This document shows, in pieces, positions 1 to 37,515 of a stretch of 37,515 bases of DNA (position 1 is the stretch's first letter; every line of letters begins with the position of its first letter). The notes beneath the pieces were generated by a model. It searched no databases. It worked only from the letters and a program-made list of their open reading frames with translations, and had not been told where the DNA came from. The DNA is from a virus. Location of the stretch: the IMG/VR virus record IMGVR_UViG_3300048997_000349, positions 1 to 37,515 of that record. One strand, written 5' to 3'. A program made the position numbers and the translations under genes.

Positions 1-804
1 GATATTGCCGACGCCGGACACGGCGTTCATCATCTCGAAGGTCTTGCTGGCGATCGGCGCGCCCGGGAGCTGCGTCGCGCCGGTGCGTACCGCGTCCTTG
101 CCCATAAAGTCGAACGAGCCGGTCACGATCGAGCCGCTCTGCAGGTTCATCGACATCTTCGAACCGGTCATACCGCGGTAGGCGAAGAACTGGTTGATGT
201 CCTGGAACGCCTTCTCGAGCGTGAAGCTGCGCTGCGTCGAGCCGTTCACCAACCGCGAGGTGTTGATGAAGCTGTTCGCGATCGGGCCGCTCGCGGACAG
301 CGGCGTCGAAGCATCGAGCGTGATCACCGTCACGGTGGGCGGCGTCACCGCGTGAACCTTCACGTACTTCTTGTCGTTTACGTCGCCCGGCGCGCGAACC
401 TGGAACCACTGGCCTTGCGCGAGCGTGGTGAACGCGTTCGCGCCGACCGGCGCTACAGCCGCCGTGACGGTGCCGGCTGCGAACGTACCGGAAAAGGTCG
501 TGCCGACGCCGTTGGTGCCGTACACGGCCCACGTGCCCTGCAGCATGGCCTGAAGGAACGCGTCGTACTCGTTGTACGAGAGCTCGAAGTTGAAGCCGCC
601 GCTCGCCGATGCGCCGACGAGGATCAGATCCGACTTCTGCCGATCACCGCGGATTTCCTTACTCGAGTCGGTCTGCAGGTTGTACGCCAGGCTCTCGCCC
701 GTCATGCGAACGTTGTTCGGATTTCCGGCGACGGGAATTACCCCGAATGCTGCAGCTTCGTCGATGGCGCGCAACTGCACGCGCGAGGTATCGGCCAGCC
801 CCAT
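1..804 (-). CDS. Major tail tube protein (partial, C-terminus outside window)
   Basis: The minus-strand frame is open from an ATG at 804 to the window edge, so at least 268 residues are present and the stop is missing. An AAGGAG Shine-Dalgarno lies about 10 bp before the ATG. The N-terminal half has the typical order of phage tail tube proteins: MGLADTSRVQLR start, a segment SSKEIRGDRQKSDLI, then GGFNFELSYNEYDAFL. The family polymerises into the tube of long-tailed phages. It lies just downstream of the tail terminator gene and has its own tandem operators at 879-928, as suits a highly expressed structural gene. The assignment is from family resemblance, not from a search. Confidence 0.8.
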   Translation of the reverse strand, partial: MGLADTSRVQLRAIDEAAAFGVIPVAGNPNNVRMTGESLAYNLQTDSSKEIRGDRQKSDLILVGASASGGFNFELSYNEYDAFLQAMLQGTWAVYGTNGVGTTFSGTFAAGTVTAAVAPVGANAFTTLAQGQWFQVRAPGDVNDKKYVKVHAVTPPTVTVITLDASTPLSASGPIANSFINTSRLVNGSTQRSFTLEKAFQDINQFFAYRGMTGSKMSMNLQSGSIVTGSFDFMGKDAVRTGATQLPGAPIASKTFEMMNAVSGVGNI

Positions 805-878
805 TTGTTGTTCTCCTTATTGGGCGATTTGGCAGGGTGCGCGACGCCTGGATGCGGCACGCCCTTGGCAACCCACAT

Positions 879-893
879 TATGCCATTGTCATA
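879..893 (-). promoter_or_regulatory. Late operator, copy 1 (TATGCCATTGTCATA)
   Basis: This 15-bp near-palindrome lies 75 bp before the tail tube start. It is one of nine copies of the same motif, each found ahead of a transcription unit. With the copy at 914 it forms a tandem pair whose centres are 35 bp apart. Confidence 0.7.
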
Positions 894-913
894 CACCAAC
901 GGCAAGACAAGCC

Positions 914-928
914 TATGCCGGCGTCATA
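914..928 (-). promoter_or_regulatory. Late operator, copy 2 (TATGCCGGCGTCATA)
   Basis: This is the second member of the tandem pair before the tail tube gene. The outer TATGCC and GTCATA halves are kept while the central three bases differ from copy 1. That is what a binding site for a dimeric regulator would show. No good -35/-10 pair is visible here. Confidence 0.65.
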
Positions 929-943
929 CGCCGGCAGACCGGG

Positions 944-1354
944 CTAGGAGATGTCGTCGAAGTGGAACGGAATCCGGAGGGTGTAGATAGCCCAGCCCTC
1001 AAAAGGGCGCTGGGGTAGGGGTTTGGGGGCGCCCGTGACGATTCCGCTGAAGCTCGTCACCTTGAACAGCGCCGCAAGGGTTCCGAGGAACACCAGCGCG
1101 GCCTTCGCGCCCTCGCCCTGCTTGACATGTACGCCCAGCCAGATCGCGCCGGAATAGCGAACCACCGGCACGGTCTCCATTGACTTCTGCTCGCCATCGT
1201 TGAACAGCACCTCGGCCGAGACGTACGGCGCCGTCTGCGTGGCAAGGTCGACCTGCACCCGGTTCTCGTACTCGACCAACGTCCCGGCGTAGCTGGCGGT
1301 CATGCCGGCGTCTAGCCGGGTGAAGATTGCGGCGCGGGCATCGTCGAAGGTCAT
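944..1354 (-). CDS. Tail terminator protein, lambda gpU-like
   Basis: The product has 136 residues. The start is the internal ATG at 1354 (MTFDDARAAIF), which overlaps the end of the upstream gene by four bases; the longer open frame to 1507 only runs back into that gene. The layout is that of phage tail terminator-like proteins: an N-terminal helix, APYVSAEVLFNDGEQ, a central GAIWLGVHV strand and a C-terminal WAIYTLRIPFHF strand. In this family the protein caps the growing tail tube and joins it to the head. Its place between the tail-completion gene and the tail tube gene fits. Confidence 0.7.
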   Translation of the reverse strand: MTFDDARAAIFTRLDAGMTASYAGTLVEYENRVQVDLATQTAPYVSAEVLFNDGEQKSMETVPVVRYSGAIWLGVHVKQGEGAKAALVFLGTLAALFKVTSFSGIVTGAPKPLPQRPFEGWAIYTLRIPFHFDDIS

Positions 1355-1878
1355 AGCGTGTCCTGTGCAAGGGTTTTGGCCTGCGCTTCGGACAGCCGCC
1401 CGAGCGAGCCGAACTTGTCGCTCGCGGCGTAGACCATCTCGACCGGCAGGTTCACGATCCGCAGGAAAGCCTTGCCGCGCTCGCTGACGTTTAGCTCCAC
1501 GTTCCACGTGTAGGGCGCGCCGTTCGAGATATAGACCGGCGCGCCGAGGCGGATGTGGGGCAGCTCGCTCTTCGCGATCGACTTGGCGTAGTGCAGCGCG
1601 GCGGTGTTGGGCGCGCGCTTAGAGAAGGGTTCCGGCTGGCCGAGGCCGCCCAAACTGGTCCCCTTGAACACCGTCGGATCGTAGCCGGCGGCCGGCGCAC
1701 CGACCGTCAGCTTCCAGCTCGCAGCCAGGTTGCCGCTCCACTCCGCGGTGTTCTCGACGATGTAGCGAAAGGCACCCACGGCGAGGCCGCGGTAGGCGCC
1801 GTCGGCGAGGTCTTCAATCGCCTCGAGCCAATTCTCTAAACCGTCGTTGACCTTCGCAAGGTTGCTGACCCTGAGCAT
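1351..1878 (-). CDS. Tail completion/neck protein, HK97 gp10-like
   Basis: The product has 175 residues and an ATG at 1878 that shares one base with the stop of the upstream gene (TAATG). It contains AFRYIVENTAEWSGNLAASW near residue 40-58 and a PVYISNGAPYTWNVE segment. Both recall HK97 gp10-like proteins, whose GNLRxSW and NGxPYA motifs are typical. Such proteins act at the neck when heads and tails join. The assignment rests on these motifs and on the gene order (connector, closure, gp10-like, gpU-like, tube). Confidence 0.6.
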   Translation of the reverse strand: MLRVSNLAKVNDGLENWLEAIEDLADGAYRGLAVGAFRYIVENTAEWSGNLAASWKLTVGAPAAGYDPTVFKGTSLGGLGQPEPFSKRAPNTAALHYAKSIAKSELPHIRLGAPVYISNGAPYTWNVELNVSERGKAFLRIVNLPVEMVYAASDKFGSLGRLSEAQAKTLAQDTL

Positions 1879-2720
1879 TACGGCGCCCGCCGCAGGTGAA
1901 GGCCCCAGCAGTCGTTTTCGTCCGACACGGACTCGACGAGCCAGGACAGGGCCGACAGATCCACCTTGTCCTTGGCGCGCGCGGTCGCGATCTGCGACTT
2001 GCGCACGTAGGCCTTGATATCGCCCACGACGAACTTGGGCTCAGCCTCGTTGGCGTATTCGTAGTCGTCCTGGTAGCGGATCCTGAGCAAGGTCACGGCG
2101 GTCGCCCCGGCGGTCACCACGTCCGTCGCCGGCGCATAACCGGTCACGCCGTGATAGGTGCCGGCGAGCACCGCCGCGGCGTCCAGCTCGTCGCCCTCGG
2201 TCACGAGGAAGCCGCCGCTCGACTTGAAAGTGTTGCGCACCACGTGCAGTCGGCCGCCGAGCGAGATCACCGACCCCGCGGCGACGGTTTCAGGAGAGGG
2301 CAGGTAGATGTTGAAGAAGCCGGACAGCTTGGAGGAGACCTCGATCTCCTTCATGTCCTTCACCCACAGCTTCGCCCCGTAGGTGTCCGTGCCGCCGGCG
2401 CCGGCGATCGCCTGGCCGAATGTACGAATCGATGCAACTCCATCCGCGCGCTGAAGAATGTACTTCCGACGCAGGACGGCGCCGGCGAAGCTGTCGTCCT
2501 CGTTCTGCCCGACGAGCCACTGCTCGGCGCCGATGGTGAGCACGCGCCGGGCGGGCAGGACGACGGTTGGCGCCACCGAGAGTACGCGGCGCACCACAGT
2601 CGCGCCATCGCGCTTCGAATCGTCGAAGACATCGAGCTGGCCGAAAAACGTCGTCCCCAAGGCAAACGCATCTGCGCAGAGGGTCTTGTCGAAGTAGCGC
2701 GCCGCCACCGAGAGGCGCAT
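1878..2720 (-). CDS. Putative head-closure/neck structural protein
   Basis: The product has 280 residues; the start ATG overlaps the upstream stop as TAATG. No catalytic motif is visible. The protein is rich in beta-prone stretches such as VVLPARRVLTIGAEQWLVG and SVISLGGRLHVVRNTF, and lacks signal or membrane segments. It lies between a head-tail connector-like gene and a gp10-like gene, the usual place of a head-closure protein, although it is larger than most of these. Function is inferred from position only. Confidence 0.5.
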   Translation of the reverse strand: MRLSVAARYFDKTLCADAFALGTTFFGQLDVFDDSKRDGATVVRRVLSVAPTVVLPARRVLTIGAEQWLVGQNEDDSFAGAVLRRKYILQRADGVASIRTFGQAIAGAGGTDTYGAKLWVKDMKEIEVSSKLSGFFNIYLPSPETVAAGSVISLGGRLHVVRNTFKSSGGFLVTEGDELDAAAVLAGTYHGVTGYAPATDVVTAGATAVTLLRIRYQDDYEYANEAEPKFVVGDIKAYVRKSQIATARAKDKVDLSALSWLVESVSDENDCWGLHLRRAP

Positions 2721-3220
2721 TAGGTGCCCAGCACCGGATCCGAAACCGGCGCCGCAACGCCGAACAGCGGCGGCGGGCTGTTCGTAGTGGCGTCGCTCGG
2801 AACAAGAATCTTGTATTTTTCTGCGAGATACATCTTCCAGCGCTCGTACTCCGCCTTGCAGCCTGCAATCGCAAGCTTGTAGGGCGAGTCTGAGTACCTT
2901 GTCACGGTCGCCTTGCCGTCGGTAATCTCTTTCGGCGAGAAGAGCGGCAGGCCTGTGAGCTGCATCGCGACAGCGTAGGGCGCAAACATGGTTACGGCCT
3001 CGAACACGTCCTGTTGCGCCGCGCTGCGATTCGTTTCCGGCGCGATGGCCTTGATGGTCGCGAACGTCGCCGGCAGTGCGACGCCAATCTGCTTGAGTTC
3101 CACCTGCAGAGAAACGGCATACATGGCGAGCGCAAGTGTTGCGTCGGGCAGCTCATCCACGTTAGTGCCGAGCGCGGAGCGAATTTCTTCGTACGTCGTG
3201 TAGTCGGTTACCAGAGCCAT
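2720..3220 (-). CDS. Putative head-tail connector (adaptor) protein
   Basis: The product has 166 residues and is the first gene of a neck/tail operon that begins after a terminator and an operator/promoter. The N-terminus (YTTYEEIRSALGTNVDELPD) and the helical body resemble gp6-like head-tail connectors, which bind under the portal. The last 25 residues are Pro- and Ala-rich. An upstream GGAAAGGG serves as ribosome binding site. The call rests on gene order plus weak similarity. Confidence 0.5.
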   Translation of the reverse strand: MALVTDYTTYEEIRSALGTNVDELPDATLALAMYAVSLQVELKQIGVALPATFATIKAIAPETNRSAAQQDVFEAVTMFAPYAVAMQLTGLPLFSPKEITDGKATVTRYSDSPYKLAIAGCKAEYERWKMYLAEKYKILVPSDATTNSPPPLFGVAAPVSDPVLGT

Positions 3221-3249
3221 GACGCCCTTTCCGGGTCTTCTTTCCCTCG

Positions 3250-3268
3250 ATTATATGACAACGGCATG
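3250..3268 (-). promoter_or_regulatory. Late promoter -10 with operator copy 3
   Basis: On the minus strand a perfect TATAAT (3250-3255) directly follows operator copy 3 (3254-3268; TATGACAACGGCATG on the plus strand, last base changed). No convincing -35 is present, so an activator or a weak promoter is possible. It would drive the connector/neck/tail genes from 3220 leftward. Here the operator lies upstream of the -10 box and in the opposite orientation to most other copies. Confidence 0.6.
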
Positions 3269-3285
3269 CGAGGGAGGGAAAAGAA

Positions 3286-3310
3286 AAAGCCCGCCTTGTG
3301 GGCGGGCTTT
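3286..3310 (-). terminator. Intrinsic terminator after the capsid gene
   Basis: A 10-bp perfect stem (3286-3295 with 3301-3310; GC-rich core GCCCGCC/GGCGGGC) with a 5-nt loop is followed on the minus strand by TTTTTCTTTT. It lies 18 bp after the major capsid stop and just before the next promoter. Confidence 0.9.
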
Positions 3311-3327
3311 GTCCTTCGAGACCTGCT

Positions 3328-4491
3328 TTACGCGTTGACGTTCAGCACGTCCCAGGCTCCGTCGAACAGACGGTACACCACCTCGCCGAAGTCGAAGCGC
3401 ATCGCGCGGCTCTTGCGCAGCACGAACTCTTCGACCGCCGCGTAATCCGCCTGCGAATTGCGCACGCGCCGGATCGCGTAGCGGCTGTCCAAGCCGAGGA
3501 TGATGTCGGCCGGGATGACACCGTCTTCCAGGAGGAAGATGTTGACGTTCTGCCACGCCGGATTCACGACATCCGCGGTCGGGTTGATCCGCTTGCTGTT
3601 CGGGTCGTCGGTCGTGATAACCGGCTTGCCGGTGCGGTTCTCGATCTTCAGCGCCGTCGCGAGGTCGCACATGACCCAGTCGATATGACGCAGACGCCAG
3701 CCGGTGCGCAGGAACTTCACCCACCCTTTGTGGGTCAGCGTGCCGGCGACAGCGGCCGGATCGACCGCGGTCAGGTTCTTCACGGCCAGGGCAGCGGTGC
3801 CCATGTCCGCGTCGCCCTGGCGCAGCGCGTCGATGTAACCGTCGATGCGCGACGCGCGCTCGATCTCGGCCTGACGGGCGAGGGCGAGGGACACGAGGTC
3901 CAGCGTGCTCGCCTGCATCGCCTCGTACGAAATTTCCATGCCGAGGGCAAACGTCGGGATCTTGCGGGCGACGTCCGACACCGTGATGCTGAGCATCGAG
4001 TTCGGCAGGGCGAGCTGCGAGATACCCGAGTGCAGCGCGGCTTCCGGGTTCGAGTAGTTGAGCTGCGGCTGCTCGAAGCGGTTGCCGTTGATGGAATCGC
4101 TGATCGCGATCATCTTGTCGAACAGCGCCGCGTACTGGCCGAAGTCCGTCTTCAGCTTGTTCTCGATCGCCTCGAGAAACACGGCCGGGAACAGGATGCG
4201 CGAGGCGGGCGCCGCGTCTTTGACGATCGTGCCTGCGTCGAGCTTGCCCGTGCCGTTGAAGATGTCGGCGAGAGTGGCCGGCTTGATGCCGTACTCGGAA
4301 TTCGCTCGCAGAAACATGCCCTGGTCGGCGAGCATCTGCTCGAAAGTCGTCCCGTACTTCTTGCTGTCGGTCGGGAATTTCTGCGCAAGCAGTTGGGGCA
4401 GGCTCATCCCCTTGTCGGCAGCCTCTTTGTAGAGGGTGACCTCGATGGTCGCCTCGTGAGGGTTGCCTTGTGCGTCTAGGTACTTCGGCAT
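3328..4491 (-). CDS. Major capsid protein, HK97-fold type
   Basis: The product has 387 residues, a usual length for a major capsid subunit without a long delta domain. The start has a strong AAGGAG ribosome site. Visible features fit the fold: a helical N-terminus (residues 1-60), a central TFALGMEISYEAMQ segment, a long helix around ALARQAEIERASRIDGYIDA, and a C-terminal AMRFDFGEVVYRLFDGAWDVL strand region. It follows the protease, scaffold and decoration genes and ends at a strong terminator, as expected for the most abundant virion protein. The call is from pattern and position. Confidence 0.8.
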   Translation of the reverse strand: MPKYLDAQGNPHEATIEVTLYKEAADKGMSLPQLLAQKFPTDSKKYGTTFEQMLADQGMFLRANSEYGIKPATLADIFNGTGKLDAGTIVKDAAPASRILFPAVFLEAIENKLKTDFGQYAALFDKMIAISDSINGNRFEQPQLNYSNPEAALHSGISQLALPNSMLSITVSDVARKIPTFALGMEISYEAMQASTLDLVSLALARQAEIERASRIDGYIDALRQGDADMGTAALAVKNLTAVDPAAVAGTLTHKGWVKFLRTGWRLRHIDWVMCDLATALKIENRTGKPVITTDDPNSKRINPTADVVNPAWQNVNIFLLEDGVIPADIILGLDSRYAIRRVRNSQADYAAVEEFVLRKSRAMRFDFGEVVYRLFDGAWDVLNVNA

Positions 4492-4539
4492 TGCTTTCTC
4501 CTTGTTTTTCTTGTTTTTTGCCGAGTTTGGGGAATTGCT

Positions 4540-5064
4540 TTACACGGTCTCGCGCGAAATCACGCCGGTCGTGCCGACCGCGCCGGTGCCGACCGTGCCG
4601 AGCGAAATGACTCGCCACGCGTACACGGCGAGCTGCGCCATGCGGCCCGCTTCGGTGAGGGATGCCGGCACGCCGCCGGGCTGAACCGTCGCCTTGCAGA
4701 CTTTCGCCGGAACGCCGAGAAGCGAGGTGCCCTTCGCCACGGCCGTGCCGACCACGACGTAGTCGCCGATCGCGACCGCGCCGACGCCCGGAGTGGCTTC
4801 GAGACCGTCGAACGTCACGTTGAAGCGGTCTTCGTCCTGGATCGAGCCGATCGTGAAGTTGTCGAGCGTAGCCGACTCGACCGAAACGATCTTCGCCTCA
4901 ATGGGATTGCCCACCGCGGCGAGGTCATAGCGGGATTCGGCCACGAGCTTCACGAACTTGCCGACTTCCTTGTCGTCGAGAAAATTGGCAGCGCCGGTGC
5001 CAGCGCCCAGGCGGGCGGTCTCGGCATCGTTGTCGATCGTGGGTTGCATCAGAAACTTCGGCAT
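4540..5064 (-). CDS. Putative capsid decoration/head-stabilising protein
   Basis: The product has 174 residues and lies between scaffold and capsid genes. It begins MPKFLMQP, close to the MPKYLDAQ start of the capsid protein. The body is rich in Gly, Val and Thr and looks all-beta, with no catalytic motif. A head decoration or cement role is inferred from position. A second structural role, such as a minor capsid protein, cannot be excluded. Confidence 0.5.
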   Translation of the reverse strand: MPKFLMQPTIDNDAETARLGAGTGAANFLDDKEVGKFVKLVAESRYDLAAVGNPIEAKIVSVESATLDNFTIGSIQDEDRFNVTFDGLEATPGVGAVAIGDYVVVGTAVAKGTSLLGVPAKVCKATVQPGGVPASLTEAGRMAQLAVYAWRVISLGTVGTGAVGTTGVISRETV

Positions 5065-5092
5065 TTACTGTCTCCTTTATTTTGGCGGGGTA

Positions 5093-5704
5093 TTACGCGC
5101 GGGACGCGGCGACTTTTGCTGCACGCAGGGGGTCGCTCGCAGACTTCTCGCTCCCCTTGTCTTGCTCGACGGCGACGGATGCAACTCCGCCCACCTTGAA
5201 TTTTTTCTGGAACTCGGCCGAAAGACGCGAGTGCTCGGAGAGCGCCTCGACCGCGCCGAGGGTCGACGCCTCACCGACAGCGCCGCCCATCGCCACGCGC
5301 ATGCGACCGACGGAGGCGCGCGCGATGTCGAGCAACGCGGCCTGGGTCGTCTCGACCACGGCCAGCTTCTCTTCGAGCTTGACCTTGGTGAGGGCGCCGG
5401 CAACCAACGCCTCGTCCTTTTCCTTGACCTGCGCCTTAAGCAGCTTCACGACTTCGCTCTCGGTGGCGCCGGCGGCGGCCGCCGCCGTATCCGCGGCGAG
5501 CTTCGCAGCAGCCGTATCCGCGGCGAGCTTCGCAGCAGCCGCGTCGGCAACACGCTTCTCTTCCACTTCACGTGCGAGCTTCGCTTCGGCCGTCTCACCG
5601 GCGCCTGCCGGGATCGTCACCTCACCGGCCCTCGTACCGAGGTCACCCTCGAGAATGGCTGCGATGTCTTTGTCGGTGAGGACAGCGGGCTTTTTATCGG
5701 ACAT
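5093..5704 (-). CDS. Capsid scaffolding protein
   Basis: The product has 203 residues from the ATG at 5704 (MSDKKPAVLTDKD); the longer frame to 5821 would run into the protease gene. An Ala/Glu/Lys-rich coiled-coil spans about residues 40-120 and a basic Ala-rich tail (RAAKVAASRA) closes the protein. Scaffolds of HK97-fold phages have this make-up and sit between protease and capsid genes. A direct 27-bp duplication at 5484-5537 repeats the block AKLAADTAA in the coiled coil. It would be removed by the neighbouring S49 protease. Confidence 0.7.
   Translation of the reverse strand: MSDKKPAVLTDKDIAAILEGDLGTRAGEVTIPAGAGETAEAKLAREVEEKRVADAAAAKLAADTAAAKLAADTAAAAAGATESEVVKLLKAQVKEKDEALVAGALTKVKLEEKLAVVETTQAALLDIARASVGRMRVAMGGAVGEASTLGAVEALSEHSRLSAEFQKKFKVGGVASVAVEQDKGSEKSASDPLRAAKVAASRA
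5484..5537 (-). repeat. Tandem 27-bp repeat (2 copies) inside scaffold gene
   Basis: Two identical 27-bp units (5484-5510 and 5511-5537) encode the same nine residues twice. Being a multiple of three, the repeat keeps the frame and lengthens the coiled coil by nine residues. It may vary in number between related phages. Confidence 0.9.
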
Positions 5705-5725
5705 TGTTTTCAATGCTCCCTTATT

Positions 5726-5760
5726 TATGCCATTGTCATATACGGCGCCGAACTTGTCAA
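5726..5760 (-). promoter_or_regulatory. Promoter with operator copy 4 before scaffold/capsid genes
   Basis: On the minus strand a perfect -35 TTGACA (5755-5760), a 17-bp spacer and GACAAT (5732-5737) form a promoter. Operator TATGCCATTGTCATA (5726-5740) covers the -10 box. The -35 box overlaps the end of the protease gene. It would drive scaffold, decoration and capsid genes down to the terminator at 3286-3310. Confidence 0.65.
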
Positions 5761-6575
5761 CGCTTTTTGATGTTGGCAAGGACGTTGAGCACCGCGTCGA
5801 AAGAAGCGATGCCGTCCACAAGCCCTACGTCGGCGGCCTTCTGCCCGAAGAACGTCCGGCCTTGACCGATCTTCTTGTCCATCTCGGCAAACGTCATGCC
5901 GAGACTCGAAGCGACGTGATCACCGAACACCTGGTAGGCCGCGTCGACGCGCGCTTGGATCTGCTGCTTCGCAAGTTCGGAGAGCGGCTCGTACGGATTC
6001 TCGAGAGCCTTGTATTTGCCTGAGCGCGTCACGGTGGCAGTCACGCCCTCGTTCTGCATCTGCTTGGTGTAGTCAAGGTGCACCGACAGGACGCCGATCG
6101 AGCCGACTTCTGAGGTAGAGCTCGCGAATCGCTTGCCGGCGGAGACGCCCAACCAGTAGGCAGCCGACGCCATCGTGCCGCCTGCGTAGGTAGTGACCGG
6201 CTTCAGCTTCTTGTTGACGCGGCTGAGCAGAACTCCGGTGTCAGCTACGCCGCTGACCTGCCCGCCGCCAGAATCCACGCTGAGCAGGATCTGCTCGATC
6301 GAAGAGTCCTTGGCCGCCGAGATCACCGCGCGGCAGATCGCCGGGTAGGTCGAAACGCCGAAGAACGCATAGATCGGGCTGTCCGAATTGATAAGCGGGC
6401 CCCTGATGTTGATGACGCCGACGTTGCCGACCTTCTGCAGCAAGTAATCGGGCGCCGGGCCGTCATCCAGACTGCCTGCGGCTTTGAGGCGCGCGTCGGC
6501 GCGCTCGGCAAGGAGCACTGCAGCGTCGTACGCCTCCTGCGTGCCGTACCAGACCTGGTCTCGCAGGCTGGGCAC
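5757..6575 (-). CDS. S49-family capsid maturation protease
   Basis: The product has 272 residues and a GTG start 4 bp after the preceding stop. It shows the SppA/ClpP-like crotonase fold signatures of phage prohead proteases. GVINIRGPL is an early strand, ILLSVDSGGGQVSG is the oxyanion region, YAGGTMASAAYW carries the likely nucleophile Ser137, and TRSGKYKALENP carries the likely base Lys187. The Ser-Lys dyad and length match lambda gpC-like enzymes, which cleave scaffold and prohead proteins. The adjacent scaffold and capsid genes support this. Confidence 0.9.
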   Translation of the reverse strand: MPSLRDQVWYGTQEAYDAAVLLAERADARLKAAGSLDDGPAPDYLLQKVGNVGVINIRGPLINSDSPIYAFFGVSTYPAICRAVISAAKDSSIEQILLSVDSGGGQVSGVADTGVLLSRVNKKLKPVTTYAGGTMASAAYWLGVSAGKRFASSTSEVGSIGVLSVHLDYTKQMQNEGVTATVTRSGKYKALENPYEPLSELAKQQIQARVDAAYQVFGDHVASSLGMTFAEMDKKIGQGRTFFGQKAADVGLVDGIASFDAVLNVLANIKKR

Positions 6576-6579
6576 TCGA

Positions 6580-6864
6580 CTATGCCTGCTCGAGCAGCCG
6601 ACGCGCCGCGTACGCGCGCTTCTCGCTGTCGTCCATCACGCGCGACTGCGCGCCGGGCTTCAGATGCCTGCCGGCGACCTTGCCTTTATGCACCTGGCCC
6701 TGTTTTGGCTCAGGGATGTCTTCGTAGTCAGCCTCGTCGAAATGGTTGGTCGTGGCACTCACCCACCCGTGCGCCAGCACCTCAACGCCATCCACGATAC
6801 CGACGACCCGGAGGACGTCGTTGCCGACATCCAGAATCTCGAGAACTTTCACATCAGAGGCCAT
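6580..6864 (-). CDS. Hypothetical 94-aa virion-module protein
   Basis: The ATG at 6864 is chosen because it overlaps the upstream stop as TAATG; an earlier ATG at 6882 lies inside that gene. The N-terminal half (VKVLEILDVGNDVLRVVG) is beta-rich and the C-terminal half is charged, ending ARRLLEQA. No family is recognised. It lies in the head operon between a repeat-containing virion protein and the capsid protease, so a head-assembly role is possible. Confidence 0.7.
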   Translation of the reverse strand: MASDVKVLEILDVGNDVLRVVGIVDGVEVLAHGWVSATTNHFDEADYEDIPEPKQGQVHKGKVAGRHLKPGAQSRVMDDSEKRAYAARRLLEQA

Positions 6865-7586
6865 TACTCCTCCGTGCCCCACACCATGCCGGCTACGTTG
6901 CCCGTCGGGCCGTCGATCTTCAGAACGTTGTTCGCAGCGGCAGAAAGAATGCCGTTGCCGAGGTCACCTGTTGCGCACTTCGACGCCGCACCGGCAGCGA
7001 GTAATTCACTTCGCGCGATCACCGTGCCGACCGCGTTGTCACCGAAAATCAGTTGCCCGGCGGCGCTGCTAGAAACAAGCCAGCCCATAAGACGAAACTT
7101 CTTGCCGGCGGCGGGCGTCCACAGCGTCGCACCGGTGCCCGCCGTGATCGCAGTCGTGGCGAAAGGCTTGAACACGTTCGGCGTCCGGAAGCGATCCCAG
7201 GTCGCGCCGTTGAACACGTAGTCGCGCGAGCTGGCGAGTTGTGAGCCCGCGGCGAGAACGGCAACACCGTCGGCGTTGTCGCCGCCAACGCGTACCCGGT
7301 CAAAAGACGCACCGTTGAATCCTTGTATGCGGGCAACGATGCCCTGCAGCCCAACGACTCCGGAGGCCGAGCCATCAGCGTTGTCGACAAGGGTGCGCAA
7401 CCGGTCCCAGGTCGCGCCGTTGAAGCCTGCGTTCTCGGCCAGTACGCGCAGAATCCCGAGCGTAGCCACGGCGAGACCATCGCCGTTATCCGCAGCCGAG
7501 CGCAGGCGATCCCAGGTCGCGCTGTTGAAGCCAAAGATCCCTGTAAGAGGATCCGCTACGACGCCGTCTTTGTTCTCACTGGGCAC
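6864..7586 (-). CDS. Virion protein with four FNGATWDR-type repeats
   Basis: The product has 240 residues with a GTG start. It carries four 35-residue repeats starting near residues 19, 54, 89 and 125, each with FNxAxxDRxR; the first three also have DNxDG. A beta-rich C-terminal domain (LWTPAAGKKFRLMGWLVS) follows. Similar FNGTTWDR repeats followed by such a domain occur in many phage structural proteins of head decoration or fibre type. It is the first gene of its transcription unit, behind a promoter at 7607-7647. The exact virion position is inferred. Confidence 0.6.
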   Translation of the reverse strand: MPSENKDGVVADPLTGIFGFNSATWDRLRSAADNGDGLAVATLGILRVLAENAGFNGATWDRLRTLVDNADGSASGVVGLQGIVARIQGFNGASFDRVRVGGDNADGVAVLAAGSQLASSRDYVFNGATWDRFRTPNVFKPFATTAITAGTGATLWTPAAGKKFRLMGWLVSSSAAGQLIFGDNAVGTVIARSELLAAGAASKCATGDLGNGILSAAANNVLKIDGPTGNVAGMVWGTEE

Positions 7587-7606
7587 GAGTTGGCCGATTT
7601 AGAGGA

Positions 7607-7647
7607 TATGACAATGGCATATTACGCGAATCAGACAGCCGGGGCAA
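7607..7647 (-). promoter_or_regulatory. Late promoter with operator copy 5
   Basis: On the minus strand TTGCCC (7642-7647), 17 bp, TAATAT (7619-7624) make a sigma70-like promoter. Operator TATGACAATGGCATA (7607-7621) overlaps the -10 box and the probable start point. The transcript would begin about 25 bp before the GTG of the repeat-bearing virion gene. Confidence 0.75.
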
Positions 7648-7676
7648 GCGGTACGTCGGGGTTGGCGGGCGTTGCT

Positions 7677-9218
7677 CTACTTCGCAGGCCCTTTCGACTG
7701 CGTTGGCGTCGCCGGCTTCGATGTACGCGACCCGCCCGGGCCGGCGGCCGTGTTCGACGCTGGATTACCCCCGGCCGCGGCCGGCGCCGGCTGGAAGAAG
7801 CCCGTCCCTGAAAGCGGCTTGAACCCGGGCGGCGTGAGCTTCCCGGTGAGCACGATCGAAGCCTCGTCATCCTGCAGGAAGCCGTAAGACAGAAGCTCGA
7901 GCACACGACTCTGCTTCATCACCTTGAATGCTTCGAGCTCAGAGATCGGTCGAAGATCGATCGGCGCGTACTTGAATTCGACTGTCACGTCTTGGCCGAA
8001 GAGACGCACGGCGAGGGTAATCGCCTTGGAGTAAATCTCGTTCAGCTTCAACTGCACCGCGCCCTCGACGTTCTTCATGAAGATCAGCGTCTCGGATGAC
8101 GCGATATTCTGGCTGCCTGAACCGTGCCCGAGAATCGAGGGAAGCGTCTTCGCGCCGGTCGCAAGCTTCGCGTTCGCCATAGCGTCGAGAACTTCGTACT
8201 CTTTGCTGAGGGAGATGTTGCCGTTGTTCAGGAGATCAATCCCGAGCGTGTCGAAGTAAACGAGCGCGTCCTCAGGCTTCAAGCCATTCACGCGCGACTC
8301 AATATCCGCGACCATTGACGCCATGAAAGCAGTCAGCTTTTCCTGGTCGTGCAGGATTTCGGTCGGAATGCTTTTCTTGAACTTCTCCAGATCGATCTTC
8401 ACGCCCAAGCGCGGATGCACCGCGCGCTTTACGATCCGTCGAATGTCGTTCATGAACTCGGCAGCGAAAAGCACCGGCTGAATCGCTGACTCCAACGGGG
8501 ACGCGGAATATGCCTGTAGCAGATCCTGGTCAAGCGAGACGTAGAAGAAGGTCGGGATATCGAGATCAATCTGCTCGCCGCCGATGAACTGGATCGGCCT
8601 CAGCCACTGGGTATCCGGCGCAAACTTGATCTTCGTCGTAGAGACCGGCGCAAGTGTCCGCGGCAGCCGCGCCTTGTCGAGCACCAGCTCAATCGCACAG
8701 GAGCCGTTGAAAAGAAGCTCCTTGGCTAGCGATTCAGACACCGAGCGAATCGACCAGACGCCGGAAAATCCGTCGTCGTAGTTGCCCAGGATGTCCATGC
8801 GAACCATGATTTGCTGCGCAAGGTCCGTCGCGTCCCTGTTGAACGTGCCGTCCGGATCCCGCGCCACCACGGTGTAGGTATCCGTGATCGCCGTGCGCAG
8901 GTAGGCGTTGACCGCCGCGGAAAGATCCGGACTGGCGGCCGCGAAATCGCGGATGATCTGCTTGGTGGTCGCGCCGCTGCGCAGCGTCGTAATGTCGACG
9001 CCAGCAAGGCGGCGGTCCTGCTCGGGGAGCGGGGTATCCGCGGGATTCGCCGTCGTCAGGTGCGACGGGATCGACTGCTGACCCTTCGGTGCCTTGGGTA
9101 TAGGCGCCGGCGGAAGCTTGCTGCCCGCGCCACCGCCTGACGTGGTACTCGTCACCGGACCTTTGGCGGCAAGAAGCCGCGACCCTAGCCCAATAAGGGA
9201 ATCCAACCAGCCGGGCAT
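7677..9218 (-). CDS. Portal protein
   Basis: The product has 513 residues, a typical portal length. Family-like features are a Gly/Pro-rich N-terminal tail, RRLAGVDITTLRSGATTKQ, a wing region with FYVSLDQDLLQAYSASPLE, the helix FAAEFMNDIRRIVKRA, and a C-terminal Pro/Ala-rich tail after residue 470. The portal forms the dodecameric ring at the capsid vertex through which the terminase drives DNA. It follows the large terminase gene and has its own operator-controlled promoter at 9242-9282. Confidence 0.85.
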   Translation of the reverse strand: MPGWLDSLIGLGSRLLAAKGPVTSTTSGGGAGSKLPPAPIPKAPKGQQSIPSHLTTANPADTPLPEQDRRLAGVDITTLRSGATTKQIIRDFAAASPDLSAAVNAYLRTAITDTYTVVARDPDGTFNRDATDLAQQIMVRMDILGNYDDGFSGVWSIRSVSESLAKELLFNGSCAIELVLDKARLPRTLAPVSTTKIKFAPDTQWLRPIQFIGGEQIDLDIPTFFYVSLDQDLLQAYSASPLESAIQPVLFAAEFMNDIRRIVKRAVHPRLGVKIDLEKFKKSIPTEILHDQEKLTAFMASMVADIESRVNGLKPEDALVYFDTLGIDLLNNGNISLSKEYEVLDAMANAKLATGAKTLPSILGHGSGSQNIASSETLIFMKNVEGAVQLKLNEIYSKAITLAVRLFGQDVTVEFKYAPIDLRPISELEAFKVMKQSRVLELLSYGFLQDDEASIVLTGKLTPPGFKPLSGTGFFQPAPAAAGGNPASNTAAGPGGSRTSKPATPTQSKGPAK

Positions 9219-9241
9219 TCGTGTGCCTCTTTTTCTTCTTT

Positions 9242-9282
9242 TATGCCATCGTCATATTAACCGATAGGCGAGGAAAGCTCAA
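9242..9282 (-). promoter_or_regulatory. Late promoter with operator copy 6 before portal
   Basis: On the minus strand TTGAGC (9277-9282), 17 bp, TAATAT (9254-9259) form a good sigma70-type promoter. Operator TATGCCATCGTCATA (9242-9256) overlaps the -10 box exactly as at 7607. This pair of sites fixes the geometry of the operator relative to the promoter. Confidence 0.8.
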
Positions 9283-9301
9283 GCCGTCGCGTGCTTTGCG
9301 C

Positions 9302-11008
9302 CTAGTGCTCCACGTGGAACTTACCCAGGATTCCGGGCAACAAAATTGCGCTCGAGCCCACCGCCCGCATCTTCGAGGCGATCCAGCAGTAGAGGAGGGC
9401 GTGGTGAAAGTGGTCTTGCCCCTTCGCCGACTTCTGCCACACGTAGGCGATCTCCTTATCGGCCGTGAACTGCTTGATCCGCTTCATGTCCTGCAGGTGC
9501 TTGGTGACCGTCTCGCGGTTCTCGTCCGGCACGATCAGCCAGTTACCCCCGCGCACAAACTCCATGAAGCCGTCGAACGCCCGATTCCGGTTGACGTTGA
9601 CCTGGCGCTCGCGCTCCTCGCCGGCGTCGACGCTCTTCTCGTCCTCGCCGGCCTCGTCCTCGCCCTCGAGCTTCTTGATCGAGTACACCGCAAGGTTCGC
9701 TGAGCGCACGTACACGGCGCCGTAAAGGTTCGCGTCCTGGGCCTGCATCCGCATCAGGATGTCCGCGTACGGCTGCGAGTCGCAGACCGTCAGGCTGACC
9801 CGGAACTGCTTGGCGAGCTCCACGCGCCGCTCAAACAACCGCGCGAGTGGCACGACCTCGGTGTGGCGCGTCAGCATCCGCCCGTAAGGATCCACGCCCG
9901 ACACGACGATGTGGCACTGCAAACCGAGGTCGATACCCATCACGTTGACGAAGAACCCGACCATGCCCGCATGCCCGGCTTCGTAGCAGCGGTCGATCTC
10001 CTCCTTGCCGAGCGAGGTCTCCTTATCCTCCGCCGGCAGCCCCAAGCCAAAGTTCACGAAGTCGACGAAGCGGTCGTACTTCGTGGAGGTGAGGACCAAG
10101 TCCGCGGCACTGATGATCCGCGGCGCGTCGAACGGCTGGATCTGATACCCGGCGGGCTCGAAATTCTCGTCGGGATTTTCGCAAACCCAAGTTCGGTGCT
10201 CCGGCCCCAGGTCTGGCTCAAGGCCGCAGCCGGGGCAAAGGACCTTCGCTTCCTGCCAGCGCAGGTGTGGCAGACGGTCACGCGAGATTTCCTTCTTCTC
10301 GCCGCTGAAGCCTGGAATGTGGACGTGCTGAAAGTACGACGGCAGGAACCACTCGTTGCAGTGGCCGCACTTCGCCATATTGAAGAAGCGCCGGCTGACG
10401 TCCATCTCAGCCGAGATCCCGAACGCGCCCACCGTCGGCGTCGAGAATTTATACTTGAGCTTGTGCTTCGAGTGCGTCAGGCGAGACTCGTAGTTCGACG
10501 CGATCTGCAGGTCGGAGAAGTCCCACTCGTCGTGCATCAGCACGTCGGCCGGCACCGAGATCGCCGCGCTCTGGCCGATCGTGCCTTTGTAGTAGATGAA
10601 GCTCGTGCCGAACTGCTTGATCTGCATGTTGTCGGCGGTCGAGTTCAATGCTGCCTTCAGCTTCGGACTCGTCTGAACGGTCGGGTCAATACGCGTCTTG
10701 ACGAAGTTCTTCGCGAAGTCCGCGGTCGGCAGCGTGTAGATCGTCGTGGACGAGTCGAGAATGTTCGCAAGGGCGAGGCCGACGCGCGCAAACAGCTCGG
10801 AGATCCCTATCTGCGAGCACTTCCGGACGTTCTTCTCGCGGCTCGGGTCGGAAACGATGACCTCCTGAAACTCGTGGTCAAGGTACGAGTAAGGCTCGCC
10901 CTTCAAGAACGTGTTCTCCGTGATCCAGGTCGCCGCGGTGCGCAAGCTGTGCGAGCTCATCACCGAGGACTTGACGCGGTCGTAGTGGTCGGCGGCGGCG
11001 CGGTCCAT
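9302..11008 (-). CDS. Terminase large subunit, GpA family
   Basis: The product has 568 residues from the ATG at 11008, which overlaps the upstream stop as TAATG. An ATPase domain is suggested by VRKCSQIGISELFARV (residues 61-76, at the place of the lambda gpA KSARVGYSK box, without a classical GKT) and by a Walker B-like DVLMHDEWD (Asp160-Glu161). A zinc pair follows (CGHC at 214-217, CPGC at 258-261). The nuclease domain begins near GIDLGLQ (Asp360). The enzyme packages and cuts concatemeric DNA. It is the last gene of the packaging operon. Confidence 0.88.
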   Translation of the reverse strand: MDRAAADHYDRVKSSVMSSHSLRTAATWITENTFLKGEPYSYLDHEFQEVIVSDPSREKNVRKCSQIGISELFARVGLALANILDSSTTIYTLPTADFAKNFVKTRIDPTVQTSPKLKAALNSTADNMQIKQFGTSFIYYKGTIGQSAAISVPADVLMHDEWDFSDLQIASNYESRLTHSKHKLKYKFSTPTVGAFGISAEMDVSRRFFNMAKCGHCNEWFLPSYFQHVHIPGFSGEKKEISRDRLPHLRWQEAKVLCPGCGLEPDLGPEHRTWVCENPDENFEPAGYQIQPFDAPRIISAADLVLTSTKYDRFVDFVNFGLGLPAEDKETSLGKEEIDRCYEAGHAGMVGFFVNVMGIDLGLQCHIVVSGVDPYGRMLTRHTEVVPLARLFERRVELAKQFRVSLTVCDSQPYADILMRMQAQDANLYGAVYVRSANLAVYSIKKLEGEDEAGEDEKSVDAGEERERQVNVNRNRAFDGFMEFVRGGNWLIVPDENRETVTKHLQDMKRIKQFTADKEIAYVWQKSAKGQDHFHHALLYCWIASKMRAVGSSAILLPGILGKFHVEH

Positions 11009-11304
11009 TACGGCCGCCTCGAGCGCAGCGCGGCCTTGGCCGTGAAGAACAGCCGTCCTGCCCAATAGATCGGCCAGAACAACCGGGCGAGGCCTTTATG
11101 AGGCGGCTTCGCGCGCAGCGCGGGTCGATTGATGTGCACCTCGATCTGCGCTGCCGTGCAGCCCCAGTCGCACGCGCAGCGCGGGAAGGTGCAGGGCACG
11201 CGCAGCTTAGGGAACTTGGCCGAGCAGGTCGGGCAGCGCCTGCCTATGTAACCGCCACAGCCGATGTCGGTCTTGATGTACCCGGAACCATCGCAGCACT
11301 TCAC
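11008..11304 (-). CDS. Cys-rich zinc-binding protein, 98 aa
   Basis: The start GTG at 11304 overlaps the upstream stop (GTGA) and is preferred to the ATG at 11325 inside the previous gene. The N-terminal half is Cys-rich: KCCDGSGYIKTDIGCGG, then RRCPTC and a cluster PCTFPRCACDWGC. It looks like a DnaJ-type or treble-clef zinc fold. A hydrophobic stretch (LARLFWPIYWAGRLFF) and a basic tail end the protein. It lies between another Cys-rich gene and the large terminase. A role in packaging or nucleic-acid binding is inference. Confidence 0.65.
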   Translation of the reverse strand: MKCCDGSGYIKTDIGCGGYIGRRCPTCSAKFPKLRVPCTFPRCACDWGCTAAQIEVHINRPALRAKPPHKGLARLFWPIYWAGRLFFTAKAALRSRRP

Positions 11305-11546
11305 GGCCGCCACCGCTGGCCGCACGGCACGCAGGTGTTGAAGCCCTGCGCGCCGCCGCCGAAGCGAAAGTCGATCCCGCCCTTACAGCCCTTCGGGCAC
11401 GCCACCGGCTTTCCTAGTGGGTTGCGGCGCAGTTCCATAAGCTGCCGCTCGATGCCTTGGGCCACCTCAAGGTCCACGACGTAGTGCGGATCGGAGAGGC
11501 TGCCCATGTTGTGCTTCATGGCGTCCGAGACCGGCGTGTCGCTCAT
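11301..11546 (-). CDS. Small zinc-ribbon protein, 81 aa
   Basis: The ATG at 11546 overlaps the upstream mini-gene stop (ATGA). The C-terminal third has CPKGC and CVPCG pairs, a zinc ribbon; the N-terminal part (LEVAQGIERQLMEL) is helical. The family is not recognised. Tight coupling to both neighbours places it in the packaging operon. Confidence 0.65.
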   Translation of the reverse strand: MSDTPVSDAMKHNMGSLSDPHYVVDLEVAQGIERQLMELRRNPLGKPVACPKGCKGGIDFRFGGGAQGFNTCVPCGQRWRP

Positions 11547-11632
11547 GGCGTCACCGGCGATACGCCCGTCGGCGGCACGCGCGGGCCGCGCAGCGCGCTC
11601 TCGAGCGCGAGGTAGAGGGCGTACAGGGTCAT
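11543..11632 (-). CDS. Mini-gene, 29-aa peptide
   Basis: The peptide begins MTLYALYLALESAL. Its ATG overlaps the stop of the upstream gene (ATGA) and its TGA overlaps the start of the downstream gene (ATGA). This exact fit at both ends argues that it is translated. The first 14 residues could form a hydrophobic helix. Function is unknown; it may simply couple translation of its neighbours. Confidence 0.5.
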   Translation of the reverse strand: MTLYALYLALESALRGPRVPPTGVSPVTP

Positions 11633-12135
11633 TTCGCCCCCGGCGCCGCGATGTTCGACAGGGCGCGCTCGTAGAGCTCGAAGAAGCGCGTCTGCTGTGC
11701 CTCCGGAAACTCCTTCAGCGTGCGGATCAGCGCGCCCTCGATCGCCTTCACGCGCTCGGCGGAGTAGAGCGCCTTCTGCATCTTGATGAGCTGGTCGAGG
11801 ATCGCCGTGCACGAGTTCGCTACCTGCGCGCGCTGGTTCGCCGGCGTCTTGTCGTCCTTGATCACGTCGTCGTACAGGCCCTTCGTGCGCGCGAACTGCA
11901 GCAAAACCTCCTCTTCGAGGTCCAGCTCCGAGAGCGAGCGCGCCGGCAGGTGTGAATCGACCGCCGCGCGCAGCTCGAGCAGCTCGGCAAGGGTCATCGT
12001 CGCGAGGGCGCCGATCGTCGACGCGGCGCCAGCGGGCCGAATCGGCTGGTTCAGCTTGGAGGCGTCGAAAAGGCTAGATCCACCCGTTTTTGCCGGCGTT
12101 TCGAACAAAACGCCCGGCTTTTTAGTGTTTTCCAT
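11629..12135 (-). CDS. Helical packaging-region protein, terminase small-subunit candidate
   Basis: The product has 168 residues. After a disordered N-terminus (residues 1-40) the protein is nearly all helical: LAELLELRAAVDSHL, VLLQFARTKGLYDDVI, NQRAQVANSCTAILDQLIKMQ and AIEGALIRTLKEFPE. Similar helical proteins lie before GpA-type terminases and are sometimes annotated as small terminase subunits. It lacks an evident helix-turn-helix, unlike its upstream neighbour. Which of the two is the true small subunit is open. Confidence 0.5.
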   Translation of the reverse strand: MENTKKPGVLFETPAKTGGSSLFDASKLNQPIRPAGAASTIGALATMTLAELLELRAAVDSHLPARSLSELDLEEEVLLQFARTKGLYDDVIKDDKTPANQRAQVANSCTAILDQLIKMQKALYSAERVKAIEGALIRTLKEFPEAQQTRFFELYERALSNIAAPGAK

Positions 12136-12139
12136 CGGT

Positions 12140-12505
12140 TTATCGCGATTTCCGGCGCGGTTTGCGCGATTTCCGAGGCTTTTTGCTCGGTTTCGAGAGC
12201 TTTTTGACCCATCTCATGATGGTTCTCTCGCTGCAGCCGGCGTTGATCGCTGCGTCTGCGACGTCCTGGTTGCCGTCGATCACGACCTGCGCGTTGTCGC
12301 GCCGCATGGAGCGCCGCTCTTCGGCCTCCGCATGGGCAAGGTCTCGCTCCTCGGCTGCCGCGCTCATCGGGCGCTGCACGCCATGCGCGAGCATCAGGCG
12401 ATTCACCTGCCGAACACCGACCTTCAGGGCGCGCGCGGCGGCGCGCCGGCTGGTCTTGCCCTTGGCGATGCGGCGCATCACAGCGGCCAGGCTGCGCTTG
12501 GTCAT
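12140..12505 (-). CDS. Helix-turn-helix DNA-binding protein, small terminase candidate
   Basis: The product has 121 residues from the ATG at 12505, overlapping the upstream stop (ATGA). Two helix-turn-helix-like units are visible, at residues 6-34 (TSRRAAARALKVGVRQVNRL) and about 78-100 (VADAAINAGCSERTIMRWV). A strongly basic tail of Lys, Arg, Ser and Pro follows. Small terminase subunits recognise the packaging site through such domains. The order metallophosphoesterase, HTH, helical protein, large terminase supports a packaging role. Confidence 0.55.
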   Translation of the reverse strand: MTKRSLAAVMRRIAKGKTSRRAAARALKVGVRQVNRLMLAHGVQRPMSAAAEERDLAHAEAEERRSMRRDNAQVVIDGNQDVADAAINAGCSERTIMRWVKKLSKPSKKPRKSRKPRRKSR

Positions 12506-14061
12506 GCGCGCCACTGCGTGCCGATGCAGTTCACGAGCGAACGCTTGCCGTTCCGGTAGCCCATGATGTGCGTGTTCAGCCAGGAGCTCGGGCCGCCGCC
12601 GCTGTACTCGAGGGGGCCCGTCGACGTACCCGCGCGCCACGCGCCGCCCTCAATCCCCGGTGAATGGCCGTGGCCCGTGTTCGTCCGCGCGCCGACCTTG
12701 TCGAACTGCAGCAGCGTGCCGCGCGTGCCGTTCGCACCCTCGTGGCCGTGGAAGCCGTTGTCGATCCCCTTGATCATGTAGCTCTCGCCGGTGCCAAGGA
12801 ACCGAACGCGGGAGACGGACTTCAGCCACTTCTGGCCCCACATCTTGAACGGGTCGAGCGTCTCCGCGCCGACCGACGTCATCTGCGCCGCCTCGGTCAT
12901 CGCAAGGGCAGTGCGCAGGTAGAACGTCGCGTTGACCGGATCCGTCTTCCAGTCCGCCTCCCTGACCCAGCGCGCAAGCGCGTCTGGATGGTTCGACTTC
13001 ACGACGATCGACTCGACGCCGACCGGCGTGTGCTTGTCCAGGAATGCGAAAGTTTTCCGCAGCCCCGCCTCGACGTCGTCCATGCCGGCGCGCTGCTTGG
13101 CGATCTGCGTAAACGGATTGCCGCGGTGATGGTGGTTGCGCGAGTAGAAATCGTGCAGGTCGTGCCACACCAGCTTCTTCGGCTTCAGCGTCGGCACGAT
13201 GCCGCCCTTGCCAAACGTCGCGGTTACGACGTCGGGCGACACGAACTCCTCGTGCGTGTCGCCCATCGTCAGCGCCTCGAGCCGTATCCCGCTCTCGACT
13301 CTGTCGCCGTCGTATTCGGTGTCGAGGTCGATGAAGGAGCCGTCCTTCATCATGTTGATCTGGCGCATGTGAAAGGTGTCGCCGTCGAGCTCGACGACGC
13401 ACGCGCCGAAGGTGTGATGGAACTCACCCTTCTTGCCCGCCTTCGCTTGCACGTAATTCTTCTGCGTGATTGCGCACGACGTCGTAAGGATCTTCGGCAG
13501 ACTCGCCTGCGGTGTCGGCACGCACTTCAACTGCAGTTTCGGGTGGCCGATGATCGCGGACTGCCGACCCGAGATCGTCTCGAAGCCCTGCAGCGGCGAC
13601 GTGGCCGTGGGCTGCGTCATGATGTCGCCGAGGATCATCAGGTGCTTGTTCAGGCTGTGCCGGCGGTTGTACAGGTGCGGCATCAGCTCGGCCGTCCACC
13701 AATCGTCGGCTTGGTTCTTCTCCGTCCATTGCGACGTGGCGTTCTTGTAGCGGTACGGGATGACGAGCAGCAGCGCGTCTCGCACCTTGCAGTAGTTGAG
13801 CAGGCTCTTCAGACCTGGCCCGAACCCCGGCGTCGCGTTCTGCGCGGAGGTGATGACGACGCGCGTTGCCTTGAGTAGTCGCTCGTGCAGCCGGGCAACG
13901 AGCTTCTTGTCGATGCCTTCGGCCTGCACGCTTTCCTTGCCGATCGGCTGTGTGCCGCCCCAGTCCTTGCAGCTCTGGCACTTCCAGCGCTGCGCGTTCT
14001 CGTGCGCCGTGCCGTCCTTGACCAGCTTCTCGCTACCGCACTTCGGGCATTTGATCGGCAA
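12502..14061 (-). CDS. Zinc-ribbon metallophosphoesterase
   Basis: The product has 519 residues. An N-terminal zinc ribbon has Cys5, Cys8, Cys28 and Cys31. The C-terminal half shows the calcineurin-like phosphoesterase series: GDTH (Asp268, His270), HDLHD (Asp301, Asp304; first Gly replaced by His), SNH (Asn357, His358), FHGH (His438/His440) and GHGHSPG (His464, His466). Such enzymes bind two metals and cleave phosphodiester or phosphomonoester bonds. The substrate here is unknown; the zinc ribbon suggests nucleic acid. It is the first gene of the packaging operon, behind the operator at 14080-14094. Confidence 0.68.
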   Translation of the reverse strand: MPIKCPKCGSEKLVKDGTAHENAQRWKCQSCKDWGGTQPIGKESVQAEGIDKKLVARLHERLLKATRVVITSAQNATPGFGPGLKSLLNYCKVRDALLLVIPYRYKNATSQWTEKNQADDWWTAELMPHLYNRRHSLNKHLMILGDIMTQPTATSPLQGFETISGRQSAIIGHPKLQLKCVPTPQASLPKILTTSCAITQKNYVQAKAGKKGEFHHTFGACVVELDGDTFHMRQINMMKDGSFIDLDTEYDGDRVESGIRLEALTMGDTHEEFVSPDVVTATFGKGGIVPTLKPKKLVWHDLHDFYSRNHHHRGNPFTQIAKQRAGMDDVEAGLRKTFAFLDKHTPVGVESIVVKSNHPDALARWVREADWKTDPVNATFYLRTALAMTEAAQMTSVGAETLDPFKMWGQKWLKSVSRVRFLGTGESYMIKGIDNGFHGHEGANGTRGTLLQFDKVGARTNTGHGHSPGIEGGAWRAGTSTGPLEYSGGGPSSWLNTHIMGYRNGKRSLVNCIGTQWRA

Positions 14062-14079
14062 TTTTGTTCTTCTTATTGT

Positions 14080-14094
14080 TATGCCAACGTCATA
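14080..14094 (-). promoter_or_regulatory. Late operator copy 7 (TATGCCAACGTCATA), packaging operon
   Basis: The motif lies 19 bp before the ATG at 14061. On the minus strand TAGAAT directly precedes it, the same -10 and operator arrangement as at 14814-14834. A matching -35 is poor. It would control the whole operon from 14061 to the large terminase. Confidence 0.65.
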
Positions 14095-14127
14095 ATTCTA
14101 CATGAGGACATCTCTCATAGCTAGAGA

Positions 14128-14793
14128 TTAATTAGGCATCTCCGGCCACACCTTGTTACTCTTGAGATTGTTTTCCTCGGCCGAGATCACCTGAAGATTG
14201 TTGCTAACGTGCAGTCCGGAAACCAGCCGGCTGCGCAACGGGACGATGTGATCCACCTGATACGGCCGTCCAAGCAGACCTGTCATCATCTCGGCGAGCG
14301 CGTAAACATCTTCGATCGCCTTGTGGTCAGCCCACGCTGGTGTGGCGCGCAGTTTGGAGGCATGTCTTCGCATTGACCACGCTGCGATTTTGGCGCGGTT
14401 TTTCTTTGCCCAACGACGGGCTAGAGCCCTCAAATACTCCGGGTCATCTCTTCGCTTCGCCGAAAGCCAGGCGCGCGACTGCGCCTTGGCCTTCTCCCTT
14501 TTTGCGGGGTCGCTGTAGTTCCTTTTGTGGTATTCACGCTTGTAGGCTCTTTGCGCAACCTTTTGCTCAGAGGTGGTTGGTTTTGGCTTGACTCCCGCGG
14601 CCTTGCGCCGCCGGTAGTACGCGCGCTGCTTTTCCTTAAGAGCCGGAGTCTTCTTGTTTTTCGTGTACCACTTACGAACCCGCTCTTGGCAGGCAGACTT
14701 ATTCGCGTCCCTGTAGGCCTTCTGCTGCTCGAGTATCTCGTCACGCTTTGCGTAATAACGAGCGAGCTGCGGAGACATCTGTTTCTCGGGCAT
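14128..14793 (-). CDS. HNH endonuclease
   Basis: The product has 221 residues. The C-terminal 45 residues hold an HNH core: YQVDHIVPLRS, then LHVSNNLQVISAEENNLKSN, where Asp-His, the middle Asn and the last Asn are the expected catalytic and structural residues. The N-terminal 150 residues are very basic with repeated Lys/Arg/Tyr-rich helices, likely DNA-binding. HNH nucleases beside terminase genes help DNA packaging in several phages, but a free-standing homing-type enzyme is also possible. It has its own promoter and operator. Confidence 0.85.
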   Translation of the reverse strand: MPEKQMSPQLARYYAKRDEILEQQKAYRDANKSACQERVRKWYTKNKKTPALKEKQRAYYRRRKAAGVKPKPTTSEQKVAQRAYKREYHKRNYSDPAKREKAKAQSRAWLSAKRRDDPEYLRALARRWAKKNRAKIAAWSMRRHASKLRATPAWADHKAIEDVYALAEMMTGLLGRPYQVDHIVPLRSRLVSGLHVSNNLQVISAEENNLKSNKVWPEMPN

Positions 14794-14813
14794 TTGTATG
14801 CCTCTTTTTGTAG

Positions 14814-14857
14814 TATGCCAACGGCATAATTCTACGCGTTCCTTATAAAAGTTTCAA
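14814..14857 (-). promoter_or_regulatory. Late promoter with operator copy 8 before HNH gene
   Basis: On the minus strand TTGAAA (14852-14857), 17 bp, TAGAAT (14829-14834) make a strong promoter. The perfect-half operator TATGCCAACGGCATA (14814-14828) follows immediately, covering the likely start point, which suits repression. Confidence 0.8.
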
Positions 14858-14972
14858 AATAGTTTCCAGATTTCAAAATTTCGCGGAACGGACCTGGGCG
14901 CACCCCAGGCGCTTTACCTCCAATAAAGTGTACCCGTCAGCCTGCCCGGCAACGCTGGCGGCACCCTCCCTT

Positions 14973-14988
14973 TTGTTCCCGGGAACAA
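14973..14988 (+). repeat. Start-associated palindrome, copy 1 (perfect)
   Basis: TTGTTCCCGGGAACAA lies 14 bp upstream of the -35 box of the first plus-strand promoter. It is the only copy with no ribosome site after it, which points to a DNA-level function. Confidence 0.85.
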
Positions 14989-15002
14989 TCGCACGCATCC
15001 TA

Positions 15003-15041
15003 TTGACGTCCCCTCATTGCGTAGCTTATGCTGTTGTCATA
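15003..15041 (+). promoter_or_regulatory. First plus-strand promoter with operator copy 9
   Basis: TTGACG (15003-15008) and TATGCT (15027-15032, 18-bp spacing; TTATGC at 17 bp) form a promoter. A divergent member of the late operator family, TATGCTGTTGTCATA (15027-15041), covers the -10 box. The same regulator may thus act on both arms. Confidence 0.65.
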
Positions 15042-15084
15042 CGTTGCAGCGACAGCGTTACTAACTGTGAAGAGGTCAACCACC

Positions 15085-15333
15085 ATGCACTACTCCCGTT
15101 ACCTGCACCCGCATTCCGCAGCCTTCAAGCGCGCGCGCAGGCAAGCGGTCTGCGGCGCGGTCAGCCTTGCGGGCAGCGCCGTTGCAACCATCATGTTCCT
15201 TGCGTTTGCCTACGTGCACGACACAGCGCCCGACACGGCCAACGCGCTAGCGGCGCAGCTTGCGCTGCTGGCCGGTAGCGTTGCCTCTGTCGTGCTCGCC
15301 TTCGTGGCGATCCTCGTAGGGCTGGAGCGGTAG
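15085..15333 (+). CDS. Small membrane protein, 82 aa
   Basis: The ATG at 15085 has a GAAGAGG ribosome site; an in-frame ATG at 15028 lies inside the promoter and is rejected. A basic N-terminus (FKRARRQ) is followed by two hydrophobic segments at about residues 22-44 and 57-79, joined by a short polar loop with HDTAPDTAN. It should be an inner-membrane hairpin. As the first gene of the plus-strand arm it may be made very early. No family is recognised. Confidence 0.75.
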   Translation: MHYSRYLHPHSAAFKRARRQAVCGAVSLAGSAVATIMFLAFAYVHDTAPDTANALAAQLALLAGSVASVVLAFVAILVGLER

Positions 15334-15344
15334 AAATAAACTTT

Positions 15345-15411
15345 GTTGACCCCCTTGACAAGGGGTCAACGAACAGACGATACTGAGTCATCGCGTTGAA
15401 CTGTTCAACGC
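15345..15411 (+). promoter_or_regulatory. Promoter with two inverted repeats before the 177-aa gene
   Basis: TTGACA (15355-15360), 18 bp and GATACT (15379-15384) form a promoter. A 9-bp perfect inverted repeat, GTTGACCCC (15345-15353) and GGGGTCAAC (15362-15370), brackets the -35 box. A second palindrome with GCGTTGAA/TTCAACGC arms (15393-15411) stands just before the CAACTGTGAAGAGAGG leader, where other genes have the TTGTTCCCGGGAACAA element. Confidence 0.7.
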
Positions 15412-15436
15412 ACCAACTGTGAAGAGAGGAAACACC

Positions 15437-15970
15437 ATGAAAGCCAAGCCGGAAAGCGAAGTGGCAACGAATACCGCCAAGGAAAAGGCGGCCGCAGCGG
15501 AACTGCTCGGGTACGGCCTGCTGGCCGTGGAAATCGCGGGCGACTTTTTCACAACCTGCGTCGCTCACGTCACCACGGGCTGCACCTTCGAAGGCATGGA
15601 GAACGCGGAACCCGACTTGCTCAAAGTCACGGCCTACCGCAGCGCGAAAAGCACCATCCGCAAGGCGCTGAAGGCCAAGGTCAAGCTGTTGGACGGAGAG
15701 GGCAAGCCCAAGGCCAAGGGTGTGCTAGCGAAAGAGAGCAAGGCGCCCGCCGACGAGAGCGACGAGAGCAGCACGGCGCCCGCCGGGACGGAGCCGCAGT
15801 ACAAGCTCGCGGAACCGCGCGATGTGGTCAAGCTCGCTCTCCTCATGATGAACGAGGCGAGCGACCAAGGGAAAGCGCTGCGCGAGGAATTCGTGGCGGA
15901 CGTCTACGAGGCGAGCAAGGCCGCGCAGGCCGAGCTGGCCGTGCGGACCGAGGTAAAAAAGGCCGCGTAA
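15437..15970 (+). CDS. Hypothetical 177-aa early protein
   Basis: The ATG at 15437 follows GAAGAGAGG. Residues 1-90 form a helical domain with a hydrophobic core (LLGYGLLAVEIAGDFFTTCV). A low-complexity linker of Lys, Ser, Glu and Ala spans about 90-122, and a helical C-terminal part (EPRDVVKLALLMMNEASDQG) ends in Lys/Ala. The gene has a strong private promoter and a stem-loop after its stop, so it is probably abundant. No family is recognised; a nucleic-acid-binding or regulatory role is only a guess. Confidence 0.75.
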   Translation: MKAKPESEVATNTAKEKAAAAELLGYGLLAVEIAGDFFTTCVAHVTTGCTFEGMENAEPDLLKVTAYRSAKSTIRKALKAKVKLLDGEGKPKAKGVLAKESKAPADESDESSTAPAGTEPQYKLAEPRDVVKLALLMMNEASDQGKALREEFVADVYEASKAAQAELAVRTEVKKAA

Positions 15971-15976
15971 GGCTTC

Positions 15977-16000
15977 CAGGGTCCGCGAAAGCGGACCCTG
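15977..16000 (+). terminator. Strong GAAA-tetraloop hairpin after the 177-aa gene
   Basis: CAGGGTCCGC and GCGGACCCTG pair perfectly around a GAAA loop, six bases after the stop. No U-run follows, so it may stabilise the mRNA 3' end or mark a processing site rather than stop transcription by itself. Confidence 0.65.
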
Positions 16001-16014
16001 CCGAATGTCTCCGG

Positions 16015-16030
16015 TTGTTCCCGGGAACAT
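16015..16030 (+). repeat. Start-associated palindrome, copy 2 (one change)
   Basis: TTGTTCCCGGGAACAT, last base changed, lies 27 bp before the ATG of the broken gene at 16058. CTCCGG stands just upstream as a degenerate second half. Confidence 0.85.
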
Positions 16031-16057
16031 TCAGCAGGGTCAACGGGAGAACGCAAC

Positions 16058-16242
16058 ATGCTAGACGCGGTAGACGCACTTGGCACGCTACGCGGGCGCA
16101 TCGCGGGCGCATCGCGGACGATTTGAAGCTTCTGCGCGAAGCGTTGCACGCGAATGCGAAAGGAAAGGCGCACGTTGTGGAGGATCACTTAGAGCGAGTG
16201 ATAGCCGCTCAGGAAGCGGCGTTCGCCAAAACGGCAGGGTAG
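16058..16242 (+). pseudogene. Small gene frameshifted by an 11-bp tandem duplication
   Basis: From the ATG at 16058 (MLDAVDALGTLRGRIA) the frame closes at a TGA after 22 codons. The frame shifted by two continues as DDLKLLREALHANAKG to 16242. The break lies at two exact copies of GGGCGCATCGC (16094-16104 and 16105-16115). Removing one copy joins both halves into one 57-residue helical protein. The start has a GGGAG site. It may be a real recent mutation, a reversible slippage switch or an assembly error. Confidence 0.7.
16094..16115 (+). repeat. 11-bp tandem duplication inside gene
   Basis: Two adjacent copies of GGGCGCATCGC, followed by a partial third (GG), shift the frame of the gene at 16058-16242. 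Confidence 0.9.
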
Positions 16243-16247
16243 GAGAG

Positions 16248-16340
16248 GCGACAGAGCAAAGTCCGGCGGGCGCGTGTCATGGCCGCGCTTAGACTAAAGC
16301 GGGCGCAGATTACTGCGGCCGTCGGGCTTTGCTGTGTCGC
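16248..16340 (+). ncRNA. Structured RNA candidate, 93 nt
   Basis: Arms 16248-16269 and 16319-16340 pair over 22 positions with one G-G mismatch and two G-U pairs. The 49-nt inside holds two more stem-loops: CGCTT/AAGCG around AGACTA (16286-16301) and CGCAG/CTGCG around ATTA (16304-16317). The result is a branched, closed RNA with no open frame, 6 bp after the broken gene and 18 bp before palindrome copy 3. No known RNA family is recognised and no separate promoter is visible. Confidence 0.6.
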
Positions 16341-16358
16341 TGAGAGATTCCTGGGAAT

Positions 16359-16374
16359 TTGTTCCCGGGAACAA
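16359..16374 (+). repeat. Start-associated palindrome, copy 3 (perfect)
   Basis: The element lies 16 bp before the ATG at 16391, with AAGGGGAG as ribosome site. CTGGGAA upstream is a degenerate second half. Confidence 0.9.
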
Positions 16375-16390
16375 ATCGAAGGGGAGTGCG

Positions 16391-16723
16391 ATGGAAGATA
16401 AGCACATCGGAAAGCGCCGCGGATTTGAAGAGATGCGCGAGCGCGATGGCAGGGTGCGAGCGGCAGGCTCGATCGGTTACGCCACGGCCTACGGCGTGCT
16501 GGAAGCGATCGCGGCTCAGCGTGACGAGCGCGACCTAATCCGCACGCTGCAAGGGGAACAGCGCCCGCACTGGCAGGTCGAGCGGCGCGTGCGTGGCGAC
16601 ATTTGGGTTACGGCGGATCGCGCGATGCAGGGCGCGACGATGGCGGAGGCGCAGGACCTGGTCAAGGGCTTGCCCGGGTACCGCGTGGTCCGAGTTTGGG
16701 GGACGCGCCGGCGCGGGCATTGA
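16391..16723 (+). CDS. Hypothetical 110-aa protein
   Basis: The ATG at 16391 follows GGGGAG; upstream in-frame codons lie in the palindrome. The N-terminal half is charged and helical. The C-terminal half (DIWVTADRAMQGATMAEAQDL, then LPGYRVVRVWG) looks like a compact alpha/beta domain and ends in RRRGH. No family can be named. It closes its transcription unit, being followed by a terminator at 16731-16779. Confidence 0.7.
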   Translation: MEDKHIGKRRGFEEMRERDGRVRAAGSIGYATAYGVLEAIAAQRDERDLIRTLQGEQRPHWQVERRVRGDIWVTADRAMQGATMAEAQDLVKGLPGYRVVRVWGTRRRGH

Positions 16724-16730
16724 ATTGCGC

Positions 16731-16779
16731 GCCCCGACAACGACAGGGAGCGTGTCGGTTTCGGTGTCGGGGCTCTTTT
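16731..16779 (+). terminator. Intrinsic terminator
   Basis: GCCCCGACA (16731-16739) pairs with TGTCGGGGC (16765-16773) and is followed by TCTTTT. A smaller CGACA/TGTCG stem fits inside. A related GCCCCGACA hairpin occurs at 19072-19126. Confidence 0.8.
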
Positions 16780-16808
16780 GCGTGCGCGCGCGTTGTCGTT
16801 GTGGGGGA

Positions 16809-16827
16809 ATACGTCCCAGGGACGTAT
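16809..16827 (+). promoter_or_regulatory. Operator-like 19-bp palindrome
   Basis: ATACGTCCC and GGGACGTAT flank one central A in perfect symmetry. It stands between the terminator and the next gene, where a promoter would be needed, and shares the GTCCC/GGGAC core with the main palindrome family. Short CTGAAT direct repeats follow (16861-16880). No clear -35/-10 pair is seen. Confidence 0.5.
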
Positions 16828-16896
16828 ATCCCAAATATGTGCCGGTGACGTATTTAGGAGCTGAATCTGAATCTGATTCTGAACCCGGATCTGATT

Positions 16897-16912
16897 TTGT
16901 TCCCGGGAACAA
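16897..16912 (+). repeat. Start-associated palindrome, copy 4 (perfect)
   Basis: The element lies 15 bp before the ATG at 16928, with the standard CTGTGGAGAG leader. Confidence 0.9.
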
Positions 16913-16927
16913 ACTGTGGAGAGCGTC

Positions 16928-17059
16928 ATGTCATTTCGAATTCAAGCCGTGTACGCGATGCGAACCATTCGCTTCTGCGTGACTGCGGAGAGCGAGCAGG
17001 CAGCATTAGCCAAGGCGCGCAAGGTTGCGAAGCGCGCGCTGAACCTGAGCGTGATCTGA
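16928..17059 (+). CDS. 43-aa basic protein, possibly interrupted by an in-frame TGA
   Basis: The ATG follows CTGTGGAGAG and palindrome copy 4. The product starts MSFRIQAVYAMRTIRFCV and ends in a basic helix (AALAKARKVAKRALNL). After the TGA at 17057-17059 the same frame continues with plausible protein (ISFEVLMGTYGQLTDHPKSR) to a second TGA at 17120-17122. A nonsense mutation or readthrough would explain this. The family is not recognised. Confidence 0.6.
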   Translation: MSFRIQAVYAMRTIRFCVTAESEQAALAKARKVAKRALNLSVI

Positions 17060-17118
17060 ATTTCGTTTGAAGTGCTGATGGGCACCTACGGGCAGTTGAC
17101 CGACCATCCGAAGAGCCG

Positions 17119-17187
17119 GTGACGTTTATTCCGGCGGAGTGGCACACCCAGGCAAGGCCTGTACTCGCGGAGCCGTGGCGAGGTTAG
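17119..17187 (+). CDS. Possible mini-gene, 22 aa
   Basis: A GTG at 17119 overlaps the TGA that ends the extended 16928 frame (GTGA, the usual coupling here). It encodes VTFIPAEWHTQARPVLAEPW. There is no independent ribosome site, so translation would need readthrough of the upstream TGA. It may be the remnant of a longer gene. Confidence 0.3.
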   Translation: MTFIPAEWHTQARPVLAEPWRG

Positions 17188-17209
17188 GGGAGCCGACAAA
17201 GCCGAAGTC

Positions 17210-17296
17210 ATGAGATGGAATTTGGATATCAGCGCAGTCCTTGAACAACAGGCACAGCGTGCCAAGGGACGCCTAAGCGCAGCCGGAACGCTGTAA
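17210..17296 (+). CDS. Possible mini-gene, 28 aa
   Basis: The ATG at 17210 opens MRWNLDISAVLEQQAQRA and ends at a TAA at 17296, 25 bp before palindrome copy 5. A purine-rich GGGGAG lies about 20 bp upstream, farther than usual. The frame is the same as that of the 16928 gene after two stops, so the block 16928-17296 may be one decayed gene. Confidence 0.35.
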   Translation: MRWNLDISAVLEQQAQRAKGRLSAAGTL

Positions 17297-17321
17297 CCCG
17301 GCGGTAGTTCTGTCTCGGGAT

Positions 17322-17337
17322 TTATTCCCGGGAACAA
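17322..17337 (+). repeat. Start-associated palindrome, copy 5 (one change)
   Basis: TTATTCCCGGGAACAA, third base changed, lies 14 bp before the ATG at 17352. TCTCGGGA stands upstream as a second half. Confidence 0.85.
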
Positions 17338-17351
17338 CTGTGGAGCAGGGC

Positions 17352-17492
17352 ATGCAAATCGTTCACCACGTGTCACACGCTGAGCTTGATCGGTTATTTG
17401 CTGCCGTGGCGAAGCCCGTCGAGCATGACGGCGCGCTCGATTGGATCGCGCCGGCGTGGTGGTACCTGATGTGGGCGACGGCAACGCACTAA
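17352..17492 (+). CDS. Hypothetical 46-aa protein
   Basis: The ATG follows CTGTGGAGCAGGGC and palindrome copy 5. The peptide starts MQIVHHVSHAELDRLF and ends with a Trp-rich hydrophobic stretch (LDWIAPAWWYLMWAT), perhaps membrane-active. Its TAA is inside the leader AACTGTGGAGAG of the next gene. The family is unknown. Confidence 0.6.
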   Translation: MQIVHHVSHAELDRLFAAVAKPVEHDGALDWIAPAWWYLMWATATH

Positions 17493-17506
17493 CTGTGGAG
17501 AGCGTC

Positions 17507-17734
17507 ATGGAAAAATTCCAAACGCCGAAGGAAGCGATTCGAGCGCGCGAACAGTGCCGCGCATCTTGCCTGCCTCGGATTAATTGCGCGGCGCTAGATA
17601 GGCTGAGCTTGCTCTCCCATCGGGCAGTCCTCGCGTGCGACCGCGAGGCCGCATTCATCGAAGCGCAGGGTGCCATCGTCAAGGCGCAAATCAGCGGCGC
17701 GATTCAAAGCCGAAGAATTTCGAATCCCGGGTAA
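17507..17734 (+). CDS. Hypothetical 75-aa protein
   Basis: The ATG at 17507 has the standard CTGTGGAGAGCGTC leader but no palindrome, so it is the second gene of the unit that begins at 17352. The product (MEKFQTPKEAIRAREQC) has three Cys and is mostly helical. Its stop abuts palindrome copy 6. No family is recognised. Confidence 0.65.
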   Translation: MEKFQTPKEAIRAREQCRASCLPRINCAALDRLSLLSHRAVLACDREAAFIEAQGAIVKAQISGAIQSRRISNPG

Positions 17735-17750
17735 TTGTTCCCGGGAACAA
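17735..17750 (+). repeat. Start-associated palindrome, copy 6 (perfect)
   Basis: The element starts at the base after the previous stop and ends 13 bp before the ATG at 17764. CCCGGG (17726-17731) lies just upstream and can pair with its left half. Confidence 0.9.
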
Positions 17751-17763
17751 CTGAGGAGAGGTC

Positions 17764-18117
17764 ATGGAATCCAGACCCAAGCTGGTCGAGCTGTTCAAGC
17801 TCGAAGTGCTCGAGCTCTCGCGACTGCACGAGATGTGCGCCCGAGGCAATACGGCGCGAGCGGACAATCTGTTTCAATCCGCGATCCGAGACATGGGCGT
17901 GGTCCGCGGCTCGAAGTTCACCGCTGTACCGGGCGAAGCCACAGCGCTGCAATTCCGCGATTTCTCGCGCATCACGCTACAGGTGCATTTCCCTGCCTCG
18001 CTATGCGCCCTGATACACAGAGCAATCGAGCCGGCGCCCAAGGTCGACGCGCGTCGCATCATCGGCCTCAACGGTCCGCGGCGCGGCACGTTCCACGCGC
18101 AGGGGCGGGCAGCTTGA
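17764..18117 (+). CDS. Hypothetical 117-aa protein
   Basis: The ATG follows CTGAGGAGAGGTC. The N-terminal part (VELFKLEVLELSRLHEM) is a helix with Leu/Val heptads; the rest is mixed and ends in a basic, Gly-rich tail (GLNGPRRGTFHAQG). No known family. The stop overlaps the next gene. Confidence 0.65.
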   Translation: MESRPKLVELFKLEVLELSRLHEMCARGNTARADNLFQSAIRDMGVVRGSKFTAVPGEATALQFRDFSRITLQVHFPASLCALIHRAIEPAPKVDARRIIGLNGPRRGTFHAQGRAA

Positions 18118-18377
18118 GCCCGAGTCCGATCCAAGCCGAGATCCGGCTCGTAATCCAAACGCATGCCCGCTACGACTTCGCGTCGAAGCGCTACCTGCGC
18201 CGGCCAAGCTGGCAGGTCTGGATCGACCAGATCAACGCGCGGGCTCAATACGCGCTGCGCCACCGCGGTCGAAATTCACCTTCGATTCGATTCGGCATTC
18301 GAATCCGGGACGTTGACGGCCTGCTGTTAGTGCAGCCCGTACCGTGCCCCACGCCGCATAGGAGCCCGAGAAAATGA
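18114..18377 (+). CDS. Hypothetical 87-aa basic protein (TTG start)
   Basis: The TTG at 18114 overlaps the TGA of the upstream gene (TTGA), matching the coupling used throughout this region. The product has a helical N-terminus (SPIQAEIRLVIQTHARYDF) and is rich in Arg and Trp (RRPSWQVWIDQINARAQY). A nucleic-acid-binding role is conceivable. An ATG start inside the frame would remove the conserved-looking N-terminus. Confidence 0.55.
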   Translation: MSPSPIQAEIRLVIQTHARYDFASKRYLRRPSWQVWIDQINARAQYALRHRGRNSPSIRFGIRIRDVDGLLLVQPVPCPTPHRSPRK

Positions 18378-18460
18378 AACAAGTAAAGCCGCTAGAACCG
18401 GCCCAATCATTTACCTGGATGCAGCACCCTGCGCCCGCCGCGCGAACCATTCAGAAATAG
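18374..18460 (+). CDS. Mini-gene, 28 aa
   Basis: The ATG at 18374 overlaps the previous stop (ATGA) and has GGAG 9 bp upstream. The peptide is MKQVKPLEPAQSFTWMQH followed by a Pro/Ala-rich end. It has no recognisable family; the coupling is the main evidence that it is translated. Confidence 0.45.
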   Translation: MKQVKPLEPAQSFTWMQHPAPAARTIQK

Positions 18461-18493
18461 CGGAACGCGCAGGTTAGTGCACCCGGCTTGAAT

Positions 18494-18509
18494 TTGTTCC
18501 CGGGAACAA
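18494..18509 (+). repeat. Start-associated palindrome, copy 7 (perfect)
   Basis: The element lies 13 bp before the ATG at 18523 with leader CTGAGGAGAAACC. ACCCGG is found 8 bp upstream. Confidence 0.9.
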
Positions 18510-18522
18510 CTGAGGAGAAACC

Positions 18523-18702
18523 ATGTACTACGCAATGCAATTGACCGAGGGCGTGGCAACGCGCATCGGCCGCATGACGCCCAAGGAGTCGACCGCCATC
18601 AAGATCGCGCAACGGCGCGTCGCCGCGGGCAAGGTGGCCTATGTCGAGCAGTACGGTGTAGGCGTGATCTGGACGCCCAACGCCTCGACCAAGCCGAACT
18701 AG
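18523..18702 (+). CDS. Hypothetical 59-aa protein
   Basis: The ATG follows CTGAGGAG. The product begins MYYAMQLTEGVATRIGRM, has a basic helix (IKIAQRRVAAGKVAYV) and a beta-like end (YGVGVIWTP). It looks like a small complete alpha/beta domain. The family is unknown. The next gene starts after one base. Confidence 0.65.
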   Translation: MYYAMQLTEGVATRIGRMTPKESTAIKIAQRRVAAGKVAYVEQYGVGVIWTPNASTKPN

Positions 18703-18703
18703 C

Positions 18704-18982
18704 ATGTCCTCGGCCACGCTCACGATGACGCAGGAATGGCGCAGAGAACTGCTGCTGGAATGGTGGGGAAGCAAGCGCATCATCCGTTTGGCCCACAAGC
18801 ACGGCCTGTACGAGAGGGCGGCGAAGCAGCGGGCGCGGATGAGGCAGATCGAAAAGCTGTTCTTCCCCGACAGCAACAAAGGCCGATCCCCGACACCGAC
18901 ACCGAAGGCGAAGGCGACAGGAACCGTCGCCCACGGCCCGCGCCGAGCCGAGATCCTCGCGCGAGCTGCATCCAAAACCTGA
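18704..18982 (+). CDS. Hypothetical 92-aa basic protein, HTH-like
   Basis: The ATG lies one base after the previous stop. Residues 8-50 (EWRRELLLEWWGSKRIIRLA, then HGLYERAAKQRARMRQ) could form a helix-turn-helix. The tail is rich in Lys, Pro and Thr. A DNA-binding role is possible. It is the last gene before the large non-coding segment. Confidence 0.6.
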   Translation: MSSATLTMTQEWRRELLLEWWGSKRIIRLAHKHGLYERAAKQRARMRQIEKLFFPDSNKGRSPTPTPKAKATGTVAHGPRRAEILARAASKT

Positions 18983-19008
18983 ATTCCCCCGACAACAACA
19001 GGGTATTA

Positions 19009-19060
19009 AACCAGCCTATAGGCTGGTTTTGCGGCCTCGAAACCAGCCTATAGGCTGGTT
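19009..19060 (+). repeat. Two copies of a perfect 20-bp palindrome
   Basis: AACCAGCCTATAGGCTGGTT occurs at 19009-19028 and 19041-19060, with centres 32 bp apart (about three helical turns). The first copy is followed by TT and could also work as a weak terminator after the 92-aa gene. The spacing suits paired operators or origin sites. Confidence 0.85.
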
Positions 19061-19071
19061 CACGAATTGAA

Positions 19072-19126
19072 GCCCCGACACCGACACCGACTGGTACGCC
19101 ATCCCGGTCTGATTCGGTGCCGGGGC
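19072..19126 (+). other. Long GC-rich hairpin
   Basis: GCCCCGACACCGA (19072-19084) pairs with TCGGTGCCGGGGC (19114-19126) with one mismatch. It resembles the terminator at 16731-16779 but has no U-run. Transcription arrest or an origin-related structure are both possible. Confidence 0.65.
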
Positions 19127-19394
19127 GCGGGGCGGGCGAGGCAAGGTGGCACAACTTGTGCTTTGTCCAAACCAATCCCCTACTCACAAAGTTACCTTTA
19201 AGCGTACGCGGCCGCAGCAAGCTCACTAAAAACACTCCAATATAGAGATACTTAATAACTACTCTTAATCTATATTGTCCTCGCTCCTAATTTCTAAAGG
19301 TCTCAACGATTGGGGTATAGGCCTCACACATTTATTTTTGCATTCCTGTTTCGTGCTTTGTAGCATATCAAGCACTTATGCTCGCCTAGCCGAC

Positions 19395-19403
19395 TTATCC
19401 ACA
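19395..19403 (+). other. DnaA box
   Basis: TTATCCACA matches the DnaA consensus TTATNCACA. It is the only perfect box noticed and lies in the AT-rich non-coding tract. Confidence 0.6.
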
Positions 19404-19557
19404 GGCTGGGCGTCGATCTCCAAGCCGTCCCCCGGCCCCTATACATTTAGAGGGTCCGAAAAAGTTTCAAACCTCGGCCCTTTTCCGATTCCGTAAGCGC
19501 ATCAACACCTTGCGCCGGAAAATGTCCCTCAGGTCACTTACATGTCACGTTGAACCC

Positions 19558-19587
19558 TTGACCTCACATGCTAAGAACCTTTATAAT
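19558..19587 (+). promoter_or_regulatory. Strong sigma70-like promoter
   Basis: TTGACC (19558-19563), 18 bp and a perfect TATAAT (19582-19587) are present. It reads into an attenuator and then into the gene string starting at 19680. Confidence 0.75.
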
Positions 19588-19612
19588 TCAGTTTCTTGCT
19601 ACATTTCTTTTT

Positions 19613-19635
19613 CGGGGCTTCGGCCCCGTTCTTTT
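19613..19635 (+). terminator. Leader attenuator with UUCG loop
   Basis: CGGGGC and GCCCCG pair around TTCG and are followed by TTCTTTT. The hairpin lies about 20 nt after the expected transcript start and overlaps the first bases of palindrome copy 8, so most transcripts should stop before the first gene unless antitermination occurs. Confidence 0.8.
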
Positions 19636-19649
19636 GTTCCCGGGAACAA
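19634..19649 (+). repeat. Start-associated palindrome, copy 8 (perfect)
   Basis: The element lies 30 bp before the ATG at 19680. The extra length holds a second half-site downstream (TTCCGGGG) before the usual CAACTGAGGAGAG leader. Confidence 0.9.
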
Positions 19650-19679
19650 TTCCGGGGACCTCAACTGAGGAGAGCGCCA

Positions 19680-19796
19680 ATGGGTGAATTCGGACGCAGA
19701 CGCAGCCGGCGTGACTGGTCGCGCCGTGAGGTACTGGCGCAGCGCCACGCGCTGACCGTGGCCTGGCTCAACTCCCTGCGCCGGGCGGCGCGATGA
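19680..19796 (+). CDS. Arg-rich 38-aa protein
   Basis: The ATG at 19680 follows CTGAGGAGAGCGCCA. The peptide MGEFGRRRSRRDWSRREV and a short amphipathic helix give a very basic product, probably RNA- or DNA-binding. It is the first gene after the attenuator, and its Arg-rich N-terminus is reminiscent of lambdoid N-type antiterminators, but this is only a resemblance. Its stop overlaps the next start (ATGA). Confidence 0.6.
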   Translation: MGEFGRRRSRRDWSRREVLAQRHALTVAWLNSLRRAAR

Positions 19797-20011
19797 ACCG
19801 CTCCCAAGCTGGCACGCCGGGCTGGTACGAGCTGAGCTTTAACGGACGGTTCCTGTGCGAAGGCGAGGACATGGCGACGTTTTGCATCGCCGCTCGCAAC
19901 CTTGGCGCCGGCGCCGTCGTGAAAGAGGTTCGCCACCCGGAACACGGCCACGAGCCGTTCGGGTTCCAAGCGGACGGCCCAGCCCTGCGGGCGATTGCGG
20001 GGCAGCAGTGA
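19793..20011 (+). CDS. Hypothetical 72-aa protein
   Basis: The start overlaps the preceding stop. The product holds a compact alpha/beta pattern (WYELSFNGRFLCEGEDMATF, AGAVVKEVRHPE). No family is recognised. It belongs to a five-gene coupled string running from 19680 to 20710. Confidence 0.65.
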   Translation: MNRSQAGTPGWYELSFNGRFLCEGEDMATFCIAARNLGAGAVVKEVRHPEHGHEPFGFQADGPALRAIAGQQ

Positions 20012-20241
20012 ACAACGCCCCGGACAAAAGCCTCTGGCCCATCGAGAACGGCGTGGAGGTGCGCTACGTGGTGGACGGGCACGAGTTCCCCAACGAGGAC
20101 GCCAACCTCATGGGCGACGGCGAGTATCCGCCCTTTCTCGTATTCGACGTGGATGCGCAGGACTACGTCGGCGGCACGTACCCAACGCGGGACGCGGCGC
20201 AGGTCGAAGCCACGCGCCTGAACGAGACGGGGCAGTCGTGA
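20008..20241 (+). CDS. Hypothetical 77-aa acidic protein
   Basis: The GTG at 20008 overlaps the previous TGA (GTGA). The product (DKSLWPIENGVEVRYVVDGH, PFLVFDVDAQDYVGG) looks like a small beta-rich acidic domain with a C-terminal helix. The family is unknown. Confidence 0.65.
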   Translation: MNNAPDKSLWPIENGVEVRYVVDGHEFPNEDANLMGDGEYPPFLVFDVDAQDYVGGTYPTRDAAQVEATRLNETGQS

Positions 20242-20432
20242 GTGAGGACTGGATTAACGTCACCGTGGTTGGCAGCTCCTACGAGGAGCATCTCGATATG
20301 CGCTCGGACAGGCGCCGGCACCGCTTGCTGAGTGCGCCCGCCGTTCGCGGACAAGGGTTCATGGCGCTCGCGCACCGGGAGGGTCGGCAGACCGAATGGA
20401 TACCTGGCCCGGCGCCCAAGGGGCAGTCGTGA
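20238..20432 (+). CDS. Hypothetical 64-aa protein
   Basis: The GTG at 20238 overlaps the previous stop. The sequence VSEDWINVTVVGSSYEEH is followed by RSDRRRHRLLSAPAVRGQ. Basic centre, no hydrophobic core of note. The family is unknown. Confidence 0.6.
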   Translation: MSEDWINVTVVGSSYEEHLDMRSDRRRHRLLSAPAVRGQGFMALAHREGRQTEWIPGPAPKGQS

Positions 20433-20710
20433 GCGACGTCAAGCACCAACCCAAAACGCCGCTGCCGTTCAAATCGGCGCTCGCGGTGCGCGACAACGCG
20501 TCCAACTATTACGTTGTTCACGCTCGCGGCTGGCCCATCCCCGTCGCGGCCATGTGCGACGACGAGGTCGATGCCGCCTACCTCGCGCATGCCGCGGTTC
20601 AGTATCAGAACCTGGTCAAGGCGCTGAAACACCTGAGCGGGCATCATCTGACCGGCGACGAGTGCCGGGAGTTGGCGGGCGACGCGCTGCAAGCAGCGGA
20701 CGAGGCCTGA
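20429..20710 (+). CDS. Hypothetical 93-aa protein
   Basis: The GTG at 20429 overlaps the previous TGA. The product has a beta part (ALAVRDNASNYYVVHARGW) and a helical part (YLAHAAVQYQNLVKALKHLS). Its mix of a short beta sheet and helices recurs in several small genes of this region. The family is unknown. Confidence 0.65.
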   Translation: MSDVKHQPKTPLPFKSALAVRDNASNYYVVHARGWPIPVAAMCDDEVDAAYLAHAAVQYQNLVKALKHLSGHHLTGDECRELAGDALQAADEA

Positions 20711-20717
20711 TACCCTT

Positions 20718-21440
20718 ATGAGCATGCTGATTTACGACATCGCCCGCAGCGCCGGCGCGTGCCATAAGGCGCACCAGTTCAGCTCGCGCGTGATGTGCGC
20801 CCAGGAGCGGCTGGTGTACGGCAAGGCGCTTGAAGTCCTGCGCCCGTCCGATCGCGTTCTCGATTGGGGATGCGGGAACGGCCACTTTTCGTTTTTTCTC
20901 GCGTGGCATGAGTTCAAGGTGGACTCCTACGCGCTGGACGAGCGGCCAAAATTGCTGAGCTATGCGCCGGTCGCTTTCACGCGCGGCGCCGACGTAACCG
21001 CGCTGCCTTATGAAAGCGGCACCTTCGATGCCGTGTTCGGCGTCGGCGTGCTCGAGCATGTCTACGAGCGGGGCGGCAGCGAGGCTGCATCCCTTGCCGA
21101 GCTCGAACGGGTTTTGAAGCCCGGCGGCTTGCTGCTGATTTTCCACCTGCCGAATCGCACGTCGTGGCTCGAATGGATTCGCGGCAAGCTCGGAAAGCCG
21201 GTGCACGAGCGGCGCTACTCGCGCGCCGAGGCGCTGGCTCTGTTTCGTGAACGCTGTTTTGGCGTGGTCGAAGAGGGGCGCTATCACATCCTGCCGCGCG
21301 CATCGTTCAATCGCTTGCCGCGCGTGGTCCGCGATTCGCGGGCATGGTGCGCGGCGCTCGATGCCGTGGACGATGCGCTCGCGTGGATGATGCCGGCGCT
21401 GTGCCAGAACTGGTATTTCGTTCTTCGCAAAAGTTTCTAA
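20718..21440 (+). CDS. Class I SAM-dependent methyltransferase
   Basis: The product has 240 residues. Motif I is VLDWGCGNGHFSF (about residues 47-59), an acidic residue follows in SYALDER, motif IV is FDAVFGVGVLEHV and motif VI is LERVLKPGGLLLIF. This is the Methyltransf_11 type, which methylates small molecules, lipids or sugars more often than DNA; no DNA-methylase motif (DPPY/NPPY) is present. The gene lacks the palindrome and a clear ribosome site and ends one base before the tRNA-like gene. It may be acquired cargo. Confidence 0.8.
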   Translation: MSMLIYDIARSAGACHKAHQFSSRVMCAQERLVYGKALEVLRPSDRVLDWGCGNGHFSFFLAWHEFKVDSYALDERPKLLSYAPVAFTRGADVTALPYESGTFDAVFGVGVLEHVYERGGSEAASLAELERVLKPGGLLLIFHLPNRTSWLEWIRGKLGKPVHERRYSRAEALALFRERCFGVVEEGRYHILPRASFNRLPRVVRDSRAWCAALDAVDDALAWMMPALCQNWYFVLRKSF

Positions 21441-21441
21441 A

Positions 21442-21512
21442 GCAGTGGTGGCGGAATTGGTAGACGCGGGTTGCAAGGCCTTTTCTAGGTTCGAGTCCTA
21501 GCCACTGCACCA
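21442..21512 (+). tRNA. tRNA-like gene, Leu-type body, degenerate anticodon arm
   Basis: The acceptor stem GCAGTGG/CCACTGC (7 bp), a T-arm with CTAGG/CCTAG around TTCGAGT, a Leu-type D-arm (GCGGAATTGGTAGACGC) and an encoded CCA end are all intact. Only 17 nt lie between D- and T-arms, too few for a normal anticodon arm plus variable loop. The best fold is GGTT/GGCC around GCAA (or GGG/CCT around an 8-nt loop with TTGCAAGG). No anticodon can be assigned safely (GCA or CAA). It starts one base after the methyltransferase stop. Confidence 0.65.
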
Positions 21513-21513
21513 T

Positions 21514-21622
21514 TTCAATTCGGCTGCGCGCCGGCGCACGGCGCGTGTACGACAAGCGAGGCGTCTACGGACACTTCGCCCCGCGATGCGGGTCCTCTGC
21601 GCCTGTGCGCAGCCGAATTCAA
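21514..21622 (+). ncRNA. Structured RNA candidate after the tRNA-like gene
   Basis: TTCAATTCGGCTGCGC (21514-21529) pairs with 21607-21622 over 16 positions with one mismatch, closing a 109-nt domain. Inside are a CCCGC/GCGGG hairpin (21580-21592) and a CGCGCCG/CGGCGCG hairpin that competes with the outer stem. The RNA would be joined to the tRNA-like part unless cut by tRNA processing. No RNA family is recognised. Confidence 0.5.
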
Positions 21623-21723
21623 TTCGAGTACAACCCTGCGGCGCGGCCGCTACGCGCTCTGGCTGACACCACGGGGAAGCTGATCTGTCAGGTCAGCGGA
21701 CCGCAGGGGTAGTCGAATTGAAT
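21623..21723 (+). other. Short intergenic stretch, no certain gene
   Basis: The stretch is GC-rich with a GCTGA/TCAGC hairpin near 21678-21697. A GTG-started frame of 55 codons (21545-21712) crosses it and the structured RNA. It has no ribosome site, so I do not call it a gene. Confidence 0.4.
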
Positions 21724-21739
21724 TTGTTCCCGGGAACAT
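21724..21739 (+). repeat. Start-associated palindrome, copy 9 (one change)
   Basis: TTGTTCCCGGGAACAT lies 27 bp before the ATG at 21767. A downstream second half (TTTCGGGG) precedes the CAACTGAGGAGAGAG leader. Confidence 0.9.
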
Positions 21740-21766
21740 TTCGGGGCACCAACTGAGGAGAGAGCG

Positions 21767-22159
21767 ATGAAGATTTTCCAGTACACCGATCCCGCATTTC
21801 CTGGCCCCGAAAACGACACTCGCTGGATCGCGGCGCGTACGGAAGCTGAAGCTGATGCTGCAGCCGCGGCGCGAGGATGGAAGCAATGCGGCGGGGAAAT
21901 ATTCGGTGAGGTTTGGACTCGCGAGCATAGTTCCGACCTTTACAGCGCCGGCGTGGACTTGGTGGTCGAGCCGTTCGTCAACCGCAACCGCGTTGTCGTC
22001 TATGTGAGCGGCGGCGTGGTGCAGGGAGCGAGCGCGGATCAGCCGGTGGACTTTATCCTCATAGACCAAGACAACATCGATGCGGGCGATCCCGATCCGC
22101 GCGACGCAGATTCCACGATCCTTGCGCTGACCGACGATCCGAGTAAAGCCGTTTTTTAG
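21767..22159 (+). CDS. Hypothetical 130-aa acidic protein
   Basis: The ATG follows CTGAGGAGAGAGCG. The product has an alpha/beta N-terminal half (RTEAEADAAAAARGW, EIFGEVWTREHSSDL), a strand pair (NRVVVYVSGGVV) and an acidic C-terminus with many Asp. It is the only gene of its unit. The family is not recognised; acidity would allow DNA mimicry, but this is speculation. Confidence 0.7.
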   Translation: MKIFQYTDPAFPGPENDTRWIAARTEAEADAAAAARGWKQCGGEIFGEVWTREHSSDLYSAGVDLVVEPFVNRNRVVVYVSGGVVQGASADQPVDFILIDQDNIDAGDPDPRDADSTILALTDDPSKAVF

Positions 22160-22168
22160 TGTCCGGAA

Positions 22169-22184
22169 TTGTTCCCGGGAACAA
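22169..22184 (+). repeat. Start-associated palindrome, copy 10 (perfect)
   Basis: The element lies 14 bp before the ATG at 22199 with the consensus leader CTGAGGAGAGAGTC. CCGGAA upstream is a second half. Confidence 0.92.
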
Positions 22185-22198
22185 CTGAGGAGAGAGTC

Positions 22199-22888
22199 AT
22201 GAAGCAAGACACAATCGTTGTTGCGTTGATGCTCGTCGCCGGCGCGGGCATCGCCGCGGTGCTGGTCTACGTGGGGCACGAGGTCGGCCTGCGTGACGTG
22301 CCGCTGAACGTCTGGAGCCTGTGCACAGCGCCGGCAGTGTGGCTGCGTGCGTCGCTGAAGGGCGTCATGAGCAATCCAAATACGATCGTCAGCCGGCACA
22401 GCTTCACCGTTACGGCGGTGGTTTGCGAGGACGGGTCGGCTCACCTACTTGGCGTCACCGTTGCGGTGCTGCCCGAGGGCATAGAGATCATCGGCCACGG
22501 CACGCTCCAGCATCCGCTGAACGTCAAGCTGTCCGGGCCGTATGCGCCGTGCGAGGAATGCGTTCTCTCGCCGCACGAAATTCGAGCGAAGCTCGTGAAG
22601 ACGGAGCAGGATCTCGGCAGGCTTTCCAAGGCGTGTGAGGGCATCGACACGGCCCGCCTGACCCCCGGCTTCGTGAAGGCGCTTGACGCGGAAAACGCCG
22701 GACGCGTGGATGACACCGAACGGCTGGAGCGCGAAAACAAAGACCTGCTTGCGCTCGCGCAAGGCCTCGTCGACACGTGGGGCAAGAAGGTGGACACCGA
22801 CGACGAAATCAACGGCGCCGATGCCGTCGAAAGCCTCGTCTGGTTAGTGCAGGACGCGCAGGCCATCCTTGCCAAGGTGAAGCCGTGA
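22199..22888 (+). CDS. Membrane-anchored coiled-coil protein, 229 aa
   Basis: The ATG at 22199 follows the consensus leader; the longer frame starting in the palindrome is an artefact. Residues 5-27 (TIVVALMLVAGAGIAAVLVY) form a membrane anchor. A beta-rich part follows (FTVTAVVCEDGSAHLLGVTV) with a CEEC motif, then a coiled coil around LERENKDLLALAQGLV. An internal ATG near residue 57 (MSNPNTIVSRHSF) suggests two parts joined. Function is unknown. Confidence 0.65.
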   Translation: MKQDTIVVALMLVAGAGIAAVLVYVGHEVGLRDVPLNVWSLCTAPAVWLRASLKGVMSNPNTIVSRHSFTVTAVVCEDGSAHLLGVTVAVLPEGIEIIGHGTLQHPLNVKLSGPYAPCEECVLSPHEIRAKLVKTEQDLGRLSKACEGIDTARLTPGFVKALDAENAGRVDDTERLERENKDLLALAQGLVDTWGKKVDTDDEINGADAVESLVWLVQDAQAILAKVKP

Positions 22889-23214
22889 GCCTCCTGTCTC
22901 GCGGTCCCTGGAAGGCGCGCAAGGACACCGATGTGCGCGGCAATCACTGCTGGATTATCGATGGACCTGACGTCGCGGGCATCGCTGTTCTCAGCTACTA
23001 CAACGAACAGGAGCGGGACGCGGGCGAGGCGGATGCGCTCGCGATCGCCGCGGTGCCCGACCTGATTGCCGCGCTCGAGCTGCTTCTCAAGCGCGCATCG
23101 GCTCAAAGCTCAGGCACGGATTTCGGCAAGTGGCATGCGTGCGGCGCGATCACGATTGGTGAAGTTCTGAGCGAGGCGCGCGCTGCTCTGGACAAGGCCA
23201 AGGTGAAGCCGTGA
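22885..23214 (+). CDS. Hypothetical 109-aa phage protein
   Basis: The GTG at 22885 overlaps the previous TGA. The layout is familiar from many small phage proteins: an N-terminal GPWKARKDTDVRGNHCWII sheet, GIAVLSYYNE, then a helix ADALAIAAVPDLIAALELLL and a final AREALxKA-like helix (ARAALDKAKVKP). The biochemical function of that group is not known to me. It is coupled to genes on both sides. Confidence 0.65.
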   Translation: MSLLSRGPWKARKDTDVRGNHCWIIDGPDVAGIAVLSYYNEQERDAGEADALAIAAVPDLIAALELLLKRASAQSSGTDFGKWHACGAITIGEVLSEARAALDKAKVKP

Positions 23215-23564
23215 GCCATCTAGAAAACCAGATCACCGAAAAGATGCGCGGCTGGTCCGTCGAGACGCGCGACGCTGGCGCCTGCTTCGTGCCGGGCGAC
23301 GTCGTGAGCGTGCCGGATTGGCTAAAGAGCGGCGAACCGATCCTTCTGGAGACGGATAGCGAGGGGAAGCATCGCGCTGATCGTGAAGTCTTTGAAGTAT
23401 TCCGTTCAAGGCTTTCGGCTTACGTGAAGGGCCGCACCATCCTTGCGATCGAGGTCTGTGAGGGCTACTTCGCGCGCCTGTCGGCGCCGGGCTATCTCGA
23501 CTGCACGTCGTGGAGTTTCTACAACACGAAGAAGGAAGCGCGCGATGCGCTGAGGGATATCTGA
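23211..23564 (+). CDS. Hypothetical 117-aa protein
   Basis: The GTG at 23211 overlaps the previous TGA. The product resembles single-domain accessory proteins: GDVVSVPDWLKSGEPILLE, LSAYVKGRTILAIEVCEGY and a C-terminal WSFYNTKKEARDALRDI. The last motif (aromatic turn then helix ending in AL) is common where a protein reads out a small sheet. The family is not recognised. Confidence 0.65.
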   Translation: MSHLENQITEKMRGWSVETRDAGACFVPGDVVSVPDWLKSGEPILLETDSEGKHRADREVFEVFRSRLSAYVKGRTILAIEVCEGYFARLSAPGYLDCTSWSFYNTKKEARDALRDI

Positions 23565-23731
23565 TGGCGCAAATGCAAACCCTAGGGCCTGTCTGCGCGT
23601 TTCGGTTTGTCGCCTGGCAGAAGTGCCTGGCCGACGTGCGTTTTTATGTGGTGTTCATGGTCAAGCCAGCGCACGGGCCGAAGCCGTATCTGAACGTTGT
23701 CGACGACTACGGGGCACTAGTAAGAGTCTGA
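23564..23731 (+). CDS. Hypothetical 55-aa protein
   Basis: The ATG at 23564 overlaps the previous stop (TGATG). The product (MAQMQTLGPVCAFRFVAW, DVRFYVVFMVK) is beta-rich and ends VVDDYGALVRV. It is the last gene of a four-gene string started by copy 10. The family is unknown. Confidence 0.6.
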   Translation: MAQMQTLGPVCAFRFVAWQKCLADVRFYVVFMVKPAHGPKPYLNVVDDYGALVRV

Positions 23732-23746
23732 CGAAGGCCCGGGGAT

Positions 23747-23762
23747 TTGTTCCCGGGAACAA
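23747..23762 (+). repeat. Start-associated palindrome, copy 11 (perfect)
   Basis: The element lies 14 bp before the ATG at 23777 with leader CTGTGGAGAGTGCT. CCCGGGGA lies directly upstream. Confidence 0.92.
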
Positions 23763-23776
23763 CTGTGGAGAGTGCT

Positions 23777-24001
23777 ATGAGAATCACCAGCGCACGCATC
23801 ACCGATCAACCGCGCTCGCTGTTCGATCCTATGCCGGTCGTCTACGTCACGACTGAAGATGGCGCAGAGCAGCGCCTGTTCGATTACTTCCCCGACGAAA
23901 TCAGCTTCAAGCCCGAGGACTTTATCGGTCTTACCGTCGATGAAGCTCGAAGCCTCAAGTTCCAGCGAGATCTGAAGTATCTGAAGTATCTGAAGTCGTA
24001 A
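23777..24001 (+). CDS. Hypothetical 74-aa protein
   Basis: The ATG follows CTGTGGAGAGTGCT. The product has strands (MPVVYVTTEDGAEQRLF) and a SFKPEDFIGLTVDEARSL element, then a C-terminal repeat LKYLKYLKS made by a 9-bp DNA repeat. It is alone in its unit. The family is not recognised. Confidence 0.65.
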   Translation: MRITSARITDQPRSLFDPMPVVYVTTEDGAEQRLFDYFPDEISFKPEDFIGLTVDEARSLKFQRDLKYLKYLKS

Positions 24002-24016
24002 GGACGTGCCCCGGGT

Positions 24017-24032
24017 CTGTTCCCGGGAACAA
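24017..24032 (+). repeat. Start-associated palindrome, copy 12 (one change)
   Basis: CTGTTCCCGGGAACAA, first base changed, lies 14 bp before the ATG at 24047 with leader CTGCGGAGAGAGTC. CCCCGGG lies upstream. Confidence 0.9.
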
Positions 24033-24046
24033 CTGCGGAGAGAGTC

Positions 24047-24841
24047 ATGAAACTGATCTACGCCGCGCTAGCGGCTGTTGGTGCTGCAATCTTATTCCTC
24101 GTGTCGCTGCCGGCCTACGGCCAGACGCTGAGCCCCGAAGCGTGGAAGGACACGCGCTGGCGGGTGGAGTTCTCGCTCGGCCAGGGCCGCTTCGAGCGCT
24201 CGCCGCCCGGCATGTGGTGGCAGCCCGATCACGACAACCCGAGCACCTACAAGGACAACAAGAGCTGGGAAGCGGGGCTGTCGTACAAGCTGAATTCCGT
24301 TTTCGGCGTGTCGGCTCGCCTCGTGCACATCGGCTGGGCGCACACCCGAGCTCGCGCCACGACGTGCCCGCTGGACGATTGCACGAAGCGCGACCACTCG
24401 CTCGATCCGCGGCGGCCCCTATGCCCGCTCGCGTTCAACGACAACAACTGCATGTACGAATGGGACGGCGACGGCGGTATCAATCATGGTGTCAACTTCT
24501 CGCTGACGGCGGAGCTGTTCAAGCTTGGCCCTGTCGCGCTCGAGGCGGAAGGTGGTGTGCTGCTGTATCGGGTGAGCTGGAGCGAGCAGGTGCACAACAT
24601 CGGCTGCTCGGGCACCGAATGCCCGTGGCGCATGGACGTCGACCAGCGGTCCGATTACTTCCTGAGCCCAATGGTGGGCGCGACGGTGCGCGTGGATCGC
24701 TGCTTCGGCCTGCTGCCTTCGAAGTGGGGCTGCCACGCCGGCACGCGCTACTACTTCCGCACGACGCAGCACACGCCGGTCACGGCGGGCATCGCGGGGC
24801 CGGCGCAGACCTGGCTCTTCGGTCTCAACTACCAGTTCTGA
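24047..24841 (+). CDS. Secreted outer-membrane beta-barrel-like protein
   Basis: The product has 264 residues. A signal peptide spans about residues 1-25 (basic start, hydrophobic core AALAAVGAAILFLVSLP, cleavage near AYGQ). Alternating strands follow, for example WRVEFSLGQGRFE, WEAGLSYKLNSVFGVSARLVHI and VNFSLTAELFKLGPVALEAEG. The chain ends LFGLNYQF, a C-terminal Phe as recognised by the Bam machinery. Six Cys are exported. Phage barrels of this sort can change the host surface or block other phages, but this is inference. It forms its own unit. Confidence 0.7.
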   Translation: MKLIYAALAAVGAAILFLVSLPAYGQTLSPEAWKDTRWRVEFSLGQGRFERSPPGMWWQPDHDNPSTYKDNKSWEAGLSYKLNSVFGVSARLVHIGWAHTRARATTCPLDDCTKRDHSLDPRRPLCPLAFNDNNCMYEWDGDGGINHGVNFSLTAELFKLGPVALEAEGGVLLYRVSWSEQVHNIGCSGTECPWRMDVDQRSDYFLSPMVGATVRVDRCFGLLPSKWGCHAGTRYYFRTTQHTPVTAGIAGPAQTWLFGLNYQF

Positions 24842-24842
24842 T

Positions 24843-24858
24843 TTGTTCCCGGGAACAA
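24843..24858 (+). repeat. Start-associated palindrome, copy 13 (perfect)
   Basis: The element begins one base after the barrel gene stop and lies 16 bp before the ATG at 24875. Here the leader reads TTTTGAGGAGAGG. Confidence 0.92.
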
Positions 24859-24874
24859 TTTTGAGGAGAGGATC

Positions 24875-25285
24875 ATGAAGCTATCCGATGCGATCGAGGC
24901 GGGCTTTCCGCTCGCCACGCCTACCGCGTTCAACCTGTTTGCCCAATTCGAGCCGAACGGGCCGATCGAGGCGTGCACGATGGGCATGGGTGTTCTTGGC
25001 GCCGGCATCGTCACGCGGGAGCAGGTCGAGCTTATTGCGGCGACCGAATGGAATCAGGTTATCGGCGAGGAGTTCGGCGACTCGATGGAAAAACACTTCC
25101 CCGGCTGCACCGAGACCCGCAGGGCGTTGAACCTTGCGGCCGAGGCGCGCTTCCAGTACGGCGGCTTCATGAGCGAGGAGAGCGCCGACACGCTGAGCGT
25201 GCTCGGTCTGATCGCCGTGCTTAACGACGAGGTCGGAGTGCCCCCGCTCGACATCGCGGCGCTGCTGCGTGAGTTCGGCTTCTAA
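24875..25285 (+). CDS. Hypothetical 136-aa protein
   Basis: The ATG follows TGAGGAGAGGATC. The product is mostly helical and acidic (GIVTREQVELIAATEWNQVI, SADTLSVLGLIAVLNDEV, LDIAALLREFGF). It is soluble, with a conserved-looking CTMGMGVLGAG turn. The family is not recognised. Confidence 0.7.
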   Translation: MKLSDAIEAGFPLATPTAFNLFAQFEPNGPIEACTMGMGVLGAGIVTREQVELIAATEWNQVIGEEFGDSMEKHFPGCTETRRALNLAAEARFQYGGFMSEESADTLSVLGLIAVLNDEVGVPPLDIAALLREFGF

Positions 25286-25288
25286 GCC

Positions 25289-25381
25289 GTGCGGCGCGCG
25301 CTGCTGATAGCGGCGACGGTGGTGCTTCTGCTGCTGTTCGTCTGGAACGCAATGCGCCCTGTGCCGAGGAGAGCTTCATGA
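25289..25381 (+). CDS. 30-aa membrane mini-protein
   Basis: A GTG at 25289, three bases after the previous stop, opens VRRALLIAATVVLLLLFVW and a short basic tail. One transmembrane helix with positive ends is evident. Its TGA overlaps the next ATG (ATGA), and the GAGGAGAG ribosome site for that gene lies inside it. Confidence 0.5.
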   Translation: MRRALLIAATVVLLLLFVWNAMRPVPRRAS

Positions 25382-25569
25382 CCACGACCTATGTAGCGGA
25401 CAAAGGCGTTTACCTGGGCAAGTGCAATCGCACCGCCTGCCCAACGCGGCCGGCGACCTGGTGGAACCGTGTGATGCGCGCGTTCTACTGCAGGAAGTGC
25501 GCGCGCGAGATCAATCATTGCTGTCCCGAGGGCCAGCCGCTCTGTACCGAGGGTCAACCGACACCGTAA
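25378..25569 (+). CDS. Small Cys-rich protein, 63 aa
   Basis: The ATG follows GAGGAGAGCTTC and overlaps the previous stop. Cysteines occur in CNRTAC, YCRKC and HCCPEGQPLC, enough for one or two zinc sites. It resembles small phage zinc-ribbon proteins. The target is unknown. Confidence 0.65.
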   Translation: MTTTYVADKGVYLGKCNRTACPTRPATWWNRVMRAFYCRKCAREINHCCPEGQPLCTEGQPTP

Positions 25570-25572
25570 GAT

Positions 25573-25588
25573 TTGTTCCCGGGAACAA
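25573..25588 (+). repeat. Start-associated palindrome, copy 14 (perfect)
   Basis: The element lies 23 bp before the ATG at 25612. The extra bases hold a short second half (TCGGG) before CAACTGAGGAGAGAGTC. Confidence 0.92.
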
Positions 25589-25611
25589 TCGGGCCAACTG
25601 AGGAGAGAGTC

Positions 25612-25989
25612 ATGAGAAAAGCCAACGACCTGTCGCGCCTCTTTGAAAAAGCGGCGCAGCTACTCGAACAGACCGTGCCCGACCGACACAACGGCGCCTG
25701 CTTCTCGCTGATCACGGCCGCTAACGCGCTCGGCGTGAGTTGGTACGACGCCGACCAATTTATGTACCGTCACTTCAAAACGCACGCGCGCAACGGGAAG
25801 AGCACTCACGGCGCAGTCAGATCTTGGTCCTACTGGGGCATGAACTTCAGCTCCTCACCCAAATACCACGAAGCCGTGCGTGAAGCCCACGAAGGCAGGA
25901 TCCTGATGCTCTGCATGTGCGCCGAGCTTGCGAAGGACGAGAGCATCCAGGTTCCTCTTCCCGAAGACTTTTTTAACCAATATAGCTAA
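25612..25989 (+). CDS. Hypothetical 125-aa protein
   Basis: The ATG follows the consensus leader. The product is helical (DLSRLFEKAAQLLEQTV, CFSLITAANALGVSWYDAD), with an aromatic centre (SWSYWGMNFSSSPKYHEA). It could be a small binding protein for host targets. The family is not recognised. Confidence 0.7.
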   Translation: MRKANDLSRLFEKAAQLLEQTVPDRHNGACFSLITAANALGVSWYDADQFMYRHFKTHARNGKSTHGAVRSWSYWGMNFSSSPKYHEAVREAHEGRILMLCMCAELAKDESIQVPLPEDFFNQYS

Positions 25990-26000
25990 GGAGATTCACC

Positions 26001-26189
26001 ATGAAAAAACTCGTACTGATTCTCGCCGTCTCGTTCCTCTCCGGCTGCGCCGCCTTCGGCCCGTCCTCGATCGACAAGCATGCCGCCATGTGCTTCGGCA
26101 CCGGCGGCAAGCCCTCGTACATCGACAGCGACGGCTTCAAGCGCTTCGACTGTAACGAGCGCGGCGGCAACGCTTCCGCCGGGCGGTAG
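26001..26189 (+). CDS. Small lipoprotein, 62 aa
   Basis: The ATG follows AAGGAG. A lipoprotein signal spans residues 1-16: MKKLVLILAVSF then the lipobox LSGC (Cys16). The mature part is about 47 residues with two more Cys. Small phage lipoproteins are often involved in superinfection exclusion or lysis; it is not Pro-rich like Rz1, so spanin function is unlikely. Ser/Ala after the Cys would favour outer-membrane sorting. Confidence 0.75.
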   Translation: MKKLVLILAVSFLSGCAAFGPSSIDKHAAMCFGTGGKPSYIDSDGFKRFDCNERGGNASAGR

Positions 26190-26191
26190 CG

Positions 26192-26407
26192 GTGAACGAG
26201 CACCAACAGCTTGCCATCCGCGCGCTGGAGGACATGCGCGGCGACGATCTGGCACGAGCCAAGCGCGCCTTTGCCGGGATGACGTCCGCGCAGATGAAAG
26301 AGCAGCACGGGCAAAGCGGCAAGACGCGAGCGCAGGTCATCGCCGAGTACGTCGAACACGAGGCGACGATCAACGCCGCTATTCGGTGGGTGGAGGCGGC
26401 GCGATGA
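26192..26407 (+). CDS. Hypothetical 71-aa helical protein
   Basis: The GTG at 26192 lies two bases after the lipoprotein stop. The product is a helical protein (LAIRALEDMRGDDLARAKRA, TRAQVIAEYVEHEATI). Family unknown. Its stop overlaps the next ATG (ATGA). Confidence 0.6.
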   Translation: MNEHQQLAIRALEDMRGDDLARAKRAFAGMTSAQMKEQHGQSGKTRAQVIAEYVEHEATINAAIRWVEAAR

Positions 26408-26700
26408 AACCCGCTCAAATTTACGCCAAGGCCATCGACCTGATGGAGGGCATGGAGCGCGGCTACGACAACCATACGATCGGTTTCGCTTGTAATGCGA
26501 TTGAGACCGCGCAAGGGCGTTCTTTCCTCGCTGAGCCGTCGCGCGCCGCACAGGCTTTCCGCGATCTTTTCCAACCCGAGCCCGCGCCCTTTCTGGAACA
26601 TCATGAAGGGTTTTTCGGCCTGATGTCCTCGCGCGCGACGCACGAACGCATTGTGGCGCTCGGCTTCATGCTGGCGATGGTGGAGGCAGGGGACGCGTAA
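26404..26700 (+). CDS. Hypothetical 98-aa protein
   Basis: The ATG at 26404 overlaps the previous TGA. The product is helical with motifs YDNHTIGFACNAIETAQG, AAQAFRDLFQPEPAPF and HERIVALGFMLAMVE. The C-xAI segment and aromatic loops suggest a globular fold. The family is not recognised. Confidence 0.65.
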   Translation: MKPAQIYAKAIDLMEGMERGYDNHTIGFACNAIETAQGRSFLAEPSRAAQAFRDLFQPEPAPFLEHHEGFFGLMSSRATHERIVALGFMLAMVEAGDA

Positions 26701-26715
26701 ACGACATGCCCGGAT

Positions 26716-26731
26716 TTGTTCCCGGGAACAA
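26716..26731 (+). repeat. Start-associated palindrome, copy 15 (perfect)
   Basis: The element lies 15 bp before the ATG at 26747 with leader CTGAGGAGAGCGTC. CCCGGA lies upstream. Confidence 0.92.
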
Positions 26732-26746
26732 CTGAGGAGAGCGTCG

Positions 26747-27001
26747 ATGGGCAAGCGAGGACGTAAGGCTGGCTCGTATCTGCGAGGCTCGATTCCGTGG
26801 CACTGCTTGCAGCTAGTGCCGGGCAAAAGCCTGCTGGTCCCCGACAACGACACCGACCACCACATGGTCCATTTGGATCTGACGCTGCGGCGGCTCGAGG
26901 CTCGCGCCCCGGGCAAGTGGAAGGTGCAGACCTGCTACGGGCTGCTGTCGGACATGAAGTCCGAGCCGTTCAAGTTTTTCCGCATCACGCGAATCAACTG
27001 A
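26747..27001 (+). CDS. Hypothetical 84-aa basic protein
   Basis: The ATG follows CTGAGGAGAGCGTCG. Basic N-terminus (MGKRGRKAGSYLRGSIPW), then HHMVHLDLTLRRLEARAPGK and a C-terminal FKFFRITRIN strand. The TGA is part of the next leader (AACTGAGGAGAG). The family is unknown. Confidence 0.65.
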   Translation: MGKRGRKAGSYLRGSIPWHCLQLVPGKSLLVPDNDTDHHMVHLDLTLRRLEARAPGKWKVQTCYGLLSDMKSEPFKFFRITRIN

Positions 27002-27013
27002 GGAGAGCATCTG

Positions 27014-27424
27014 ATGGACAAGCAAGAAATTTTCAATACCGTGGCGGCGCACCTGCTGAAGCAGGGCGTGAAGGCTGTGGGCGACGAGCGTTCGCCTGTG
27101 ACGAACGGCTGCGCGTACCGAGGCCGCCAAGCTACCAAGTGCGCTGCCGGCGTTTTGATTCCGGATGACGAGTACAGCAGCGACTTCGAAGGGCTTTCCG
27201 TGCCAGCGATCGCCGAGGGTTGCGTCGACCCCAGGCCCGAGCATGCCGAGAGAAACAAGCGCTTTGCCGAGATGTGGGAGCGCATCGGCCTGACGGAGCA
27301 CCTGCATTTCATCGGCGAGTTGCAGCAGGTCCACGACAACCGCGGCCACGACACGTGGCGCGAGGCGCTGATGGAGCTGGGGCAGCATCACAACCTCAAC
27401 ACCGACGTCCTGAGCGCGCCGTGA
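27014..27424 (+). CDS. Hypothetical 136-aa protein
   Basis: The ATG follows AACTGAGGAGAGCATCTG, the standard leader without a palindrome. A first half with FNTVAAHLLKQGVKAV and CAYRGRQATKCAAGVLIPDD, then a helical acidic second half (LTEHLHFIGELQQVHDN, WREALMELGQHHNLN). The CAYR...KCAAGVLIPD pattern is known from several phage hypothetical proteins. The role is unknown. Confidence 0.7.
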   Translation: MDKQEIFNTVAAHLLKQGVKAVGDERSPVTNGCAYRGRQATKCAAGVLIPDDEYSSDFEGLSVPAIAEGCVDPRPEHAERNKRFAEMWERIGLTEHLHFIGELQQVHDNRGHDTWREALMELGQHHNLNTDVLSAP

Positions 27425-27684
27425 TCCAAGCCTCGCTCGTCTACTACCCGAATCAAGCGAACCCGGCGCGCGCCGGTGGCAAGGGCGTTTGGCGCGTGAA
27501 GTTCTGCAGCCACGTGGCGAACCCGCTGAAGATTCGCGTGGACTATAAATCGCCGCACATGCTTTCACAGCGATTTTTGCGTCTTATGGTTGCTCGGGAG
27601 TACAAGCCCAACTCGCGCGTCGACCCGAGGAAGCTCGCGCTCGAGTTCCTGCGCTCGCAGCAACCAATGCTGGCGGCGGCATGA
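27421..27684 (+). CDS. Hypothetical 87-aa basic protein
   Basis: The GTG at 27421 overlaps the previous TGA. VIQASLVYYPNQANPARAG and GVWRVKFCSHVANPLKIRV make a small sheet; a basic helix follows. The family is unknown. Confidence 0.6.
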   Translation: MIQASLVYYPNQANPARAGGKGVWRVKFCSHVANPLKIRVDYKSPHMLSQRFLRLMVAREYKPNSRVDPRKLALEFLRSQQPMLAAA

Positions 27685-27905
27685 GAACCGTAGCTATAGT
27701 CAAAGTCCGCGACCTGCGGCCCGGGGACTACTTCCTGATGCCCGGCGCCTGCGCCAGCTTCATGTTGGACGCGGACGGTCGGTTCACGCGCCTGCACGAC
27801 GCCGTCTATCTGGACGGTTCGTTCTCGGTGGATCAACACCGTGAAGTGGTTGTCGTCGATTCGGCCGTGGCGCGGGCTGCAGCACTTGCCTACAGAGGCG
27901 CGTGA
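27681..27905 (+). CDS. Hypothetical 74-aa protein
   Basis: The ATG overlaps the previous TGA. The sequence VAIVKVRDLRPGDYFLMPG resembles a small beta-barrel of the Hint or SH3-like type (VRDLRPGDYF turn). No cysteine or catalytic residue typical of inteins is at the right place. The family is unknown. Confidence 0.6.
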   Translation: MRTVAIVKVRDLRPGDYFLMPGACASFMLDADGRFTRLHDAVYLDGSFSVDQHREVVVVDSAVARAAALAYRGA

Positions 27906-28174
27906 TGAAAACCGCCAAGCGAGGCGAAGCCTGGGACGTCTTCGAGACCAACTCCGACGACGGCGGCCTGCAGATTCAGCGCGTCGATTGCCCGGACGCC
28001 GGTGACGTGAAGTTCTCCGATGATGATGCGGCGAAGAGCGGCAACAAGGAAGCGATCGATGCTCTGTGGGAAGTGCTGCCCTACGATGGCCTCGTCAATC
28101 GCATCCTGTGGGTCGAGGCGGAAGGCTGGACGCATTCCGAGGATGGTCTTGATCTCGTGGCGTTTCCACAATGA
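27905..28174 (+). CDS. Hypothetical 89-aa acidic protein
   Basis: The ATG at 27905 overlaps the previous stop (TGATG); a GTG one codon earlier is an alternative. The product has strands (GEAWDVFETNSDDGGLQIQ), an acidic loop and a tail EAEGWTHSEDGLDLVAFPQ. The family is unknown. Confidence 0.65.
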   Translation: MKTAKRGEAWDVFETNSDDGGLQIQRVDCPDAGDVKFSDDDAAKSGNKEAIDALWEVLPYDGLVNRILWVEAEGWTHSEDGLDLVAFPQ

Positions 28175-28410
28175 GCCTTCCTGACAACGTCAAGATCGGC
28201 GAGCGCTACTACTTCGCCTACCCCGAGCGGTTCGTCACGCTGCCCGCCTACAGCGCGCACCGAGGCCAGCTAGTCACGGTGCTTCGCCCTATCAGCCCTA
28301 AAGAGGGCGGCCAGGGCGGAGGCATGGAGCGCATTTTCGTGGTTCAGGCTGAAGACGGCTGGATCGGACACGCGTTCGCAAGCGAACTTCTTCCCAGGAG
28401 CAAATCATGA
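28171..28410 (+). CDS. Hypothetical 79-aa protein
   Basis: The ATG at 28171 overlaps the previous stop. KIGERYYFAYPERF, HRGQLVTVLRPIS and MERIFVVQAEDGWIGHAFA outline a small SH3-like beta fold. The family is not named. Confidence 0.65.
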   Translation: MSLPDNVKIGERYYFAYPERFVTLPAYSAHRGQLVTVLRPISPKEGGQGGGMERIFVVQAEDGWIGHAFASELLPRSKS

Positions 28411-28595
28411 ACAGACATACGATTGCGGCAACGCTCGCCGTCGCCGCTGCCTTTGGCGGTGGTGCCATGAACAGCTACGGCTATTCCCAGCGCGGCAGTG
28501 GCCGTGGCGACGCGCCCGGCAAGAAGGCCAACCGCGACGCGCGTAAGCGTAAGGCGAAGATCGCCACGGCTTCGCGCAGGAGGAATCGGAAATGA
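28407..28595 (+). CDS. Small exported or basic protein, 62 aa
   Basis: The ATG overlaps the previous stop. Residues 3-20 (RHTIAATLAVAAAFGGGA) look like a signal peptide; the rest is very basic (KKANRDARKRKAKIATASRR). It could be secreted or bind nucleic acid. The family is unknown. Confidence 0.55.
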   Translation: MNRHTIAATLAVAAAFGGGAMNSYGYSQRGSGRGDAPGKKANRDARKRKAKIATASRRRNRK

Positions 28596-28771
28596 AACTG
28601 TACATCGTGGTCTACACCCACCGGCATGGCAGCGACGCGTGGCCGCGCTTCGTGCCTACTGGAGAACGCAAGCCCACGGTCAAGGAAGAAGTCGATCAGC
28701 TTGAGGACTTCGAGCCGGATCGATGCGAGTCGCTCGAAATTTTCGGCCCCTTCGAAGTTCCCGCCAAATGA
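28592..28771 (+). CDS. Hypothetical 59-aa phage protein
   Basis: The ATG at 28592 overlaps the previous TGA (ATGA) and follows AGGAGG. The product starts MKLYIVVYTHRHGSDAWPRF, a pattern found in small phage proteins of unknown role, and ends acidic (DQLEDFEPDRCESLEIFG). Confidence 0.65.
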   Translation: MKLYIVVYTHRHGSDAWPRFVPTGERKPTVKEEVDQLEDFEPDRCESLEIFGPFEVPAK

Positions 28772-29127
28772 GCCACACGAAGAAACTGAAGCTGAAACAC
28801 TTCTCGAACGTAGGAGCAGTGCTCTCTTACGTCGCCTCCGAGCTGATCTCGACGCTGCAGGACGACCTACAGAGCTCGAGGGAGGCGGGTGAGCCCGCGA
28901 GTGAGCTGAAGGACCTGAAGAACCGTCTTGCGGACGTGCAACGCGCGGAGCCGCTAGTGGTCAACGCGCTCGAGGTGGCGGAAACGCTCGCGCAGATCGT
29001 GCCGTGCCTGGAGAACTGGGTCGATATCCAGGACAAGGAAGACGCTCGGGATTATGACCAGAAAGCGCTGGAGCGCGCCTACGCCGTGCTGAAGCGGCTG
29101 GGCAATCTTGTCCCGAGTAAGCCGTGA
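28768..29127 (+). CDS. Hypothetical 119-aa helical protein
   Basis: The ATG overlaps the previous stop. The product is helical, with VASELISTLQDDLQSSREAG, LKDLKNRLADVQRAEPL, and VNALEVAETLAQIVP. A bundle of four helices is likely. The family is unknown. Confidence 0.65.
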   Translation: MSHTKKLKLKHFSNVGAVLSYVASELISTLQDDLQSSREAGEPASELKDLKNRLADVQRAEPLVVNALEVAETLAQIVPCLENWVDIQDKEDARDYDQKALERAYAVLKRLGNLVPSKP

Positions 29128-29327
29128 GCGGCGACGCCAAAGTCTTCGCGGTCATCGCTGAGATGGATCGCGGCCAGCTCATCGACGCGCTCGAGCAGGG
29201 GCAGGGCTACGACCCGCTGTTGCTGGCGAAGCGAGACTCCGATTCGCTGCGCCATATGGTTCACGACGGCTATCGAGATGGCGCGATCCAGGACTTCACG
29301 ATCCTCTGCGTGGCGGGGTATGCGTGA
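29124..29327 (+). CDS. Hypothetical 67-aa protein
   Basis: The GTG overlaps the previous TGA. The product (KVFAVIAEMDRGQLIDALEQ, DSLRHMVHDGYRDG) is mostly helical. The family is unknown. Confidence 0.6.
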   Translation: MSGDAKVFAVIAEMDRGQLIDALEQGQGYDPLLLAKRDSDSLRHMVHDGYRDGAIQDFTILCVAGYA

Positions 29328-29395
29328 TGGATGCCTACATCTACCGAGCCGCGCTGTGGCGTCAGACGCTGCAGGAAAGACCAGTAAAGGTTTAA
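29327..29395 (+). CDS. Mini-gene, 22 aa, possible +1 frameshift
   Basis: The ATG overlaps the previous stop (TGATG). The peptide MDAYIYRAALWRQTLQERPV ends at GTT TAA C. Skipping one base there would continue as NEYQPPRAWVTLGE to a TAA at 29436-29438. The GTT-TAA-C context resembles the CTT-TGA-C slip site of prfB. Without testing, either a plain 22-aa product or a 36-aa product is possible. Confidence 0.4.
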   Translation: MDAYIYRAALWRQTLQERPVKV

Positions 29396-29438
29396 CGAGT
29401 ACCAGCCGCCGCGCGCTTGGGTGACTCTGGGCGAGTAA

Positions 29439-29583
29439 GTAGGTACGTGCAGGGGGCATAGCGCGACGGGTCGAGGTGGCTGCCCGTTTCCCTGAGCCAG
29501 AACGACGCAATCGGTGCGACCTTGTCAGTCGCGGGCAGAGGCTTGGACCGGATCTGCTCAAGGGCCTGCCGGGGCCATGATTT
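29439..29583. other. Short intergenic stretch, no certain gene
   Basis: No plus-strand start is convincing. The minus strand has an open frame with protein-like sequence (PIASFWLRETGSHL) ending at 29392, but it lacks a start codon and ribosome site outside the palindrome. It may be the remnant of a gene. Confidence 0.35.
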
Positions 29584-29599
29584 TTGTTCCCGGGAACAA
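29584..29599 (+). repeat. Start-associated palindrome, copy 16 (perfect)
   Basis: The element lies 31 bp before the ATG at 29631. A clear downstream half (TTCCCGGGGG) precedes the CAACTGTGGAGAGAG leader, the best example of the long form. Confidence 0.92.
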
Positions 29600-29630
29600 T
29601 TCCCGGGGGCGCAACTGTGGAGAGAGCCCG

Positions 29631-30185
29631 ATGGAACAATCTGAAGAGGAAAGTCACGCCTATCGAAACGCGAAGGCGGGCGCCGAGAGCATTGCCGCAA
29701 TGGTCGCCGCGCTGGGGTGCGACTACGACCGGCTCGAGGAGCTGAAAGACGAGCGCGGGGCGCTCGTAGACGCCCAGCAGGCGGCCAACGCTGGCGATCT
29801 CGAAGAGCGCACGGCGGCGGCCCTAGCGCTCGCCGACTGGGATGCTGAGTACGGCGAGGAGTTCGGCGATCTGGTTGACGCGGCGGGCGACTGCGAGGAC
29901 AGAGACGATGCCGAGCGCCGTATTCAGGAGGATCCGCTCTCAATCGAGATCCGCAGCGGCTGGCACTCGCCCGGCGAGACGCTGGAACCTGAGGACTTCC
30001 AGATCCTCCTCACGACCGGCGGACCTGCGCTGCGCATCATCGGCGAGCTCGACGAGCACCGTGAGCCGCACCGTGCGTGGCTCGAGCACCAGAACTGGTT
30101 CAAGCCCTGGACCGAGTATCACGGCGAGGGCTGTGATCAGGACACGCTGCTGACGTACTGCCAGCAGTTCTACTTCGGGGAGTGA
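29631..30185 (+). CDS. Hypothetical 184-aa acidic protein
   Basis: The ATG follows CTGTGGAGAGAGCCCG. The N-terminal part is a strongly acidic helical region (DYDRLEELKDERGALVDAQQ). The C-terminal part (PLSIEIRSGWHSPGE, FQILLTTGGPALRIIGEL, WFKPWTEYHGEG, LLTYCQQFYFGE) is a sheet-rich domain known to me from other phage hypothetical proteins. Acidity and early position would suit a host-factor inhibitor, but this is not shown. Confidence 0.7.
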   Translation: MEQSEEESHAYRNAKAGAESIAAMVAALGCDYDRLEELKDERGALVDAQQAANAGDLEERTAAALALADWDAEYGEEFGDLVDAAGDCEDRDDAERRIQEDPLSIEIRSGWHSPGETLEPEDFQILLTTGGPALRIIGELDEHREPHRAWLEHQNWFKPWTEYHGEGCDQDTLLTYCQQFYFGE

Positions 30186-30189
30186 CACC

Positions 30190-30507
30190 ATGAAGATCGA
30201 AGAGGTCGATCGAACCCTCATCGTCACGCGCGAGCCGGGCGCCAAGCGCGTCAAGAACGAGGCGAACTTCTGGTACGAGCTGCAGCGTCTGCTGAACTCG
30301 AAGGGCACGCAGCCGCGGCTGCGCTGGTACCGGATCAGGCCCCACAAGTTCGCGATGACGTCGATGCCGTTCGCGCTGCGGCAGGGTCCGAACCGGAAGA
30401 AGAACGAGGCGATTATCGACAACAACCACATGATTTACGACGCCGCCGAACGCTTCAACGCCGGCGAGCAGGTCGTGCTTGCCCGCTTTGTGCTGGAGGA
30501 CGCATGA
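30190..30507 (+). CDS. Hypothetical 105-aa basic protein
   Basis: The ATG lies four bases after the previous stop, with GGGGAG upstream. The product (KNEANFWYELQRLLNSKGTQ, RLRWYRIRPHKF, NRKKNEAIIDNNHMIYDA) is basic with a mixed fold. The family is unknown. Confidence 0.65.
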   Translation: MKIEEVDRTLIVTREPGAKRVKNEANFWYELQRLLNSKGTQPRLRWYRIRPHKFAMTSMPFALRQGPNRKKNEAIIDNNHMIYDAAERFNAGEQVVLARFVLEDA

Positions 30508-31109
30508 GAACCGCAACCGTCAACGTATTCCAGTTCGGTGAGCTCGCACCCCGCGCCAAGGAGAAGGCGAGGGCTTGGTACCGCCAAGGCGCGTTCGACC
30601 ACGACTGGTGGGAGTTCACCGTCGAGGATGCCAAAACGTGTTTCAAGCTGGTCGGCTTCGACATCTCCAATGTGCCGTTCAGCGGCTTCTCGTCGCAGGG
30701 CGACGGCGCCTGCTTCGAGGGTACGTGGCGCGCGCGGGACGTGAAACCCGGCGAGCTGCAGAAGCACGCGCCGGAGGACGAAGAGCTGCATCGGATCGCA
30801 GCCGGCTTCGAAGCCGTCGCCAAGCAATACCCAGGGGCGTTCTTCAAAGTCCGTCACTCCTGGCATCACTACCACCAGTACAGCGCGACGTTCGAGTTCG
30901 AATTCCTCGACAACGAGGGCAACGAGATCGAGGACGTCCGCACCGCGGAAAAGGATCTGATCGACCTTGCTCGTGCGGCGATGAAGTGGACCTACCGGCA
31001 GCTCGAGAAGGAGTACGAGTACCAAAGCTCGGATGAGCAGGTCGACGTCAGCATCGAGGCGAACGAGTACGAATTCACTGACGACGGAAAGAGATGGACA
31101 CGCACATGA
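30504..31109 (+). CDS. Conserved phage protein with FSGFSSQGDGACFEG motif, 201 aa
   Basis: The ATG overlaps the previous TGA. The order AKEKARAWYRQ, HDWWEFTVEDAKT, FSGFSSQGDGACFEGTW, DEELHRIAAGF and a histidine-rich strand (HSWHHYHQYSATFEFEF) is typical of a widespread phage family. Some databases call it antitoxin of a toxin-antitoxin stability system, a label I would not trust. Function is unknown. An acidic tail ends the protein. Confidence 0.75.
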   Translation: MRTATVNVFQFGELAPRAKEKARAWYRQGAFDHDWWEFTVEDAKTCFKLVGFDISNVPFSGFSSQGDGACFEGTWRARDVKPGELQKHAPEDEELHRIAAGFEAVAKQYPGAFFKVRHSWHHYHQYSATFEFEFLDNEGNEIEDVRTAEKDLIDLARAAMKWTYRQLEKEYEYQSSDEQVDVSIEANEYEFTDDGKRWTRT

Positions 31110-31378
31110 AATTCGACCAAGAATCGAAGGATCTTCTCGCGGGCGCCCGCTTCATCGAGCAACACGGCTTTCCGCCGGACGACCCGCATCCGTTGCGAGC
31201 GATCGCCCGCACGCTGCAGGTCAAGGGCGGTGTGGGATGGAAGAGTCCCGAGCACAAGAGCCGGTACTACAACGCTGCCACCCGCCTGCACGATGCTTGC
31301 GGTATGGACAACTCGGATCTGAGTCCGGCGGAAGCGATCGACTCGCTAGTGGCGGCTGCGTACTGGGAGGTGCCGTGA
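31106..31378 (+). CDS. Hypothetical 90-aa protein
   Basis: The ATG at 31106 overlaps the previous TGA; an ATG four codons earlier lies inside that gene. The product is helical (KDLLAGARFIEQHG, HPLRAIARTLQVKGG, NAATRLHDACGM). The family is unknown. Confidence 0.6.
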   Translation: MKFDQESKDLLAGARFIEQHGFPPDDPHPLRAIARTLQVKGGVGWKSPEHKSRYYNAATRLHDACGMDNSDLSPAEAIDSLVAAAYWEVP

Positions 31379-31539
31379 ATCACCGCCTCTTCATCAGCCA
31401 TCAGATCGAGTTCGACCTGTGCCTCGACGCAATGAAGGAGGCGCACGCGAACCGGCACAAAGAGGACTTCATGAAAGCGTTCAACCGCTTCATTGGTCGG
31501 ATTTGCCGCGCCAAGGAAGAAGGCGGGCTGGGTCAGTAA
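31375..31539 (+). CDS. Hypothetical 54-aa protein
   Basis: The GTG at 31375 overlaps the previous TGA. Helical peptide (HQIEFDLCLDAMKEAHAN, KAFNRFIGRICRAKEE) with a Gly-rich end. It closes a four-gene string. The family is unknown. Confidence 0.6.
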   Translation: MNHRLFISHQIEFDLCLDAMKEAHANRHKEDFMKAFNRFIGRICRAKEEGGLGQ

Positions 31540-31590
31540 AAGTTTGCGCCGACCTCGGCGCGCTTCGTAGAATGAAATCTCTCGGGCGAT

Positions 31591-31606
31591 TTGTTCCCGG
31601 GAACAA
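31591..31606 (+). repeat. Start-associated palindrome, copy 17 (perfect)
   Basis: The element lies 14 bp before the ATG at 31621 with leader CTGAGGAGAGAGCA. CTCGGGCG lies upstream. Confidence 0.92.
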
Positions 31607-31620
31607 CTGAGGAGAGAGCA

Positions 31621-31767
31621 ATGGCAACCAAGCCACCCGTTCGTGACGTCCGTACCGAATTCGAACCCACGCGCCGCACGCCGGCCGAGACCGCCGCCGA
31701 GATCAAGCGTCGCACCGCCCGCGCGAAGCGCATCAAGGAGCAGAACGCGACGCGAGGCACGCTGTGA
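31621..31767 (+). CDS. Basic 48-aa protein
   Basis: The ATG follows CTGAGGAGAGAGCA. Product MATKPPVRDVRTEFEPTRRT then a basic helix (AAEIKRRTARAKRIKEQNA). It is very basic and probably binds nucleic acid. Its stop overlaps the next gene. Confidence 0.6.
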   Translation: MATKPPVRDVRTEFEPTRRTPAETAAEIKRRTARAKRIKEQNATRGTL

Positions 31768-31997
31768 ACGACAAGCCCGTTGTCCAATTCAAGCTGTCCG
31801 TACCCGACACCGACAGCCTTCGCGACATGATTCGTCGTGATCATGCCACCGCGCTGTTGGAAATTGCTCGGCTGAGTTCATTTCTGCCTGCCGATCGCAA
31901 CGAAGCGTGGCATGGAGCGAACTCCAGCATTCAACGTGACCTGCACAAAACAGAACATCTCGCCGAGATCTTCTCGGTCACGCTGGCGAAGAGCTGA
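31764..31997 (+). CDS. Hypothetical 77-aa protein
   Basis: The GTG overlaps the previous TGA. Strand VVQFKLSVPDTDSLRDM, then helices ATALLEIARLSSF and HKTEHLAEIFSVTL. The family is unknown. Confidence 0.6.
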   Translation: MNDKPVVQFKLSVPDTDSLRDMIRRDHATALLEIARLSSFLPADRNEAWHGANSSIQRDLHKTEHLAEIFSVTLAKS

Positions 31998-31999
31998 AC

Positions 32000-32374
32000 A
32001 TGGCCTCCAAAGACGGATCCAAGCTTCGCGCCGACCTGGACAACTTCACCGGGACGGAGCAATACCATCGGCAGCCGCTGTACCGGAACATGCTGTACAC
32101 GGACGGCGTCGAGTATTTCTGCGAGAACGCCGGCAACGGCGCCTACTGGTTCCTCGACATCATCGGCACCGAAGTCCACGCCATTCAGCGGAAGGGCGAA
32201 GAGTTTCTGAACATCGTGCTGCTTGTCACCGCGGATGAGCAGGCCGCGATCAAGGTGGATGACGGCAATGGCCGTGAGCTCTTCCTGCGCACGATCGACT
32301 GGACGGACTGTCCCGCGGGTGAGTGGCAGTTCTTCCTCGAGAACGACGTCCTCTGCCTGCCGAGCGAGCGATGA
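32000..32374 (+). CDS. DUF6876-type phage protein, 124 aa
   Basis: The ATG lies two bases after the previous stop. The order DLDNFTGTEQYHRQPLYRNM, LYTDGVEYFCENAGNGAYWF, DDGNGRELFLRTIDWTDCP and NDVLCLPSER matches the DUF6876 family of phages and mobile elements. Its function is not known. It is one of the few conserved families in this arm. Confidence 0.75.
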   Translation: MASKDGSKLRADLDNFTGTEQYHRQPLYRNMLYTDGVEYFCENAGNGAYWFLDIIGTEVHAIQRKGEEFLNIVLLVTADEQAAIKVDDGNGRELFLRTIDWTDCPAGEWQFFLENDVLCLPSER

Positions 32375-32598
32375 AGGCGGTTCGTTTTGTTTTGGCAGCG
32401 TTCGGCCGAGGGCTTTGGGTGGTTGCGTACCCGTTCTTTGCCATCGCTGTCCTGATCTGGATGGCGACGCTCGAGTTCTGCATCTCGCCCCTCTTGTGGC
32501 TGCTGCTCGGACAGCCAGGAGTGAGGCAGGTGCGAGCGGCTCTGCGCCGCGCGTGGAATTTTCTTCACTGGTACGACCGGATCTGGAGCGAGCGATGA
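32371..32598 (+). CDS. Small membrane protein, 75 aa
   Basis: The ATG at 32371 overlaps the previous TGA. A long hydrophobic region (LWVVAYPFFAIAVLIWMATL, FCISPLLWLLLG) can cross the membrane once or twice; the tail is basic (RQVRAALRRAWNF). Function unknown; no holin signature is evident. Confidence 0.65.
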   Translation: MKAVRFVLAAFGRGLWVVAYPFFAIAVLIWMATLEFCISPLLWLLLGQPGVRQVRAALRRAWNFLHWYDRIWSER

Positions 32599-32780
32599 GC
32601 GACGGCATCCGTCGGTTCACCGTAACCGAGACCTTCCGCACCCGGGCTGGCCTACGGCCCTCCGAGTTCATGAGCACGATCACGACGGCTGAGTGGAACA
32701 AGGTGGACGCGCTCGCCGTGGATCGCTCCGTCGTGCTTCGAGAAGGCGCTGACAAAGTCACGTTCACGAGGACGACGTGA
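32595..32780 (+). CDS. Hypothetical 61-aa protein
   Basis: The ATG at 32595 overlaps the previous TGA. Short alpha/beta protein: RRFTVTETFRTRAG, TAEWNKVDALAVDRSV. The family is unknown. Confidence 0.6.
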   Translation: MSDGIRRFTVTETFRTRAGLRPSEFMSTITTAEWNKVDALAVDRSVVLREGADKVTFTRTT

Positions 32781-33088
32781 ATACGACGCAGGAGACCTGT
32801 GATCTGCTGCAGGCGATGCTCGTCGAGGTGGGCCTGCCTACGGATGTCGTCGCCAAAGCGAAATCGGGCTCGTGCTACCTGCGCTTCGACGATTCGCGCA
32901 TGGGGCAGATCCGGATCGGCGATCACGACGAGCGCGAGTGTTACGGCTATCGGTGGCACATACGGCTCGACATCGACGAGGCCTTCGCCGATGACTCGAA
33001 AGGGCACAACCAGTTCTTCTACCCCGCCGAGAGCCTCGGCGAAGCGGTGATGCACATGCTGAGTTATAGCGCGAAGATTTCGCGCTGA
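32777..33088 (+). CDS. Hypothetical 103-aa protein
   Basis: The GTG overlaps the previous TGA. CDLLQAMLVEVGL helix, then GSCYLRFDDSRMGQIRIGDH and YRWHIRLDIDEAF strands, then a helix SLGEAVMHMLSY. A small alpha/beta domain. The family is unknown. Confidence 0.65.
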   Translation: MNTTQETCDLLQAMLVEVGLPTDVVAKAKSGSCYLRFDDSRMGQIRIGDHDERECYGYRWHIRLDIDEAFADDSKGHNQFFYPAESLGEAVMHMLSYSAKISR

Positions 33089-33105
33089 GTACCCCCTCCC
33101 GGGAA

Positions 33106-33121
33106 TTGTTCCCGGGAACAA
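33106..33121 (+). repeat. Start-associated palindrome, copy 18 (perfect)
   Basis: The element lies 15 bp before the ATG at 33137 with leader CTGTGGAGAGAGTCA. A full CCCGGGAA (33098-33105) lies directly upstream, the best example of the short form with an upstream half. Confidence 0.92.
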
Positions 33122-33136
33122 CTGTGGAGAGAGTCA

Positions 33137-33505
33137 ATGCCGAAAAAACCAGCAGGCCCAAGCACGCCCGTCGTTTTCCGTAGCAAGCTCGGCACCGCCA
33201 AGGGCGTCGAGCGCAGCCGCATCTGGATCGAGGGCAAGCGCCTCGTCGATGCCGGCTTCAAAGTCGGTTCGTATTTCACCGTGTTCGGGGTGAGCGGCGG
33301 CCCCGATTCGAGCCTCGGCTTGCTTCTGGCGAAGCCCGGCCAGGTGTTCAGCAGAGCACCTTCCAAGGTCACAGGCACGCGCACCCGGCCGGTGATCGAC
33401 ATCACCGGCGAGATTGTTCGCACGATGTTTGGCGTGCACGGTACGCACGTGGACGTGGTGTTCTCCAAGGGCGAGATCACTATCCGGCGGGCGAAGGAGG
33501 CGTGA
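33137..33505 (+). CDS. SymE/AbrB-like swapped-hairpin protein candidate, 122 aa
   Basis: The ATG follows the consensus leader. RSRIWIEGKRLVDAGFKVGS followed by YFTVFG and, at the end, PVIDITGEIVRTMFG and VDVVFSKGEITIRR. The RLWIEGKRL..AGF..G opening and the closing I.I strand are found in SymE- or MazE-like beta proteins and in related phage proteins. It might bind DNA or RNA. The call is tentative. Confidence 0.5.
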   Translation: MPKKPAGPSTPVVFRSKLGTAKGVERSRIWIEGKRLVDAGFKVGSYFTVFGVSGGPDSSLGLLLAKPGQVFSRAPSKVTGTRTRPVIDITGEIVRTMFGVHGTHVDVVFSKGEITIRRAKEA

Positions 33506-33735
33506 TGGACGAGCCTACCTTCACCTTGGCCGTCAAGCTCTCGCTGGTTGTGAGCGGCTGGGCCAACGCTAAAAACAAACTGACGCGCCAGAGCATTGCT
33601 GAGCTGGTTACCAGTCGTCTCAAGTTAGGCGACATTCAAGACCTCATCGACGAGGTTCAGGTCATCGAGGTGATCGACGGTAAGGATCGTCTCGTCGTGC
33701 CGGTCGATGCACTAGGGAGCTGGAACAATGGATAA
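33505..33735 (+). CDS. Hypothetical 76-aa protein
   Basis: The ATG at 33505 overlaps the previous stop (TGATG). LAVKLSLVVSGWANAKNKL, AELVTSRLKLGDIQDLID, then a short sheet VIEVIDGKDRLVVPV. The family is unknown. Confidence 0.65.
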   Translation: MDEPTFTLAVKLSLVVSGWANAKNKLTRQSIAELVTSRLKLGDIQDLIDEVQVIEVIDGKDRLVVPVDALGSWNNG

Positions 33736-34267
33736 CACCACACGCATCAACCTCGAGCGGCGCATCGTCAAGGCCCTCATCCGCCACATGAGCGCGGCTG
33801 GCTTTTCCGTCAGCAACGTTTTCGACAGCGGGGTCCACTACTTCCCTGCCACGATTGAAGGCGTGCTCGACGCGGTATTCGCGGTCGACGAGGCCTCGCT
33901 CCGGTTCGTGCAGACCTCGAAGCTTGCCGCCTACGACAAGGCGCGCAAGGTCAACGAGCGCCCGAGCCAGCAGGATTATGACGGCTTCCACATCGGCGGC
34001 GAGTGGGGCAAGGCCGAGCATGGCGTTCTGCTCGTTCTCGGCAACGGCGAGGACGTGATTTCCGACTGGAACTATTTCTCGGACGATCGCGACGGCTTCA
34101 ACGCCGCGATGGCCGCGTTCGACCAGGAGAAGGCGATCAGCTACGAGGCGCTCGAAACTGAGGTAGCCAAGCTGAGGTCGGCTCTCGAGACGATCGAGGG
34201 TGGCGGCAGCACGGACGAGGGCGCCGAATGGGCGCGCGGCGTGGCCTCGGCAGCTCTGCGGCCATGA
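33728..34267 (+). CDS. Hypothetical 179-aa protein
   Basis: The ATG at 33728 overlaps the previous gene by eight bases, with GGAG upstream. RRIVKALIRHMSAAGFSV, then GVLLVLGNGEDVISDWNYFS, a strand-turn also seen in other phage proteins, and a C-terminal coiled helix (YEALETEVAKLRSALETI). The family is not named. Confidence 0.65.
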   Translation: MDNTTRINLERRIVKALIRHMSAAGFSVSNVFDSGVHYFPATIEGVLDAVFAVDEASLRFVQTSKLAAYDKARKVNERPSQQDYDGFHIGGEWGKAEHGVLLVLGNGEDVISDWNYFSDDRDGFNAAMAAFDQEKAISYEALETEVAKLRSALETIEGGGSTDEGAEWARGVASAALRP

Positions 34268-34959
34268 TCTTCTCCGACGCATTCCCAATCACATTCAAGG
34301 GCCAGCCCGCGCAACTGCGCGTGGTGCGCAACGACGGCTTCTGCTGGGGCCGGCTCGTCCTGAAGAGCGGCGAGGAGCTCGACATCGAGACGGGGCGTGA
34401 CCAGTACGAGCGCGCCGATGAGGATGCCGCTGTGGCGTTTGAGAACGCCGCTAAGCGGGGAAACGTCGAGCCTGCGGTTGGCGAGTACAGGATCGGCTGG
34501 GCAGACCAAACGGAGGAAGTAATGAAAAGCAAACCGAAGGAGCAACGCGACGTCGGGGTCAGTGCGACGTTCATGGTGTCGAAGCAGTTTCTGTCCGACA
34601 TTCTGGCCGGCATGGCCGAGACTTGCCCGGAGATGGTGGGCTGGTTCGGCGACGACAAGACGGTGATCGAGCGGATCGCCGAGGGCGAGGACTGGCTCTC
34701 GCCTCTCTCCGTGATCCGCATCACCGGCAGGTACGACCGGAAAGAGCACGACGAGGGCACGAGGCTTGGCAAGGCTACGCTCGACTTCGCCGCGGTGCAG
34801 CTCGCCCTCACCCGGCTCTGCACCTACAAGGCTCTCGACGACTCGATCCGCGGGCGAATCATGCTCGGCCTAATGGACAACGACTGCGGCCATATCGATT
34901 CGGAAGCCGCCGACGTGCTCGCGCAGCTCGCCATTTTCGGGGAGGTGGTCTATGGCTAA
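34264..34959 (+). CDS. Hypothetical 231-aa protein with strong internal start
   Basis: The ATG overlaps the previous TGA (ATGA). The first 86 residues (PITFKGQPAQLRVVRNDG, GRLVLKSGEELDI) are one small domain. An in-frame ATG at 34522 (MKSKPKEQRDVGVSATF) is preceded by CGGAGGAAGTA, an almost ideal ribosome site, so a separate 145-residue product is likely made too. The second part is helical (TFMVSKQFLSDILAGMAETC). The family is unknown. Confidence 0.6.
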   Translation: MIFSDAFPITFKGQPAQLRVVRNDGFCWGRLVLKSGEELDIETGRDQYERADEDAAVAFENAAKRGNVEPAVGEYRIGWADQTEEVMKSKPKEQRDVGVSATFMVSKQFLSDILAGMAETCPEMVGWFGDDKTVIERIAEGEDWLSPLSVIRITGRYDRKEHDEGTRLGKATLDFAAVQLALTRLCTYKALDDSIRGRIMLGLMDNDCGHIDSEAADVLAQLAIFGEVVYG

Positions 34960-35176
34960 GCCAAAGCAGGGCGTGGATCTCGCTCGGCTCTACCACAGGA
35001 TCGATGACCGTCAGCTCGGCACGGTCCTCGCCGCACTGAGGCTGTACCAGGAGAACCTGACGCTGTCGGACGAACCGATGCCCCAACGCTTTACCGATAT
35101 CTCCACGAACAGCGGCGCCCACGTCGAGCTGAGCGTAGAGGAAATAGATCTGCTTTGCGAGCAGCTCAATAGTTAG
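34952..35176 (+). CDS. Hypothetical 74-aa protein
   Basis: The ATG overlaps the previous gene by eight bases, with GGGGAGG upstream. RIDDRQLGTVLAALRLYQEN, then VELSVEEIDLLCEQLNS, all helical. It closes the string begun by copy 18. The family is unknown. Confidence 0.65.
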   Translation: MAKPKQGVDLARLYHRIDDRQLGTVLAALRLYQENLTLSDEPMPQRFTDISTNSGAHVELSVEEIDLLCEQLNS

Positions 35177-35225
35177 ACCCCTCCAGCTTTCACGTTGGAG
35201 GTAAACGAAACTTTGCAGTGGAAGG

Positions 35226-35266
35226 AACGGGCCGGGTGCCCACAGTCGCCCGGCCCGTTGTTGTTT
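35226..35266 (+). terminator. Intrinsic terminator
   Basis: AACGGGCCGGG (35226-35236) and CCCGGCCCGTT (35249-35259) form a perfect 11-bp stem followed by GTTGTTT. A smaller CCTCCA/TGGAGG hairpin lies upstream (35180-35201). Confidence 0.85.
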
Positions 35267-35285
35267 CAACTCGAGGAGACCAACC

Positions 35286-35492
35286 ATGAGCATGCGGACG
35301 CTTGTCGTCACTTTCATTCTCGTAATCATTGCCATACCGTTTCTGTTCCAGAAGCGGATCGACGTGTTCGCGGCCGTTATCGCCGAGCAGCGCTCGCGCG
35401 AAATTTTCTGCGAGCAGGCGCTGCGTAATCGCTTGCTCGTGTGGTGCGATCCGACGCTACCCGGCGTCAAAAAAGTTCCCGGGAACAACTGA
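35286..35492 (+). CDS. Single-span membrane protein, 68 aa
   Basis: The ATG at 35286 follows CGAGGAG. One transmembrane helix is clear (RTLVVTFILVIIAIPFLF), then a helical outer part (AAVIAEQRSREIFCEQAL). The coding region runs through palindrome copy 19, which supplies the last residues VPGNN and the stop. The family is unknown. Confidence 0.65.
   Translation: MSMRTLVVTFILVIIAIPFLFQKRIDVFAAVIAEQRSREIFCEQALRNRLLVWCDPTLPGVKKVPGNN
35473..35488 (+). repeat. Start-associated palindrome, copy 19 (12-bp core)
   Basis: AAGTTCCCGGGAACAA keeps the 12-bp core and right side but has AA at the left end. It lies inside the end of the 68-aa gene and 14 bp before the ATG at 35503. Confidence 0.85.
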
Positions 35493-35502
35493 GGAGAGTG
35501 GT

Positions 35503-35583
35503 ATGCCCCATTGGTTAAACGTAGCGGCCGTCTGTTTTCCGGTCGCCTGGTTCGTCGGCTACATCGAAACGGGGAAGGTATGA
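35503..35583 (+). CDS. Mini membrane protein, 26 aa
   Basis: The ATG follows CTGAGGAGAGTGGT, the standard leader, which argues that it is real despite its size. The peptide MPHWLNVAAVCFPVAWFVGY is one hydrophobic helix. Its stop overlaps the next ATG. Confidence 0.6.
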   Translation: MPHWLNVAAVCFPVAWFVGYIETGKV

Positions 35584-35675
35584 CGCGAAAAGAAACAGTT
35601 TTCTGGATTCTTCTAATCATGGCACTCGCGCTGGCGAATCTTTTTGCCTATCCAGTTTGGAGGTACTTCCAGTGA
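35580..35675 (+). CDS. Mini membrane protein, 31 aa
   Basis: The ATG overlaps the previous TGA (ATGA). MTRKETVFWILLIMALALAN is a membrane helix with a basic start; the tail is YPVWRYFQ. Its stop overlaps the next GTG. Three membrane peptides in a row (35286-35675) form a small cluster. Confidence 0.55.
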   Translation: MTRKETVFWILLIMALALANLFAYPVWRYFQ

Positions 35676-36016
35676 AAGCATTCGGTCTCGAAGTACGCGC
35701 AGTTCCGAAGGTCAACCCGAAGTCCGCCGAGGAGGTGTGGGTCACCGCGGATGGCGATCGCATTCCCATCGGCGAGATGACCGAGGATCACGCGAAGCAC
35801 GCGCTGGCGATGATCATGCGCCGGCTGCGCGCGGGTCAGATTGCGACACTGCATCTCGGTATGGACCGCATCAGGTTCATCAAGCGCCTGAGCCCGTCCG
35901 GCTGCGACGCCGAGGCGCAGGTGACAGCCCCGAACTTTGACGAGCGTTTCACGAACGACTTCGAGCGTGATCCGTTCGGCCAGGACTCCTGGGAAGGAGT
36001 TGACCAGCATGGGTAA
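35672..36016 (+). CDS. Hypothetical 114-aa protein
   Basis: The GTG at 35672 overlaps the previous TGA and has GGAGG ten bases upstream. EVWVTADGDRIPIGEMTEDH then HALAMIMRRLRAGQ and acidic C-terminus (FTNDFERDPFGQDSWEG). The EVWVTxDG..I.I..M...HL....RML pattern is known from several small phage proteins. Function unknown. Confidence 0.65.
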   Translation: MKAFGLEVRAVPKVNPKSAEEVWVTADGDRIPIGEMTEDHAKHALAMIMRRLRAGQIATLHLGMDRIRFIKRLSPSGCDAEAQVTAPNFDERFTNDFERDPFGQDSWEGVDQHG

Positions 36017-36623
36017 GGATCTGGCAGGGCTGGCGCTGCCCCTTCGCGCCGTCAACGTCAGCAACGCCGAAGGCTTCGATCTCGGCTGGTGTGCCGTGGA
36101 TGCCAACGGTCGCGTCATCGGTTACTGCATGACCGAGGCGCAGGCAAGGCAGCTTGTCGCGCCTTTCGCCGCGTCCCACGCTCTGCCGAACGCGCCGGGC
36201 GATTGCCCGCATGGGATGCAGACGGGCGGCACACCGAAAGCGCCGTGCGCGCTGTGTGAGGCGGATCGCCTCTCCTCGCTCCCGTCCACTACTCCGCAGA
36301 AGCGTTTGCCTGAAGACGTGGCGATCTGCCGCCGCCAGCCGCACGGAGAGCGCAGCATCGGATGGGTGCCGCTCGGGCGTGAAGCCGAGAACGCCATGCT
36401 GGACGGCCTCTTCACGCCGTCCGCAACCGCATGCAGGAACAGCGAAGCCTTTACGGTGTTGGGTTTGGTCGAATGGCTGCAACGGTGGTGGAAGCGTGAC
36501 GCGGCGTGGCGCGAATCTCAACAGGCGCAGCTTGGCCCTGACGTGGCGCATCTCATGCGCGGCGTGGCGGACATGATCGAGCAGAACAACAGAGCAGACG
36601 GCGGGAAGCAGACAAATGGCTAG
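36009..36623 (+). CDS. Hypothetical 204-aa protein
   Basis: The ATG at 36009 overlaps the previous gene; GGAAGGAG is 12 bp upstream. The protein has a DLGWCAVDANGRVIGYCMTE sheet, a Cys/His cluster (CPHGMQTGGTPKAPCALCE), and a C-terminal helical part (FTVLGLVEWLQRWWKRDA). It may be a fusion of small domains. The family is not recognised. Confidence 0.65.
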   Translation: MGKDLAGLALPLRAVNVSNAEGFDLGWCAVDANGRVIGYCMTEAQARQLVAPFAASHALPNAPGDCPHGMQTGGTPKAPCALCEADRLSSLPSTTPQKRLPEDVAICRRQPHGERSIGWVPLGREAENAMLDGLFTPSATACRNSEAFTVLGLVEWLQRWWKRDAAWRESQQAQLGPDVAHLMRGVADMIEQNNRADGGKQTNG

Positions 36624-36909
36624 GAAAAACTATCCGAAGCGCGCGTGCCCGTACTGCCACAAGCTGCTATCGACGGCGGGCTTTTCGTTCGGGCCGCACG
36701 TCGCCTCCTGTCGTCTCAAGGGTCAGATGGCGCGAGTGGTTCCTTCCCGGGTTCTGTCGGCGAAACAATCGCCTTTGAGCGCAACCCGCTGGAGCCTTGC
36801 ACTCGTATGCGGGCATGACGTTTGGGTGAACGGCAAGACGAAGCCGACACGCAAGACTGTCCGCTGCGTTCAGTGCGCCACGATAGATAGCGGGAAAGCT
36901 TCGCCATGA
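36616..36909 (+). CDS. Zinc-finger protein, 97 aa
   Basis: The ATG overlaps the previous gene. Residues CPYCHKLLSTAGFSFGPHVA SC form a C2H(C)-type finger; a second CGHDVWV...VRCVQCA motif follows. Two zinc sites suggest nucleic-acid or protein binding. The family is not known. Confidence 0.65.
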   Translation: MARKNYPKRACPYCHKLLSTAGFSFGPHVASCRLKGQMARVVPSRVLSAKQSPLSATRWSLALVCGHDVWVNGKTKPTRKTVRCVQCATIDSGKASP

Positions 36910-37106
36910 GCAGCGTAGGCGATGAATTTCCGAAAGAGCAGACGCGAGTGCGTGAGCTGCTGACCGTCTACAAGCAGATCGGACCGGCTGGCGCGTTCGG
37001 CGCGTTGATGCTCGAGCAAGCCCTACAGCGCGCAGACCAAGCCGCGATCAGCGGTGACGTGGTTTCGATCCTCCGCTCCTTCCAGGAATTGAAGGAGTGC
37101 CAGTGA
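36906..37106 (+). CDS. Hypothetical 66-aa helical protein
   Basis: The ATG at 36906 overlaps the previous stop. Helical product: QTRVRELLTVYKQIGPAGAF, LEQALQRADQAAISG, VSILRSFQELKE. The family is unknown. Confidence 0.65.
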   Translation: MSSVGDEFPKEQTRVRELLTVYKQIGPAGAFGALMLEQALQRADQAAISGDVVSILRSFQELKECQ

Positions 37107-37144
37107 AACAACCGCGATACTTATCGAGCACAGGTAAGCCATGA
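37103..37144 (+). CDS. Possible 13-aa mini-gene
   Basis: The GTG at 37103 overlaps the previous TGA and the TGA at 37142-37144 overlaps the next ATG. The peptide is VKQPRYLSSTGKP. It may only couple translation of its neighbours. Confidence 0.35.
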   Translation: MKQPRYLSSTGKP

Positions 37145-37356
37145 GCTTCCCCCCTCCCTACCGCAGCGGCCACCGCGAGTTCAAGACGCTCGCCGGCCTT
37201 GAGCGCGCTGTTGAGCGTTTCGAGGGGAAGGTGCTCAGCCTGGCCGATGGCCTACTGCGGGTCGAGTGGCCAGCAGGTGTCCATGAATACCCGCTATGTA
37301 CGCACCCAGACCATACGGAGGTCGAGCTCCAGTTGCAATACGATCTTCGGCCTTAA
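37141..37356 (+). CDS. Hypothetical 71-aa protein
   Basis: The ATG overlaps the mini-gene stop. LAGLERAVERFEGKVLSLAD then LRVEWPAGVHEYPLC and a sheet VELQLQYDLRP. The family is unknown. Confidence 0.6.
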   Translation: MSFPPPYRSGHREFKTLAGLERAVERFEGKVLSLADGLLRVEWPAGVHEYPLCTHPDHTEVELQLQYDLRP

Positions 37357-37457
37357 TGTAAAACTTACGCTGGACGGAGAGGTTAAATCGCTGAAGGGTT
37401 GTGCGAAAAGCCACTACAGAGGGTCGTAAATAGCACTACAATTTCCGCCTGACTAGC

Positions 37458-37515
37458 ATGAAAGCCTCTCTTCCACCGACGATACGCGCAGTGATCAACA
37501 TCGGCGGCGCCGCGG
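37458..37515 (+). CDS. Start of a gene cut by the window edge
   Basis: An ATG at 37458 opens MKASLPPTIRAVINIGGAA and runs off the end. There is no palindrome; a TACAAT lies 17 bp upstream. The 100-bp gap before it would allow a new promoter. Too short to identify. Confidence 0.4.
   Translation, partial: MKASLPPTIRAVINIGGAA

Follow-up and report, generated by a model that had tools for sequence, protein, structure and literature searches.

What is the role of a 16-letter palindrome that recurs along one arm of a phage genome, before one small gene after another? The window, meaning the whole 37,515-nt stretch of DNA that was analyzed, represents part of a siphophage genome of ~80-90 kb. Its minus-strand arm (944..14793) carries the head genes, portal, terminase, an HTH gene, an A1-like protein and HNH, and is free of palindromes. 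About 60 small genes, nearly all without an assigned function, were predicted in the plus-strand early arm (15085..37356).

Palindromes, starts and leaders in the early arm

A scan of the window gave 19 copies of the palindrome TTGTTCCCGGGAACAA, all within 14973-35488 and only in the early arm. Fourteen are exact: 14973..14988, between the two diverging arms, 16359..16374, before gene 16391-16723, 16897..16912, 17735..17750, 18494..18509, 19634..19649, downstream of a long non-coding stretch, 22169..22184, 23747..23762, 24843..24858, 25573..25588, 26716..26731, 29584..29599, 31591..31606 and 33106..33121. Four have one change (16015..16030, 17322..17337, 21724..21739 and 24017..24032) and one has two (35473..35488). 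This recount agrees with the earlier note, both in number and in the restriction to the plus-strand arm. In shuffled sequence 0.14 copies were expected and the largest number was 1. A twentieth match, with three changes, lies at 28388 and is probably due to chance.

The palindromes are closely tied to gene starts. In 18 of the 19 copies the palindrome ends 13-37 nt before a start codon; the earlier note had the right number of copies but gave the range as 13-31 bp, which misses the longest gap (37 nt, at 16015). The copy at 35473 is 15 nt upstream of a 25-codon ORF at 35504. When only predicted genes were counted, 17 of the 20 matches were found 5-60 nt upstream of a start, as compared with a mean of 3.0 (maximum 9) upon random placement in the early arm and 6.0 (maximum 14) upon random placement in the intergenic bases of the arm. 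As had been noticed before, some copies begin directly after the preceding stop: the distance is 0-9 bases in four cases (17735, directly behind the stop; 24843, one base from it; 22169; and 25573).

Behind 16 of the 19 palindromes stands a leader, CTGWGGAGAG with at most one or two changes, that forms an extended ribosome-binding site (for example, CTGAGGAGAG at 17751..17760, plus strand). This leader had been described as joined to 18 copies; it is common, but not to that extent, and it is separable. At 17493 and 26998 there is a leader but no palindrome, and a gap of 9-15 nt separates it from the palindromes at 19634, 21724, 25573 and 29584. Leader and palindrome are separate modules. Note that a protein roadblock does not need the near-fixed distance between them, which counts against an operator.

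Palindrome replacement in related phages

The same layout was found in at least 14 relatives, both cultured and metagenomic, mostly each with a palindrome of its own. The cultured carriers are Vibrio phage SHOU24, Achromobacter phages JWF and 2-1, Xylophilus phage Lumi and Caulobacter phage Seuss. Relatives in IMG/VR also carry differing repeated palindromes, and one member of the group, which has palindromes, is an 85.7-kb plasmid. No such repeat was detected in Lana and PMBT3 (halves searched) or in about eight IMG/VR relatives. The TerL search gave no match with a single query and gave matches with an alignment of five TerL sequences. IMG/VR scans with the exact 16-mer and with the 16-mer plus leader returned four matches, none in a similar setting. 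The search of related phages that the earlier note had proposed came out two ways: the nearest relative lacks the exact 16-mer, whereas the layout is kept with other palindromes.

The nearest relative, G001, has TTGTTGCCnnGGCAACAA at places corresponding to window palindromes, those at 14973, 16359 and 16897 (the last with conserved flanks) among them. The flanks AAAGTGTACCCGTCA and GAATCnGAATC are retained together with the leader, whereas the half-site has changed from TTGTTC to TTGTTG and 2 bp have been added. The earlier note had reasoned that absence from the same positions in close relatives would speak against a control system. Taken literally the 16-mer is absent from G001, but another palindrome has replaced it, and the operator reading is strengthened because a different palindrome occupies the same positions. 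As distant relatives each have another palindrome in this place, the window palindrome most likely binds a control protein that changes fast and switches the early genes as one set. Half-sites moved apart by 2 bp would demand flexibility of such a protein, an observation that does not favor operators.

Between other relatives, those that share a palindrome, the half-sites are conserved at matching positions. JWF and 2-1 have identical half-sites (72 of 72 nt) with flank identity of 0.73, and the half-sites of L245 and L246 are likewise identical (60 of 60) with flanks at 0.86; in both pairs the spacers vary. Conservation of half-sites is 0.96 among L248-L250 and weaker, 0.86, between L246 and L247, where one site was badly aligned. 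In G009 the spacer reads GAAA eight times and TTTC eight times on the coding strand. Frozen half-sites with drifting spacers and flanks and no strand preference of the spacer point to a DNA-binding protein that acts as a dimer rather than to an RNA hairpin. The relatives thus give good support to the earlier proposal of a start-associated set of sites for a dimeric DNA-binding regulator.

Proposed operators and the alternatives to them

We propose, with a probability of about 0.6, that the palindromes are a stoperator-like operator set of a phage-encoded and rapidly re-specified regulator of early transcription. Each palindrome would serve as an operator and be bound, with sequence specificity, by a protein dimer whose gene is most likely the phage's own, located either outside the fragment or among the unassigned early genes. 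Once bound, the copies would lie downstream of a few promoters and upstream of the ribosome-binding leaders of the early genes, which would let the protein act on passing RNA polymerase at many points. The likeliest action would be negative: the early arm would be silenced or shut off in the manner of stoperators. The specificity of the protein would shift quickly, and all operators of the genome would shift along with it. For the ~80-90 kb siphophage group as a whole, the chances seem about even that most early transcription units are preceded by a palindromic operator particular to the given phage, with all copies replaced together as the regulator is re-specified. If so, every phage would define a silencing or immunity type of its own, with no repressor of the CI/LexA type.

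The palindrome could instead be the central element of a promoter or activator site specific to the phage, with transcripts starting just behind it, one per short unit. Sites do lie at unit boundaries, some directly behind a stop codon or behind a hairpin resembling a terminator, as at 19613-19628 in the window, ahead of a palindrome (several such hairpins occur in G003 and SHOU24), and a motif of Brevibacillus phages has been proposed to be promoter-like (PMC4909266). However, no -10/-35 elements were found at a fixed distance from the palindromes, and sigma-70 matches were present at 10.5% of the sites versus 9.3% of other starts and 7% of random positions, with an E. coli-like consensus that may not be that of the host. 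The plus-strand putative promoters, TTGACG-N18-TATGCT (15003..15032, early), TTGACA-N18-GATACT (15355..15384, before gene 15437-15970) and TTGACC-N18-TATAAT (19558..19587, 11/12), are consensus matches only. Moreover, perfect dyad symmetry is unusual for promoters, as are the copies found inside genes in some cases in SHOU24, 2-1 and G009, and leaders of 13-37 nt give scant space for a transcript to start ahead of the ribosome-binding site. We consider such a promoter unlikely.

Improbable, in our view, is an RNA element, with a hairpin upstream of the ribosome-binding site as a control on translation or on the processing of the mRNA. The palindrome is indeed placed just upstream of the leader, pairing is possible between its left half and the leader GGAG, and a CCCGG-like stretch able to pair with the palindrome is present at most 18 nt upstream in 12 of the 19 sites versus 2 of 43 other starts. 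Flanks outside the core also pair more than permuted flanks in G003, whereas the window has no pairing beyond the core (p=0.88). Where a window copy has a single change, no compensating change accompanies it; changes that keep pairing were seen only in G003. The equal use of both spacers on the G009 coding strand also counts against an RNA element. Adjacent GC hairpins or terminators were in no general excess over controls at the sites. The fold with a 6-bp stem and CCGG loop that had been offered as an alternative is not supported. An Rfam search gave nothing above the gathering score. Translation control by palindrome-leader pairing was also considered and was set aside because the pairing is not kept in G001.

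Still less probable are sites of genome maintenance (partition, condensation or recombination) that lie near starts only because DNA is free there. One relative is a plasmid, and recombination between Cluster O repeats produces deletions (PMC4351075), but the sites are limited to the early arm and exceed random intergenic placement near starts. Least probable of all is the standard site of a host regulator (LexA-like or other) exploited by the phage: the half-site order TGTTC-N4-GAACA equals the Verrucomicrobia LexA motif named in the earlier note, and 12 exact copies were found in one Acidobacteriota MAG, spread over 10 contigs, but the 16-mer is otherwise near chance level in 84,980 bacterial genomes (87 contigs) and relatives have many unrelated palindromes. 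The earlier note had taken a 16-mer common in the host genome as a point against its proposal; that MAG is the sole exception to the chance level among the genomes scanned.

A LexA/CI-like phage regulator, as earlier suggested, finds no support in these counts or in the gene content: a Peptidase_S24 protein was found in none of the 23 records of the group, complete relatives included. Because of this, and because only four of the 23 records have a tyrosine integrase, a lysogenic repressor is not obvious. The HTH gene (12140-12505) was rejected since it is not specific: relatives have its homologues in their terminase module whether or not they carry palindromes. The first early gene is preceded by palindromes, often paired, in several relatives. 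It was not accepted as the regulator given that it has no family match and its window homologue has a low-confidence predicted fold (mean pLDDT 41.7). Gene 15437-15970 (177 aa), the second of the early arm, has as its G001 homologue the first early gene there and is a candidate regulator. That no cognate regulator was found weighs against the operator model.

Comparison with known start-associated and dispersed repeats

The earlier note likened the layout to L5 stoperators and Cluster K start-associated sequences, with differences in sequence and symmetry. In an L5-type stoperator, the bound phage repressor stops elongating transcription. The stoperators of Cluster A mycobacteriophages (L5) are many dispersed sites of one regulator that diverge together with the repressor, but are asymmetric 13-bp sites in one orientation that bind a monomeric repressor (PMC6550527, PMC9283540); the window site is symmetric and the G009 spacer has no orientation. 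In Cluster K phages, as in the window, the starts of early genes are preceded by two modules, a ribosome-binding element that is conserved (SAS) and, upstream of it, an inverted repeat (ESAS) whose consensus differs among subclusters (PMC3203893, PMC11373665). The SAS is GGGATAGGAGCCC beside the start codon, whereas the window leader is AACTGWGGAGAG, and the ESAS, an imperfect repeat with a long spacer, contains putative SigA promoters, whereas the window sites lack promoter enrichment. In Brevibacillus phages SecTim467 and Jenst, a repeated motif likewise has ~20 copies, upstream of replication/metabolism genes, and none in the host; it was described as promoter-like, with no symmetry reported in the text consulted (PMC4909266).

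Cluster O mycobacteriophages (Corndog) have 34 dyad copies of a 17-bp repeat, TGTTCGG-N3-CCGAACA, which shares TGTTC with the window half-site. Its half-sites are invariant and its A/T-rich spacer is unoriented, and a dimeric DNA-binding protein was proposed. About one third of the copies are inside genes, the authors saw no close link to starts, and one motif serves five phages (PMC4351075). Microbacterium Cluster EG phages (Hyperion, Squash and OneinaGillian) have 8-10 intergenic 18-bp inverted repeats among right-end genes, typically 14-22 bp before start codons and with no function assigned (PMC7302621, PMC9224216). The window has this arrangement, near-identical intergenic inverted repeats before starts in one arm, and the GATCAACC-N2-GGTTGATC design is shared with G001 and other relatives. 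Cluster EG phages are actinobacterial and their repeat has another sequence; motif replacement among relatives was not described (PMC7302621, PMC9224216).

Dispersed start-associated palindromes have thus far been known from a few actinobacterial phages, without an assigned function. New here are their spread through proteobacterial phages, the genome-wide sequence replacement between relatives and the existence of cultured phages in which they can be tested. Over a dozen distinct palindromes in one layout, together with a genome-wide swap between near relatives, turn an oddity into a comparative system. As several carriers are cultured (JWF, 2-1, Lumi, SHOU24 and Seuss), the binder and its effect are testable at once, with the natural palindrome variants as matched specificity controls.

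Palindrome copies and other elements of the early arm

Across the two strands TTGTTCCCGGGAACAA has 14 exact matches, four that differ at one position, one that differs at two and one that differs at three, where 0.14 matches are expected in shuffled sequence. The matches are confined to 14973-35488, within the plus-strand arm with its small genes; the structural arm contains none on either strand. Under a mechanical gene model the palindrome ends 5-60 nt upstream of a predicted start at 17 of 20 matches (random controls: mean 3.0 anywhere in the arm; mean 6.0, maximum 14, at intergenic positions), and if a short ORF at 35504 is counted too, 18 of the 19 good copies are start-associated. The earlier note had joined 18 copies to the leader CTGWGGAGAG. 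The association with this extended ribosome-binding site stands, but for 16 of 19 palindromes, and because the leader is found also without a palindrome, the two are separate modules. Twelve of the 19 palindromes have a CCCGG-like stretch no more than 18 nt upstream, at variable spacing, against 2 of 43 other starts; this stretch is able to pair with the palindrome and is not kept in the relative G001.

Other elements lie among these genes. Gene 15437-15970 has no 16-mer and is preceded by inverted repeats at 15345-15370 (GTTGACCCC-N8-GGGGTCAAC, overlying a -35-like TTGACA) and 15393-15411 (GCGTTGAACTGTTCAACGC). The long non-coding stretch 18983-19679, possibly a replication origin, holds two 20-bp palindromes AACCAGCCTATAGGCTGGTT (19009-19028 and 19041-19060), the DnaA-box-like TTATCCACA (at 19395) and, at 19558, a site resembling a strong promoter. 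A tRNA-like remnant at 21442-21512 (GCAGTGGTGGCGGAATTGGTAGACGC...CTAGGTTCGAGTCCTAGCCACTGCACCA) is called by neither ARAGORN nor Rfam.

Palindrome families in related phages

By its terminase, portal and major head protein the window belongs among siphophages of ~80-90 kb (Vibrio SHOU24, Caulobacter Seuss, Achromobacter JWF and 2-1, Xylophilus Lumi, Pseudomonas Lana and PMBT3). In an unbiased count of spaced dyads against shuffles (shuffle maximum 1-4), several relatives each had one repeated palindrome family far above the shuffles: TTGGTCTnAGACCAA in SHOU24 (13 copies), GTTCGTnACGAAC in both JWF (12, those in terminal repeats counted twice) and 2-1 (9), TTACTAGnCTAGTAA in Lumi (7) and TTTACCnnnGGTAAA in Seuss (7). 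IMG/VR relatives gathered with a terminase alignment (80 loci) gave TTGTTGCCnnGGCAACAA (G001, 5 copies), CTAGACGTCTAG (G002, 23), TGTCCAnnTGGACA (G003, 21), GGTTACnGTAACC (G005, 5), TCTGTAnnTACAGA (G006, 5), TCCCCGnnCGGGGA (G007, 9), GTGCAGnnCTGCAC (G008, 8) and GTCCCGn4CGGGAC (G009, 15); a second set added GGTTCAAnTTGAACC, GTGCGAnnnTCGCAC and GTTCACnGTGAAC. The 85.7-kb Methylobacterium plasmid pMaq22A_3p (L257-L258), which has nine copies of TGTACGnnnCGTACA, is the genome of a phage belonging to the group, and thus at least this member persists as a plasmid. The same count found no such family in Lana or PMBT3 (halves searched) or in about eight of the metagenomic relatives. In JWF, Lumi, SHOU24, Seuss, G002, G003 and G009 many copies stand immediately 5' of an early-gene ribosome-binding site and others are intragenic. 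Loci L079, L090 and L092 carry a second repeated palindrome, AACTATCnGATAGTT, in addition to GTGCAGnnCTGCAC. The exact 16-mer also occurs on 10 contigs of the Acidobacteriota MAG JASJCB01 (L187, L194, L201, L205, L213, L216, L220, L231, L233 and L234), where in two places a pair of copies is separated by 42 bp; this is probably an unrelated regulon or repeat.

The nearest relative, the 7-kb fragment G001 (63% identity in terminase and portal), retains the positions. AAAGTGTACCCGTCA precedes both its first early-arm site and window site 14973, a GAATCnGAATC tract is common to its site 6742 and window site 16897, a homologue of window gene 16391-16723 stands behind its site 6206, and the leader CTGAGGAGAG is preserved. 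Every G001 copy is altered, with both halves changed from TTGTTC to TTGTTG and the centre longer by two bases. The simplest cause of this swap would be a trans-acting binder of altered specificity.

Recognition and the putative regulator

At aligned orthologous sites half-sites were identical at 72/72 nt between JWF and 2-1 (flank identity 0.73) and at 60/60 nt between loci L245 and L246 (flank identity 0.86); three other same-palindrome pairs gave lower half-site identity (0.96 and 0.86). The spacer differs at most aligned sites between relatives sharing a palindrome, and the four-base spacer of G009 reads GAAA and TTTC equally often on the coding strand, eight times each. Note that these would be distinct loops in RNA and a single site in two orientations in DNA. 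In the window, pairing of flanks beyond the core was not detected (p=0.88). Among the phages tested, G003 (L103-L107) alone has flanks that pair, in differing sequences (p<0.0005). Because half-sites are largely constant, the spacer is free and unoriented and the window flanks are unpaired, we conclude from these comparisons that the palindrome is read as double-stranded DNA, which favors the dimeric DNA-binding regulator of the earlier note over its RNA fold.

That note's LexA/CI-like regulator found no counterpart, as the 23 group records contain no Peptidase_S24 protein. Four encode a tyrosine integrase, and HTH_3 occurs in seven without pattern. The terminase-adjacent HTH gene was rejected as regulator, being common to phages with and without palindromes. 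In many relatives palindromes, often paired, stand before the first early gene, a candidate regulator with putative DNA binding; structure prediction for its window homologue yielded no fold. At ~45.7-46.0 kb of G003 (L105), iteron-like tandem repeats TCGATGCATGGGTGTTGT stand before a small Cro/YdaS-like HTH gene, an arrangement known from plasmid origins. The window is a complete IMG/VR record of 37,515 bases; given the ~80-90 kb of group genomes, it is probably less than half of a genome, and the regulator may be located beyond its ends. In Seuss, JWF and Lumi a comparable arm of small genes of no known function adjoins the terminal repeats.

That the palindrome is a promoter element seems unlikely, as sigma-70-like promoters are no commoner at palindromes than at the remaining starts or at random positions, although the consensus used may not be that of the host. 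Transcription from the three best consensus matches, putative promoters at 15003, 15355 and 19558, would traverse most palindromes. Most likely, a dimeric protein occupying many sites would control RNA polymerase crossing the early arm in a stoperator-like manner, the sign and timing of which we infer.

Comparison with known systems

Term searches of the Seuss, Lumi, TCUP2199 and Lana papers returned no mention of such palindromes. Dispersed dyads as a kind are already known, since Cluster O mycobacteriophages have 34 dyads of no known function (PMC4351075) and 18-bp inverted repeats, likewise of no known function, stand 14-22 bp before starts in Microbacterium Cluster EG phages (PMC7302621, PMC9224216). 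Occurrence across proteobacterial phages and sequence replacement between relatives were not found in the literature consulted. The Cluster EG repeats resemble those of the window in being short and just before starts, whereas Cluster A stoperators are asymmetric (PMC6550527) and the window palindromes symmetric.
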